NCBI GenBank assembly: GCA_026002815.1
Contig: BPGB01000002.1
Coordinates: forward strand, 1 to 64,000
Reading direction: 5' to 3'
DNA: 64,000 bases
Source: Candidatus Woesearchaeota archaeon
GTDB lineage: Archaea > Nanobdellota > Nanobdellia > Woesearchaeales > UBA9642
Below the pieces are notes generated by a model. The model was given only the letters and a program-made list of their open reading frames with translations. It made no database searches and was not told where the DNA came from. Made by a program: the position numbers and the translations under genes. Below are positions 1 through 64,000 of this stretch, piece by piece (position 1 is the stretch's first letter; the number at the start of each line of letters is the position of its first letter).

Positions 1-2
1 GA

Positions 3-281
3 AAATATCATGTTATTGTTTTGAATAATAAAAGGTATCCCGGTAATTTAACTGTGATGCGTGATATTTTTCGAAAAAATGGATTCTCTAAACCGTCTAA
101 AATTATTGATATTTTTTCTTACGAAAATAAAAAAGAATCTATTAGAAAGTTTGTAGAACGTAATAAAGTTAAAAATTATTTTATTTTTGATGATGAAGAT
201 TTAGAACTTGAGAATCAAGTTATTATTGACTGTTTTGATGGTATCACAAAAACTATTAAAAATAAAATTTTGGAGGATTGA
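3..281 (+). CDS. C-terminal part of a protein truncated by the window edge, possibly HAD-like
   Basis: Frame is open to the left edge (KYHVIVLNNKRYPGNL...NYFIFDDEDLELENQVIID); the FDDE-containing C-terminus resembles HAD-like domains. Weak family call. Confidence 0.35.
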   Translation, partial: KYHVIVLNNKRYPGNLTVMRDIFRKNGFSKPSKIIDIFSYENKKESIRKFVERNKVKNYFIFDDEDLELENQVIIDCFDGITKTIKNKILED

Positions 282-284
282 AAA

Positions 285-650
285 ATGTTTAAGAAGATAT
301 TGTCTATTGGGTTAATTTTATTTGCTTTTGGATTTATGAGTACTTTAAGTTCATGTACGTATAGTCTTAATACTGTTGAACAACATGCCGTTGCTATTCG
401 TACAAGTGTCCAAGTTGCTGTGGTTGAATTTTTAAAATATAATCCAAAATATATAGATAGGGTAATTGAAATTACATCTCAAATTGTCGAAGATAGTGAG
501 AATAGATTTCAAACATTGAAAGCCGCAAAAGATTTTGTAATCAGTCAAATTAATTTTGACAATTTAAAACCGGCTGAAAAGATTTTAGTATTGAATCTTG
601 TTGATTCATTAGAAATTGAAGTAAAACCGTTTTATTCAAATAAAAATTGA
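285..650 (+). CDS. putative small lipoprotein
   Basis: N-terminal hydrophobic signal followed by lipobox-like LSSC (MFKKILSIGLILFAFGFMSTLSSC); preceded by ggagg. Confidence 0.5.
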   Translation: MFKKILSIGLILFAFGFMSTLSSCTYSLNTVEQHAVAIRTSVQVAVVEFLKYNPKYIDRVIEITSQIVEDSENRFQTLKAAKDFVISQINFDNLKPAEKILVLNLVDSLEIEVKPFYSNKN

Positions 651-704
651 ACAAAATGGCGGCTCTGTAGAAGAAACTGCTAAAATTATCAAGGTGGTGG
701 TGTC

Positions 705-854
705 ATGGATCAGAGACGCGGCAATGCTAATGAAAATGTAACATGTAATATTTGTGGAAAATCGTCTCACGATAAAACATCCGTATGTACTGGGACTTTA
801 ATTACAATTCCAAAATGGCTATATTCTTTATATAAAAAAGAAGATAAAAAATAA
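705..854 (+). CDS. 49-aa zinc-knuckle-like small protein
   Basis: Not in the ORF track. Reads MDQRRGNANENVTCNICGKSSHDKTSVCTGTLITIPKWLYSLYKKEDKK; CX2CX4HX5C arrangement. Confidence 0.45.
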   Translation: MDQRRGNANENVTCNICGKSSHDKTSVCTGTLITIPKWLYSLYKKEDKK

Positions 855-981
855 AAAATAATGGGGGCGTAATAAAATGACAATTATTTTTTTAATTCTA
901 CCATTTATTTTAATAGGTCTTATTATGTATCTTTTTTGTCTTTCTGATTTTAATAATGAATGCTAGGAGAACGTAGATCAT

Positions 982-1637
982 ATGAAATATAGTAATATTC
1001 CTTTATTTCGCCTTTTAAATCAAAGAATTCGGTTTGGATTAGCAACCCGCCGTACGCAATATTATATTTTTCTGAAAATTCTACATTATTGGAAGACTAT
1101 TCAAAACTTCCTTTTTATACTATTGATGCTCGATATGTGTTGGTTCCTAATATACGTTTTCCACATTTTGTTTTAAATGCAGAATTGAAAAAAGAATATA
1201 AAAAATTAGGATTGATTGCATTTAATCAATTTCAACGCCCCCCCTAAAAATAGAAATATAATTGTAGATTTAACTTTTATGAACAATTAATTGATAAAAG
1301 ATATAAATTTCAACATTACAGGCAACGTGGTGCTTTATTTTTAGATAGAATTATTAATTTTCCTTTGCCAGATAACTATCAAAAAATCTTTATTTATTCT
1401 TTGGATTTATCTAAACCATTTAATAAATTTTTAAATATGAAGGCTTATCATATTCTTTCAAAGATGAAAGATGAAGAATTTAATTTTAATGAAATGTTAA
1501 TGTTTATGATTTCAGGTGAAATGACTTATTATCGAAAACTAATTAAAGAAGGTGAAACAAAATTTCCAAGAGTAGTTCAATTATTTAGATCATTGAAGCC
1601 ACATAAATTACCCGAAGATTTTTTCTATGAAAGATGA
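982..1637 (+). pseudogene. single ORF interrupted by frameshifts (unknown protein); either decayed or affected by homopolymer sequencing errors
   Basis: The frame of the 1365-1637 ORF is open upstream as ...SVWISNPPYAILYFSENSTLLEDYSKLPFYTIDARYVLVPNIRFPHFVLNAELKKEYKKLGLIAFNQFQRPP*. Shifts at TTTCGC (~1008), C7 (~1240) and TTTT (~1283) would restore one continuous protein. Confidence 0.6.
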
Positions 1638-4600
1638 AGAACTAGCAAATAATATTTTAAGTAAAATTCATGGAAAAATTAAAGACAGTAATATTGAAAA
1701 ATTTAAAGTGGCATTAATGGCATTAGCTAAAGAAAAACCAGATTTATTTGAGAAAATTGAATCTGGTGAATTGACTGAAGAAGATGCCATGCAGTTGGCA
1801 TCATTAGCTCTATTAACTCAAAATTTAGGATCAGTCACACAAGCAGAACAGATTATTCAAACAATTCCAAAAGATAAAATTGATAGGGCATTAAAATTAA
1901 TTGATAATAAATATGCAGACGAACTTTTAGTTAAATATCCGGCAAAAGTAGTATCAACAGATATTTTTAGTGAAATATCAAAAACAGATGTATTAGTTGG
2001 AAGATCACCGAAACATTTATTTGAAAAAAGAAAAATTGATTTTGAAACGAATTTAAAAAATGATGCTTTAAATGCCTTTAAAGTATTAGAAACTAAAGAT
2101 ATCCCGATAAAAATAGAGAAACTGGAAATTGAAGATGCTCCAATTGATTTTACGGAGTTAAGAAGATCTGAATATCAAACAATTACAGTTCAAATTAGAA
2201 CGGCTAATGATAAGAAGCAGACAATTAAAATTGATATTCCCAAACTACAGGAAGATGGAACGTTCATCCAAAATGGCGAGAAAAAAATATTATTGAATCA
2301 AATTATTCAATGCCCAATAACATTTCCAAAACCTTACGATTCAAAATTTGAATCATCATTCTCGGCATTTCATATATGGATTAAATTTACAAGTACCCCA
2401 TATTTAGAAATTTATATGGGAAGTTATAAAGGCCCATTACTTCCTTTACTCTTTTATAGTTTTGGATTCTTTAAAACATTAAAACGATATAATATTGATG
2501 CTGAAGTTTTATCTAAACGAGTTAAAATAAATACCGATAAAGAAGTAATTGTTAAGGTAGATAATAATAATTTTATTTATTTTAAAAATATTAATACAGA
2601 TGCTAAACGTTATTTAATTAATTCGTTAATTATGACAAAATTAGAAAAATTAAAATTTGATTCTAATATTGATATTACTCAAAAAAATTTTTGGGCGCTC
2701 GTATTAAATAAATTTACAAACAAAGTAAATACTTCATATATGGTTTCTAATACGCTAGAAAATATTGTTGATCCGGTCGCAAAACAAATTTTAATTAATA
2801 TGAAATTACCATTTGAATTAGAAGATATTATGGAATATATGACACAAAAAGTGTCGATAGGATTTATAATTGATAGAAATGATCTGAAAAATCAACGAAT
2901 CAGAAACTCTGAAGTTATCGTACATTTATTACAAAAAAGAATTCTCGCAGCTTACACCGAATATCAACAGCAAGTGTTAGCTGGTAATAAAGATGCCAAA
3001 TTAAATATCGGGCAAAAGGATTTATTAAGTTCTATTTTAAGCGTCGAAATTGTCCAAAGTATGGAATACGCAAATCCCATTGAAGAGATTGCAACACTAA
3101 CTAGAGTTAACCCGATTGGGGGAAAAATAGGAGGAATTCCTGATAAACGGGCTATTCAAGAAGAGGCTAGAAATGTTCATCCTTCTTATTATGGAAATAT
3201 TGATCCTCTAGATACACCTGAAAATGCTAACGTTGGAATTATTCAACATTTGACTATTGATGCCACAATAGGTGGAGCTAGAGGTCTTTTTCAAATTAAA
3301 AAAATGACTGATCAAGAAGGATTAAATATTTTATCTCCCTCTTCTGCTATGGTCCCATTTATTGAAAAAAATGATGGTGCGCGTGTTATCTTTTCTAATG
3401 CGCAGGCACGTCAGACCGTTCCCTTAAGAGATCCAGAACCTCCATTGGTTCGTTCTGGCTATGAATCAATTTTAGCCGGGGTTCTTTCAGATAATTTTGT
3501 TATCAGGGCTCCGGATGATGGAATAATTCAAAAAATTGATAAAGATCATATTTATTTTATTTCTAAGAAAAAAGAAGAAAAAGTATTTTCAATTGCACCG
3601 AAACATTTAAAATCTGGTTCCGGACGAAACACTTTAAGTGTTTTTCGTCCTACAGTTTCAGAGAAAGATGTAGTTAAAAAAGATCAAATTATTGCCGAAG
3701 GAAGCTGTATGCGAGATGGTGTTATTTCTTTGGGGAGAACGTTACTCGCTGCATTTATGCCATATAAAGGATTTAATTTCGAAGATGGTATTGTAATATC
3801 TTCTTCGGTTGCAGAAAAAAGAAAATTGACTTCATTACATGGTGTGGAAGAACAATTTATTATAGATGAAAATGATAGAATTTTATCAATTGTCAATATT
3901 GGAGAATATGTTCCAAAAGGAAAACCATTAGTTGTAAAATCAATTGGTGTGCTTGATGAATTATTAGGATATTCCTCTGATGAGGATGAAACAATTGAGA
4001 TTATGGGTGGTGACTTAGTTAAAAAATCTCCTGGCGGAAGAGTCGTTGATATTGAAGTTTTTGCAAATACATCTAAATTTTCTAAATTACAAGCTTTGAT
4101 TGATAGAACGAATAAAAAATACGGACGAACTTCACATCAGAAATTTAAAATTGACGGAACTCCATTTAAAGGAGTTGTTATAAAATTTTATATCGAACAA
4201 GATTTTGACATTGATGTTGGGGATAAATTAACAAATCGATATGGCGGAAAAGGGGTAATTGGTCTCATTGAAGATGAAAAGAATATGCCAGTTACGCCGT
4301 GGGGTGAAAAAGTTGAAATTATTTTAAATCCGATTGGTGTTATTTCCCGTATGAATATGGGTCAAATTTATGAATTATATACTGGGCTTATTGCTCGGAT
4401 GTTAGGAAGAAAAATTTTACAAATTAAAAAGAAAGATGAAGTCATTAATTTATTAAAATCGGTTATTTCTCCTATTGATAAAACAGAAAAACAAGTCTAT
4501 ACTGAGTCTATAGTGGCATCCCTAAAAGGGATGAATGAAGAAAGATATAAATTTTTCTTGGAAAGTGTTAAAAAATATGACGGTTTTCCAATTACAGTTC

Positions 4601-5067
4601 CTCCATTTAAAGGGCCAAAATATGACGATATAATAAGAGCTTTAAAAGTTCTTAAATTGGATACTAAATATCACTTATATTTACCAGAATTTAATACTAA
4701 GACGATTAGACCAGTTCCAGTTGGATATATGTATTATTATAAATTAGAACATATTTCAGAATTAAAATTACATGCTAGAAGTACAGGTCCAAAAACGGGA
4801 AAAACAAAACAGCCCACACAAGGAAAACGAAGAGAGGGTGGGCAAAGATTCGGAGAAGGCGATGTTTATACTTTATTATCATATAATGCTAAATATACGT
4901 TGAGTGAATTGATGGGACCATTAAGTGACGATGTGATTACAAAAGAAAAACTTATATCAAATATTATTTTAAATGGGCAGGCCGAATTTGAGCCGCCAAA
5001 AACATCCCCTACAAAAGAATTATTAGAACATTATTTTATATCTCTAATGTTAGAAGGAGAATTTTAG
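1627..5067 (+). CDS. DNA-directed RNA polymerase beta-subunit-like protein (copy 1)
   Basis: RpoB motifs: YYGNIDPLDTPENANVGIIQHL, NFEDGIVIS, GDKLTNRYGGKGVIG, GGQRFGEGDVYTL. Confidence 0.93.
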   Translation: MKDEELANNILSKIHGKIKDSNIEKFKVALMALAKEKPDLFEKIESGELTEEDAMQLASLALLTQNLGSVTQAEQIIQTIPKDKIDRALKLIDNKYADELLVKYPAKVVSTDIFSEISKTDVLVGRSPKHLFEKRKIDFETNLKNDALNAFKVLETKDIPIKIEKLEIEDAPIDFTELRRSEYQTITVQIRTANDKKQTIKIDIPKLQEDGTFIQNGEKKILLNQIIQCPITFPKPYDSKFESSFSAFHIWIKFTSTPYLEIYMGSYKGPLLPLLFYSFGFFKTLKRYNIDAEVLSKRVKINTDKEVIVKVDNNNFIYFKNINTDAKRYLINSLIMTKLEKLKFDSNIDITQKNFWALVLNKFTNKVNTSYMVSNTLENIVDPVAKQILINMKLPFELEDIMEYMTQKVSIGFIIDRNDLKNQRIRNSEVIVHLLQKRILAAYTEYQQQVLAGNKDAKLNIGQKDLLSSILSVEIVQSMEYANPIEEIATLTRVNPIGGKIGGIPDKRAIQEEARNVHPSYYGNIDPLDTPENANVGIIQHLTIDATIGGARGLFQIKKMTDQEGLNILSPSSAMVPFIEKNDGARVIFSNAQARQTVPLRDPEPPLVRSGYESILAGVLSDNFVIRAPDDGIIQKIDKDHIYFISKKKEEKVFSIAPKHLKSGSGRNTLSVFRPTVSEKDVVKKDQIIAEGSCMRDGVISLGRTLLAAFMPYKGFNFEDGIVISSSVAEKRKLTSLHGVEEQFIIDENDRILSIVNIGEYVPKGKPLVVKSIGVLDELLGYSSDEDETIEIMGGDLVKKSPGGRVVDIEVFANTSKFSKLQALIDRTNKKYGRTSHQKFKIDGTPFKGVVIKFYIEQDFDIDVGDKLTNRYGGKGVIGLIEDEKNMPVTPWGEKVEIILNPIGVISRMNMGQIYELYTGLIARMLGRKILQIKKKDEVINLLKSVISPIDKTEKQVYTESIVASLKGMNEERYKFFLESVKKYDGFPITVPPFKGPKYDDIIRALKVLKLDTKYHLYLPEFNTKTIRPVPVGYMYYYKLEHISELKLHARSTGPKTGKTKQPTQGKRREGGQRFGEGDVYTLLSYNAKYTLSELMGPLSDDVITKEKLISNIILNGQAEFEPPKTSPTKELLEHYFISLMLEGEF

Positions 5068-5071
5068 TCTA

Positions 5072-5701
5072 ATGGATTTAGCGAATAATTCAACCTATTA
5101 TTTAATAGGTAATTCTACAGAAATACCATCTGAAAGAAATGATGATGAAGAAATGCAAAAAAGAAATGATACAGAAGCGATGTATCCAATTCTTTCTATT
5201 ATAGAATCTATTGGAACAGAAGAATTTGAAAATACATGGGATGTATTAAAAAATGAAATTATAACACTAGATAATAATTATCGTTATATTTTTATTCAAT
5301 TAGCTTTAGATAAATTTGAAGAAAAATATGGTATTACATTAATTCCTAAATTAGAACCATCAGTTTATATTTTACCAAATGAATTTGATACATTTTTGAC
5401 ATTTATTCAATTTATTGAAATTGACAGTAGAGAAATGATGGGATATATTTTCTATGTTATGAATATAGATTCAAGAAATTTTTTAACTATAAAAAAGAAA
5501 AATTTTCAAAAGATATATTATGGTGTTTTAAAATATATTCAAAATTATATTGTTAATCCATTAATTAAAAGCTTTTTAGAAAATTCGGATGCCGAAGTTT
5601 TAAGAAAATGGTTGAATTCAATTTTATCACGATATAAAATTGACATATATACAAACTCTCAAGAAAGGAGAATTCGTTATGAACAAGATTACCGTGATTA
5701 G
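5072..5701 (+). CDS. hypothetical protein
   Basis: Open frame directly downstream of the beta-like gene. Confidence 0.6.
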   Translation: MDLANNSTYYLIGNSTEIPSERNDDEEMQKRNDTEAMYPILSIIESIGTEEFENTWDVLKNEIITLDNNYRYIFIQLALDKFEEKYGITLIPKLEPSVYILPNEFDTFLTFIQFIEIDSREMMGYIFYVMNIDSRNFLTIKKKNFQKIYYGVLKYIQNYIVNPLIKSFLENSDAEVLRKWLNSILSRYKIDIYTNSQERRIRYEQDYRD

Positions 5702-5927
5702 AGGATCAATGAAATTTGAATTTAATTCAGATGAATTAGTAACCGTTGATCTTATTCCAGATGGAGTTGTTTTTAATTTTAAAAATAAAGATTTTTATCA
5801 AGTAAATTTTCCATTTTTAAATAATCAAGCTAAAGAAGCTTTGGTGAGATTAAAGAATCTGAATGGAAATCTAGTTGTAGATTTCAATACGCCCGAAACA
5901 CTTGTTAAGATTAATCTTAAAAAGTAA
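5679..5927 (+). CDS. hypothetical small protein
   Basis: AGAAAGGAG Shine-Dalgarno before ATG 5679 (MNKITVIRGSMKFEF...); the track start at 5640 is probably too far upstream. Confidence 0.6.
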   Translation: MNKITVIRGSMKFEFNSDELVTVDLIPDGVVFNFKNKDFYQVNFPFLNNQAKEALVRLKNLNGNLVVDFNTPETLVKINLKK

Positions 5928-5947
5928 AAAAATTAAAAAAAGCATAT

Positions 5948-5975
5948 CTATATATATAACTAAGTGAAGAGAAGG
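5948..5975 (+). promoter_or_regulatory. recurrent intergenic motif CTATATATATAACTAAGTGAAGAG (candidate phage promoter)
   Basis: Near-identical copies at 28094 and 62592, all in intergenic DNA upstream of + genes. Confidence 0.5.
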
Positions 5976-6094
5976 TTTTATTTTTTTTAACTAAAAAAGG
6001 AGGTAAGAATGGATACAAGTTGATTTTCTAAAAATAATACAAAAGGTAAAAGGTGAAGGTATTTATTAAGTTTTTTAAGGAGAAAACCAAAACC

Positions 6095-6631
6095 ATGCGA
6101 AACTTTTTTGATGAAAAAATTGAAATGTCGATTACTAAGTATATTATGAATAAGCATATCATACACAAGTTTTTTAAAGAGATCTCGGATATGGAGAATG
6201 TCCAAGATCATCGTTTTTTCATTTCATCAGACCCGGCTGACTGCAAGGAATGTCAGGCTGGACATATTATGTGCAGAACGCACAAGACGTTCAATTTCTT
6301 AAAAAACGTTGAAAAAATCTTTGCCGTGTTTGACACAGCAACGGGTATTTATATTACCCGATATTGCGCATTCGTCCCAGGGGAACCTGGGATCGTATTT
6401 ATCCCCCCAATCCATCCGCTAAAGAAAAACGGGAATATTTTTTCAAAAGTATTCGATTCTCCTCCTGTTGATACTCTAGAAAGGGTATACAAAGTAGGAG
6501 AGATCAACACTGAAAAAATCAACGACTATTACATCGGGAATGCTTTTGTTACCGATGATAATGGTCAATCGTTCCGAGTGTGTTTACTCCGCTTAGGAAC
6601 GAAGTTTTATCCCGCGTTCATTCCAAAGTAG
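6095..6631 (+). CDS. hypothetical protein
   Basis: ORF with Cys/His-rich segment DCKECQAGHIMCRTH; start ambiguous (6053 GTG or 6095 ATG). Confidence 0.55.
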   Translation: MRNFFDEKIEMSITKYIMNKHIIHKFFKEISDMENVQDHRFFISSDPADCKECQAGHIMCRTHKTFNFLKNVEKIFAVFDTATGIYITRYCAFVPGEPGIVFIPPIHPLKKNGNIFSKVFDSPPVDTLERVYKVGEINTEKINDYYIGNAFVTDDNGQSFRVCLLRLGTKFYPAFIPK

Positions 6632-6676
6632 GCGGTTTGGTGGGGGGGTTTAAATCCCCCCTTTCGCCTTTTTCTT
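6630..6676 (+). terminator. rho-independent terminator
   Basis: GGGGGG TTTAAAT CCCCCC stem with outer AGGCG/CGCCT pairing and a TTTTT tract. Confidence 0.7.
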
Positions 6677-6712
6677 AACCCCCAACCTAAATTTTTTCTT
6701 GGAGGAAAAATT

Positions 6713-7576
6713 ATGAGTAATGTAAATGTAAGTGAGTTTCTAGATCTTCAGACTGCTTCGGCTCCTGTCCAGGGAGCGAAGGAAAGTATTTTCAAGTCCA
6801 TTTATATTGGAGGTACACCGAGAACGGAAAACGGAATTCAACTAATTCCGGGAAAACTTCAGGTAAAAGATGTACCTGAACTATATAATAAAGATGAACT
6901 TCATATGGTAATTCTATATACAAAACGTATTTTAGTTAAAGAGAAAAACACACCACAAGGAAAGACATTGCTATGTATGTCATATCTAAATACAAATCCT
7001 CCCAAGGGGACAGCGCACGGTCCTTGCGGTAGAACTGCCGCAGAACGTGCGGCAGATCCATTCTGCGCTACATGTAAAAGCCATTTGATCGTAGCCGGAG
7101 TACTTACACAACCAAACGGGACACCTATTAAAGATTCTGATGGAGAACTAGTATTTGGGTTTATTCGTGGGCGGGGAGTAAAATATGTTCCGATTTCAGA
7201 TTATGTCCGTAGTTTAACACAAATGGAGCTACCATATAGAATTTTTAGTGAAGACCAAGAAAGTTTTGAACGATCGGTGGCAAATAAAATGAAAATTGTC
7301 ACTCGCATCGTTCCAAGTACTACAAATACTAAATTTGGTATTAAACAAATTTTTAAACTGGAACCTGGAAACATTATTCCAAAGGAAGCTTGTCTAAAAT
7401 ATATGAATTTGGCAAAGACAAAGCTTCCCGATTTTGATGAAAAATTTGATTGGTCACGACAGATTAATAATACTAATAATAATCAAGACAATAATATCAA
7501 TAATGATGAAAATTACAATATTCTGTCAAACGATGATGACATGGAAATGGTGGATGATTTAGATTTTAACTTTTAA
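6713..7576 (+). CDS. hypothetical protein with Cys-rich segment
   Basis: Strong ggagg SD; CGRTAAERAADPFCATCKSH segment; acidic C-terminal tail. Confidence 0.6.
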   Translation: MSNVNVSEFLDLQTASAPVQGAKESIFKSIYIGGTPRTENGIQLIPGKLQVKDVPELYNKDELHMVILYTKRILVKEKNTPQGKTLLCMSYLNTNPPKGTAHGPCGRTAAERAADPFCATCKSHLIVAGVLTQPNGTPIKDSDGELVFGFIRGRGVKYVPISDYVRSLTQMELPYRIFSEDQESFERSVANKMKIVTRIVPSTTNTKFGIKQIFKLEPGNIIPKEACLKYMNLAKTKLPDFDEKFDWSRQINNTNNNQDNNINNDENYNILSNDDDMEMVDDLDFNF

Positions 7577-7600
7577 TTAAAAAAAGTCTTATTAACTGAA

Positions 7601-7640
7601 AAGAAGGGATAGAATTAAAGGTTCTATCCCTTCTTTTTTT
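7601..7640 (+). terminator. rho-independent terminator
   Basis: GAAGGGATAGAA TTAAAGG TTCTATCCCTTC TTTTTTT. Confidence 0.85.
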
Positions 7641-7657
7641 CGTTTAAAGGAATAAAA

Positions 7658-8875
7658 ATGCCGAACAATCAAGAACTTCAATATGTTGATAAATTAAACA
7701 TTGGGGTGACAACAATTAATAGAGCAAAAGAATTAATTAAACGTCACATTAAAAATATTTGTATTTCTTGGGCAAATAATCATATGGTTCAAAAAAATAC
7801 ATTTCATTTAATTGGACCTGCCGGGGTCGGAAAAACACAAATTTGCTTTCAAATTGCAAATGAATTAACTGAAGAACTTAATATTAAGTTTCAGGTAATT
7901 AAACTTCATGCCCCAGTTTTAACAAGGGACGATTTTCTTATTCCTTATCCTGTTTCTGAAAATAAGTTTAAAATGTTACTTTCGGATTTTATTCCAGTTG
8001 ATCCAAAATCATTTGGTATTTTAGTAATCGATGAATTTTCTAGAGCAGATCATTCGCTTCAACAATTGTTTTGGCAAATTCAAAATGAATATTCAATTCA
8101 TACGCACGACATACCACCTGGATGGTTTACTGTTGTAACGGACAACCCAGATGATTCAGAATATTCAATGAATACACTAGAAGATGCAGCAGGTTTGCGT
8201 CGAATGGTTCATTTATATATAGATGTTAGTGCTAAAGAATTTTTAGATCACGCAAAGAAATCGAATTTTCATCCTTTTATTATTGATTTTATACAAAAAT
8301 ATCCATCATACGTTTATGATAAGACTTCTCAAAAAAGAGGGTCTGTTTATGCTAATCCAGGATCATATGAAAAATTATCAAATGAATTATGGGCATATGA
8401 ACACGCATTAAATAATGACCGCAATGCTTTAAGAGATAATATTGAACAAATTGATCAAATTATCTATGGATTATTGAATTTAAATATGGGACAGATTTTT
8501 ATTGAAGTTGTTAAGAATAAAAGAGATGTAATTGATCCTAAAGATATTGTTTTTGAATTTGATAAAGTAAAAAATAAGATTGAATCTTGGGTATTGGAAA
8601 ATAATAATCCTTGTCTCCATGAATTAATTCAATCAGTTATGACATTTTTAATATCCGAGCGGCCCGAAATTACAGATACAATTAGAAATAATTTTACAAA
8701 TTTTATGGTAACATTACCAGAAGATATGGCAGCTATGTTTATTCACCATATGGGAACACTTAATAAAGCGACAGATTCATATAGATATTTAGCGAAATTA
8801 TCACAAGAATGTGCTATTAAAAATGAAAAATATAGGAGTATATTTGTTCGAAATATCCGAGATATGAGTCAATAA
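7658..8875 (+). CDS. AAA+ ATPase, MoxR-like
   Basis: Walker A GPAGVGKTQ; Walker B GILVIDEFSRAD; next to a vWA/metallopeptidase gene. Confidence 0.8.
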   Translation: MPNNQELQYVDKLNIGVTTINRAKELIKRHIKNICISWANNHMVQKNTFHLIGPAGVGKTQICFQIANELTEELNIKFQVIKLHAPVLTRDDFLIPYPVSENKFKMLLSDFIPVDPKSFGILVIDEFSRADHSLQQLFWQIQNEYSIHTHDIPPGWFTVVTDNPDDSEYSMNTLEDAAGLRRMVHLYIDVSAKEFLDHAKKSNFHPFIIDFIQKYPSYVYDKTSQKRGSVYANPGSYEKLSNELWAYEHALNNDRNALRDNIEQIDQIIYGLLNLNMGQIFIEVVKNKRDVIDPKDIVFEFDKVKNKIESWVLENNNPCLHELIQSVMTFLISERPEITDTIRNNFTNFMVTLPEDMAAMFIHHMGTLNKATDSYRYLAKLSQECAIKNEKYRSIFVRNIRDMSQ

Positions 8876-8893
8876 AAGGTTAAAGGAGAAAAA

Positions 8894-9085
8894 ATGATTA
8901 CAAAAAAGAAATTTCGTCTTCGAGTTGATATGGAATTCGAGGCTTTTGATATTGTTCAAGCACGAATAATTGTCAAAGAATATATTAAAAATAAATTTAA
9001 AGATGATCATGATAAATATGTATTTAAGTTACAAGAAATTTTTGAAGATAAATCCCCGAAAGGTGAGATTATTAAATTGGAGTAA
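8894..9085 (+). CDS. hypothetical small protein
   Basis: AAAGGAG SD before ATG; sits between the ATPase and the vWA gene. Confidence 0.5.
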   Translation: MITKKKFRLRVDMEFEAFDIVQARIIVKEYIKNKFKDDHDKYVFKLQEIFEDKSPKGEIIKLE

Positions 9086-9088
9086 AAT

Positions 9089-10489
9089 ATGAGAAAATTA
9101 CTTGGAAAATTAATTCTCAAAAATAATTTTTGGGGGTTTGTTTTTTCAACAATCCCAATTGAAGAAACAGAAGAATTGCCTTATATAGCAGCCGTAGCAA
9201 TTAAAAATAATGATTTGGTTCTTCTATATAATGATCGTTTATTATCTCAATTAAATGTAGACCAAATAATTAAAATTTTAGAACATGAAGGTCTTCATAT
9301 TTTAAATAAACATTTAACTCGATTTATTGATTATATTCCAGATCATATAGATGAAAATACAAAAAGAAAAATAATAAAAAAATTGAATAAAAGTGCAGAT
9401 TTTGCAACAAATTCTATCATAAAAGATATGCCTAAATCATTAAATATTGATGGTGAAGAATATAATCTTTTGTTTCCAGAAGACTATGGCCTCCCACCTT
9501 GTAAAAGCATGGAGTGGTATTATGAAAATGAACAAGAAGATGATGAAGGAAATCATGAGCAAAGTAAATCAAGTGATGACAGATCTCAAAATCAAGAAAG
9601 CTTTTTATCTAGCTTCGGGGGTACTCATGATGTTATGGGGGATGATTGTAAAGATTATGGGCCTGTTTCTAGAAGCAATGGCAATGGCCTTTCGGAAAAT
9701 GGGGAACGACATTTACAAAGCGGGAGTGGAAATACAAAAAAGGAATTAAAAGATATTACTGATATATCACATAAATATTGGAATAATGAGACTCTTGATA
9801 CTACAACTGCGAAACAAATTGAACAAAAGTTAAAAGCTAAAATAGGTTCAAGTTATCGAGAATTTAAAAAAAGAAGGGGTACGTTACCTGGATATTTAGA
9901 AGAAATTATCACAGAATTTATAGAACCTCCGAAACTTCCTTATTATGATATGATTAAGAAAATCATTAAAGGTAATTTATCCGATAAATATAAAAGGAGT
10001 AATACTCGAATTAATAAAAAACGAGTATTTATATTAGATAAACATTTGCCTATTTCACCATATCCGGGAATAGTGCGTGAAAATACATTTAGAGTGGTTG
10101 TTATAGTAGATTCGTCTGGATCTATGTCAAATGATGAAATTCAAGAGTCTTTGAAAAGTGTAAAGCATATATTAAATAACGATAAAAATGTATTTCTATA
10201 TTTGATCAGCATTGACACAAAAATTAATTGGGAGGGGCGAATAAGACGAATTGATGAAATTAACAGAGTAAAATTTAAACGTGGGGGTACAACTCTTTTA
10301 CCTGCATTTGAAAGGGCTAAAGAGTTGCGCCCCCACATTACTTTATGCTTTACAGACGGATATTGCGATGATTTAAACAATTTTAAATATAAATTACCTA
10401 AAAAAATACTGTATATTCTATCGGAAAATGGAACGTCCAAATATATAGACAGGACAGGATGGATTGTGCAAATGAATAAATCATATTAG
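9089..10489 (+). CDS. putative metallopeptidase + vWA-like domain protein (DUF2201-type architecture)
   Basis: HEGLHILNKH zinc-site motif in the N-terminal half; MIDAS-like VVIVDSSGSMSNDEI in the C-terminal half. Confidence 0.75.
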   Translation: MRKLLGKLILKNNFWGFVFSTIPIEETEELPYIAAVAIKNNDLVLLYNDRLLSQLNVDQIIKILEHEGLHILNKHLTRFIDYIPDHIDENTKRKIIKKLNKSADFATNSIIKDMPKSLNIDGEEYNLLFPEDYGLPPCKSMEWYYENEQEDDEGNHEQSKSSDDRSQNQESFLSSFGGTHDVMGDDCKDYGPVSRSNGNGLSENGERHLQSGSGNTKKELKDITDISHKYWNNETLDTTTAKQIEQKLKAKIGSSYREFKKRRGTLPGYLEEIITEFIEPPKLPYYDMIKKIIKGNLSDKYKRSNTRINKKRVFILDKHLPISPYPGIVRENTFRVVVIVDSSGSMSNDEIQESLKSVKHILNNDKNVFLYLISIDTKINWEGRIRRIDEINRVKFKRGGTTLLPAFERAKELRPHITLCFTDGYCDDLNNFKYKLPKKILYILSENGTSKYIDRTGWIVQMNKSY

Positions 10490-10499
10490 GAGAATCTTT

Positions 10500-11201
10500 A
10501 TGTATCTTCAAATTACAGATCATTGTAATATGGTGTGCCCGCATTGTGCATTTTCTTGTAGCCCCGAAAATAATCAATTTATGACACGAGAAATTTTTCA
10601 TGATGCAATTCGATTCATTTCAGAATATTCGAGCACGATATCCATTGGTGGTGGGGAACCGACTACTCATCCTGATTTTGAATATATTTTATTTCATTCA
10701 CTTGCAAATTTTGATGTTTGGATGAGTACTAATGGCAAGATTAAAGAAAAAGCATTTGTATTATCTCAATTAGCGAAAAAGGGGATTATTACGGTATCTT
10801 TAAGTATTGACGATTATCATGAACCAATCGATAAAGAAGTGATTCAATGGTTTACAAAAAAACGTGGGCGTTTGTCTTCAATAAATAGTCAAGATAATGA
10901 CTATAGGCATATTCAAAATGTTACAAGGATTATTAAAGCTGGAAGAGCTATTAAAAATAATCTATGGGATGTAGATGATGACTGCCCATGTGATGTTATT
11001 TTCATTGAACCTAATGGAAAAATAAAAATTTGTGGATGTGAAAATTCTTTATATATTGGTCATGTTTCGACTGGTTTAATTATTCCAGAAGATGCATGTA
11101 TGCATATTTTTAATGAAAATATTTGTTTTAACCGTTCTAGAGAATGGATTAATGATCTTTTTAAAGATTACAAGATTGAAAAACTTTTGGAGGCGGCATG
11201 A
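10500..11201 (+). CDS. radical SAM superfamily protein
   Basis: CNMVCPHC (CxxxCxxC) and GGGEPTTHPDF. Confidence 0.85.
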   Translation: MYLQITDHCNMVCPHCAFSCSPENNQFMTREIFHDAIRFISEYSSTISIGGGEPTTHPDFEYILFHSLANFDVWMSTNGKIKEKAFVLSQLAKKGIITVSLSIDDYHEPIDKEVIQWFTKKRGRLSSINSQDNDYRHIQNVTRIIKAGRAIKNNLWDVDDDCPCDVIFIEPNGKIKICGCENSLYIGHVSTGLIIPEDACMHIFNENICFNRSREWINDLFKDYKIEKLLEAA

Positions 11202-12953
11202 ATGACCTATAATAAAATTGAAGTTTTATCTGAAAAGGAACACATTAGAAACGCTCCCGCAATGTACATAGGATCAACTAAAACACCAACACATCTAGTG
11301 GAAGAAGTTTTAGATAATGCGTTGGATGAAGTTTTAGCAAAACATGCAAGTACGGTCGCCATTCGAATTAATGGCTCTGAAATTACTATTGTAGATGATG
11401 GAAGAGGAATTCCTATTAATGATGACATTCCTTTAACGATTTGCACGAAATTATTTTCAGGAGGGAAATTTAAAGGAAAAAAGAAAGATTATAAAATTAC
11501 AACAGGCCGACATGGGGTTGGTTTAGTAGCCGTTAATTTTTTATCGACAAAATTTCAAATTGAAATTTATAGAGATAATAAAAGGTATTATGCAGAATTT
11601 AAAAACGGCGAACTTGTTAAAAAAGAATTAAGAGATTTTAATGGAAAAAAGCCATTCTCAACAGGAATTACTTTTTCGCCTGATCCAGAAATATTTGAAA
11701 CTTTAAATGTAGATATTGATCGAATTAATGAAAGATTATTATATGCATCTTTATTTACAAATGGAATGTTTATTTTATTGGTAGATAATGAAAAGAAATT
11801 TATTCAATTAAATAAAGAAGAATTTTTAAAAACACATATGTTTAATGAAAGAGATACAGCAATTACGGAAGTATTTTCTTTAAATTCAAAAGTAAAAGGC
11901 GAATCATTTTCTGTAGATTTTGCTTTTGCGGAAGGAAATATATCTCCGAGAATTATCGGGGGAGTAAATCTATTACCTATACATAATGGTGAACATATTT
12001 TAGCATTTAGAAATGCATATAAATTAGAAATTCTTAAATTTGCAAAACGAAATAAAATAAAATTCTTAGATGAAAATGATATTTTTATTGGATTACGGGC
12101 ATTTGTAAACGTATTATTAGAAGAAGTTGAATTTGGAGGACAAAATAAAGGAGTATTAAGTAATAGAACTGATTATTTTAATAGGTTTAAAATTAATGAA
12201 TATATTAAAACTATCATTGAAGAAAATGAAGAAACATTTAAAAAGATTTTAAAATATCAAAAAGATTATCGAAGTCATTTAGAACATAATAAGAAAATTA
12301 AATCAAATATAAAAAAGGGATCAACTAAATTTACGAAATTAAGAGATTGTTTAAATTTAAATGGAGAGTTATTTATAGTAGAAGGTGATTCAGCGGCAGG
12401 TGGTTTAATTGAATGTAGAGATCCTAAAAAACATGCGGTATTTCCTTTAAAAGGAAAGCCGCCACTTTTTACATCAAAAACAATTTTAAAAAATAATGAA
12501 ATATCAGAATTAATTGAAGCACTTGGTTCTGGAATTGGTAATCAATTTAATATAAATAATTTAAAATATGAAAAAATAATAATCTCAACTGATGCCGATG
12601 CAGATGGTGGACATATCTTTTGTTTAATCACCATGTTTTTCTATAAATATCTTCCTGATATAATTAAAGAAAATAAATTATATTATGTAGTTACACCATT
12701 ATACGCTATTTCAGATGTAAATAAAAAGATATTTATTCCTCTATGGACAAATGAAGAATTAGAAAAAGCTAGAAAAGAAAATAAATCTATTATTAGAATT
12801 AAAGGGTTAGGTGAAATGTCTCCGTGGCAATTAAAACAAGTTTTAATTGATGAACATTCACGGAGATTGATTCCTATCGAGTATTCAGATGATCCAAATA
12901 TTGAAAAACTTTTTATAGATTCACAAACAAAACGAGATCTAATTAATGATTAG
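11202..12953 (+). CDS. type II DNA topoisomerase ATPase (GyrB/ParE-like) subunit
   Basis: RNAPAMYIGS, EVLDNALDEVL, DDGRGIPI, FIVEGDSAAGG, STDADADGGHI. Confidence 0.95.
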   Translation: MTYNKIEVLSEKEHIRNAPAMYIGSTKTPTHLVEEVLDNALDEVLAKHASTVAIRINGSEITIVDDGRGIPINDDIPLTICTKLFSGGKFKGKKKDYKITTGRHGVGLVAVNFLSTKFQIEIYRDNKRYYAEFKNGELVKKELRDFNGKKPFSTGITFSPDPEIFETLNVDIDRINERLLYASLFTNGMFILLVDNEKKFIQLNKEEFLKTHMFNERDTAITEVFSLNSKVKGESFSVDFAFAEGNISPRIIGGVNLLPIHNGEHILAFRNAYKLEILKFAKRNKIKFLDENDIFIGLRAFVNVLLEEVEFGGQNKGVLSNRTDYFNRFKINEYIKTIIEENEETFKKILKYQKDYRSHLEHNKKIKSNIKKGSTKFTKLRDCLNLNGELFIVEGDSAAGGLIECRDPKKHAVFPLKGKPPLFTSKTILKNNEISELIEALGSGIGNQFNINNLKYEKIIISTDADADGGHIFCLITMFFYKYLPDIIKENKLYYVVTPLYAISDVNKKIFIPLWTNEELEKARKENKSIIRIKGLGEMSPWQLKQVLIDEHSRRLIPIEYSDDPNIEKLFIDSQTKRDLIND

Positions 12954-12961
12954 GAGGGAGG

Positions 12962-14269
12962 ATGAAGAAATTAATACCTGTTTTTTATAAAAATTATGGA
13001 AAATATATTAATGCGTTTCGAGCAATTCCATATGTTCGAGACGGTTGTAAACCAGTTGAGCGTAGAGTTTTATTATCAGCATATGAAATTGCCCGAAATA
13101 AGACTATCAAGTCGGCTAGACTTGATGGACATGTAATAGGTCATTATCATCCACATGGAAGTGTATATGGAACAATTGTAAATTTAGTCCATCAAGGATT
13201 TTTAGATGGACAAGGAAATTTTGGAACAAAAATTGGTGTCGAACCTTTAGGTGCAGCCGCATCACGATATACTGAAGTTAAACTATCCGAATTAACGAAA
13301 AAATTAGCATTTAAATATATTGATTATGTCGATTATGAAGAATCGGAACTAGATCCTGAACCGAAATATCTTCCAACAATGATTCCATTCTCATTATTGG
13401 GAGAAACATATACTATTGGTTTGGGGTTTGGTTATAGAACAGTAATTCCTGTATATGAATTAAAAGATTTAATTAGAAGACTTTTATTTCTTTTAAAGAA
13501 AAGAAAAGAAATCGTTATTAAACCAAAATCGCATGGATGTGAAATAATTGAAGAAAAATCAGATATTTATGATTTATTGAAGAAGGGACAAGGAAAAATT
13601 ACATATAAAGGAAAATATAAAACAATCCCATCTAAGTATTTAGTTGAATTATATTCGTGGCCTCCTCATTTAACATTTGAAAACATTTTAAATAAATTAA
13701 ATTTAAGTGATGAAATTGCATATAGAGATATTTCATCATCAGGAAAAACTGTTGTATTATTTGAAATAATTAAAAAAAGAAATAGAGATGATATATTTAA
13801 TAGATTTATTAAAAATTTAGATGAGGCGATCACAGATTCATTTTCTTATGAAATGAATTTTGTTGATGATAATTATAATATTATTCAAATGGGGGTAGAT
13901 GATATTTTATTAATTACATTTGAAAATTATAAAAAAATAATTGAAAAAATGGCTAAAAGTATGATTGATAAATATATCAAAGAATATAATGAATTGGAAT
14001 TATTAATGAAAATTAGACCGTATTTGCGTAATTATATGAAAAATAATTCGATTGAAGAAGTTGATGAAGTGGCAGCATTTATTTCATCGGAATTAAAAAT
14101 TCCGATTGATACCATTTTAAATATTTTAAACAAGTATAAAATTAGTAAACTATTTAAACATAAAGATTTAAAAGAAGTTGAGGACAAAATTAAACATTAT
14201 ACAAATATATTAAATAATATAGATGATACCGCGATTGAAGAATACATGGAGGTTATGGATGGTAGTTAA
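12962..14269 (+). CDS. type II DNA topoisomerase DNA-cleavage (GyrA/ParC-like) subunit, short form
   Basis: RAIPYVRDGCKPVERRVLLSAYE, GHVIGHYHPHGSVYGTIVNL, AAASRYTEVKLS; only 435 aa, no C-terminal beta-pinwheel. Confidence 0.93.
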   Translation: MKKLIPVFYKNYGKYINAFRAIPYVRDGCKPVERRVLLSAYEIARNKTIKSARLDGHVIGHYHPHGSVYGTIVNLVHQGFLDGQGNFGTKIGVEPLGAAASRYTEVKLSELTKKLAFKYIDYVDYEESELDPEPKYLPTMIPFSLLGETYTIGLGFGYRTVIPVYELKDLIRRLLFLLKKRKEIVIKPKSHGCEIIEEKSDIYDLLKKGQGKITYKGKYKTIPSKYLVELYSWPPHLTFENILNKLNLSDEIAYRDISSSGKTVVLFEIIKKRNRDDIFNRFIKNLDEAITDSFSYEMNFVDDNYNIIQMGVDDILLITFENYKKIIEKMAKSMIDKYIKEYNELELLMKIRPYLRNYMKNNSIEEVDEVAAFISSELKIPIDTILNILNKYKISKLFKHKDLKEVEDKIKHYTNILNNIDDTAIEEYMEVMDGS

Positions 14270-15089
14270 ATGCCCGTATTGCGGTATTTCGGTAACGAAT
14301 TTAATTTCACATATGAAAGGAATTCATACTCCAAATATATATAATGAATTTATGGACGATTTAAAAAAATTTATAGATGAAACTAAAAATGAAATTATAG
14401 AAAATAAACTTGCTCTTACAATACATGAATTATCAAAAATAAAAGAGATTGATGAAGAAACAGTAAGGGAAGCAATCAAATATTATTATCCAGAATATTT
14501 TATGGATCATTTTATTTATTCAACGCAGCAATTATTTAAAGAAACGAAATGTTTTTGTTGTGGGAATCATGAAAATCTATCTCTATTTATAGATAATAAA
14601 CATACAAGTCTTTTATTGACAGATATATTCGTTATCTGTAAAAATTGTAAAACAGATCTGTTGTTTTGGACGGACGTGACATTTCAAATTAAACCTATTA
14701 CAATTGCTCATAATGTAGATGGTTTACATGGACATACATTTAATATAAAAATTAAATTAAAAGTTCCGGTATTTTACGGGACAATTATTAATTTGACTTC
14801 CTTAGAAAAAAGACTTAATATTTTATTAGATCAAATTAATAATACCTTTTTAAATGAAATTTTGCCGATTCCCACAATCGAATGGCTTTTACTCTATCTT
14901 TTTAGAAATTTAGACGTTACGTATTCCATTTCAGGTTTAAAAGAAATTTACATTAAAGATGGAATAAATGAGGTTTCTATGAATTATGACCAATATAAAT
15001 CATCAAAATTTACCAAATTTCTCTACTCTAAAATTGTATCGGACTTCAGGGATAATTATACCAAAAAGTTTACAAGCAAGCTGGATTGA
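14259..15089 (+). CDS. zinc-finger + QueD/6-pyruvoyl-tetrahydropterin synthase-like protein
   Basis: N-term CPYCG...H...H and CFCCG...CKNC Cys pairs; C-term GLHGHTFNIKIKLKVP...GTIINLTSLEKRLNILLDQINNTFLNE...PTIEWL as in the QueD/PTPS fold. In-frame ATG at 14259 overlaps the topoisomerase stop. Confidence 0.65.
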   Translation: MVVKCPYCGISVTNLISHMKGIHTPNIYNEFMDDLKKFIDETKNEIIENKLALTIHELSKIKEIDEETVREAIKYYYPEYFMDHFIYSTQQLFKETKCFCCGNHENLSLFIDNKHTSLLLTDIFVICKNCKTDLLFWTDVTFQIKPITIAHNVDGLHGHTFNIKIKLKVPVFYGTIINLTSLEKRLNILLDQINNTFLNEILPIPTIEWLLLYLFRNLDVTYSISGLKEIYIKDGINEVSMNYDQYKSSKFTKFLYSKIVSDFRDNYTKKFTSKLD

Positions 15090-16449
15090 TAATATAATAA
15101 ACGATTTAAATAGAAAAACGAGACATTTTAAAACTAAAGAAATAGAAATAAATAAATTTTATGTTTATAATGAAAATAGCATTATTATTCCAAGAAATTA
15201 TCCTATAAAAGATTATTATAAAAATATCGAGATTATCGATTTAAATTCAGAAGGTAAAGATATTAATATTAAAGGAAATATAACATTAAGAAATGATTTG
15301 CAAGAAAGAGCAAAAGAACATATTTTAAAAAATCCCTATTCTTTATTACAATTAGAACCGGGGACGGGTAAAACAGTTATAACAATTTCAGCTATTTGTG
15401 AATTAAAAAAGAAAACATTAGTATTAGTTCATCGAGATAGTTTAGTTGAACAATGGATAGAACGATTTAAACAATTTACTGATATTGCTGACGATAGAAT
15501 AACTAAATTAAATTCAAACACTTATATTCAAGATTTATTACATAAAGATATAGTTATTGTTACGGCACAAACATTTATTTCAATTTTAAAACGAGATAAA
15601 AATAAATTTTTAAAAACTTTAAAGCAAGCGGAATTTGGGATATTTGTGGCAGATGAGGTACATACAACATTAGGAGCAAAAACATTCTCTTTATGTTCGA
15701 TATGTATTCCTGTTAAAAGAGTTATAGGATTATCGGCTACCCCATACAGAATAGATGGAAATTCTGATATTATTTTATATCATGCGGGAAAATTATTTAA
15801 AGATACAGACAGCGCGGGAACTGTACCCGCAAAGGTGACATTTATATTATTTAATGCAAATTTTTCACAAAATATTTTAAAATATATATCATGGGGGGGA
15901 GTATTTAGAAAAGAAAGATATTTAAATAAATTAAAAGATAGTGAACAATTTATGAAAATTAGTAAATATCTTTTAGATTATAATTTAAAAAATAAACGTA
16001 AAGTATTATTTATTGGAGAAAGAATAAATAAACTATTAAGAATTATGTTTAATTCTGTAAATTGTAAAAAATCATTATTTATAGCTGGAATTGGAATGGA
16101 TGCGCTACATCCCGATGTAGATTGTGTTTTTAGTACTCCTCAAAAAATGAGGGATGGGGTTGACGCACCGTGGTTAGATTGTATTATAATGACATCACCA
16201 ATTGGCAATATCCCCCAAATGGTGGGAAGGGTAACAAGATCTTATTCAAATAAATCCCAAACTTTAATTTTTGATATGGTTGATCTTTCTATTAATGAAA
16301 TATATAAAAGTGCGTGGCATAGATATAAATATTACAAAGAAAAAAATTGGGATATTCAATTTAAAGTATTGAAATATGATGATTCAAATGTTAAAGTCTT
16401 AGATATATCTGAAGAAGAAGGGAAGAAAATAATTTTATTTGGACCTTAA
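14986..16449 (+). CDS. SF2 DNA/RNA helicase (DEAD/DEAH type)
   Basis: LEPGTGKTV, VADEVHT, GLSATPYR, QMVGRVTRS. Confidence 0.9.
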   Translation: MTNINHQNLPNFSTLKLYRTSGIIIPKSLQASWIDNIINDLNRKTRHFKTKEIEINKFYVYNENSIIIPRNYPIKDYYKNIEIIDLNSEGKDINIKGNITLRNDLQERAKEHILKNPYSLLQLEPGTGKTVITISAICELKKKTLVLVHRDSLVEQWIERFKQFTDIADDRITKLNSNTYIQDLLHKDIVIVTAQTFISILKRDKNKFLKTLKQAEFGIFVADEVHTTLGAKTFSLCSICIPVKRVIGLSATPYRIDGNSDIILYHAGKLFKDTDSAGTVPAKVTFILFNANFSQNILKYISWGGVFRKERYLNKLKDSEQFMKISKYLLDYNLKNKRKVLFIGERINKLLRIMFNSVNCKKSLFIAGIGMDALHPDVDCVFSTPQKMRDGVDAPWLDCIIMTSPIGNIPQMVGRVTRSYSNKSQTLIFDMVDLSINEIYKSAWHRYKYYKEKNWDIQFKVLKYDDSNVKVLDISEEEGKKIILFGP

Positions 16450-16465
16450 GAAAGGAGATTAAAAA

Positions 16466-16828
16466 ATGCGGAAAGAAAATTTTCTTCATGTGAAAATGAA
16501 TCCCGAATCTAATTATGGTCCGGCTATTACTTTTTATTGGCAATATGATTCGAAAGAAAAGAAAGTACTTTTTACAGCAGCGCTATGTTCTAAGCATGAT
16601 ATCTTCAGTAAGAAAATTGCTCGGGAAATTTGTCGGGGGAGGATGAGAAAGGGATACGTAGATCAGTTTCCGATGGTTTCGGATAATCTTAAATATGATT
16701 ATCCAAAAAATAAAGATGTTATTAATGAAATCATTCATCTCTATAATGAAGATAAAATCTCCTGGGAATGTATTTTAAAAGGAGCTAGAGTGCCAAATTA
16801 TTTCGATAAATATATCGAAATGGACTAA
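16466..16828 (+). CDS. hypothetical protein
   Basis: Strong AAAGGAG SD and open frame. Confidence 0.55.
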   Translation: MRKENFLHVKMNPESNYGPAITFYWQYDSKEKKVLFTAALCSKHDIFSKKIAREICRGRMRKGYVDQFPMVSDNLKYDYPKNKDVINEIIHLYNEDKISWECILKGARVPNYFDKYIEMD

Positions 16829-16866
16829 AAATATTTTTATTCACCTCTTGTTCAAGGAGACTTGAA

Positions 16867-18423
16867 ATGCCTAATCCAAACCTTTTTAATACTCGTCATG
16901 ATATTACGAAAAATGAGGCTGGTGGTATTGCTTTTAAAATGTCACCAGAGCATGCGTTAGCCCAATACGCTGTAACAGGGACGTTATATAATACATATTA
17001 TGTTGATGATAAAAACCAACTTGAACATTTACTTGAACTCTTAAAAAAAGTTTCACCAGAATTTGTAGCAAAAACAGCGATTTATGCTCGGCAAGAAGGG
17101 TATATGAAAGATGTACCCGCAGCATTATGTGCCTGGTTAGCAGCTAATGATATTTCTCTTCTAAAGAAAGTGTTTTTCAGGGTTATTGATAACCCCGTTA
17201 TGTTACGAAAATTCGTACAATTTGTACGATCGGGAGTTTTTGGAAGAAAATCTTTTGGTTATGCTCCCAAGAAATTAATCAATCAATATCTTACGAATTC
17301 AAGTTTTGAAGTATTATTTAAAGGAAGTATTGGAAAAAATCCGTCATTAGCTGATGTCATTAAAATGACTCACCCAAAACCAAAAGATAAAACACAAGAA
17401 GTATTTTTTAGATATATTTGTGGATATGATGATATAAATCTTGATGATTTACCGCAAGTAGTTCAAGAATATGAAGTTTTTAAGAAAAATTTACCAACAG
17501 ATATTCCAAAAAATGTTGATTTTAGATTTTTAACAGCATTACCTCTGACGAAAGATCATTGGAAGAAAATTGCATTAACTGCTCCCTGGCATATGACCAG
17601 AATGAATTTAAACACATTTAAGCGATATGGGGTTTTAGATGACCCCGAAATTGTTTCAGTAATTGCCGAAAGACTTCAAAATGAAGAATTAATTAGAAAA
17701 AATAAAGTATTTCCATATCAATTATTTATTACATATATGTCAATTCCTAGAGGTGAGATGCCAAAGGAGATTATTGAAGCGCTAAAGAGAGCCGTGTTAA
17801 TTTCGATGAATAATGTTCCTGATTTTGATCCAGATTTACAAATTGCTATTTGTCCAGATGTTTCTGGGTCAATGAATTCTCCAATCGCAGCTAATAGGCA
17901 AGGAATCGCACGATATATTGATGTTGCTTCAATTTTCACAGCGGCAATTAAAGCAAAAACTAATAATTATATAATTCTTCCATTTAATCATGATTTGATG
18001 GAATTATCTGATATTGAAGAAGATGATGTATTTACATTAGCCTCAAAAATTAGAAAAATGTGTAATGGAGGAACAAATTGTTCCCTTCCTATGGATTTTC
18101 TAGTATCTAAATATTATACTGGAAAACCAGATATTATCATTTATATTTCAGATAATGAATCATGGATTGATACTGATAACATATATAGAGAAAATACTGA
18201 AACTAATAAATTATGGAAACAATATAAACAGAAACGTAATCCAAATGCAAAATTGATTTGTTGGGATATTGCCCCATATAAAACTGTTCAGGTTAAAGAT
18301 GAACCGGATGTTTTAAATATTGGAGGATTTTCAGATCGGATTATGGATATAATTTATTTGTTTATCAATAACAAATTAGAGGGGAAATATTGGAAAGAAG
18401 TTATTGACAGCATTGATCTATAG
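16867..18423 (+). CDS. TROVE-domain Ro60-like RNA-binding protein with vWA domain
   Basis: TROVE-like N-terminus NEAGGIAFKMSPEHALAQYAVTGTLYNTYYVDDKNQLEHLLELLKKVSPEFVAKTAIYARQEGYMKDVPAALCAWLA; C-terminal vWA MIDAS CPDVSGSMNSP. Confidence 0.93.
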   Translation: MPNPNLFNTRHDITKNEAGGIAFKMSPEHALAQYAVTGTLYNTYYVDDKNQLEHLLELLKKVSPEFVAKTAIYARQEGYMKDVPAALCAWLAANDISLLKKVFFRVIDNPVMLRKFVQFVRSGVFGRKSFGYAPKKLINQYLTNSSFEVLFKGSIGKNPSLADVIKMTHPKPKDKTQEVFFRYICGYDDINLDDLPQVVQEYEVFKKNLPTDIPKNVDFRFLTALPLTKDHWKKIALTAPWHMTRMNLNTFKRYGVLDDPEIVSVIAERLQNEELIRKNKVFPYQLFITYMSIPRGEMPKEIIEALKRAVLISMNNVPDFDPDLQIAICPDVSGSMNSPIAANRQGIARYIDVASIFTAAIKAKTNNYIILPFNHDLMELSDIEEDDVFTLASKIRKMCNGGTNCSLPMDFLVSKYYTGKPDIIIYISDNESWIDTDNIYRENTETNKLWKQYKQKRNPNAKLICWDIAPYKTVQVKDEPDVLNIGGFSDRIMDIIYLFINNKLEGKYWKEVIDSIDL

Positions 18424-18509
18424 AAAAAAGGTGTACCCAAATGCCGAAGGGATTACATCTAAACGAGGATTAGAAGATCTCTTCAGTTTTTGTTGGGTGC
18501 ACCTTTTTC
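18424..18509 (+). ncRNA. Y-RNA-like stem-loop, array unit 1
   Basis: Closing stem AAAAAGGTGTACCCA/TGGGTGCACCTTTTT; second stem GAAGGGA(18446-52)/TCTCTTC(18478-84); boxes AATGCCGAAGGGATTACAT and TCTCTTCAGTTTTTGT. Confidence 0.7.
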
Positions 18510-18519
18510 TTCTTTTAAA

Positions 18520-18640
18520 ATAATTGTAGCTGAATGCCGAAGGGATTACATTATACAAATTAAACCAGATAAATATTTAGCCTTTTTTAAAGGCTAAATA
18601 AAAAATCTCTTCAATTTTTGTCAGCTACAATTATCTTTTT
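18520..18640 (+). ncRNA. Y-RNA-like stem-loop, array unit 2 (with internal hairpin)
   Basis: Closing stem TAATTGTAGCTGA/TCAGCTACAATTA; GAAGGGA/TCTCTTC second stem; inner hairpin TATTTAGCCTTT/AAAGGCTAAATA; boxes GAATGCCGAAGGGATTACAT and TCTCTTCAATTTTTGTC. Confidence 0.72.
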
Positions 18641-18670
18641 GCCTGAATGCTGAATGGACTACATTTGTGG
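18636..18670 (+). ncRNA. Y-RNA-like array unit 3, 5' half (interrupted by IS607-type element)
   Basis: TTGCCTGAATGCTGAATGGACTACATTTGTGG; its pairing partner lies 2.2 kb away at 20856-20891. Confidence 0.65.
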
Positions 18671-18753
18671 GCGATCATCAGCTAACTCTTTTATAGAAAA
18701 ATATGCTCATGCATGCCACATTATTTAACAACTATACACCACGAGGTGGCCGC

Positions 18754-19335
18754 ATGAAGCTGAGTGAGTGGGCGAAGCAACAAGGGATTTCGTATCGTAC
18801 GGCATGGAATTGGTTTCGCCAGGGGAAACTTCCAGTTAGTGCGATTCAGACACCCTCTGGAACCATCTTGGTGCAAGATTCATCGAAATCCACATCAGGT
18901 AAAGTCGTTGTGTACGCGAGAGTTTCGTCCGCAGATCAGAAAAGCAGTCTAGATCAACAAGTTGCCCGGTGTGTAGCACACGCAACGTCTCTTGGTTTGG
19001 CAGTTGACAAGGTGGTCACAGAAGTGGGATCCGGCGTAAATGGACGCCGGAAGAAACTCATGCGAGTGTTACGCGATCCGAGTGTCACCACCATTGTGGT
19101 GGAGCATCGAGATCGGCTCACTCGATTTGGTTTTGACCTCCTTGAGGCAAGTTTGGCGTCTCGCAAATGTAACCTCATCGTGGTCGATCCAGTAGAATTG
19201 GAAAATGATCTTGTCAGAGACATGATCGATGTGCTAACTTCTTTCTGTGCCAGGTTGTATGGTCAGCGTGCTGCAAAACGCAAAGCCAGGAAGGCTCTAG
19301 AGGTCATGCAATGCGAACATACCACGGACGGTTGA
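18754..19335 (+). CDS. tnpA: IS607-type TnpA serine recombinase
   Basis: HTH MKLSEWAKQQGISYRTAWNWFRQGKLP; VVVYARVSSADQKSSLDQQVARC catalytic region. In-frame ATG 18754. Confidence 0.93.
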   Translation: MKLSEWAKQQGISYRTAWNWFRQGKLPVSAIQTPSGTILVQDSSKSTSGKVVVYARVSSADQKSSLDQQVARCVAHATSLGLAVDKVVTEVGSGVNGRRKKLMRVLRDPSVTTIVVEHRDRLTRFGFDLLEASLASRKCNLIVVDPVELENDLVRDMIDVLTSFCARLYGQRAAKRKARKALEVMQCEHTTDG

Positions 19336-25977: not shown

Positions 25978-28073
25978 ATATCCAAATAACTAAATTTGGG
26001 GCTCAAAATTTTAGTTGTTTTGAAAATGCTATTGAAGTTGAATTAAATGAGCCTAAAATCCATTTTATTGTTGGTCCAAATGGATCGGGTAAAACTAGTC
26101 TTTTAGATATCATTCCTTTCACTTTTTACGGAAAAACTTCTAAAGGTATTTCTGGTTCTGCTTTAATTAATAATAAAGCTAAAAAGAATTGTCTTACTTG
26201 GGTTGAATTTACTATAGATAATGATCAATTCCGAGTAGAACGATTTTATAAATATAAAGGCTCTGATGGTGCTAATATATATAGAAACGGAAATATTATT
26301 ATTTCCGGTTTGAAAGATGTAACTCAATATATATCTTCTTTTATTCTTCCAGATAATATTTTTACAAACACAGTTTTCTTTTCTCCACGATCTACATTAT
26401 TTTCTTCGATGTCTGATCGTGAACGTAAAGATGTTTTATTTACATTGATTGGTTTACATGAATATGAAAAATATTATGAAAAAACATCACAAGAATATAC
26501 AAAAAAGAAACAAGAATTTGATGAATTAGACAAACAATATAAAATAAATCTTGAAGTTTTAAGATATAAATTTCAACAATTTAGATTTGAAAAGAAAAAT
26601 GAAAGAGCGAGCAAAAGAGATTTAAAAAATAAAATTAAAGAATTAGAGAATGAAATTACAAATCTTACATTAAATGTAAATTTAATTCCCTCTCTGGAAG
26701 AAAAATTAACTTTTTTAGAAAAAGAAAAAAATGATTTAATAGATTATTTAAATAGTATCAAAAAAGAAGTTGAAGAATTTAATAATCAGTTAGAGAATGA
26801 AAAACAGATAATAGAATTAAATTATAGGGAAAAATTAAACGAAATGAAAGAAAAAGCAACATCAAAATTATCTGAAATTAATGATCAAGCAAGAGAAATA
26901 GAAAGAAAACTGCAAATAGAAATTGATAATCAGCGCTCTGAACTTTTTAAAATACAATCAAAATTACAAGAAATTCAAATCAATAATAAAAATACTGAAC
27001 AAAGAATTCAAGCATTGCATAATCAAATCGATGAATCAAATAGATTTTGTCCAACATGTAAACAAGAAATTAAAGATTTTGATGAATTTAAAATACATAT
27101 AACTCAAGAAATTGAAAAATTAAAAAATGAAATATTAAAAACAGAACCGATTTATCAAAGCTATATTAATGAAAAAACAACTATTGAGACAAATTTAAAC
27201 GAATTGATTAATAAACAAAAACAATTAATCCAGACTGTTGAAGAACGAAAAAATAAAGTTAAAGAAAAGGCTAAACATTTAATTGATACACTTAAATTAG
27301 CATTGCAACAAGAATTATTTGAAATTAATTCTAAAGAGAAAAAATATGAAGAATCAGATATCATTGAATATACTAATAAGATAAATGAAAAACAAAAAGA
27401 AATTGATTTTGTAAAATCAGAAATTATTAAATTAAATAAATCACAAGAATTACGTCAACAATTGATTGGTAAATTAAAAGCATTGCAAGAAACAGAAATA
27501 ATTGAAAAGTCAAAGAATATTAGAAAAGAGATAACATCACAAATTAATGTCATTCGAACCATAAAAAAAGACATTAGAAAAGTTTCAAACGAATTACAAA
27601 TATTAGAGTTTTGGAAATCAGCATTCTCGGCACAAGGAATACCCGCTTTTCTATTAGATGAATCTATTCCATTTATTAATAGTCGTATAAAACATTATTT
27701 ATCATATATTGAAGGAAATAGATATATCATTTCACTTGATTCACAAAAAGCCACCAAATCAGGTGAATATCGAAATAAAATTTCGATTAATGTATTAGAT
27801 AATGAAACGTTATCCAATTCATTAGAAAATTTTTCTAGTGGTCAGAGACGAATTGTTGATATTCTTTTGATTTTAGCGTTATCAGATCTTCAAGCTTATC
27901 TTAACAATTGTGAATTTAATTTTATAATGTTTGATGAGATTTTTGATACGCTAGATCAATCGAATATTGATTATGTAAAATCTATATTGTATGAAATTAA
28001 AGAACATCGTCATTTATTTATTATTTCGCATAGTCATGTAGATTTTGATGATGCGATAATCTATGAGATGTAA
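25974..28073 (+). CDS. SbcC/Rad50-like ATPase (T4 gp46-like)
   Basis: FIVGPNGSGKTSLLD, CPTCKQ zinc hook, coiled coils, FSSGQRRIVDILLILAL, FIMFDEIFDTLD. Confidence 0.92.
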   Translation: MNIQITKFGAQNFSCFENAIEVELNEPKIHFIVGPNGSGKTSLLDIIPFTFYGKTSKGISGSALINNKAKKNCLTWVEFTIDNDQFRVERFYKYKGSDGANIYRNGNIIISGLKDVTQYISSFILPDNIFTNTVFFSPRSTLFSSMSDRERKDVLFTLIGLHEYEKYYEKTSQEYTKKKQEFDELDKQYKINLEVLRYKFQQFRFEKKNERASKRDLKNKIKELENEITNLTLNVNLIPSLEEKLTFLEKEKNDLIDYLNSIKKEVEEFNNQLENEKQIIELNYREKLNEMKEKATSKLSEINDQAREIERKLQIEIDNQRSELFKIQSKLQEIQINNKNTEQRIQALHNQIDESNRFCPTCKQEIKDFDEFKIHITQEIEKLKNEILKTEPIYQSYINEKTTIETNLNELINKQKQLIQTVEERKNKVKEKAKHLIDTLKLALQQELFEINSKEKKYEESDIIEYTNKINEKQKEIDFVKSEIIKLNKSQELRQQLIGKLKALQETEIIEKSKNIRKEITSQINVIRTIKKDIRKVSNELQILEFWKSAFSAQGIPAFLLDESIPFINSRIKHYLSYIEGNRYIISLDSQKATKSGEYRNKISINVLDNETLSNSLENFSSGQRRIVDILLILALSDLQAYLNNCEFNFIMFDEIFDTLDQSNIDYVKSILYEIKEHRHLFIISHSHVDFDDAIIYEM

Positions 28074-28093
28074 AAATTTAAAACATTAAAGAT

Positions 28094-28121
28094 CTATATA
28101 TATAAATAAATGAATAAGAGG
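28094..28121 (+). promoter_or_regulatory. recurrent intergenic motif CTATATATATAAATAAATGAATAAGAG
   Basis: Second copy of the motif seen at 5948 and 62592. Confidence 0.5.
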
Positions 28122-28152
28122 TGATTGCGATTTTGCAGTCACCTCTTTTTTA
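28116..28152 (+). terminator. rho-independent terminator
   Basis: AAGAGGTGA ... TCACCTCTTTTTT. Confidence 0.8.
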
Positions 28153-28180
28153 ATATAAAATCTTTTTTGGAGAAAAAGTT

Positions 28181-29113
28181 ATGTTTTTTAATTGGCTAAT
28201 TACAACACGATGTAATTTAAAATGTTGTAATTTATTTAAAAAAGATTCTATTATTGATTTGGATGTTGATAAATTAAAAAACGTTCTTTTGATTTATAGA
28301 AACGATTTTCATATATTTTACGGAGGAGAACCAACCTTACATCCTCGTTTTTATGATATCTTAAATTTTTCTAAAATTAATAAAATCCCTCATACATTTA
28401 TAACAAATGGAACTGCTTCATTAGATTATTCATATGAATATGAGTCAATCACTATATCAATTGAACCTACCAAACAAGACAAATATAGAAAAGAAAAAAC
28501 TGAAAAAGGGATTCAATTATTAAAAAAAGTTAAAAGTAAAGAAAAAGTAGCTGAAATAAATATTAAACACGGAGATGACAAAGAATATTTAAAAACATTA
28601 TTAAAAGAGTTAAATAAAATAAATGTTAAAATAATAATTAATTTTATGGATATATCTAAAGATTCTAATTACGATTTCTCATCATATTATAACGATTCCA
28701 TAATATTAAGGAAATGGGAAGCGAAAGAATGGATAAAAATAATTTTGGAAAATTATAATAGGGTTAATATCCTATATTTAGAATATATAGATATATTACT
28801 CAATATTTTACCCTCAAATTATAAATGCAATAACATAATTAATCAAAACAATTGGGTAATCGACCCAAATGGAAATTTCCGATTATGTTTAAGAATTAAA
28901 GGGGAGCAGATCAATACATATAATATATTTGAAGATCCATATATCTTAAATAATACCGCTTTTATCAAAGCCTTAAAAATTGACACTTCCAACCTCTGCA
29001 AAGGTTGTAATTGGTCATGTGCAATCTTTGCAGACCATCAGAAAGGAGAAGTAGATGGAAGCGGCGAAGATCTGGAAGGCGCAAACGAAAAACGTTCGGT
29101 ATTTTACGCGTAA
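28181..29113 (+). CDS. radical SAM-like protein with degenerate cluster motif and C-terminal Cys cluster
   Basis: TTRCNLKCCNLF in place of CxxxCxxC; YGGEPTLHPRFYD; C-term LCKGCNWSC. Confidence 0.7.
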   Translation: MFFNWLITTRCNLKCCNLFKKDSIIDLDVDKLKNVLLIYRNDFHIFYGGEPTLHPRFYDILNFSKINKIPHTFITNGTASLDYSYEYESITISIEPTKQDKYRKEKTEKGIQLLKKVKSKEKVAEINIKHGDDKEYLKTLLKELNKINVKIIINFMDISKDSNYDFSSYYNDSIILRKWEAKEWIKIILENYNRVNILYLEYIDILLNILPSNYKCNNIINQNNWVIDPNGNFRLCLRIKGEQINTYNIFEDPYILNNTAFIKALKIDTSNLCKGCNWSCAIFADHQKGEVDGSGEDLEGANEKRSVFYA

Positions 29114-29258
29114 AAAAATCGCAGAAACAATCTCCAATGTCTTTGGAATCAAAGATGAAAGGGCGATAAGAAGAAAATTGAACGGGCTAATCTCTAGTGG
29201 GGTTTTGGAAGTAACCCCACGGGGGAATTTCGTAAACTTCTCGGCCTTTAAACGATAG
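29055..29258 (+). CDS. small winged-helix/HTH-like protein
   Basis: AAAGGAG SD; TRKKIAETISNVFGIKDERAIRRKLNGLISSGVLEVTPRGNFVNF. Confidence 0.55.
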   Translation: MEAAKIWKAQTKNVRYFTRKKIAETISNVFGIKDERAIRRKLNGLISSGVLEVTPRGNFVNFSAFKR

Positions 29259-29265
29259 TCTTTTT

Positions 29266-29326
29266 GCCGGGTGGGGGTTGACCTCCCTCCTTTCCCTCCC
29301 TTCCCAACCCCCACCCGGTTTTTTTA
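29266..29326 (+). terminator. rho-independent terminator
   Basis: CCGGGTGGGGGTTG / CAACCCCCACCCGG followed by TTTTTTT. Confidence 0.88.
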
Positions 29327-29346
29327 ATAAAATTGGAGATAAAAAC

Positions 29347-29676
29347 ATGGCAGATGAGAATGTTATCGATACTGCAATTGAATTTTTAGATAAAGTATCA
29401 AAAACTAGTGAATTTGTGATTAAATTTATCAAACGTACCACTGGTGATATTCGAATAATGCGAGCTACTCTAGATTTCAGATTAATACCAGATAAAGATA
29501 AACCCAAGAGTGTGGATTTGAAAAAGATACTTACATTTATTAAAAATAATAAAATTCTCCACGTTTATGATTTAGATAAACGTGGATGGCGATCTGTGCC
29601 ATTAGATAGAGTAGAATGGTTAACAGATAATGCCAATGGTGTTACATATAGAGTAAGTATTAAAGGGGTAAAATAA
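29347..29676 (+). CDS. hypothetical protein
   Basis: TTGGAGA SD; starts MADENVIDTAIEFL. Confidence 0.6.
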   Translation: MADENVIDTAIEFLDKVSKTSEFVIKFIKRTTGDIRIMRATLDFRLIPDKDKPKSVDLKKILTFIKNNKILHVYDLDKRGWRSVPLDRVEWLTDNANGVTYRVSIKGVK

Positions 29677-30377
29677 TGAATGTAGAAAATACCGCATACG
29701 AAACAGAGAAATCCACACAAGCTCCATATTCATTTTATTATTATTCAGAATTCGATTTGAGTTCAAGATACCAATTCGAAGAAATTATAACTTTAAAAAA
29801 TCAAAGAACAGCATACGGACAGATTATATATCAAAAATTTTATATTTTAAATCCAGGAATTTATAATTATAAATTTTCATCAGTACTTGCCAATTTAGCT
29901 CATTATGAGTATGTATCTGATGAAATTAAAAGATTTTTATTAGAAACATATAACATTGATTCGACAGTATTTCCTAAAAGAGGGGATTATATTCCACATA
30001 TTTTTAATTTAAAATTAGCAGTACCCTTTCAAATTTTTGTAGAAACAAAAGTAAATTCAGCAGTTAGAAAAATACATTATTTTTGGTCGTTAACTAAAAC
30101 AATTGATTTAGATGCTTTTATCTTGTCGCCTTTCCCTAATATATGGGGATCGGGAGAAATTTGTACTGGAAATATAAATAAAAGGCATATAGTTGACGCC
30201 TTCTTTGAAAATGAATTTAATCGAGATATTACGAATAATTTTGAATTTTATAATTCAAAAAATATCTATCCATTTCGAAACATATTTGAATGGGCCTATG
30301 AAAGTGCTCATGACCCACTGTTTTGGAAAAAAAATAAATATTATAAATCATATATTGAATCTTGTGGAGGTTTATAA
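29676..30377 (+). CDS. hypothetical protein
   Basis: Open frame, ATG overlaps previous stop. Confidence 0.6.
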   Translation: MNVENTAYETEKSTQAPYSFYYYSEFDLSSRYQFEEIITLKNQRTAYGQIIYQKFYILNPGIYNYKFSSVLANLAHYEYVSDEIKRFLLETYNIDSTVFPKRGDYIPHIFNLKLAVPFQIFVETKVNSAVRKIHYFWSLTKTIDLDAFILSPFPNIWGSGEICTGNINKRHIVDAFFENEFNRDITNNFEFYNSKNIYPFRNIFEWAYESAHDPLFWKKNKYYKSYIESCGGL

Positions 30378-32531
30378 ATGAGCTTAACGATGGATCTGAG
30401 CCGACCCATTTTTATTATAAATAATTCTACACGACTGTATTATCAAAAAGATAACTATTTATGTTATCTAAAATTTATAGAGCCGTTTGTCTTTAATGAA
30501 TTATCATTTCCAGGCGCTTATTTAATAATTTATATTCATACAAATACAAATCATGAAGTTATTAATTATGAACTCGAATATAAATGGTCATATGATAATA
30601 TAAAAATATGGGATTCCCCATTAACTTTAAATACAAAAAAAATTAAAGATGATATTAACTTTTTATTTGAAAACAAAGAAAATAATGAACTTTATAAAAC
30701 AATGAATATTGTTCAATTTATAAATATTATATTTAATTTAGATATTTGTAATTATTTAGATTTTGTTGGAAATGATATTTTTCCAACAATTGAAGATTGG
30801 AAAGAATTAAGTCAGAAAAATAAATACTTTTATTTACATTTTACAGAATTAACGAATAGTCAAACAATTGCAGATTATCTATTTCAGAAGGATATTGTTT
30901 TAAATAATTCAGCACCATACGAATATTTAGATTTAGAACGATCTCCAAAGATGATAAATTTAGATACGTATAAAAATATTACAAAGTCTGAAGATATTAT
31001 CTGGTTAAATAACTTTTGGATTCAACCTGGTGATAAAATTTTATATAATAAAGAAATTTACACAGTTAAAAAAATTAAAACTCCATATATTTATTTAGAA
31101 GAAAAGGAACAACCATTACGTATACACGAATGTAAAAATATTGCAGTAATTCCAGAAAAAGATATCGATTTTGTCGAATCACTTCTTCAAGTAAAAGATA
31201 ATAATATTATTGAAGCATTATATAATAATACCTATTATATTTTAATAAAATTAGATGGATTACAACCAATTGTAGATATAAAAAATTTAAAATTAAATGG
31301 ATATTATTTAACACAACAACATCCATATAGTCTTCCTCAGTTAAAAACAATTTATTTTGATAAAAATGATTTAACGGATATTCGACCATTTCAGTTAATT
31401 GATAGTAATGGAAATCTTATAAATTTAGAAACTCCTATTAATGATTATGTTAAAACGGATATTCTCAATAAAGAAATAAAAATTTTAGAATCAATTAAGA
31501 CAATCGATAGTGACCCATCAGATTTTAAATCGATGGGGATTAGAAATTTAATTGAACTTAAAAATTCAACATTGGTTCATATAGATAATTTAATTTTTAA
31601 TGCGGAATATTTGGCTGTTCAAAATGATAATAAATTGGCATGTATTTTTTATACGGAAATTAATAATGAAATTTATTATGCATTTGTACAACATGCATAT
31701 AGAAACATTGAAAGTATTCTAAGGCGTATGGTAAAAAATAAAAATATAAAATTGTTTTATCCTAAAGTACCCAATTTTTATGATTATGATACAATTGAAC
31801 ATAAAAATGATGTTGTAAGAGAATTTACAACAGGTAAATATTATTATTGCACGTTACATAATATATATAATCATGAAGAAAGCCCATTTGGGAAAATTGT
31901 TACCATAGAAAATTTTAATTGGATCGACGAAGGAAGTAATAATATCTTTCTAGAAGTTACATTCAAAGATATTGAAACTAATAAAGAATATACTGACATT
32001 ATCGCGTATAGAAAACGGTATTCGAGTGGATGGACGTTTTGTTATTATTTACATGAAGTAAAAGAAATCTATGAAGATGATATTTATGTAAAAATTATAC
32101 GACCAGATATTTTTGGATTGAAAAGTAATGGAACAGAAATTTTAAAATGTAAAATTGAATGGACTGATGAACATGATTTGTATGTGTTTAAATCAGGAAG
32201 GGTTATTTTTGATATGGATGTAGAAAATGGAATAAAAATATATAATCCTAGAAAAGCGTGGGCAGATAAAAAAGATGTTGATTTAAATACCGCAACATAT
32301 AATTATGATCAACGGTTATATGGTATAGAATCTTTACCTTCCTATACAAGAAATATAAATGCCCGCGCATATTCAATTATTTTTGCTAGTGAAGCACTTA
32401 AAAAGCGGGCAATATCTAGATTTCAAAGAATTCATCCACTGCCGGTTTATCGTACAGACTTTAATAAAGATTACTATATATCTGACAGCCTTAAACATCT
32501 TTTGCCTATCAAAGAAGATAAAGGATATTAG
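30378..32531 (+). CDS. hypothetical large protein (717 aa) upstream of the JAMM/E1/Ubl cassette
   Basis: Long open frame; no family recognised. Confidence 0.65.
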   Translation: MSLTMDLSRPIFIINNSTRLYYQKDNYLCYLKFIEPFVFNELSFPGAYLIIYIHTNTNHEVINYELEYKWSYDNIKIWDSPLTLNTKKIKDDINFLFENKENNELYKTMNIVQFINIIFNLDICNYLDFVGNDIFPTIEDWKELSQKNKYFYLHFTELTNSQTIADYLFQKDIVLNNSAPYEYLDLERSPKMINLDTYKNITKSEDIIWLNNFWIQPGDKILYNKEIYTVKKIKTPYIYLEEKEQPLRIHECKNIAVIPEKDIDFVESLLQVKDNNIIEALYNNTYYILIKLDGLQPIVDIKNLKLNGYYLTQQHPYSLPQLKTIYFDKNDLTDIRPFQLIDSNGNLINLETPINDYVKTDILNKEIKILESIKTIDSDPSDFKSMGIRNLIELKNSTLVHIDNLIFNAEYLAVQNDNKLACIFYTEINNEIYYAFVQHAYRNIESILRRMVKNKNIKLFYPKVPNFYDYDTIEHKNDVVREFTTGKYYYCTLHNIYNHEESPFGKIVTIENFNWIDEGSNNIFLEVTFKDIETNKEYTDIIAYRKRYSSGWTFCYYLHEVKEIYEDDIYVKIIRPDIFGLKSNGTEILKCKIEWTDEHDLYVFKSGRVIFDMDVENGIKIYNPRKAWADKKDVDLNTATYNYDQRLYGIESLPSYTRNINARAYSIIFASEALKKRAISRFQRIHPLPVYRTDFNKDYYISDSLKHLLPIKEDKGY

Positions 32532-32540
32532 GGAGGTAAA

Positions 32541-33251
32541 ATGTTTAAAGTATATCTGTCAAATGAAATTCCTAAAGAATTCAATGAGAAATATGCGTTT
32601 GTAGTTGGAAGTGATGGAGTTTATGTTTATCGAAAAACAAATTTCTACGAATCGTTGACAAAAAGTAAAAAGAATGAAATTCCAATTTTAAATAAACCAG
32701 ATCAATTTATTTATCTACGAAACAATATGAATTTTCCTATGTATCTAATGAATATTACATATTCATTCTTTGCTGATGTATACGAAAAATATAAGTCAGA
32801 AGCAATTGTATTAATTTACATTGATAATGATCAAAAATTTTATATTGCCCCACCACTTCAAAAAGTGAGTGGGGCACATTTAGATTATAAAAATAATATT
32901 CTACATCCAAATAATATGACATTGTTTGGGACAATTCATTCTCACGGAACGATGTCAGCGTTCCATTCAGGCACAGATCATAAAGATGAAGAATTCTTTG
33001 ATGGTTTACATATTACATTAGGGAAAATTACATCAAATCCTCCCGATATTAGTATCAGTCTGGTGATTGACGGATTCAGAGGAATAATAAAGGAACCCGA
33101 AAGAGTTATTGAAAAATACGGTACTTATCAAAAAGTACCATATCCTAAAGAATGGATGGATCAAGTTAAATATAATGCTCCGCGACAAATTTCAACGCCC
33201 ACTCATTACCAAATTCCAAATCATTTTTATGATTCTTGGAGGTGGTGGTAA
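32541..33251 (+). CDS. JAB1/MPN (JAMM) metalloprotease-like protein
   Basis: GTIHSHGTMSAFHSGTDHKDEE, matching H-x-H-x7-S-x2-D exactly. Confidence 0.85.
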   Translation: MFKVYLSNEIPKEFNEKYAFVVGSDGVYVYRKTNFYESLTKSKKNEIPILNKPDQFIYLRNNMNFPMYLMNITYSFFADVYEKYKSEAIVLIYIDNDQKFYIAPPLQKVSGAHLDYKNNILHPNNMTLFGTIHSHGTMSAFHSGTDHKDEEFFDGLHITLGKITSNPPDISISLVIDGFRGIIKEPERVIEKYGTYQKVPYPKEWMDQVKYNAPRQISTPTHYQIPNHFYDSWRWW

Positions 33252-33947
33252 ATGCGAATTGTTATTGTAGGATTAGGCGGAATTGGAACATTTGTCGTAG
33301 ATTATTTGTGTCGTTTTGCAAATTATTCACCCGCCCCTCCAGAATTTTTATTTATTGATGGTGATTCTTATGAAGAAAAAAATAAAAATCGTCAAACGTT
33401 TGAAGAAATTGAAGGACTAAGTAGTAAAGCAGGTGTAAAACGTGTTGAGCTAATGAAAAAATTTCCCAATTTAAAAATTAATGCAATTAATGAATATTTA
33501 ACTCATGAAAATTTTCATAAATATATTCAAAATGAAGATGTTATCTTTATTTGTGTAGATAATCATAAAACGAGATATTTAATTGCTACTGAGGCAGAAT
33601 CATTTGATAATATTGTGATTATTAATGGAGGTAATGAGTTATATGATGGTAATGTACAATTGTATGTACGGAAAGGAGGTGAAAACTTAACTTGTACATT
33701 GTACGATTACCATCCTGAAATTGGGGAACCGCAAGATAAGCACCCTCTTGAATTATCTTGTCAAGAAAGACAATTAAGTTCCCCCCAATTATTATTTACA
33801 AATATGCTTATAGCTAATGTAATGTTAATTGTATTTTATCAATATATTACAAATGATTTTTCAGAATTTAAAAATTATTTTGAATGGTATCTCGATATTA
33901 GAAATCCTTTAATATTAGATGCAAAAATTAGACAAATTAAGTCATAA
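33252..33947 (+). CDS. E1/ThiF-like adenylyltransferase, PRTRC-ThiF-like
   Basis: MRIVIVGLGGIGTFVVDYLCRF nucleotide-binding loop, FIDGDSYEEKNKNRQTF; ELSCQERQLSSPQLLFTNMLIANVML C-terminal helix. Confidence 0.83.
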   Translation: MRIVIVGLGGIGTFVVDYLCRFANYSPAPPEFLFIDGDSYEEKNKNRQTFEEIEGLSSKAGVKRVELMKKFPNLKINAINEYLTHENFHKYIQNEDVIFICVDNHKTRYLIATEAESFDNIVIINGGNELYDGNVQLYVRKGGENLTCTLYDYHPEIGEPQDKHPLELSCQERQLSSPQLLFTNMLIANVMLIVFYQYITNDFSEFKNYFEWYLDIRNPLILDAKIRQIKS

Positions 33948-34007
33948 AAAGTCAATTTAATTAATAGCGGCCCTACCCATCAACTTAATTTATCACCGGA
34001 GACTAAA

Positions 34008-34481
34008 ATGATCACGTACTCTTTTGACGAATTATGGAGCCTTACTGTTCCTGAACTTTATGATCTGTGCAAAAGTTACGGTATTCCGGGAATGCGTAAA
34101 GCTCGGAAATCCACCATGATCAATGCCATTATGAATTATTATGAATCGAATTCTAATGATGCAAGTGACATTAACAACAATCACAATCAATCAGAAGAAG
34201 AGGAGGATTCAATGCTAAATGGAGTGCGTGCAACGGTAAATGCTATTCGCAATGAAGATAACACGGTAAGCGCGATGGTTCGTGTTTCGTGTGGCGCGAA
34301 CCGTGATACATTTCCAGTTGTCGGAAAGACAATTCGGGATGTTATCACGCTTCTCACCCCAATTTTAAACATTCCTGCTGGGGCTGAAGCGTATGTGAAT
34401 GGACAGTCAGAATCCTATTCATACATTCTCAAAGAAGGTGATACTCTCGAATTTATCCGCCCCGCTGGTTCTAAGGGTTAG
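34008..34481 (+). CDS. SAP/Rho-N-like domain + ubiquitin-like beta-grasp domain protein
   Basis: LTVPELYDLCKSYGIPGMRKARKSTMINAIMNYY; C-term ...AGAEAYVNGQSESYSYILKEGDTLEFIRPAGSKG resembles ThiS/Ubl beta-grasp; lies between two E1-like genes. Confidence 0.65.
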   Translation: MITYSFDELWSLTVPELYDLCKSYGIPGMRKARKSTMINAIMNYYESNSNDASDINNNHNQSEEEEDSMLNGVRATVNAIRNEDNTVSAMVRVSCGANRDTFPVVGKTIRDVITLLTPILNIPAGAEAYVNGQSESYSYILKEGDTLEFIRPAGSKG

Positions 34482-34487
34482 TTTATT

Positions 34488-34525
34488 TATAAAGGGGGGG
34501 ATTCTATCCCCCCCTTTATTTTCTT
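34488..34525 (+). terminator. rho-independent terminator
   Basis: AAAGGGGGGG ATTCTAT CCCCCCCTTT ATTTT. Confidence 0.65.
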
Positions 34526-34553
34526 TATTTTCGTTTTTTTAAACGAGGAATAT

Positions 34554-35396
34554 ATGGAAATAAAACGCTTAACCATCTTAGGGGTGGGAAGCATTGGGTC
34601 AAATACAGCTTTAAAATTTATTGAAAAACAACCTATTGAAGAAATACAAATTTTTGATGGAGATTATATTAAAGAGCATAATTTATATAATACTCCATAT
34701 ACTAGAGATGATGTAGGTAAAAATAAAGCATTAACATTAAAAAAATATATATCTAATAACTATCCAAATATTCGAGTGGAGGCTGAACCTATATTTATCA
34801 ATGATAATAAACATCCTATAAAAAATACAGATTTAATAATTGATACGAGAGATGTTTCAGCATTTTATCGAAAATCAAATAAAATCTTTTTAAATGGTAG
34901 TGACTTATATATAGATGCAAGAAAAATTAAATCTAATCTTCCTAAAAAAATTGTTAATGAAACGCACTATTCTGTTCAATATGATAGAAAAAGTTTAAAT
35001 AATTTTCTAGATGTTTATTTAAATAATTTATCTCAAATTCAAGATAATTTTGTCATTATTGATGATACATTTAAAATTAATAAAATTGAATATTCACAAG
35101 CAACTATTGATTTATTAAAAAGTTCAAAATATAAAAATCAATTTTCATATATTGCATCATCATGTGAATTGGATAAATTTTTAAAACAAAAATTAATAAG
35201 GTATTCTATTTATGTTTTCTATAAAGGTACGATTCAGTATCAAGAAAATATAAAATACTCCGATTTGGAAAAAATAATTACAATTTTAGATAATATAATT
35301 CAGAAAAATTATCAATTTTTTAGAGGGCGCTTAATTACTTTGAAATTACTTCCTGGGGGAGATTTAATGCTTTATCCAGAAACATACGCCTGTTAA
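34554..35396 (+). CDS. second E1/ThiF-like Rossmann protein
   Basis: MEIKRLTILGVGSIGSNTALKFIEKQPIEEIQIFDGDYIKEHNLYNTPY. Confidence 0.75.
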   Translation: MEIKRLTILGVGSIGSNTALKFIEKQPIEEIQIFDGDYIKEHNLYNTPYTRDDVGKNKALTLKKYISNNYPNIRVEAEPIFINDNKHPIKNTDLIIDTRDVSAFYRKSNKIFLNGSDLYIDARKIKSNLPKKIVNETHYSVQYDRKSLNNFLDVYLNNLSQIQDNFVIIDDTFKINKIEYSQATIDLLKSSKYKNQFSYIASSCELDKFLKQKLIRYSIYVFYKGTIQYQENIKYSDLEKIITILDNIIQKNYQFFRGRLITLKLLPGGDLMLYPETYAC

Positions 35397-35410
35397 AAAA
35401 GGAGGTCTAA

Positions 35411-35890
35411 ATGTTGGTTCCTATTTTCTCCAAGTTTGAACCAACATTGTTAATCCTTCCAGATTTCTTAGGCTATTCTCATATGTTTCGAGTCAATTCA
35501 AAAATCAAACATAAAAAAGTCGCCATTGTTCATATTAAAGATCATAAGGTAAAACATATCTTTTATTCTGGTCAATATCCTACTAAATTAAATCCAATTG
35601 AAGTATGCCCTTCATATGAAATTAAAGAGGCTATTATTTATAAAAATAATTTTTCAGATATAATTGCTTATATAAAACAAGAATTAAAAATTTGGAATTT
35701 AAATGCAGTTGAGAGTCGTGTAAAAATTAGAAATTTATGTAGCATGCTTGACATTGTTCATAAAATAGATTACCCTGTCACAAGAAAGACTAAAAATTTA
35801 ACAGACGAAGAAAAATTTTACTTTTTGTACAATCCGTTAGGGAATCTAAAGGAGGATCATTCCATTGTTCCCACAACTAATCAATATTGA
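35411..35890 (+). CDS. hypothetical protein
   Basis: AAGGAGG SD; open frame. Confidence 0.6.
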   Translation: MLVPIFSKFEPTLLILPDFLGYSHMFRVNSKIKHKKVAIVHIKDHKVKHIFYSGQYPTKLNPIEVCPSYEIKEAIIYKNNFSDIIAYIKQELKIWNLNAVESRVKIRNLCSMLDIVHKIDYPVTRKTKNLTDEEKFYFLYNPLGNLKEDHSIVPTTNQY

Positions 35891-38498
35891 TGAATACGCA
35901 CAGTCATTACCAGAAATATCTACTCATAAAATTTATTTAAAATCAAACTATCATCCAGAAGGGTTATTCTCAGAACAGATTTTCGGACCAAAAAAAAATT
36001 ATACATGCCAGTGTGGTAAATATTATGGTCCTTCAAAAGAAGGTGAAGTTTGTTCTATTTGCGGAGTGGAAATTTTACATTCAAGTGTACGGAGGGAAAG
36101 GTTTGCGAAAATCTCGCTCCCTTTCCCTATTATAAATCCTATTTTTATAGATCTATTAACAGAATTGAATTTAAGCAAGAAGATTATTGACCAAATTATT
36201 ATTGGTAAACAATCAGTTTATTTAACTAAAAATGAAGTTATTATTAGTGATTCTAAAATTGATAATGCTGCCGAATATACAGGCGTTGATGCAATTAGAT
36301 TATTAATAGAAAATGAAATTTTAAATACGGACTCTTCATTCATAGCAGAACATTTGGACAAACTTTTAATTCATAATGTAATTGTTATTCCTCCTGATCT
36401 CAGACCTATAATGGAAGGAAAGGTAAGTGTATTAGATGAATTCAATAGATATTATACAACTATAATTATGCGTCGTAATAGTATCGTAGCGTCAAATTTG
36501 AACGTTAATAATAATAAAAAATTATTCGATTGGTACTTTAAGCAAATTCAAAAATCGGTTAATGAATTGTATAACCATATACTTCAAAAATTATCAAAAA
36601 AAGAGGGTCTTGTACGACATAATATGCTTGGTCGGAGAATCGATTTCTCTGGTCGGGCTGTTATTGTACCAGACCCAACATTAAAGTTAAATGAATGTAA
36701 AATTTCATATTTAATTTTAATGGAACTTTTTAAAATTCATTTAGCTAAGCATTTAATTTATAAAGGGAAATCAAAATTTATTAATGAAGCTATTCAATAT
36801 ATCAATGATTGTATTGAATATAAACGATCAGATCTTTATAACGATTTATGTGAGATAGTAGTCGATCAATATGCTTTCTTAAATAGACAACCATCATTAC
36901 ATCGGCCAAGTTTATCTATTTTTAAAATTATTCCAACTAAAGATGAAGTTATTAAAATTCATCCTCTTATTTGTCCCCCATATAATGCCGACTTTGATGG
37001 GGACCAAATGGCAATTTATATTTCATTGGAATCTCAAAAAGAATTAAAAAGAAAAGTAATTACCAAAATGCTTTCATCACCAGCGAATGGAAGTTTGATT
37101 ACTACACCTAATCAAGATATTGTGTTAGGAATTTTTAATTTGACTAAAACCGAAAGTGGATTTGAGATTTTTAAAAATCTATTTCCATCGGATTTTGAAA
37201 TAGAATATGATGGACCTATAACTAAAAAGAAATTAATTAAGTTACTAAATGATGTAAAAGAAAAATATGACGAAGAAATTACAAAAGACGTCATCGATAA
37301 TGTTAAAGAATTAGGATTTATTAGTTCCTCTTATGGTAATACTTTATCATTGCATGGATTTTACAACCCCAAGATTAAAGAAATTCAAAATTATATTTTT
37401 AAAGATACTGATTCTGAAGAACAATTAAGACGTATTTCGTCCAATGATATTCTTGAAAAAATCAAAGAAGGGTTTGCGTATAAAGATTTGATTGAATCAG
37501 GTGCGCGTGGAAGTTGGGATCAAGCAAAACAGTTAATTCTTTCACGGGGGTTCGTATCAAATTTCAAAGGTGAGATTTTGAACAAGCCCATCAAACATTC
37601 ATTGTTTGATGGTTTAACTAAAGAAGAATTTTTCTTGTCAACATATGGATCTCGTAAAGGTCTTTTAGATGTAGCATTAAATACTTCAAATTCTGGATAT
37701 TTATCTAGAAAGTTAATATTTTTAATGATTAATCTTGAATTAGATCCAAATATAAAAGATTGCGGAACTCAAGATAAATTAGAAATTTATGTTGAAAATG
37801 AAAAGAAAGCGGAACTTTTGATAGGGAAATGGTATAATTTAGATCGTATTAATAATAATTTATCTTTAATTACAAAAGAAAATTACAAAGATTTAGTAGG
37901 AAAAAATATATTTATTCGTAGTCCGATTTTTTGTAAAAATGAAAAAATCTGTTTGACTTGTTATGGAGAATTTTATAAATACCTTAATTCTAGATTTATT
38001 GGTGTTATTGCAGCCCAATCGTTAGGGGAAGTCAACACTCAACTTGTATTAAGGACGTTCCATACATCTGGAACGGCTGTGATAAGAGATGTTCAATTTA
38101 AACAACAAGATATTGTAAATGACCTATCTTTTACATCATATTTATTACATCATTATAATGATATTGAAGAAAAATGCCCTGAACATTTTGTAAAAACTTT
38201 ATTTGATATTTATAATAATCATAGTTCAATTAATCATGTTCATTTTGAATGTATAGTTTCACAATTAATGTGGCATAAGGGAATGAAATGGAGATTAATT
38301 CCAAATAGAAAAGAATTACCTTATGAATTTGTTTCAATTAAAAGTGTACCATCGTTAGAATCTTGGATACTCGGTTTGGGATTTGAAAATCCCAAGCGCC
38401 ATCTTTTAGATGGAATTCGGTATGGTAAGGCTAGATATAAAGGAATATTTGACAGAATATTAAGAGGAGAGCCATTGGAGGAATCTGTCAGTGAATAA
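35865..38498 (+). CDS. DNA-directed RNA polymerase beta'-subunit-like protein
   Basis: Zinc ribbon CQCGKYYGPSKEGEVCSICG, LGRRIDFSGRAVIVPDP, catalytic NADFDGDQM, GVIAAQSLGEVNTQLVLRTFHTSG; TTG start with AAAGGAGG SD. Confidence 0.94.
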   Translation: MFPQLINIDEYAQSLPEISTHKIYLKSNYHPEGLFSEQIFGPKKNYTCQCGKYYGPSKEGEVCSICGVEILHSSVRRERFAKISLPFPIINPIFIDLLTELNLSKKIIDQIIIGKQSVYLTKNEVIISDSKIDNAAEYTGVDAIRLLIENEILNTDSSFIAEHLDKLLIHNVIVIPPDLRPIMEGKVSVLDEFNRYYTTIIMRRNSIVASNLNVNNNKKLFDWYFKQIQKSVNELYNHILQKLSKKEGLVRHNMLGRRIDFSGRAVIVPDPTLKLNECKISYLILMELFKIHLAKHLIYKGKSKFINEAIQYINDCIEYKRSDLYNDLCEIVVDQYAFLNRQPSLHRPSLSIFKIIPTKDEVIKIHPLICPPYNADFDGDQMAIYISLESQKELKRKVITKMLSSPANGSLITTPNQDIVLGIFNLTKTESGFEIFKNLFPSDFEIEYDGPITKKKLIKLLNDVKEKYDEEITKDVIDNVKELGFISSSYGNTLSLHGFYNPKIKEIQNYIFKDTDSEEQLRRISSNDILEKIKEGFAYKDLIESGARGSWDQAKQLILSRGFVSNFKGEILNKPIKHSLFDGLTKEEFFLSTYGSRKGLLDVALNTSNSGYLSRKLIFLMINLELDPNIKDCGTQDKLEIYVENEKKAELLIGKWYNLDRINNNLSLITKENYKDLVGKNIFIRSPIFCKNEKICLTCYGEFYKYLNSRFIGVIAAQSLGEVNTQLVLRTFHTSGTAVIRDVQFKQQDIVNDLSFTSYLLHHYNDIEEKCPEHFVKTLFDIYNNHSSINHVHFECIVSQLMWHKGMKWRLIPNRKELPYEFVSIKSVPSLESWILGLGFENPKRHLLDGIRYGKARYKGIFDRILRGEPLEESVSE

Positions 38499-41457
38499 CA
38501 TTATTGAATTCAGACAAAAAGAATATCAAGAAATTGAGAATAAAATACGGGAATGTATAAAAGTTATTGAAGAAGAAACAGATTTCGTTTTAGAAAAATT
38601 TAATATACTATTTTCACCAGAAAAAAATTCAATTGACAAAACATTAAAAAATAAAATTACTTTGGTATTTAAAAGTACAAAAAAGAATTCAAAACCAATT
38701 GATTTAAGCATGTACATACCAATATATGATGATGATCAATTTATTATCAACGGATTTGAAAAGATTCCATATTTTCAGATTTTAGATATTCCATTTCGTA
38801 TTACGGAAGAATTTATTACAATTAAATTAAGTATGGCATCTGTCTCTTTTGTACCGCATAAAGAAACAGATGGATTTAAATTTTATATAAATTTTCTAGG
38901 TAAAAAATGTCCAGCATCATTAGTATTCTTTTATTTCCTAAAAGATAAAGTTTTTGAATATCAATCAAATGATAATGGACATCCATTTTATAATGAATTT
39001 ATTGAAGAATTACATACAATTGGAATGGAATCATCAGAAATTGATGATTCTGATTTAATTTATGAAATAGGAAAATATATTTCGGATGTTGATATTTACA
39101 ATAAAGGAGATGATTTTTTATATGCAATAAAAGTTGCACCTAAGATTGATATTTTACATACAAGATTTTTCCATACAGAAAATAAAAATTTAATTGAAGA
39201 ATTTTTATATATTTTACAAAATAATATTTCGTATGATGATTTAGATTTAAGAAATAAATGGATTAGATCAGAATCATTTACAGCTTTGATTATTTCAAAA
39301 TTATTTGAATTTATGATACATAATAGACGACATAAACCAAGGTTTAAAATTAATAAACAATTTTTATTATCTCATTGTAATCAAAATCCAACAATTCAAT
39401 ATGATTTTTCAATAAATCCAATTGATTATTATACTAAACTTTTAAGAACTAGTTTAATTGGACCCAATTCATTTAATAGAGATAATATACCTCCAAAATT
39501 TAGAGATTTACATGAAAGTTTTTATGGAAGAATAGATCCTGTTGATACACCAGACAGAGAAAATTGCGGTGTAATTCAAAGTTTAATACCATCTGTTAAT
39601 GTTGATGAGAATGGAAGATTTACGGATATTATTTCAGATGATATTGTAACAATTCCATTGTTAACACCATTTATTGAGCATGACGATCAAACGCGGTTAC
39701 AAATGGCCGCGTCGCAAATGAGACAGGCAATTCCATTAGAAGAATTTGATATTCCCTATATATGTACTCCTGCAAATAAAGATTTTTTAACAGATTCTAA
39801 AACAGTTATTCGCGCTAAAGATGATGGAGAAGTTATATATAATGATCTAATAAATTACTTATTAGTTGCATATAAGAATGGTGAAATTGATATTATTAGA
39901 ATTGGATTTGTTAATAAACAGAATAATTTAAATATTTATTATCCTAATTATGAAATTTTAGAGACGAAAAAATTCAATAAAGGTGATATATTAGCATATT
40001 CTCATTATTATAATTATGTTTTATCATTTGGAAAAAATTTATTAACAGGAATTACAATTAATGGATATAATTATGAAGATGGAATTGTGATATCTGAGTC
40101 TGCGGCTAAAAAATTAACATCATTACATGTTGAAGAATATGAACTATATGTAAATCCCGATCAAGTATTATTATTACTTGATAACGGAAAACCTTTATAT
40201 GAGGAATTAGAAGTTATCGAGCAAGGGAAAAAATTATTTAAATTAAAAGATATCCCGACAAAGTACTCACAAGATAGCTCGAAAATTTTATACGAAGAAT
40301 TTGAAGATACGGCAACTAAAACTTATTTAGTTTCAAATTTACAAACATTTCCAAATGAATGGAACACTAATATTCGAGGATATAAAGAATTTATCGAGCA
40401 GCGTATTGAAAAAGAAAATAGAAGAAATAAAGAGATACGTTCTTTGCTTGAACAAGCATATGGAAAATCTGAAAAATATAGATATTTATGTGAAAAATAT
40501 AACCTTAATATTTTAGATTTTATAGGCCGTATTAAATATAAAGATGAACGTATAAATGGTGTATTGTTTAAATTTAATTTAATATATAAAGATTATATAA
40601 GTTTAGGAGATAAATTGGCAAATCGTCATGGAGGAAAAGGTGTAATTACTCAGATTCTTCCTGATGAAAAAATGCCTATTACAGATAAAGGTGAACGTAT
40701 TGAAATTTTAATAAATCCATTAGGAATTATTTCTCGAATGAATTTAGGTCAATTATTTGAATTACATCTCGGTTTAGCATTTTATCAATTAAAAGTAAAT
40801 GCTAAGAAAATGCTTGAGGATAATGTCCCATCTTTTAAAATTAAAGAGTATATTTTTAATTTTATCGAATTAATTGATTCGACACATGATAAAAAGATGG
40901 TACATAATTTTAATAAATTGTTAGAACATCGTAATATTGATGAAAACTTTATAAATAATTTATTCATTTTAGTATTTCCATTCGAATCACCTAAATATGA
41001 AAATGTCGCTAAAGCATTGGAATATGTAAATAGAGATTTTGAAGAAAAAATTTATGATCCATTTTTAGATAAACAATATAATATTGCTTTAGGCTATATG
41101 TATATTATGAAGTTAAATCATATTGCAAAAGAAAAGATTGCAGCAAGATCAATAGGGCCATATTCAAAACGAACTCTACAACCGTTAGGCGGCAAACGAA
41201 ACAAAGGAGGACAGCGATTCGGTGAAATGGAAACTGCATGTTTAATCGCGTTAGATATGCCGGAAACATTGCAAGAATTTTTCTTGAGATCAGATTCTTT
41301 AGAATATGTCAAGAACCTAATAAATGAAACTCAAGTAACGACAAAGATTAAAACTAAACCCGAAATTGTTCATTTATTTGATTCATACTTAAAAGTCATT
41401 GGGGTTGAAATTAAAAACCACAAAACTTCAACCAAGGAGTCGAAAGATGAATCTTAA
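38491..41457 (+). CDS. DNA-directed RNA polymerase beta-subunit-like protein (copy 2)
   Basis: FYGRIDPVDTPDRENCGVIQSL, NYEDGIVISESAA, GDKLANRHGGKGVIT, GGKRNKGGQRFGEMETACL; GTG start. Confidence 0.94.
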   Translation: MNNIIEFRQKEYQEIENKIRECIKVIEEETDFVLEKFNILFSPEKNSIDKTLKNKITLVFKSTKKNSKPIDLSMYIPIYDDDQFIINGFEKIPYFQILDIPFRITEEFITIKLSMASVSFVPHKETDGFKFYINFLGKKCPASLVFFYFLKDKVFEYQSNDNGHPFYNEFIEELHTIGMESSEIDDSDLIYEIGKYISDVDIYNKGDDFLYAIKVAPKIDILHTRFFHTENKNLIEEFLYILQNNISYDDLDLRNKWIRSESFTALIISKLFEFMIHNRRHKPRFKINKQFLLSHCNQNPTIQYDFSINPIDYYTKLLRTSLIGPNSFNRDNIPPKFRDLHESFYGRIDPVDTPDRENCGVIQSLIPSVNVDENGRFTDIISDDIVTIPLLTPFIEHDDQTRLQMAASQMRQAIPLEEFDIPYICTPANKDFLTDSKTVIRAKDDGEVIYNDLINYLLVAYKNGEIDIIRIGFVNKQNNLNIYYPNYEILETKKFNKGDILAYSHYYNYVLSFGKNLLTGITINGYNYEDGIVISESAAKKLTSLHVEEYELYVNPDQVLLLLDNGKPLYEELEVIEQGKKLFKLKDIPTKYSQDSSKILYEEFEDTATKTYLVSNLQTFPNEWNTNIRGYKEFIEQRIEKENRRNKEIRSLLEQAYGKSEKYRYLCEKYNLNILDFIGRIKYKDERINGVLFKFNLIYKDYISLGDKLANRHGGKGVITQILPDEKMPITDKGERIEILINPLGIISRMNLGQLFELHLGLAFYQLKVNAKKMLEDNVPSFKIKEYIFNFIELIDSTHDKKMVHNFNKLLEHRNIDENFINNLFILVFPFESPKYENVAKALEYVNRDFEEKIYDPFLDKQYNIALGYMYIMKLNHIAKEKIAARSIGPYSKRTLQPLGGKRNKGGQRFGEMETACLIALDMPETLQEFFLRSDSLEYVKNLINETQVTTKIKTKPEIVHLFDSYLKVIGVEIKNHKTSTKESKDES

Positions 41458-42238
41458 CATTCAAGATCTTCTTAAAAACATTCAAACAACGCCTACCACT
41501 TCTGTGAATGAAACTAAGAATAATAGTGTTCATAAAATTGAACCGCAAGTTTTACAAGAAGAACCTGAAGTAGAAGTGGAAACAGAGAAAGAAATCATTG
41601 AAGAAAATGAAAAAGAAATTAATGTTGTATCATTGTCAAAGTGGTGGAATACTTATCGTTCGAATATTTATTCGATTCGTTCATTAACAATTATGAATGA
41701 TTCACAAAATCGGGTAATGATAAATAAATGTATTATTTTCGTGGCCCCTTCCAAACAAGAAAAAGGGACAGATGATTTGTTTCCTGTTGTAAATACTCAT
41801 AAAATTAAGGTTCCAAATCTTGCGGCAAGTGATATGATGATGTTTCATAATGGGTATATGATTGAATTTCCTTTACAAGACGATCTTGTTATGCGATGGT
41901 ATGGAATTCGTCTTACCCATACAATTTTTTATGGGTTCTATAACGAACAAAATCAATTTATTCCGATTGGAAAAGATCAATTTAAGTCTCGTAAAAATAG
42001 TTCAACATATGAATTTAAACATTTTGAAAAACCCGATCAAATTCCATCTAATCAATATGTAGATATAAGATTAATTAATGAATATTATCCAAATTATAAA
42101 AATGATCAAATGATTACCTTTAATGACTTTTTAACTGAATTCTATGCTAAACATGATAACGTGAAAGATATTAATCATGCGATTAAAATTATCGATGTTG
42201 TAATGGGAATTCTTCAAAATCCCCAACTCCTTATTTAA
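41447..42238 (+). CDS. hypothetical protein
   Basis: AAGGAG SD before ATG 41447 (MNLNIQDLLKNIQTT). Confidence 0.6.
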   Translation: MNLNIQDLLKNIQTTPTTSVNETKNNSVHKIEPQVLQEEPEVEVETEKEIIEENEKEINVVSLSKWWNTYRSNIYSIRSLTIMNDSQNRVMINKCIIFVAPSKQEKGTDDLFPVVNTHKIKVPNLAASDMMMFHNGYMIEFPLQDDLVMRWYGIRLTHTIFYGFYNEQNQFIPIGKDQFKSRKNSSTYEFKHFEKPDQIPSNQYVDIRLINEYYPNYKNDQMITFNDFLTEFYAKHDNVKDINHAIKIIDVVMGILQNPQLLI

Positions 42239-42246
42239 AAAATAGG

Positions 42247-42290
42247 AAAAGATAATATTTGAATTCTTGTCAAATATTATCTTTTATATA
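42247..42290 (+). terminator. rho-independent terminator
   Basis: 16-bp stem AAAAGATAATATTTGA / TCAAATATTATCTTTT. Confidence 0.6.
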
Positions 42291-42297
42291 ATACGGC

Positions 42298-43047
42298 ATG
42301 AATATTAATCAGAATGCTAAATTAGTTTATGATTCAATTTATTCTTATGACATTAGTGCGTGTGCGTATAATATTTTAAAAAATTATTTTTATGATTTGT
42401 CAGATATTTCATTTGAAAATAAACAAGAAAGATTAGTTAAAATAGGACTAATATTCCGTGAAAATAAAGAATTAATGCAAATCGTAAATATAGAAACAAA
42501 AAAAGTTATTGATTTTATTATTTTTGAAAATAGATTGAATGAAGATGATATTATTATCCGTCAATTTGACGGATTCTTTACACCAAAAAAATTAAAAATT
42601 TGTGATATATCCGCTGTTCCGTTTAGATTAGATGAACATTATCATAAATTTATCATCTCAATAAATAGAAATAGTTATATTGGAAAATCTATTAATGGTA
42701 CATATATTTATAAAGGTATATCTAATTTATATGATGGAATGCAAAAATATTTACAAAAAATATTAGATACAATAAATTTTCTAAATATATCAGGATCTTT
42801 CTTTTCTTTAAAAACAATAAAAGAAGAAATTTTAAATTCTAATGATATTTATGATTTCTTGATTCCAAAGAAAAAGGAAGATGGATTTTATGTTTATATG
42901 AATGGTATTGGAAAAATAGAAATTGAACCGACAGTTATTCCATTTTTAAATGTAAATGAAATTGATAAATATTCATATTTAAATAAATATATTTATCCAT
43001 TTACTAAGTCAGTCACTTCGGTTTTTTTAAATGAGGGATTAAAATGA
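42298..43047 (+). CDS. hypothetical protein
   Basis: Open frame. Confidence 0.55.
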   Translation: MNINQNAKLVYDSIYSYDISACAYNILKNYFYDLSDISFENKQERLVKIGLIFRENKELMQIVNIETKKVIDFIIFENRLNEDDIIIRQFDGFFTPKKLKICDISAVPFRLDEHYHKFIISINRNSYIGKSINGTYIYKGISNLYDGMQKYLQKILDTINFLNISGSFFSLKTIKEEILNSNDIYDFLIPKKKEDGFYVYMNGIGKIEIEPTVIPFLNVNEIDKYSYLNKYIYPFTKSVTSVFLNEGLK

Positions 43048-43658
43048 TGATCTTCCCGCCAGATAGAAAATTTTATCTTGTTATTGGTAGTGGAATTGGA
43101 GGGATCTCGAAAGATTATCCATATTATGATTCATCTACTATGGATTTAATTTGTATTGATAGAAATTATATAGAAAATAAAAAAATTAAAACGAATAAAA
43201 ATAAGATTTATATTTATAATCAAGATATTTTGAAAACATTATCGAGCTTAGAAGTAAAAGTTGATTTTATTTATGCGAGTAGAATTTTTGAACATTTCTC
43301 ATTTGTGAACAATGATCTTTTATATTTATTATATTTATGCCATTCATCATTAAATGATGATGGTAAGTTAATTGGTATTGTTCCTGATTATAATAAAATT
43401 TTTCTACAATTACATTTAGTTCAATCGAAAATTAATAAATCATTGTTTACACATATCGATTTAATAAAAATCCATACAGAATTTTTTAATACAGATGAAG
43501 ATCCTCATAAATCTATTTGGACACCAGAATTAGTCTATTATTATCTCGGACTTGAACATTATTTTCAAGTCTCAAATTTAAAGACTAATTATATGGTCGA
43601 TCTTAGAGATTGGTACATTTATTTTGAAGCTCACAAATATATTCAAGGAGAATCCTAA
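43044..43658 (+). CDS. SAM-dependent methyltransferase-like protein
   Basis: YLVIGSGIGGISKDYP, LICIDRNY, VDFIYASRIFEHF, LNDDGKLIGIVPDYNK. Confidence 0.6.
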   Translation: MMIFPPDRKFYLVIGSGIGGISKDYPYYDSSTMDLICIDRNYIENKKIKTNKNKIYIYNQDILKTLSSLEVKVDFIYASRIFEHFSFVNNDLLYLLYLCHSSLNDDGKLIGIVPDYNKIFLQLHLVQSKINKSLFTHIDLIKIHTEFFNTDEDPHKSIWTPELVYYYLGLEHYFQVSNLKTNYMVDLRDWYIYFEAHKYIQGES

Positions 43659-44539
43659 TGAACGAGAACAGGGTGATTAGCTATATCGAAGAATATGCTA
43701 ACGAACTCGGTTTTACGAACCCCCATCCGGGGGTTTTTTATTATACCGATTCGACAGGATCGGTTTCATATCGAAAAGTGAATACTGATTATGGAGATCG
43801 CCTTGAATTTCTAGCTGTTTTTGCAGGTGCCCCCGAATCTGATCTCGATGGTCAGAATTTCATTTCTTTTGTCTCAAAACATTATAAATTTGAAGGTAAC
43901 GACCGAATTCGAGAGTCTGTCATTTCATCTCTTAATGAAGGGGGTATTCAATTAAAAGAAGAACGAATTTACATGGGAGACAATTATTCTTTTATGTCTT
44001 CCGAATATGTTTTAGGAAATCCAAAAACGACACCACAACAAGATGATATTTATCCAATGATTACAATTATGAATTCATATGATGGAAAATATGCAAAAAG
44101 CATGATTTTTGGTTTATCTATTTATAAAGATTCGGATTATTATTCAATTCGTTTTTCTGATAAGCATCGATTTGGAAAATTTAGACAGATTCATAGTCGG
44201 GGAGCAAAAACATTTTCTATCTCAACAGTAGCATCCTATGTGGATCGATTTAATGAATCAATGGATTCAATCATTGAATCTTCTGTGACCAAACGATTCA
44301 CATCAGATGAAATTACAAATACGATTGCAATGTTGGAAGAGTTTGGAAAACGTCGTTCGTCTAAAATGAGTGAGGAAATTCAAGATCTTCTCCGAGAAAA
44401 AGGTTCATTAACTACTTGGGATATGTTTATTTTAATTGCAAAATATGCCTCTCAGGTTAAGAGCATTAATGTTAAGACTATGATGGAAAATTTAGCAGAA
44501 ACAATCCTATTCATGCCAGTTGAGATGGCAAATCTTTAA
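43658..44539 (+). CDS. hypothetical protein
   Basis: Open frame with AAGGAG SD; contains a terminator-like hairpin near its 5' end. Confidence 0.6.
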   Translation: MNENRVISYIEEYANELGFTNPHPGVFYYTDSTGSVSYRKVNTDYGDRLEFLAVFAGAPESDLDGQNFISFVSKHYKFEGNDRIRESVISSLNEGGIQLKEERIYMGDNYSFMSSEYVLGNPKTTPQQDDIYPMITIMNSYDGKYAKSMIFGLSIYKDSDYYSIRFSDKHRFGKFRQIHSRGAKTFSISTVASYVDRFNESMDSIIESSVTKRFTSDEITNTIAMLEEFGKRRSSKMSEEIQDLLREKGSLTTWDMFILIAKYASQVKSINVKTMMENLAETILFMPVEMANL

Positions 44540-44551
44540 GTAGGATTAAAG

Positions 44552-44588
44552 AAAAGGGGAGCCGAAAATGGCTCCCCCTTTTTCTTTT
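44552..44588 (+). terminator. rho-independent terminator
   Basis: AAAAGGGGAGCC GAAAAT GGCTCCCCCTTTTT. Confidence 0.85.
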
Positions 44589-44676
44589 ATTTTTTTGTCT
44601 AAATTCTTTAAAAATCAAGGAAAAATGAGGGTGAGAACAAATGATGGGAGTAAACATTTAAATTTGAGGATACCTA

Positions 44677-45891
44677 ATGGCTGAAAAATTTAAACCAAGA
44701 CAAGCATATGATCTTATTGTGGATATAGGTGGTGAAAATTTTTCTTCCGATTTAATCGGCTGTAATATTTCTTATAATTTATCAACAATTTATCCTATAG
44801 TAGAATTATCATTTTTATTAACTCCCGATTCCGTTTTATTAGATCAAATTTACGGAGATAAAATCATTACTTTAGTTATTAATCAATTAGCCGAACAAGA
44901 TGAATCAATAATCGACACATTAGAATATAAATTATTACAGCTAGAAAGTAAATTACCTCTTCCGATTGGAAGTAAAGTAGCCGATCCGGAAAAGGGTCAA
45001 AAAGATTATGTTCAATTTGATATTATTGCTATACCTATTGAACCTTTTTTAAAATATAAAAAATTAATAAATAAATTATATACAGATACAACATTAAACG
45101 ATATTGTTTTAGATATTGCTCAAACAGCAGGATTTACCGTCACTAATGATAATTTTAAAAATTTGCAATTTTCACAATTTTTATTGCCCCCTTCTTCTTG
45201 TATTAGTCATTTAGGATATTTAAAAGATTCATATGGTTTATTCGATGGAATTCCTATTATATTTTCTGATGAAGAAAGTAATTTATATTTATATAATTTA
45301 ACAAGAAGATTTAACGAACGTGAAGCATTTACAGCTACACAATTATCTACTGACGATCAAAGTAATGCTAATAAACTTGAAAATTTATCTGAAAATCAAT
45401 ATATCATAACACGCCCGATCAAATCATCATATAATATTAATTCTCTTATCGGGGCATATACATATAGACAAAAATATATTGGATTCCCAAATAATAAATT
45501 ATATGAAACTTATGAAACGAATATTGAAACAATCATATCTAATTATGGATTGAAACATTCAAATAATAATTTATTTATCGAAAATAATTTGAAAAATCTT
45601 TTAGGAATTGATGCAGGTGTAATCGGTGTAGAAAGCAATCATATTATTTCTAAAAGTTTATTAAAAGCCATTTCAAATTTAAGCAAAGTAAGTTTTATTA
45701 TAGAAAGAGGATTTAACTTAACAGATTTTAAAAAAGTAGGCAACCCTTTCATTTTAGATTTCACATCTGAAAAATATAAAGAATTATACGGTAAATATAT
45801 TACATTTGGTGTGAATTATACATTTCGATTATCACATCTTTGGTTCGCATATGTCGAAATTTTGGGCGTTCGTTCCACAAAGGTATATTAA
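44677..45891 (+). CDS. probable virion structural protein
   Basis: Position directly before the terminase/tail block; no firm family. Confidence 0.45.
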   Translation: MAEKFKPRQAYDLIVDIGGENFSSDLIGCNISYNLSTIYPIVELSFLLTPDSVLLDQIYGDKIITLVINQLAEQDESIIDTLEYKLLQLESKLPLPIGSKVADPEKGQKDYVQFDIIAIPIEPFLKYKKLINKLYTDTTLNDIVLDIAQTAGFTVTNDNFKNLQFSQFLLPPSSCISHLGYLKDSYGLFDGIPIIFSDEESNLYLYNLTRRFNEREAFTATQLSTDDQSNANKLENLSENQYIITRPIKSSYNINSLIGAYTYRQKYIGFPNNKLYETYETNIETIISNYGLKHSNNNLFIENNLKNLLGIDAGVIGVESNHIISKSLLKAISNLSKVSFIIERGFNLTDFKKVGNPFILDFTSEKYKELYGKYITFGVNYTFRLSHLWFAYVEILGVRSTKVY

Positions 45892-45894
45892 ATC

Positions 45895-47541
45895 ATGGGC
45901 AAACAATTAGAAAAATATTTAACCGAATATTTATTGTGTAAAGAGAATTTTGAATATTTTTGCAGTAATTATATAAAAATTGAATTACCTGGTGGGGACG
46001 TATTATTTAAACCTTATAAAGTTCAAGTAGATTTAATTAATACTATTTTAGATAAACATCATGTAATTGTTTTAAAATCTCGACAGATTGGTATTTCAAC
46101 GATTACGAAAGCATTATGTGCTTGGTTAACTGTTTTTTATGAAAATGTTGTAATTGGTATTATTTCAAAAGATGCCAAAGAAGCAACTGACTTTGCTCGT
46201 GATATACGTGGAATGATTGAAAAATTACCTTCTTGGATGAAACCATCTGGTGGAGTTTCAGGAAAAGGATTTGCAAAAAAGACAGAGCAATCGTTTATAT
46301 TAACGAATGGTAGTAAAGTTTTTGCATCACCTGTTAATCCAAATGCACCTGAAAAAACATTACGTGGTAAAGCCATTACATTTTTGGTAATTGACGAAGC
46401 AGCGTTTATTAAATATTTGGACACAGCATGGACAGCTATTGTTCCGGCATTAGCTACAAGCCAAAAAAATGCCAGACAGCAAGGAATTCCTTACGGAACA
46501 GTAATTTTATCAACACCAAATAAAACAGAAGGTGTTGGTAAGTGGTTTTACGAAAGATATATGGCCGCATTAACGGAAGATGACATTTTCGTTCCGTTTA
46601 GAATTCATTGGAAAGATATTCCAGAATTAGCTAATGATCCTGAGTGGTACGAAAATCAAAAAAGATTATTTCAAAATAATAAAGATAAAATAGATCAGGA
46701 ATTAGAACTAAAATTCTTACCTGGTGGTGGTTCGTTTTTTGATACAGAAGTATGTAAAATATTACAAAGTAATTATAGAAATCCTATAATAAAAACAAAA
46801 ATTAAAAATGGTGAATTATGGATATTTGAAAAACCAGATAAAGATACATTCTATTTGATTGGTATTGACACAGCTTCAGCGCATGGATCTGATAATTCAG
46901 CAATTACTGTTTGGAATTATGAAACGGTTCAACAAGTAGCAGATTTTGAATGTAAATCTGAAGTATTTGAATTTGTTGAAGTCATTAGATATGTCAATTC
47001 GATATTTCCAAATAATATGTTAATTATCGAATCAAACTCTTATGGAAACCAGATAATAGAAACTTTAGGTCGAGATATAAACTATAATTATAATATCTTT
47101 AAAGAAGAACGAAATGGAAATTTATATCCGGGTGTATCTACAAACAATAAAACAAGACCATTAATGATTGAGGCTCTACATAGTTATATTTCAGAATCTC
47201 CTGAAATCGTTTCATCTGAACGATTAGCATTACAATTAGTTGGATTGGAATTAAAAAAGAATGGAAGAGTCGAAGCAAGTTCAGGCTTAAAAGACGACTT
47301 AGCTCTAACGGCAGCATTTGTTTTTTATGTTAGAAAATATTGTGGTAATACCATGTCACTTTATATAAAAAATAATAAAGATGTCATTTCTGAAGTTTCA
47401 AATATTATATCAAAGAATACTGAAATAATTAATCCGTTAGATATCGAGTCTTTAATTAAAAATCAATCGAAATTTACAAATCAATCGAAACAAATACATG
47501 ATAACGGTATGGATCTTTTTTATATTTTTGATTCTAATTAA
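45895..47541 (+). CDS. terminase large subunit
   Basis: VIVLKSRQIGISTITKAL, TFLVIDEAAFI, LSTPNKTEGVGKWF, nuclease YLIGIDTASAHGSDNSAI. Confidence 0.93.
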   Translation: MGKQLEKYLTEYLLCKENFEYFCSNYIKIELPGGDVLFKPYKVQVDLINTILDKHHVIVLKSRQIGISTITKALCAWLTVFYENVVIGIISKDAKEATDFARDIRGMIEKLPSWMKPSGGVSGKGFAKKTEQSFILTNGSKVFASPVNPNAPEKTLRGKAITFLVIDEAAFIKYLDTAWTAIVPALATSQKNARQQGIPYGTVILSTPNKTEGVGKWFYERYMAALTEDDIFVPFRIHWKDIPELANDPEWYENQKRLFQNNKDKIDQELELKFLPGGGSFFDTEVCKILQSNYRNPIIKTKIKNGELWIFEKPDKDTFYLIGIDTASAHGSDNSAITVWNYETVQQVADFECKSEVFEFVEVIRYVNSIFPNNMLIIESNSYGNQIIETLGRDINYNYNIFKEERNGNLYPGVSTNNKTRPLMIEALHSYISESPEIVSSERLALQLVGLELKKNGRVEASSGLKDDLALTAAFVFYVRKYCGNTMSLYIKNNKDVISEVSNIISKNTEIINPLDIESLIKNQSKFTNQSKQIHDNGMDLFYIFDSN

Positions 47542-48479
47542 TGAGGAATACATATATGAATTATGCAAATTCTATTACAGAATTTTGGGTTAAAACTCCT
47601 TTAACATCAAATGTAGAGGTGAAAACAGCAGCAGGACCATTATATACAAATGATGTATTGATTAAACGTTTTCACGATATGATTTCAACTTCTCCTTATT
47701 TTAAAGGAAAAATATTAGATCCCATTTTAAACATGATTAATAATAATATTATTATTCCGGTATATAGAAACAAAGGAATTGTTGATAAATTAAAACATTT
47801 AGTAAAGAATTACCCTCCGAATCATATTCGTGGTGATAAAAATGTTATGGCCTTTTATAGTAAATTAGATGAAAAAGTTTTTCTTTTTGTGGAATCACTC
47901 TCTAACTTTTTAGGATTTAGTAAAGATGAGTTAATGTCAAGAATTTTAGTTCATGAATTATTACATATGTACGCAAATCAAATAGATGCATATCCTGCAA
48001 GTAAAAAATTATGGATTAAATTTTATTCCCATTTAATAATTGAACTCGCTGGAATATCCGATATAGATATAAAAGAAAAAGATATCGAGCCGTTTGTAAA
48101 ACATCTTTATTATAATGTTGAACGAAAAATGCAATTTAAAACTTTAGGGAATGGTTTTTGGAAAGATTCGGCATATAAAGTTTTAAATATTAAAAATAAA
48201 AAACTTGAGATGATTGAATATGTACAATCCGAAATCATTGATAAATTCTTTCTTAAAGGTAGTCCTTTAAAATTAGATCATAAATTCATTCAATTTTATA
48301 AGGCAGTTGTTCGTGCATATGATGCAGTTGATATTTACGTACCAGATGGAGTTTTCTTGGTACAAGAATTATGGGCACCATCTGAAATATTGGCTATTTA
48401 TGGAGAATCTGATCCAACTGATCCTAATATTATTCGTTTATTAGAAGTATTAGCTAAACATTCTAAAAAGAAAAAATAG
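47541..48479 (+). CDS. putative zinc-peptidase-like structural protein
   Basis: HELLHMYANQID (HExxH) motif. Confidence 0.5.
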   Translation: MRNTYMNYANSITEFWVKTPLTSNVEVKTAAGPLYTNDVLIKRFHDMISTSPYFKGKILDPILNMINNNIIIPVYRNKGIVDKLKHLVKNYPPNHIRGDKNVMAFYSKLDEKVFLFVESLSNFLGFSKDELMSRILVHELLHMYANQIDAYPASKKLWIKFYSHLIIELAGISDIDIKEKDIEPFVKHLYYNVERKMQFKTLGNGFWKDSAYKVLNIKNKKLEMIEYVQSEIIDKFFLKGSPLKLDHKFIQFYKAVVRAYDAVDIYVPDGVFLVQELWAPSEILAIYGESDPTDPNIIRLLEVLAKHSKKKK

Positions 48480-48489
48480 GGTTTAAATT

Positions 48490-51429
48490 ATGGCAAAGAC
48501 TACCAAACCAAATCCGAAAGTTAAGAAAACCGTTGATTTGATGGATAAAGATGTAGATCAACGTTTGCGACAAATTAATCCATCAAAATCGTTAATGGAA
48601 AAAGTTCCAAAGACAGATGAAGCTAAAGCTATCCGTGAATCAAAAGAATTAAAAAATGAGTCCTCCGAGTTATTAAAAAATGTAAATGGTTTAATGCTTA
48701 ATATAATTAAAAGTACGGAAGCACTTACGAAAGCAGCTTTAAGACAAACGACAGAAATTGCCAAAGGTTCTGTTAAAACTATTGCCCAAGCCGCAGAAGA
48801 TATTAAAGGAGTCGTAGCTGAAGATATTCATTTTAATAAACAAGCTATTGCGGCACAAATGTTTCGTAATATTTCTCCTGTATTCGGATATTTTATTGGT
48901 AAGTTTTTTGAAACTCCTGCGTTTAAAAAGATGGTAGATGGATTAAAAGATAAAGTTGCTTCTATGTTTGGTAGTATTGCTTCAGGGATTGCAAATGTAT
49001 TTAGAGGTGGTGTTTCCAAATTAAAGGGATTGTTTGGAGGCAAAGATTTAAAGAAAGAATTTAAAATTCCAAGTTTACAAGTAGGTGGTATTGTCAAAAA
49101 AGGTGGTATTGTAAATGTTCACCCCGCAGAAGTTATTATGCCTATTGATAAGGCGTTAAGTGAAATTAATTTAAAAGCACAAGAGCAATCTACTTTAGTC
49201 GCTAAAACAATTGAACGTGGTTTGTTAATGCAGAGTATAAATTTACAAAAAATGTTAACAGTAGAAAAAGAAAAATCAAATATCATATTTGATTTTATTA
49301 GAAATTTTAAAAATTATAACCAAAATTTACTATTAGAAATTAAACGTTCCTTAGCTGGTCCAATAACAATACAAAATCAAATTTGGATGGCATGGCAAAA
49401 AACATTAGAACAGCATCCATTTTTTAGATATTCATTGGCTTTTGGTGGATTTCTTAAAGGTCTTATTGGACTTCCTATAACCTTTGGTTTTGGCAGACGT
49501 CGAATGTTTTCATCCGAATTACCTAAGACAAGTAACATTATGGTGAACCAATTACAAACATTACATTTGATTTATACTGGTCTTATGTGGCAATTAGAAC
49601 ATATTAAAGTTTATTTATATAATATGTATTATCCAATACGAGATTTGGCTATAGGATTAGTTGGAGGAAAATATCGAAATACATTACCTGAAAAGAAATT
49701 ATCAGCTTCACGAATAACTCGATTTACAGAATGGATTTTTGAAAGATTAGATAGAAAGACAAATTTAACTGAAAATGTTGTAGGATTATTAGGAGCTAAA
49801 TTATGGAAAGGGGCTAGCGCATTATTTGGAGTCACATATAAAGTCGGCTTTAAAAAAATAAAAACTACATCTCAACGTTTACTCACTCAAGCAAATGCAT
49901 TGCATATAGCTCCAATATTATCAGTTTATTTTCTTGAAAATATTGCTAATATGTTACAATATTTAGGAAATGAAACTGCATTAATCTCTAATATTACTCA
50001 AGAAAATTACCATTTCCAAAAACGAAAGAATATATGGGAATTTGCCAAAACAATATTCTTCGGTATAAAAGATACAATTGGAAGTCTTGTTTCAACAATT
50101 GGATCTTTTATTGGAGGGGCAAAAGATTTTCTTGTGAGTGGAGTGACAGCTATTGTGGGAAGTGGCGCGGTTAAAACATTATTATCTTCAATAGTTGGAT
50201 TTCTTCCAATGATATTATCTGGATTAGCCTCTGTTTTAATTGGAGGCGGAATCGGTGGAGCAATAGGAACATGGATAAATAAAACATTTATTAATCCTAT
50301 TATGGATAAAAAAATGAAAGAAGTAGACAGAAAAGGTGAAGTAGCGAAAGCCCGAGCAGAAATTACCGAAAAACCGATTTATGAAAAAGCTAGAAAAGGT
50401 GATGAATTAAGTTTAAGATATTTAGACATTAAATCAAGATTTGGAATGGATAGAGAGGCTCTTTGGAAAACATATGGTCGGTTTGTAGGGCCTATGGCAT
50501 ATACTATTATGAAAGCCCAAGAAGAAATTATGGCAAAAAATGCTGAAATTTATGCTCAATATGGAGCCGATCAAATCCAAAGATTAAGACATCAATTTTG
50601 GAATTCAAGTGAATTTAAATCTGCTAAATCTAAATGGCCTAGCGCAATATTCAAACCAGATGAATATGGAAGAGCCAGAGAAGAAACTTTCTTACAGTAT
50701 TTACAGAAATATGGGATTCCAATTGATCTTGCAATGGAAGGTAAAAATGTCATTAAAGATATGACTTATGATGTAAAGAAAACGGCACAAAGTGCTATTG
50801 ATACGGCGAAAGAAATGGTAGGTTTGGGACAACAGAAAGCCCAGGCAAAAATAAATGAATTATCTGCGGAAGGTCGTAGATTAGTCGATGAATTTTCTAA
50901 AAAATATGGTGTAACGACTGCAGTGGCTTTAGAATATTATAATAAATATGGCCCTCAAGTAATGCAAAAATATATGGAAATGCAAGATCGATTGAAAAAT
51001 GTTAACGTTACTGAATTTCTAAATGCGAACGAAGCCAAATTAAGAGAAATGGCAACATCATTAGGAATTAAAAATGTAGAAGATTTAAAAGCATTACTTC
51101 AAAGTAAATTAACAGAAATCAATCCTACGGAAGCTTTATCTCAAAAAGCAAGAGAATTACGACAATTATCAATCGAAGATGCATTAACTGCAATTCAAGC
51201 AAATCCAAATGTTATTTCTGCTCAAGAAAAATTTAATACTTTATTAGATGATTTAAGAAAAGAATTTGAACAACATCGTGGTGCAGTCATGGCGAATACC
51301 ACGACAGTTCAAAACGTTGTTAATAATGCTATTAATCAAGGAAAAGAAAAAGCGACAGGTTGGTGGGATAAAGTTGTGGAAACTGTTTCACCATATACTC
51401 AAAAAATTATTAGTGGAGATTTATTCTAA
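48490..51429 (+). CDS. tape-measure-like / large tail-associated protein
   Basis: 979 aa, long helical stretches, hydrophobic segments, GGIVKKGGIVNVHPAEVIMPIDKAL motif typical of tape-measure proteins. Confidence 0.6.
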   Translation: MAKTTKPNPKVKKTVDLMDKDVDQRLRQINPSKSLMEKVPKTDEAKAIRESKELKNESSELLKNVNGLMLNIIKSTEALTKAALRQTTEIAKGSVKTIAQAAEDIKGVVAEDIHFNKQAIAAQMFRNISPVFGYFIGKFFETPAFKKMVDGLKDKVASMFGSIASGIANVFRGGVSKLKGLFGGKDLKKEFKIPSLQVGGIVKKGGIVNVHPAEVIMPIDKALSEINLKAQEQSTLVAKTIERGLLMQSINLQKMLTVEKEKSNIIFDFIRNFKNYNQNLLLEIKRSLAGPITIQNQIWMAWQKTLEQHPFFRYSLAFGGFLKGLIGLPITFGFGRRRMFSSELPKTSNIMVNQLQTLHLIYTGLMWQLEHIKVYLYNMYYPIRDLAIGLVGGKYRNTLPEKKLSASRITRFTEWIFERLDRKTNLTENVVGLLGAKLWKGASALFGVTYKVGFKKIKTTSQRLLTQANALHIAPILSVYFLENIANMLQYLGNETALISNITQENYHFQKRKNIWEFAKTIFFGIKDTIGSLVSTIGSFIGGAKDFLVSGVTAIVGSGAVKTLLSSIVGFLPMILSGLASVLIGGGIGGAIGTWINKTFINPIMDKKMKEVDRKGEVAKARAEITEKPIYEKARKGDELSLRYLDIKSRFGMDREALWKTYGRFVGPMAYTIMKAQEEIMAKNAEIYAQYGADQIQRLRHQFWNSSEFKSAKSKWPSAIFKPDEYGRAREETFLQYLQKYGIPIDLAMEGKNVIKDMTYDVKKTAQSAIDTAKEMVGLGQQKAQAKINELSAEGRRLVDEFSKKYGVTTAVALEYYNKYGPQVMQKYMEMQDRLKNVNVTEFLNANEAKLREMATSLGIKNVEDLKALLQSKLTEINPTEALSQKARELRQLSIEDALTAIQANPNVISAQEKFNTLLDDLRKEFEQHRGAVMANTTTVQNVVNNAINQGKEKATGWWDKVVETVSPYTQKIISGDLF

Positions 51430-52562
51430 TGCCAATCACATTACCCGACGTAATCGGTTTACCTCCATCAACATATTTAAGCGATCCTGTTATGGAAACT
51501 TCTTTTCCTGTTGCGGAAATTAGACCATCTGATTTAGGAACAAGTTTAAATACCAATAACGGATCATCATTTTACTTAGTGAGTGCATGGAATAAATATA
51601 CAGAATTATTAGGTAAATATGGATTTGCCTTTAAACGAAATTCAGGCCCATTAAAGGTTGCGTTTATTGCAGATAATTTTCCTTCGGATTCATTTTCAAA
51701 TGAATATCAAGCTAGCTTTTTAAGTAAATTACAAGAAACGGCATCTATGGGAGCCACGGCTGCGGCTCAAATGTTTGGTGTTCGAAGAGTAACGGAAGCA
51801 TTACCTCAAATTAAAAAACTCGGGGAAGGGTTAGGTGAAACAAAATTAGGAAAAACTGTTCAGTCTTTTTTAAATCCAGTCGTTGAAGGTATCGAAGAAG
51901 CTTCAAACTTTTTAAAACAATCGAAAGTTGGATTTATCGCAAAATCTATTGACGCAACTTTAGCGGGAGCTAGATTAGACTTCCCTCTTATTTGGGGAAA
52001 TAGCTCATTTCAACCATCATATACTATGACAGTTCGTTTATATAATCCAAATCCAAGAAGTTTAGAAGATACAAATAAATATATTATTGGTCCATTAGCC
52101 GCTTTACTTTTATTAGGTTTGCCTCAATCTGTCGATGGGTTTTCTTATAGCTGGCCTTTTATTCACAAAGTAAAAGTAAAAGGTATTTGGGAGTTACGAG
52201 GAGCCTATATATCGAACATTACGGTAGTTAAAGGGGGAGATCAACAGCAAATCGCTAAAAACCAAAGATTAGGTGTTGTGGACGTTAGAATTGATTTTAA
52301 TAGTTTATATGGAAGTATCATAAGCAGTGATTTGGATTTGCCAGGTAGAACGACATTAAAAAGTTATTTGGATAATATGAGAGAAGATGAAATTGCTTAT
52401 AATTATTTATGGGCAGGGGAAGCAATTGAAACCGTTGTTCAAAATGAAAGCACATCTCAAAATATCGCTCCATTTCCTGAAAGCACAAATTTAGAAGAAA
52501 TTCAGCCGAGAGTTCCAGATGAATCGTTACTTGCGTTTAATTCATTAGAATCATTAGCTTAA
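51429..52562 (+). CDS. probable tail/baseplate structural protein
   Basis: WGNSSFQPSYTMTVRLYNPNPRS...GVVDVRIDFNSLYGSI pattern; position in tail module. Confidence 0.5.
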   Translation: MPITLPDVIGLPPSTYLSDPVMETSFPVAEIRPSDLGTSLNTNNGSSFYLVSAWNKYTELLGKYGFAFKRNSGPLKVAFIADNFPSDSFSNEYQASFLSKLQETASMGATAAAQMFGVRRVTEALPQIKKLGEGLGETKLGKTVQSFLNPVVEGIEEASNFLKQSKVGFIAKSIDATLAGARLDFPLIWGNSSFQPSYTMTVRLYNPNPRSLEDTNKYIIGPLAALLLLGLPQSVDGFSYSWPFIHKVKVKGIWELRGAYISNITVVKGGDQQQIAKNQRLGVVDVRIDFNSLYGSIISSDLDLPGRTTLKSYLDNMREDEIAYNYLWAGEAIETVVQNESTSQNIAPFPESTNLEEIQPRVPDESLLAFNSLESLA

Positions 52563-53680
52563 CGACAAATTCTTTTTCTTAAAATTAAAGTAATACTATA
52601 CGCAATAAAATAATATATTTTATATTGTTGGGCTGAAGGAAGCCGACGAAATTCGGCTTCCTTCTCGGCCATTTTAATGAGATAAAGTGTAAATGTAATT
52701 ACTTCTTTCTTAAAATACATTAATTCCGTACTTCGTTTAATAAACATTAATTCTTTTACGATATCATAATATCTTTTTGAACACATATCACTAACAGTTG
52801 TGAATTTTGGAAGAAATGTTAAAAAGATATGTTTGATATATTCACGCGATCCTACCTCAAACATATGCTCCCTTAATATTTTAATCCACTCATCTGGAAC
52901 CCCCGTTAATTTTTTTGCCTCTGCAAAAACAGATTCATCCACACTTCTATACGCAATAATATCTCCTAACAATTTATCTATAAAAATAGAAAGTTTAGAA
53001 GCTTCAGGAGTTCCGGTTTGAACGATACTTCCTTCTTCATCTGTTGTATATGTATCTGATAATTCAGAAGCACCTTTACCTTCTTTATGAAATTGATAAT
53101 AAGTTTCTGCAAAACTTTTAACACTTTGTGAAATTCTATGGCGAGACTCGGTAATAAATTTTGAAATCCCCTTTTTATTATCTTTTAAAATATCATTTTT
53201 ATATTTTTTAACTAATAAATTAGCCATATAATAAATAGCATTAGAAATAGAACCTTCTCTGTGGAATAAATGAGTTTTATTTAAATGTTCTAATGTATAT
53301 TTAAATACATCTTTATTACAAAATTTAATTTGTTTATTCATTAAATTTGTATAAATTCGAATCATATAAAGAAGCATGGTCGATTGAAAACCAATTTCAC
53401 GTTTAAGTATTAAAAACATTTTCATCATTTCAATCATAAAAATTGAAATGATATCATTATGTAATTTCCAAGATCTTTCAGGCATATTACCCCAATATGT
53501 TTTTACATATTGTTTTACTTCATTTTCTGATAACTTTGTTTGATCTAAAAATTCATAAAATCCTATCTTTAACGAAGGATAATAACACGGTTCACTTAAT
53601 TTAGATAATTCATTTCCTGAAATCTTTAAAACAGTGCGTTCTAATTCTCGAACATTGATATTTTCTGGATTAATTAACAT
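52559..53680 (-). CDS. hypothetical protein (tail/baseplate block)
   Basis: Open frame in the - strand structural operon. Confidence 0.6.
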   Translation of the reverse strand: MLINPENINVRELERTVLKISGNELSKLSEPCYYPSLKIGFYEFLDQTKLSENEVKQYVKTYWGNMPERSWKLHNDIISIFMIEMMKMFLILKREIGFQSTMLLYMIRIYTNLMNKQIKFCNKDVFKYTLEHLNKTHLFHREGSISNAIYYMANLLVKKYKNDILKDNKKGISKFITESRHRISQSVKSFAETYYQFHKEGKGASELSDTYTTDEEGSIVQTGTPEASKLSIFIDKLLGDIIAYRSVDESVFAEAKKLTGVPDEWIKILREHMFEVGSREYIKHIFLTFLPKFTTVSDMCSKRYYDIVKELMFIKRSTELMYFKKEVITFTLYLIKMAEKEAEFRRLPSAQQYKIYYFIAYSITLILRKRICR

Positions 53681-53682
53681 GT

Positions 53683-56577
53683 TTATCTAACCCTTACAAA
53701 GATAGAATCTTCATTAAAATAAACATATTCTGGCCCATATTTCAATAAATCATCTTGAGATAAATTACGTAAATTATAATTAAAGAAAATAGAGGTTCTT
53801 GGTTCAATTAATTGAACATGACTCACGTCCGGAACATTATGAATTACATCAATAATTTCGGATCTATGAATTGTAATATCACCACCAAATCTATCTTTAA
53901 AAGCATTAATTAAAGTTTGTTTAACTTCATTTACTAATTTTAATGGATCGCCTGTATATGTACTTTTTGGATAAACATCACAAATAATTTTAAATGGAAT
54001 TTCATATGTAGAAGTTTCTAACCATCCTGATTCTGAATAAGTTAATTTAAGAGATTCACTTGGAATGGAAACAACCATATCTAATTTTGGTTCAATAAAA
54101 ATCCATTTTGTACCATCTGAAGTCACGATATAATCTTTATAAAATGAATTAGGAACTCCCGTTTTCCAAGTTCCAGTTTCATTTCCATTAATAATATAAT
54201 AATTTCCAGGAACAGTCGCAGGGTTAGGAACCGCTGTTAATTTTCTTGAAGTAATTGTTTTATAAATTTCATTAAAAGCCATATTTCGAATTTTACCTAC
54301 GGTATTTGTAAATTTAATATTTACAAAATCCGTTAACAATCTATAATTATCAAGATTTAATGAATTGATAAAAGTTTGCATAACAAGAGCTTCAAACTGT
54401 TCCTTTTCACCTTCTGTAACAAGAGTGTCATAATAGGATTTTTCAATACATGGTATATCATATATCGTAACATTTGCCCCATTAATGGTCATATTACTTT
54501 TCATTACGGTTGATAAATCTTTTTTAAATGTAAATGAAACTGTGGCTACAATAAGAGGATTCGTAGAACTTATTGCCGGATGAAATAATGAAAATGCCAA
54601 TGTAATTGGCCCTTGTTCAAAACGCTCTTTATCTAGATTTTCTAAAATAAATTTATAATTATTTGTAATTACTTTTAATGTAAATCCACTATAATCTTGA
54701 TCTAACGTTACCCCATTTTCTAATGTAAATTGTTTTAATGTTGTATTTAGTGATTTATATTTAAAATATTTTACCGTAGCCCCATTTGTTAACTCTAAAT
54801 AACCGGAACTTGGAGTCGTAGATAAAATACTTTCATTAACTGTTATCACGGAAGAAGCATTTTGTGCAATATTCACAGTATAAGAATCTTTTATCCGATT
54901 CATTGATAAAGTTTGACCATTTTCAACTATGGTCATATCACAATAGATTCTCAAATGATCTGTGCCATCTATAAAAGGATTTAACGTATGGTTATTATCT
55001 TTTTCTGAAGAATAATATTCAAATGTTATTGTGGCTTTTTTTGTTGAACGATCTGTTACAATAGAGAAATTAATGGGTTGAATATTATAATTTGTTGGGT
55101 TATACGCATTTTCAATTACAGGAGTCTGCGTAAAAGAATCAATATAATATACATAATCTGCCATATGACTATTTACATTAGGTACGAATTCTTCTTCATG
55201 CCATTCTATATCAAATAAAGAATAATACTGTCTGCTAGGATCATCCACATCTGTTATTATTTTAAATCTTTCAATTTTTTCATCTGATGCAAGTGTCGTA
55301 TGATAAAGATTTCGAATTGGGATAATTTTATCATTATAATATAAAACATTATATAATTGAATTTCATTTATACGGGTATCCGATTTCTTTAAAATTGGAA
55401 CCGTATTCCGTAATAAATTAGAATCAATATCAGGTAAGATGGAAGATAAATTATTAAAATCATTTTCAGAAACTAAACGTTGTGAAGCGGTTAAATTATT
55501 TAAAGCATTTCTTCGAATACTTTCTAATGATTCTTCATCATCTCCAAATTGAGCCGAATTAGGATTCGTAACTGTATATGAAACAACTTTTGTTTTATTT
55601 GTTCCAACACTCGCATTATATGTAATTCCATTAATTGTAATTTCAGAATGATAGATCGTATCCCCTCGATTTATAGTTCCTTTAATTACATTTCCAGCTT
55701 TTCCTTTTGTAAGACCGATAGTAACTAAAATTGTCGAACCAGGTTTCGGTTGTTTTCCTAATAAATCGTTACCAAAAAATAATTTTCTAGAATTTTCTAG
55801 TCTTTGAACTATATAACCTCTTGTATTAGAATCCATAAGATAAATGGAATCATATTTAGTCCAAGTAATATATTGATTACTTCCAGGCTCTTTAATTTGA
55901 ACATCAATTGATGCCACATGATCTGTAACCGGAACTGTAATATCATAAAATTGAAATGATCTTAATGTTGAATCAACTTGATATTCGTATTGTTTATATT
56001 CTAACTGTTTAACAGGTACGGTAAAATAAAGAATCCTTTTATCTGTATTAATTACACCAGCTTTAGATAAAGTTTTTCCAAATTCATCCGTATATTTAAT
56101 TTTAGCAGTTGGATTTGAACCTGTTTGGTTTTCTATAAAAACTTCAATATCATTTGTTGAAATAAAATGAATATCACCTGCTATAAATTTAAAAAGTTTA
56201 TTTGCCGCTATATCATAACGTGGAATTTTAAAATAAACATTGTCATCTTGAAATTCTAAAGGAATAGAAACCAATAACGACGTTTCCGCAGGTGTCGCTT
56301 CTTTAGGTGTATAGCCTAAAAACTTTGATAAATTAAAAATTGAATTTGGTAACTGCGCTGTCGTTAAGAAAAATTCACGATAAACAGATGACTGATAAAA
56401 CAATAAATTTGATGATAGTGTAGCTAACGTATCTACCAAAAAAGCTAAAAATGATGATTCGATTAAATCAACATTTTCCAATTCCATATATTTTTTTAAA
56501 TGATTTTCTATAAGATCTAATCGAATCTTATCTTTGGAAATATGAATTTCTTCGGAAGGAATTATAGTTGAAGCCAT
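53683..56577 (-). CDS. baseplate wedge protein (T4 gp6 / Baseplate_J-like)
   Basis: ESSFLAFLVDTLATLSSNLLFYQSSVYREFFLTTAQLPNSIFNLSKFLGYTPKEATPAETSL. Confidence 0.82.
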   Translation of the reverse strand: MASTIIPSEEIHISKDKIRLDLIENHLKKYMELENVDLIESSFLAFLVDTLATLSSNLLFYQSSVYREFFLTTAQLPNSIFNLSKFLGYTPKEATPAETSLLVSIPLEFQDDNVYFKIPRYDIAANKLFKFIAGDIHFISTNDIEVFIENQTGSNPTAKIKYTDEFGKTLSKAGVINTDKRILYFTVPVKQLEYKQYEYQVDSTLRSFQFYDITVPVTDHVASIDVQIKEPGSNQYITWTKYDSIYLMDSNTRGYIVQRLENSRKLFFGNDLLGKQPKPGSTILVTIGLTKGKAGNVIKGTINRGDTIYHSEITINGITYNASVGTNKTKVVSYTVTNPNSAQFGDDEESLESIRRNALNNLTASQRLVSENDFNNLSSILPDIDSNLLRNTVPILKKSDTRINEIQLYNVLYYNDKIIPIRNLYHTTLASDEKIERFKIITDVDDPSRQYYSLFDIEWHEEEFVPNVNSHMADYVYYIDSFTQTPVIENAYNPTNYNIQPINFSIVTDRSTKKATITFEYYSSEKDNNHTLNPFIDGTDHLRIYCDMTIVENGQTLSMNRIKDSYTVNIAQNASSVITVNESILSTTPSSGYLELTNGATVKYFKYKSLNTTLKQFTLENGVTLDQDYSGFTLKVITNNYKFILENLDKERFEQGPITLAFSLFHPAISSTNPLIVATVSFTFKKDLSTVMKSNMTINGANVTIYDIPCIEKSYYDTLVTEGEKEQFEALVMQTFINSLNLDNYRLLTDFVNIKFTNTVGKIRNMAFNEIYKTITSRKLTAVPNPATVPGNYYIINGNETGTWKTGVPNSFYKDYIVTSDGTKWIFIEPKLDMVVSIPSESLKLTYSESGWLETSTYEIPFKIICDVYPKSTYTGDPLKLVNEVKQTLINAFKDRFGGDITIHRSEIIDVIHNVPDVSHVQLIEPRTSIFFNYNLRNLSQDDLLKYGPEYVYFNEDSIFVRVR

Positions 56578-56590
56578 TTAACATTTTCCT

Positions 56591-57235
56591 CTATATAAAA
56601 TAAAATCCAGAATTAGGATCAAATAATTTTTTTGCTTTGACTGAAAGTTCATCATGGCGTTTTAATGTATTTGCTAAAATCATAGCATCTTCATATGTTC
56701 TAATATTTTTCGTATATTCCACAAATGTATATAAATCTTCAACTTGATTATCTAATTGAGTTGTCGTTAAACTTTCTCTTACCTTAACTCTTAATTTCCA
56801 AAATGTTTTATCCGTATTTACAGATTTTTCAATACCCGTAACAATATAAACTGGATATATATCATTATTAGGACGCAAAATAGATTGTTCTAATTTAATA
56901 AAATCACCAGGATATGGAGTAAAATTATAAGATGATGGTATTACAAAACTTGTCTCTCCATCTTTTACATAACCAATTTCTCTGGCATCAAAAGCAACAG
57001 AAATTTCCTCAATATAAAATACAGGTAAATTAAGAATTTTATTAAAACGAATTCCAGTTAAATCTCCAATACGTTCATATGATCCACTAAATACGGTATC
57101 ATCATCCCATACTGTTTTATCTTTATTTAAATTATAATATGTAACGATAAATGCAATCGCATGTTTACTATAATAATCATATACTAACGATTGATATTCA
57201 TGAATATAATCATATAACCTCAAATAATTTTGCAT
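56591..57235 (-). CDS. probable baseplate structural protein
   Basis: Between gp6-like and gp25-like genes. Confidence 0.5.
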   Translation of the reverse strand: MQNYLRLYDYIHEYQSLVYDYYSKHAIAFIVTYYNLNKDKTVWDDDTVFSGSYERIGDLTGIRFNKILNLPVFYIEEISVAFDAREIGYVKDGETSFVIPSSYNFTPYPGDFIKLEQSILRPNNDIYPVYIVTGIEKSVNTDKTFWKLRVKVRESLTTTQLDNQVEDLYTFVEYTKNIRTYEDAMILANTLKRHDELSVKAKKLFDPNSGFYFI

Positions 57236-57238
57236 ATT

Positions 57239-64000: not shown

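Follow-up and report, generated by a model that had tools for sequence, protein, structure and literature searches.

Jumbo phages of the phiKZ/AR9 type encode two sets of beta' and beta RNA polymerase (RNAP) subunits, a virion and a non-virion enzyme, in 4-5 scattered pieces, with no alpha or sigma homologue (PMC7598289, PMC5312081). One of the two enzymes is carried in the particle, and infection does not depend on the host RNAP. In AR9 the virion RNAP uses promoters of the form AAATATATATTAT-(6N)-G and the non-virion RNAP uses AACA-(6N)-TA/G (PMC5312081). Reviews from 2020 and 2026 call the origin of the two enzymes in jumbo phages open, with duplication and a double acquisition as the alternatives, and the gene splits also go without explanation (PMC7598289, PMC13282480). 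Unsplit beta and beta' genes, apart from cellular ones, have been described in the multi-subunit-RNAP-encoding Caudovirales (mReC; Weinheimer and Aylward 2020, PMC7481178), on contigs of >200 kb and in IMG/VR; one beta and one beta' were reported per contig, and a second set, phiKZ and AR9 were not discussed. The hydrothermal-mat virus rep_vMAG_21 has a pair of RNAP loci, of which one is near mReC, and the beta of its RNAP2 was described as a fragment non-homologous to RNAP1 and left uninterpreted (PMC10159854). Phages of the YerA41 / Carin-5 type have a single multisubunit RNAP, with beta' adjoining an unsplit beta; only one set was seen in the stretches read, and the beta' of YerA41 is split. 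Both the mReC lineage and the dual RNAPs of phiKZ-like phages are already known from publications. In a literature search that took in few subscription journals and preprints, no paper was found that links mReC to the virion/non-virion pair or that describes two unsplit virion/non-virion orthologues in one phage.

The DNA analysed here (the window) comprises 64,000 nt at the left end of C2 (BPGB01000002.1), a contig of 211,225 bp without terminal overlap, in a metagenomic bin of 26 contigs and 1.7 Mb that carries an archaeal RpoA' on contig C7 (GCA_026002815.1). Because the window starts at the left end of C2, there is no assembled sequence to the left of base 1. As in the phiKZ/AR9 type, the lineage of C2 has two beta'/beta sets per phage (27 plus five related contigs, C2 itself lacking one beta' at its break), orthologous beta sets, a virion-type beta' C-terminal piece (seen in relatives), and both an AT-rich early-type and an AACA-containing late-type motif; no alpha (PF01000) or sigma (PF04542) domain was matched on C2. 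Unlike that type, beta and beta' are single genes here and beta' adjoins beta, and the promoter motifs are similar, not identical.

C2 belongs to a jumbo myovirus with tail sheath and baseplate genes, a T4-type terminase, a T4-type portal with an intein, a Gp23-type capsid protein, a family-B DNA polymerase, a DnaB-like helicase and a ribonucleotide reductase with an intein. Both capsid and terminase families used for mReC (PMC7481178) occur on C2, namely PF07068 (E 2e-32) and PF03237 (E 2e-7; terminase large subunit, 45895-47541, plus strand, in phage context). The genome probably belongs to the mReC lineage. The inteins of the portal protein and the ribonucleotide reductase (129724-132726 and 198991-202158 of C2) contain HNH domains. 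Other phage genes in the window include a topoisomerase pair (GyrB/ParE-like and GyrA/ParC-like, 11202-14269), a phage-encoded TROVE/Ro60-like protein with a vWA domain (16867-18423), and an AAA ATPase gene and, directly behind it, one for a metallopeptidase/VWA-like protein (DUF2201; 7658-10489), a pair that relatives keep too.

Two intact RpoB-like genes and one RpoC-like gene were found in the window, all on the plus strand and each unsplit. The first RpoB-like frame, beta2 (1627-5067, 1146 aa), was identified by Pfam Rpb2 domains, beta trees and profile comparison, as was the second, beta1 (38491-41457, 988 aa). Pfam Rpb2 domains 3, 6 and 7 match both betas (domain 6 with E 1e-47 and 4e-44), which share 30% identity across 731 aa (E 6e-69). 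The RpoC-like gene, beta'1 (35865-38498, 877 aa), matches Pfam Rpb1 domains 1, 2, 3 and 5 and was further placed by PHROG and profile affinities. The catalytic landmarks are present, GDKLTNRYGGKGV / GDKLANRHGGKGV and GGQRFGE in the betas and NADFDGDQM in beta'1. The initial annotation had reported two landmark-bearing betas, a single beta' and unsplit subunits, and had chosen phiKZ-like virion/non-virion RNAPs as the comparison, all of which was borne out. Its beta2 coordinates describe the open frame correctly and fall short of the gene, which continues upstream as an N-terminal extension of ~200 residues (982-1626, plus strand, start near 982). This extension was recognised with the N-termini of relatives by tblastn (E 4e-38 and 3e-39, the former match spanning 1050-1619); in C2 the frame breaks about four times, in relatives it is intact.

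The single beta' had been taken to mean that a second one lies outside the window or that the two betas share one. Searches of the 1.7-Mb assembly with the window beta' (P0003), a relative's beta'2 and PF00623 turned up no second viral beta', neither on the rest of C2 nor on another contig of the bin; the only other match was the archaeal RpoA' on C7. An IMG/VR search with the window beta' yielded 170 relatives, 80 of which were kept, and in 80/80 a beta of the beta1 type follows beta'. Relatives found with beta2, a set enlarged by profile searches, have a second, different, full-length beta' (beta'2, ~1000 aa) directly 5' of the beta2 homologue. In all 27 related viral contigs in which both sets were mapped, which include near-copies and are hence not all independent, beta'2 precedes beta2 and shares its strand, at a distance of -96 to +2617 bp; the distance is 4.6 kb in one further contig. 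Both beta' types also occur on five more contigs, and five fragments, each of <=110 kb and uninformative on this point, showed beta'1 only. The beta'1-beta1 pair follows beta2 by 16-43 kb in relatives and by 30.8 kb in the window. Among the top "phage" matches of beta and beta', many are contigs from bacteria that had been catalogued as phages, AFYI01000006 at least being bacterial; such records (e.g. AFYI01000006, OR844998, OR846602) hold ordinary bacterial rpoB/rpoC.

Since relatives place beta'2 between -0.1 and +4.6 kb upstream of beta2, its expected position is before base 1, off the left end of C2. The left end of C2 (1-981, plus strand) holds small ORFs at 3-281, 285-650 and 705-854, for which, as gap markers, no homologue was found in relatives. 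At the right end (204-210 kb), o245, o247, o248, o249 and o251-o255 have homologues that lie upstream of beta'2 in relatives, in the same order, while homologues of o005-o013 from the left end lie downstream of beta2. The two ends of C2 are thus the two flanks of beta'2 in relatives, which indicates that the genome is permuted and that C2 was opened at beta'2; in one of the 27 contigs, of 312 kb, the gene order runs across the contig ends. Frameshift-broken genes are found at both ends of C2, at the left the beta2 N-terminal extension, and at the right o251/o252 and o253/o254, each pair of which looks like one gene of the relatives cut in two. On the simplest reading of these sequences, beta'2 would have been lost where the assembly broke, errors on either side of the break having gone uncorrected, and its presence in the C2 genome is predicted from relatives. 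A second beta' outside the window is accordingly given strong support by synteny, whereas one beta' common to two betas was rejected on the same grounds. The initial annotation had also held that a second beta' adjacent to the first beta copy would make this an ordinary two-RNAP arrangement; synteny upholds the two RNAPs, and "ordinary" does not fit, both enzymes being unsplit and one orthologous to the virion, the other to the non-virion RNAP.

That orthology was seen in phylogenies of the betas. In these trees beta2 groups with the virion beta of AR9, phiR1-37, LPJP1 and phiKZ, and beta1 with their non-virion beta. With all rows included, support in the careful tree was 81/88 for beta2 with virion and 96/97 for beta1 with non-virion subunits, and a quick tree gave the same grouping; when YerA41/Carin-5 and the pair of very long phiKZ rows were left out, support rose to 98/98 and 98/96. 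Relatives of the betas fall into clades that exclude the bacterial rows used, mReC and phiKZ-like rows come together with a support of 79/87, and the betas of YerA41 and Carin-5 branch outside both mReC types.

In five of six profile comparisons the scores crossed in the way expected of orthologues; the sixth, with the C piece of the AR9 virion beta', was a tie. The virion beta profile scored 537 with beta2 vs 345 with beta1, and the non-virion beta profile 464 with beta1 vs 357 with beta2. For beta', the phiKZ virion profile scored 155 with beta'2 vs 86 with beta'1, and the phiKZ non-virion profile 146 with beta'1 vs 115 with beta'2. Among phiKZ-type subunit PHROG families, identified by scanning phiKZ's own subunits, P0001 matched best with the family of gp178 (virion) and P0002 with phrog_3295, a non-virion beta C family as judged from its match to an AR9-type piece.

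A further likeness to the virion enzyme was found at the C-terminus of beta'2, as tested in relatives. In SPN3US the fifth subunit of the virion RNAP, gp244, is a beta' C-terminal piece, and when gp244 is missing none of the virion RNAP subunits is packaged (PMC5694885). In beta'2, the 200 residues at the C-terminus (780-980) match phrog_2926, the family of phiKZ gp176, with E 9e-4 within the fused beta'2; an ORF that stands apart in L112 matches with 1.6e-6, and gp176 itself gives 339 bits. The PHROG profile was required, a comparison of gp176 alone with the beta'2 tail by hhalign not being significant. phiKZ gp176 is a head protein similar in size to SPN3US gp244, and from size and role the two would correspond to each other. 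Just before this tail, at residue 774-782, beta'2 is split in about eight distinct contigs (L108, L110, L112, L113, L115, L116, L144/L146 and L191), and phiKZ gp80 matches beta'2 up to the corresponding position. The subunits are unsplit in most relatives; two distant members have beta'2 divided further. Intact and divided forms do not sort into separate parts of the tree, so that this junction was probably broken or rejoined more than once. Other interruptions concern L080 (G002:112867-117033), where a large insertion at about residue 752 leaves the reading frame intact, and L149 (5213-9914), where beta'2 is broken at the NADFDGD active site. Inteins were considered as the cause of the interruptions in L191 and L149, and Pfam names none there, nor any other insert domain in L149.

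Enriched intergenic words of C2 fell into two promoter-like motif classes. The early class, [CT]TATATATAAAT..A[AG]TGA, has ~13 sites on C2, all on the plus strand and most of them 40-230 bp 5' of small-gene operons; CTATATATATAA occurs seven times on C2 vs 0.37 expected from simulations. Within the window, early-type sites are located 105 bp before o007 (5948-5961), 42 bp before o027 (24961-24974, a weaker site), 87 bp before o030 (28094-28107) and 123 bp before o062 (62592-62605), all on the plus strand. The motif is clade-wide, with 19 intergenic matches in 109 loci of relatives vs 0.4 expected, all on the plus strand, which is that of the RNAP genes. The late class, GTGAGAACAAA, has eight exact copies on C2 vs 0.12 expected, and its sites precede the capsid, portal-cluster, terminase and tail operons. 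In the window it lies at 44631-44641 (plus strand) before o046 and the terminase gene, a site also present in the closest relative (L015:12951), and twice before o060 (61987-61997 and 62013-62023, minus strand). The late motif contains AACA, with T[AG] at the AR9 spacing in about half of the sites when GAGAAACAAA variants are counted; a simple pattern gave no clear signal for it in distant relatives. An AR9 early-promoter matrix showed no excess on C2 and did not match C2's own early sites, and only a resemblance of the early motif to that of AR9, not identity, is therefore claimed.

We consider it likely that C2 is the permuted genome of a jumbo myovirus with two complete, unsplit beta'-beta RNAPs, of which beta2, with beta'2 in the gap, is orthologous to the virion enzyme and beta'1-beta1 to the non-virion enzyme, the pair predating the separation of mReC and phiKZ-like phages. 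By analogy with the phiKZ-like enzymes, beta'2-beta2 would be assembled, packed in the particle and injected with the DNA, where it would read the AT-rich TATATATA..TGA motif and turn on early operons; beta'1-beta1 would then be made during infection and read the structural operons from GTGAGAACAAA. What the sequences show directly is which genes are present and how they are ordered, the damaged ends of C2, the orthology of the betas, the profile affinities, the tail of beta'2 and the enrichment of the two motif classes. We infer packaging, the pairing of enzymes with motifs and the timing, as well as the place of beta'2 in the genome of C2.

It is very unlikely that the phage truly lost beta'2, leaving two enzymes that share beta'1 as one catalytic beta'. 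Such a loss would agree with the 1.7-Mb assembly lacking a second beta' and with the small ORFs that fill the ~980 bp upstream of the beta2 gene, but spacers of at least 1 kb between beta'2 and beta2 are seen in relatives too, every related contig that covers the place has beta'2, and it is at this very point that C2 breaks off, with errors at either end. The betas moreover fall into two clades that separated long ago, and each of these has been inherited together with a beta' of its own. Another reading attributes the two sets to a duplication inside the mReC lineage, neither being a specific orthologue and the phiKZ-like affinities being long-branch effects. With the long phiKZ rows and YerA41/Carin-5 in the data, a single beta1+beta2 clade was not rejected by the AU test (p 0.069; one clade of virion+non-virion, p 0.036), a beta' tree with the phiKZ/AR9 pieces, which are too divergent and fragmentary, gave no resolution, and for one relative's beta2 (P0005) the non-virion family phrog_3295 outscores the virion family. 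On the reduced rows, in contrast, one beta1+beta2 clade was rejected (p 0.0035), as was one virion+non-virion clade (p 0.01), p values somewhat weakened by the rows having been dropped after the first AU test was seen. The crossing profile scores for beta and for phiKZ beta', together with the virion-type tail on beta'2, likewise speak against such a duplication, which we regard as unlikely.

It is similarly improbable that the two RNAPs have other roles, for example with beta2-beta'2 unpackaged and early genes read by the host enzyme. The literature yielded no virion proteomics for mReC phages, and the pairing of motifs with enzymes draws solely on the AR9 analogy. On the other side, members of the same clade or family, phiKZ gp178, gp149, gp180, gp80 and gp176 and phiR1-37 g099, are annotated as structural, the SPN3US counterparts were found in virions (PMC5694885), and a conserved early-type motif near that of AR9 stands before small-gene operons.

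If, as we prefer, C2 carried both a virion-type and a non-virion-type RNAP, then, one set being virion-orthologous and the other non-virion, the pair existed before mReC and phiKZ-like phages separated. We regard the presence of both enzymes in a common ancestor, drawn from the beta trees, as the most interesting point. A widespread lineage in which the two enzymes stay unsplit, each orthologous to one of the split ones, places the pair before most splits, and the extensive splitting in phiKZ-like phages is best explained as having followed the separation from mReC. One acquisition and a later duplication is compatible with the trees, and unsplit orthologues make duplication versus acquisition testable by ordinary trees. 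The enzymes of this lineage, at two genes apiece and with candidate promoters for both, should also be easier to express and assay than forms of 4-5 polypeptides.

With respect to the host, the archaeal bin is weak evidence for an archaeon. A sigma-70 domain on contig C10 (11070-11258) occurs together with the archaeal RpoA' on C7, so that the bin looks mixed, and no Cas1 was found in the bin. Infection of the archaeon of its bin, by a tailed archaeal virus injecting its own bacterial-type RNAP, appears quite unlikely; if true, the genome would be transcribed by two bacterial-type enzymes inside a cell with archaeal machinery. Immediately 5' of beta'1, genes for a JAB-domain protein, an E1-like ThiF protein, a Rho_N-domain protein and a second ThiF protein are clustered at 32541-35396, and the cluster holds the same position in 61-64 of the 80 relatives. 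These genes may constitute a ubiquitin-like conjugation cassette beside the non-virion RNAP.

What the first reader, a model, noticed from the sequence alone, without database searches (positions are those of the whole stretch)
32541..35396. Compact phage JAMM - E1 - ubiquitin-like - E1-like cassette
Four consecutive genes: a JAMM protein with an exact H-x-H-x7-S-x2-D (HSHGTMSAFHSGTD), an E1/ThiF-like protein (VGLGGIGTFVV; C-terminal ELSCQERQLSSPQLLFTNMLIANVML, reminiscent of the PRTRC-system ThiF), a SAP-like + beta-grasp Ubl protein, and a second E1-like Rossmann protein (LGVGSIGSNTALKF). Established knowledge: Ubl-E1-JAB associations are known in bacteria and phages (PRTRC cassettes, BilABCD anti-phage operons, and comparative-genomics predictions by Aravind and colleagues). 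Seen here: no recognisable E2, two E1-like proteins, and location directly upstream of the RNAP beta'/beta genes. Inference: a phage protein-modification pathway, possibly acting on RNAP, virion or host proteins.
Basis: partly seen in the sequence, partly recalled or inferred. Interest (0 to 1): 0.85.

Follow-up and report, generated by a model that had tools for sequence, protein, structure and literature searches.

The report
Jumbo-phage ubiquitin-like conjugation cassette
A large uncultivated phage, and dozens of its relatives, carry what looks like a complete ubiquitin-style protein-tagging kit (tag, activating enzyme, conjugating enzyme and tag-removing protease) beside the genes for their own RNA polymerase, which suggests that some viruses of microbes run their own ubiquitin-like system.

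Summary
The set E2-JAMM-E1-Ubl-(second E1-like)-RNAP beta'-beta is in the same order in 53 of 62 related phage loci with enough upstream sequence. Catalytic residues are invariant across diverged proteins. The Ubl models as Rho_N + beta-grasp and ends GxKG; some copies carry short tails, a 67-aa tail or a second tandem Ubl, so the JAMM has a maturation substrate. The Ubl gene is followed by a conserved terminator-like hairpin and has unusually high GC3, suggesting that it is made in excess. The second E1-like protein keeps the ATP-site Lys and Asp but lost the conserved Arg; it lies beyond the terminator, beside the RNAP genes. Closest known systems are type 6d/PRTRC cassettes of plasmids; the phage version fails several of their defining tests. 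Best reading: a working phage Ubl-conjugation pathway (about 0.72). That RNAP is the target is unproven; wider synteny is conserved too. New variant of a known kind.

The parts
29676..30377 (+). E2-like conjugating enzyme (Prok-E2_D type), 233 aa; Cys163 and Asn155 invariant in the family.
   Evidence: Pfam PF14460 19.9 bits; 37 of 43 family members match it, best E 1.4e-7; invariant P60, P117, N155, C163, Y192, W206; AlphaFold pLDDT 77.6, pTM 0.75; best structural match is the E2 Cdc34, Z 5.3, next row 3.4
30378..32531 (+). 717-aa companion, abutting the E2 gene; in relatives the E2 is the N-terminus of a ~800-900-aa protein, so this is probably the split-off C-terminal part
   Evidence: Position and abutting ORFs; fused architecture in relatives. 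Sequence homology to the fused C-terminal part is only suggestive: hhalign P 0.008 against 0.28 for the reversed sequence
32541..33251 (+). JAMM/JAB metalloprotease (PRTRC_A-like), 236 aa
   Evidence: PRTRC_A E 7e-10; H133, H135, S143, D146 100% conserved, E87 93%; HxHx6-8SxxD pattern in 81 of 81
33252..33947 (+). E1/ThiF-like activating enzyme with the complete adenylation site and an invariant cysteine (C170, ELSCQE)
   Evidence: Pfam ThiF 81 bits; D36, R47, Q48, K59, D103, C170 invariant; R, K and D align with MoeB R73, K86, D130
34008..34481 (+). Ubiquitin-like modifier, 157 aa: N-terminal Rho_N domain (about aa 4-50), linker, C-terminal beta-grasp (about aa 74-157) ending ...PAGSKG
   Evidence: Rho_N 28.1 bits; model: Rho N-domain Z 8.6, MoaD/ThiS-family/ubiquitin Z 5-6; K156-G157 invariant in 41 aligned sequences; C-terminal tails
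34489..34519 (+). Strong intrinsic-terminator-like hairpin directly after the Ubl gene
   Evidence: 14-pair stem followed by a T-rich tract; 60 nt after the Ubl stop have z < -3 in 50 of 57 distinct relatives, against 0-4 for the other cassette genes
34554..35396 (+). Second E1-like (ThiF-fold) protein, 280 aa, probably a degenerate E1
   Evidence: Pfam ThiF 45.7 bits; G10, G12, G15, D35, K58, D97 invariant, but the MoeB-R73 position is N, S or K in all checked; own clade in the E1 tree, 100/99
29347..29676 (+). Small SH3-like protein upstream; conserved neighbour, role in the pathway unknown
   Evidence: Present in 55 of 62 related loci; the SH3 label is a guess from sequence, no NCBIfam match
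35411..35890 (+). 159-aa protein between the second E1-like gene and RNAP beta'; conserved neighbour
   Evidence: Present in 56 of 62 related loci
35865..41457 (+). Phage RNA polymerase beta' (35865-38498) and beta (38491-41457), conserved downstream neighbours
   Evidence: Pfam RNA_pol_Rpb1 domains for beta'; beta within 5.5 kb downstream of beta' in 62 of 62 loci

Best explanation
This is a phage-encoded ubiquitin-like conjugation pathway. Proposed cycle: (1) the Ubl is made in excess from its own strongly ended transcript; (2) the JAMM protein trims any residues beyond GxKG and later removes the tag from targets; (3) the E1 (33252-33947) adenylates the Ubl C-terminal glycine and loads it on Cys170; (4) the E2 (29676-30377) takes it on Cys163 and, with its large C-terminal partner (30378-32531) acting as target selector, transfers it to a protein amine. 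Because the tag carries a Rho_N domain, tagging would add a probable nucleic-acid-binding module to the target. The second E1-like protein is a degenerate E1 kept with the RNAP genes, as a partner or regulator. Shown here: genes, order, conservation, predicted folds, C-termini, hairpin. Inferred: the reactions, the direction of flow, the selector role, the nucleic-acid binding, the target.
For: Order E2-JAMM-E1-Ubl-second E1 kept in 53 of 62 loci with at least 7.5 kb upstream, although E2s share only ~14-23% identity with the window's. Invariant catalytic residues in E2, E1 and JAMM. Ubl ends KG (or KG plus a short tail) in all 41 aligned; of 78 distinct hits 48 end exactly there, 20 have one extra residue (18 of them Cys), 5 have 2-5, one has a 67-aa tail, and one is a tandem di-Ubl. 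Folds. Hairpin and GC3. Cultivated phages carry the same E2-JAMM-E1 trio: Bacillus phage KLEB27-3 with a four-fold tandem Ubl whose units end AGVKG, Vibrio phage D69 with a tandem repeat protein whose units end TGTKG, and Salmonella phage Arash. Bacterial MAGs have E2-JAMM-E1-Ubl cassettes without RNAP.
Against: No biochemistry. The E2 fold match is weak (Foldseek gives nothing significant; VIA Z 5.3 over 123 residues at 5.3 A) and the active-site histidine described for type 6d E2s is absent. No E3 and no target identified. The Ubl ends in a single glycine (KG), not GG. Some deep-branching relatives keep E1-like and JAMM genes without a detectable E2 or Ubl.
Confidence: 0.72

Rival explanations
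1. The pathway modifies the phage's own RNA polymerase or its transcription complex; the second E1-like protein is the link.
For: The cassette lies directly upstream of beta' in 53 of 62 loci; all 66 viral loci found by the Ubl also hold beta' and beta; the second E1-like protein stays next to beta' in L034 and L079, where no clear first E1 or E2 was found on the contig; the Ubl carries a Rho_N domain, as transcription terminator Rho does.
Against: Wider gene order is conserved too (Rad50/SMC-like and radical-SAM genes upstream, two genes downstream), so adjacency may be plain synteny. The Ubl scan was seeded with sequences from RNAP loci. Phages KLEB27-3, D69 and Arash and bacterial MAGs have the trio without this arrangement in the regions read. 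A terminator separates the Ubl from the RNAP genes.
Confidence: 0.2
2. It is a sulfur-carrier pathway, like ThiS-ThiF or MoaD-MoeB, ending in a thiocarboxylate, not a protein conjugate.
For: The Ubl resembles ThiS/TGS/MoaD best; ThiF and MoeB are among the closest family models of the E1.
Against: An E2 with an invariant cysteine and a JAMM travel with it; E1 has an invariant extra cysteine; no sulfurtransferase or ThiG-like gene recognised among the neighbours; the C-terminus is KG, not the GG usual for these carriers (own knowledge).
Confidence: 0.08
3. It is a virion-assembly module: the Ubl is a structural or scaffolding protein matured by the JAMM, as proposed for lambda tail proteins I and K, and the E1/E2 genes serve particle modification.
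For: Iyer et al. 2006 (PMC1779556) predict JAMM release of a Ubl in lambdoid tail assembly. In Salmonella phage Arash the E2-like and E1-like genes are annotated as structural proteins (basis of that annotation not known).
Against: Here the cassette lies with replication and transcription genes; the Ubl carries a Rho_N domain; the lambda tail cluster as described has no E1 or E2.
Confidence: 0.12
4. It is counter-defence: the phage tags or untags host proteins to blunt bacterial Ubl-based immunity (Bil, CBASS Cap2/Cap3).
For: Bacterial Ubl conjugation is used against phages (PMC10097602; Hor et al. 2024 as cited in PMC12660748).
Against: A complete pathway is more than an inhibitor needs; conservation across diverse phages suggests a core role; only a 15-bit match to a Bil model in PADLOC.
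Confidence: 0.12

Closest known systems
Type 6d operons / PRTRC cassettes (Iyer et al. 2006, PMC1779556; NCBIfam PRTRC A, B, C, E, F, ThiF, ParB), e.g. plasmid pMOL28
   Same: Ubl + E2 family D + JAB + E1; E2-JAB-E1 (B-A-ThiF) in the same order; E2 motif N...CxG shared
   Different: No ParB match in the bin; scores below every PRTRC cut-off tested; the histidine after the E2 cysteine (seen in pMOL28 and Xanthomonas PRTRC_B as H-NHG) is absent; Ubl has a Rho_N domain and lies after the E1; extra degenerate E1; RNAP neighbourhood; on a phage
Bacterial E2-JAMM-E1-Ubl cassettes in MAGs of Methylomirabilota, Deltaproteobacteria, CPR, Chloroflexota and others (L152-L223 here)
   Same: Closest E1 sequences; in many the same order with a short Ubl
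   Different: Ubl ~70-110 aa in most, too short to hold both domains; no clear second E1; no RNAP beside it
Cassettes of cultivated phages: Bacillus KLEB27-3 gp194-196 + gp199, Vibrio D69 VPHD69_0301-0307, Salmonella Arash gp246c-248c
   Same: E2-JAMM-E1 trio; tandem Ubl units ending GxKG in KLEB27-3 and D69
   Different: No second E1 and no RNAP beside it in the regions read; tandem Ubls; different E1 branch (KLEB27-3, Arash)
Bil (BilABCD) and CBASS Cap2/Cap3 antiphage systems
   Same: E1, E2, JAMM; Ubl in Bil
   Different: Bil E1 is a two-domain protein and its E2 carries a CEHH motif (PMC11354881); here a short single-domain E1 and an E2 without that motif

Membership tests
PRTRC system / type 6d operon | JAB protein over the PRTRC_A cut-off (101.8 bits) | tested here: not met
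   38.8 bits, E 7e-10
PRTRC system / type 6d operon | E1 over the PRTRC_ThiF cut-off (144.75 bits) | tested here: not met
   40.2 bits; all 29 relatives match, best E 1.5e-14
PRTRC system / type 6d operon | E2 over the PRTRC_B cut-off (131 bits) | tested here: not met
   13.8 bits; but 37 of 43 family members match Pfam Prok-E2_D
PRTRC system / type 6d operon | ParB-family protein in the system | tested here: not met
   No PF02195 match anywhere in the bin, including the 211-kb phage contig
PRTRC system / type 6d operon | Conserved His C-terminal to the E2 Cys | tested here: not met
   Phage E2s have FNxD where PRTRC_B of pMOL28 and Xanthomonas have a His-rich motif
PRTRC system / type 6d operon | Gene set Ubl, JAB, E1, E2 together, E2-JAB-E1 in that order | tested here: met
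   Window and 53 of 62 related loci; order compared with L226, L228
E1 / ThiF superfamily (first E1) | GxGGxG, and MoeB R73, K86, D130 equivalents | tested here: met
E1 / ThiF superfamily (second E1-like), as an active E1 | MoeB R73, K86, D130 equivalents | tested here: not met
   K and D kept, Arg replaced by N, S or K in all 12 checked; the ThiF fold itself is supported (45.7 bits)
E2 / UBC superfamily | Invariant active-site cysteine | tested here: met
   C163 in all 43 aligned
E2 / UBC superfamily | UBC fold | tested here: inconclusive
   Top VIA match is Cdc34, Z 5.3, next 3.4; nothing significant in Foldseek
JAMM metalloproteases | E...HxHx7SxxD | tested here: met
   Exact in window; HxH..S..D in 81 of 81, Glu in 93%
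Ubiquitin-like beta-grasp modifiers | Beta-grasp fold and exposed C-terminal glycine | tested here: met
   fold matches have Z 5-6, modest
Bil system | BilB CEHH motif and two-domain BilD E1 | tested here: not met
   E1 is 231 aa with one adenylation domain; no conserved His after Cys163; definitions from PMC11354881
Any of these | Covalent conjugation of the Ubl to targets | not testable with these tools
   Needs biochemistry

The most novel reading that the evidence does not exclude
A whole lineage of jumbo phages runs its own complete ubiquitin-like cycle (E1, E2, modifier, JAMM) as a core function, with a modifier that carries a nucleic-acid-binding domain and is made in excess, used to tether or regulate the phage's own multisubunit RNA polymerase or its transcription compartment.
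Probability: 0.25. Interest if true: 0.92.

Novelty: new variant of a known kind. Interest (0 to 1): 0.76.

Why it matters
Ubl conjugation in bacteria is known mainly as antiviral immunity and from plasmid cassettes of unknown role. A conserved, complete cascade inside phages turns this round: the virus owns the tagging machinery. It gives defined proteins, invariant residues and a predicted cleavage site (GxKG) to test, cultivated phages with related trios in which to test it, and a way to ask what PRTRC-like cassettes do. A modifier fused to a Rho_N domain would be an unusual kind of tag. The 2021 survey of 224 jumbo phages (PMC7824862) has no mention of ThiF, JAB or E1-like proteins in its main text.

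Tried and rejected
'No E2': rejected after PF14460 and family-wide conservation. Relatives by single-protein scan with the E1: none in viral contigs; solved by scanning with RNAP beta'. tblastn of the E2 and of the Ubl domain against cultivated phages: nothing, so relatives there were found through E1 and JAB. Foldseek of the E2 model: no significant match. Homology of the 717-aa protein to the fused E2 C-terminal part: suggestive only. Second E1 as a recent duplicate of the first: not supported by the tree, where each forms its own clade (midpoint root, long branches). RNAP adjacency as proof of function: weakened by the synteny control. ThiF2 alignment scan: alignment not conserved enough. 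Defence-system membership: PADLOC E1-E2 models match only the shared Rossmann domain. Sigma-70 promoters: 49 found, 51 expected by chance. A first regular expression for Ubl ends was too strict and was replaced. Literature: searches in an open-access library without bioRxiv found no description of this cassette; subscription papers could not be checked.

Full report
WHAT IS THERE. Pfam: JAB 24.0 bits, ThiF 81 bits, Rho_N 28.1 bits plus a weak ThiS match, ThiF 45.7 bits. NCBIfam: PRTRC_A E 7e-10 for the JAMM and PRTRC_ThiF E 2e-10 for the first E1, both far below the curated cut-offs. The contig is 211,225 bp long, a jumbo-phage size.

RELATIVES. A scan of IMG/VR with the downstream RNAP beta' gave 80 loci (76% to 38% identity). 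ORF-level profile searches showed the same order upstream of beta' in nearly all: SH3-like, E2, JAMM, E1, Ubl, second E1, small protein, beta', beta. Of 62 loci with at least 7.5 kb upstream, 53 have all five of E2, JAMM, E1, Ubl and second E1, all 53 in this order. In relatives the E2 is the N-terminus of an ~800-900-aa protein; in the window it is split into 233 + 717 aa in abutting ORFs. A second scan with the Ubl gave 66 viral loci, all with beta' and beta (many are the same contigs as before, and the scan was seeded from RNAP loci). A scan of cellular genomes with the E1 gave 73 loci: two look like contigs of this phage group binned with archaea (L151 complete, L155 a short fragment), most others are E2-JAMM-E1-(short Ubl) cassettes of bacteria, without a clear second E1 or RNAP.

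ACTIVE SITES. E2: P60, P117, N155, C163, Y192, W206 invariant in 43 sequences, of which the other 42 share 14-23% identity with the window's. First E1: D36, R47, Q48, K59, D103, C170 invariant; R47, K59 and D103 align with MoeB R73, K86 and D130. JAMM: H133, H135, S143, D146 in all, E87 in 93%. Second E1: glycine loop, D35, K58, D97 invariant, but the MoeB-R73 position is N, S or K in all 12 checked. I read it as a degenerate E1; what it does is inference.

THE UBL. Its C-terminal domain models as beta-grasp, with matches to MoaD, ThiS-family proteins and ubiquitin at Z 5-6, and its N-terminal domain matches Rho's N-terminal domain at Z 8.6. K156-G157 are invariant in 41 sequences. Of 78 distinct hits, 48 end exactly at KG, 20 have one more residue (18 Cys), 5 have 2-5 more, one has 67 more (L010), 4 are Rho_N-only paralogues; one of the 48 (L111) is two full copies in tandem. 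Cultivated phages show the same: KLEB27-3 gp199 has four tandem Ubls with units ending AGVKG, and Vibrio phage D69 VPHD69_0307 has repeat units ending TGTKG. The common cleavage point GxKG next to a JAMM gene is strong circumstantial evidence for maturation.

EXPRESSION. A 14-pair hairpin with a T-rich tail follows the Ubl stop (34489-34519). In relatives the 60 nt after the Ubl stop fold with mean z -5.2, and z < -3 in 50 of 57; after E2, JAMM, E1 and second E1 the numbers are 3, 4, 0 and 4. The z-scores use mononucleotide shuffles. Ubl GC3 is fourth of 58 window genes (0.37, median 0.17; the first two are a transposon insert), and Ubl GC exceeds that of the first E1 in 62 of 62 loci. Inference: the modifier is made in excess, and the terminator separates the conjugation genes from the second-E1/RNAP unit.

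STRUCTURE OF THE E2. The model (pLDDT 77.6, pTM 0.75) has no significant Foldseek match; the best VIA match is the E2 Cdc34 at Z 5.3, next row 3.4. This agrees with the sequence evidence but would not stand alone.

ANCESTRY. In a 53-row E1 tree the phage E1s form one clade (100/92) beside the bacterial cassettes; canonical PRTRC, KLEB27-3 and Arash E1s lie elsewhere; the second E1s form their own clade (100/99). The E2 N...C motif is shared by phages, MAG cassettes and PRTRC_B of pMOL28, but the His-rich motif after the cysteine in the two PRTRC_B proteins compared is not found in the phage E2s. No ParB match exists in the bin. So it works like a type 6d/PRTRC-type Ubl cassette but is not a PRTRC system by the tests run.

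RNAP LINK. The placement is striking, but a control shows that flanking genes are syntenic as well (radical-SAM gene in 51 of 62, SMC-like in 28, two downstream genes in 41 and 45), so it cannot carry much weight. L034 and L079 keep a second E1 by beta' while no clear first E1 or E2 was found on the contig, which hints that the second E1 belongs with RNAP; the contigs may be incomplete.

PRIOR KNOWLEDGE. Type 6d operons are described in PMC1779556; Bil in PMC11354881. A survey of 224 jumbo phages mentions no such cassette in its main text. The library lacks bioRxiv and most subscription papers, so absence there is weak evidence of novelty.

VERDICT. A real, conserved, probably complete phage Ubl-conjugation pathway; new variant of a known kind. 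Confidence in the pathway 0.72, in RNAP as target 0.2.

Noticed in passing
window 1627-5067 and 38491-41457: Two different RNAP beta-like proteins (1146 and 988 aa) in one phage contig, as in phages with two multisubunit polymerases.
   Followed up: partly
window 18703-20828: Resolvase-type transposase gene plus a TnpB-like 505-aa ORF (label by eye, no Pfam match), GC3 0.48-0.61 against a median of 0.17: a recent insert. No second copy in the bin.
   Followed up: partly
window 16867-18423: TROVE/Ro60-like protein (Ro60 vWA 58.6 bits, TROVE 40 bits) in a phage.
   Followed up: no
G000:C7:68189-69611 and window: The bin holding this phage contig looks archaeal (Rpb1 split in two ORFs), while the phage RNAP is of bacterial type; two related contigs (L151, L155) also sit in archaeal MAGs. 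Mis-binning or an unusual host.
   Followed up: partly
L003, L224, L225: Cultivated phages with E2-JAMM-E1 trios annotated mostly as hypothetical or structural: KLEB27-3 gp194-196, Vibrio D69 VPHD69_0301-0304, Salmonella Arash gp246c-248c.
   Followed up: partly
L052 878-5679: Two E2-fusion genes in tandem in one phage.
   Followed up: no
L007 3164-3526, L014 3052-3489, L044 3792-4118, L064 3050-3490: Rho_N-bearing paralogues of the Ubl without the GxKG end, directly upstream of the E2 gene.
   Followed up: no
L070, L076, L078, L082: Deep-branching relatives keep an E1-like gene (NLNRT) next to a JAMM gene (HxHP) several kb upstream of beta', with no detectable E2 or Ubl; three of them also have a short second E1-like gene next to beta'.
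   Followed up: partly
L152-L223: A widespread group of bacterial E2-JAMM-E1-short-Ubl cassettes in uncultivated phyla, separate from canonical PRTRC in the E1 tree.
   Followed up: partly
window 6053-6631: 192-aa protein with higher GC3 (0.42) than any other non-transposon gene in the window; unknown, perhaps highly expressed.
   Followed up: no
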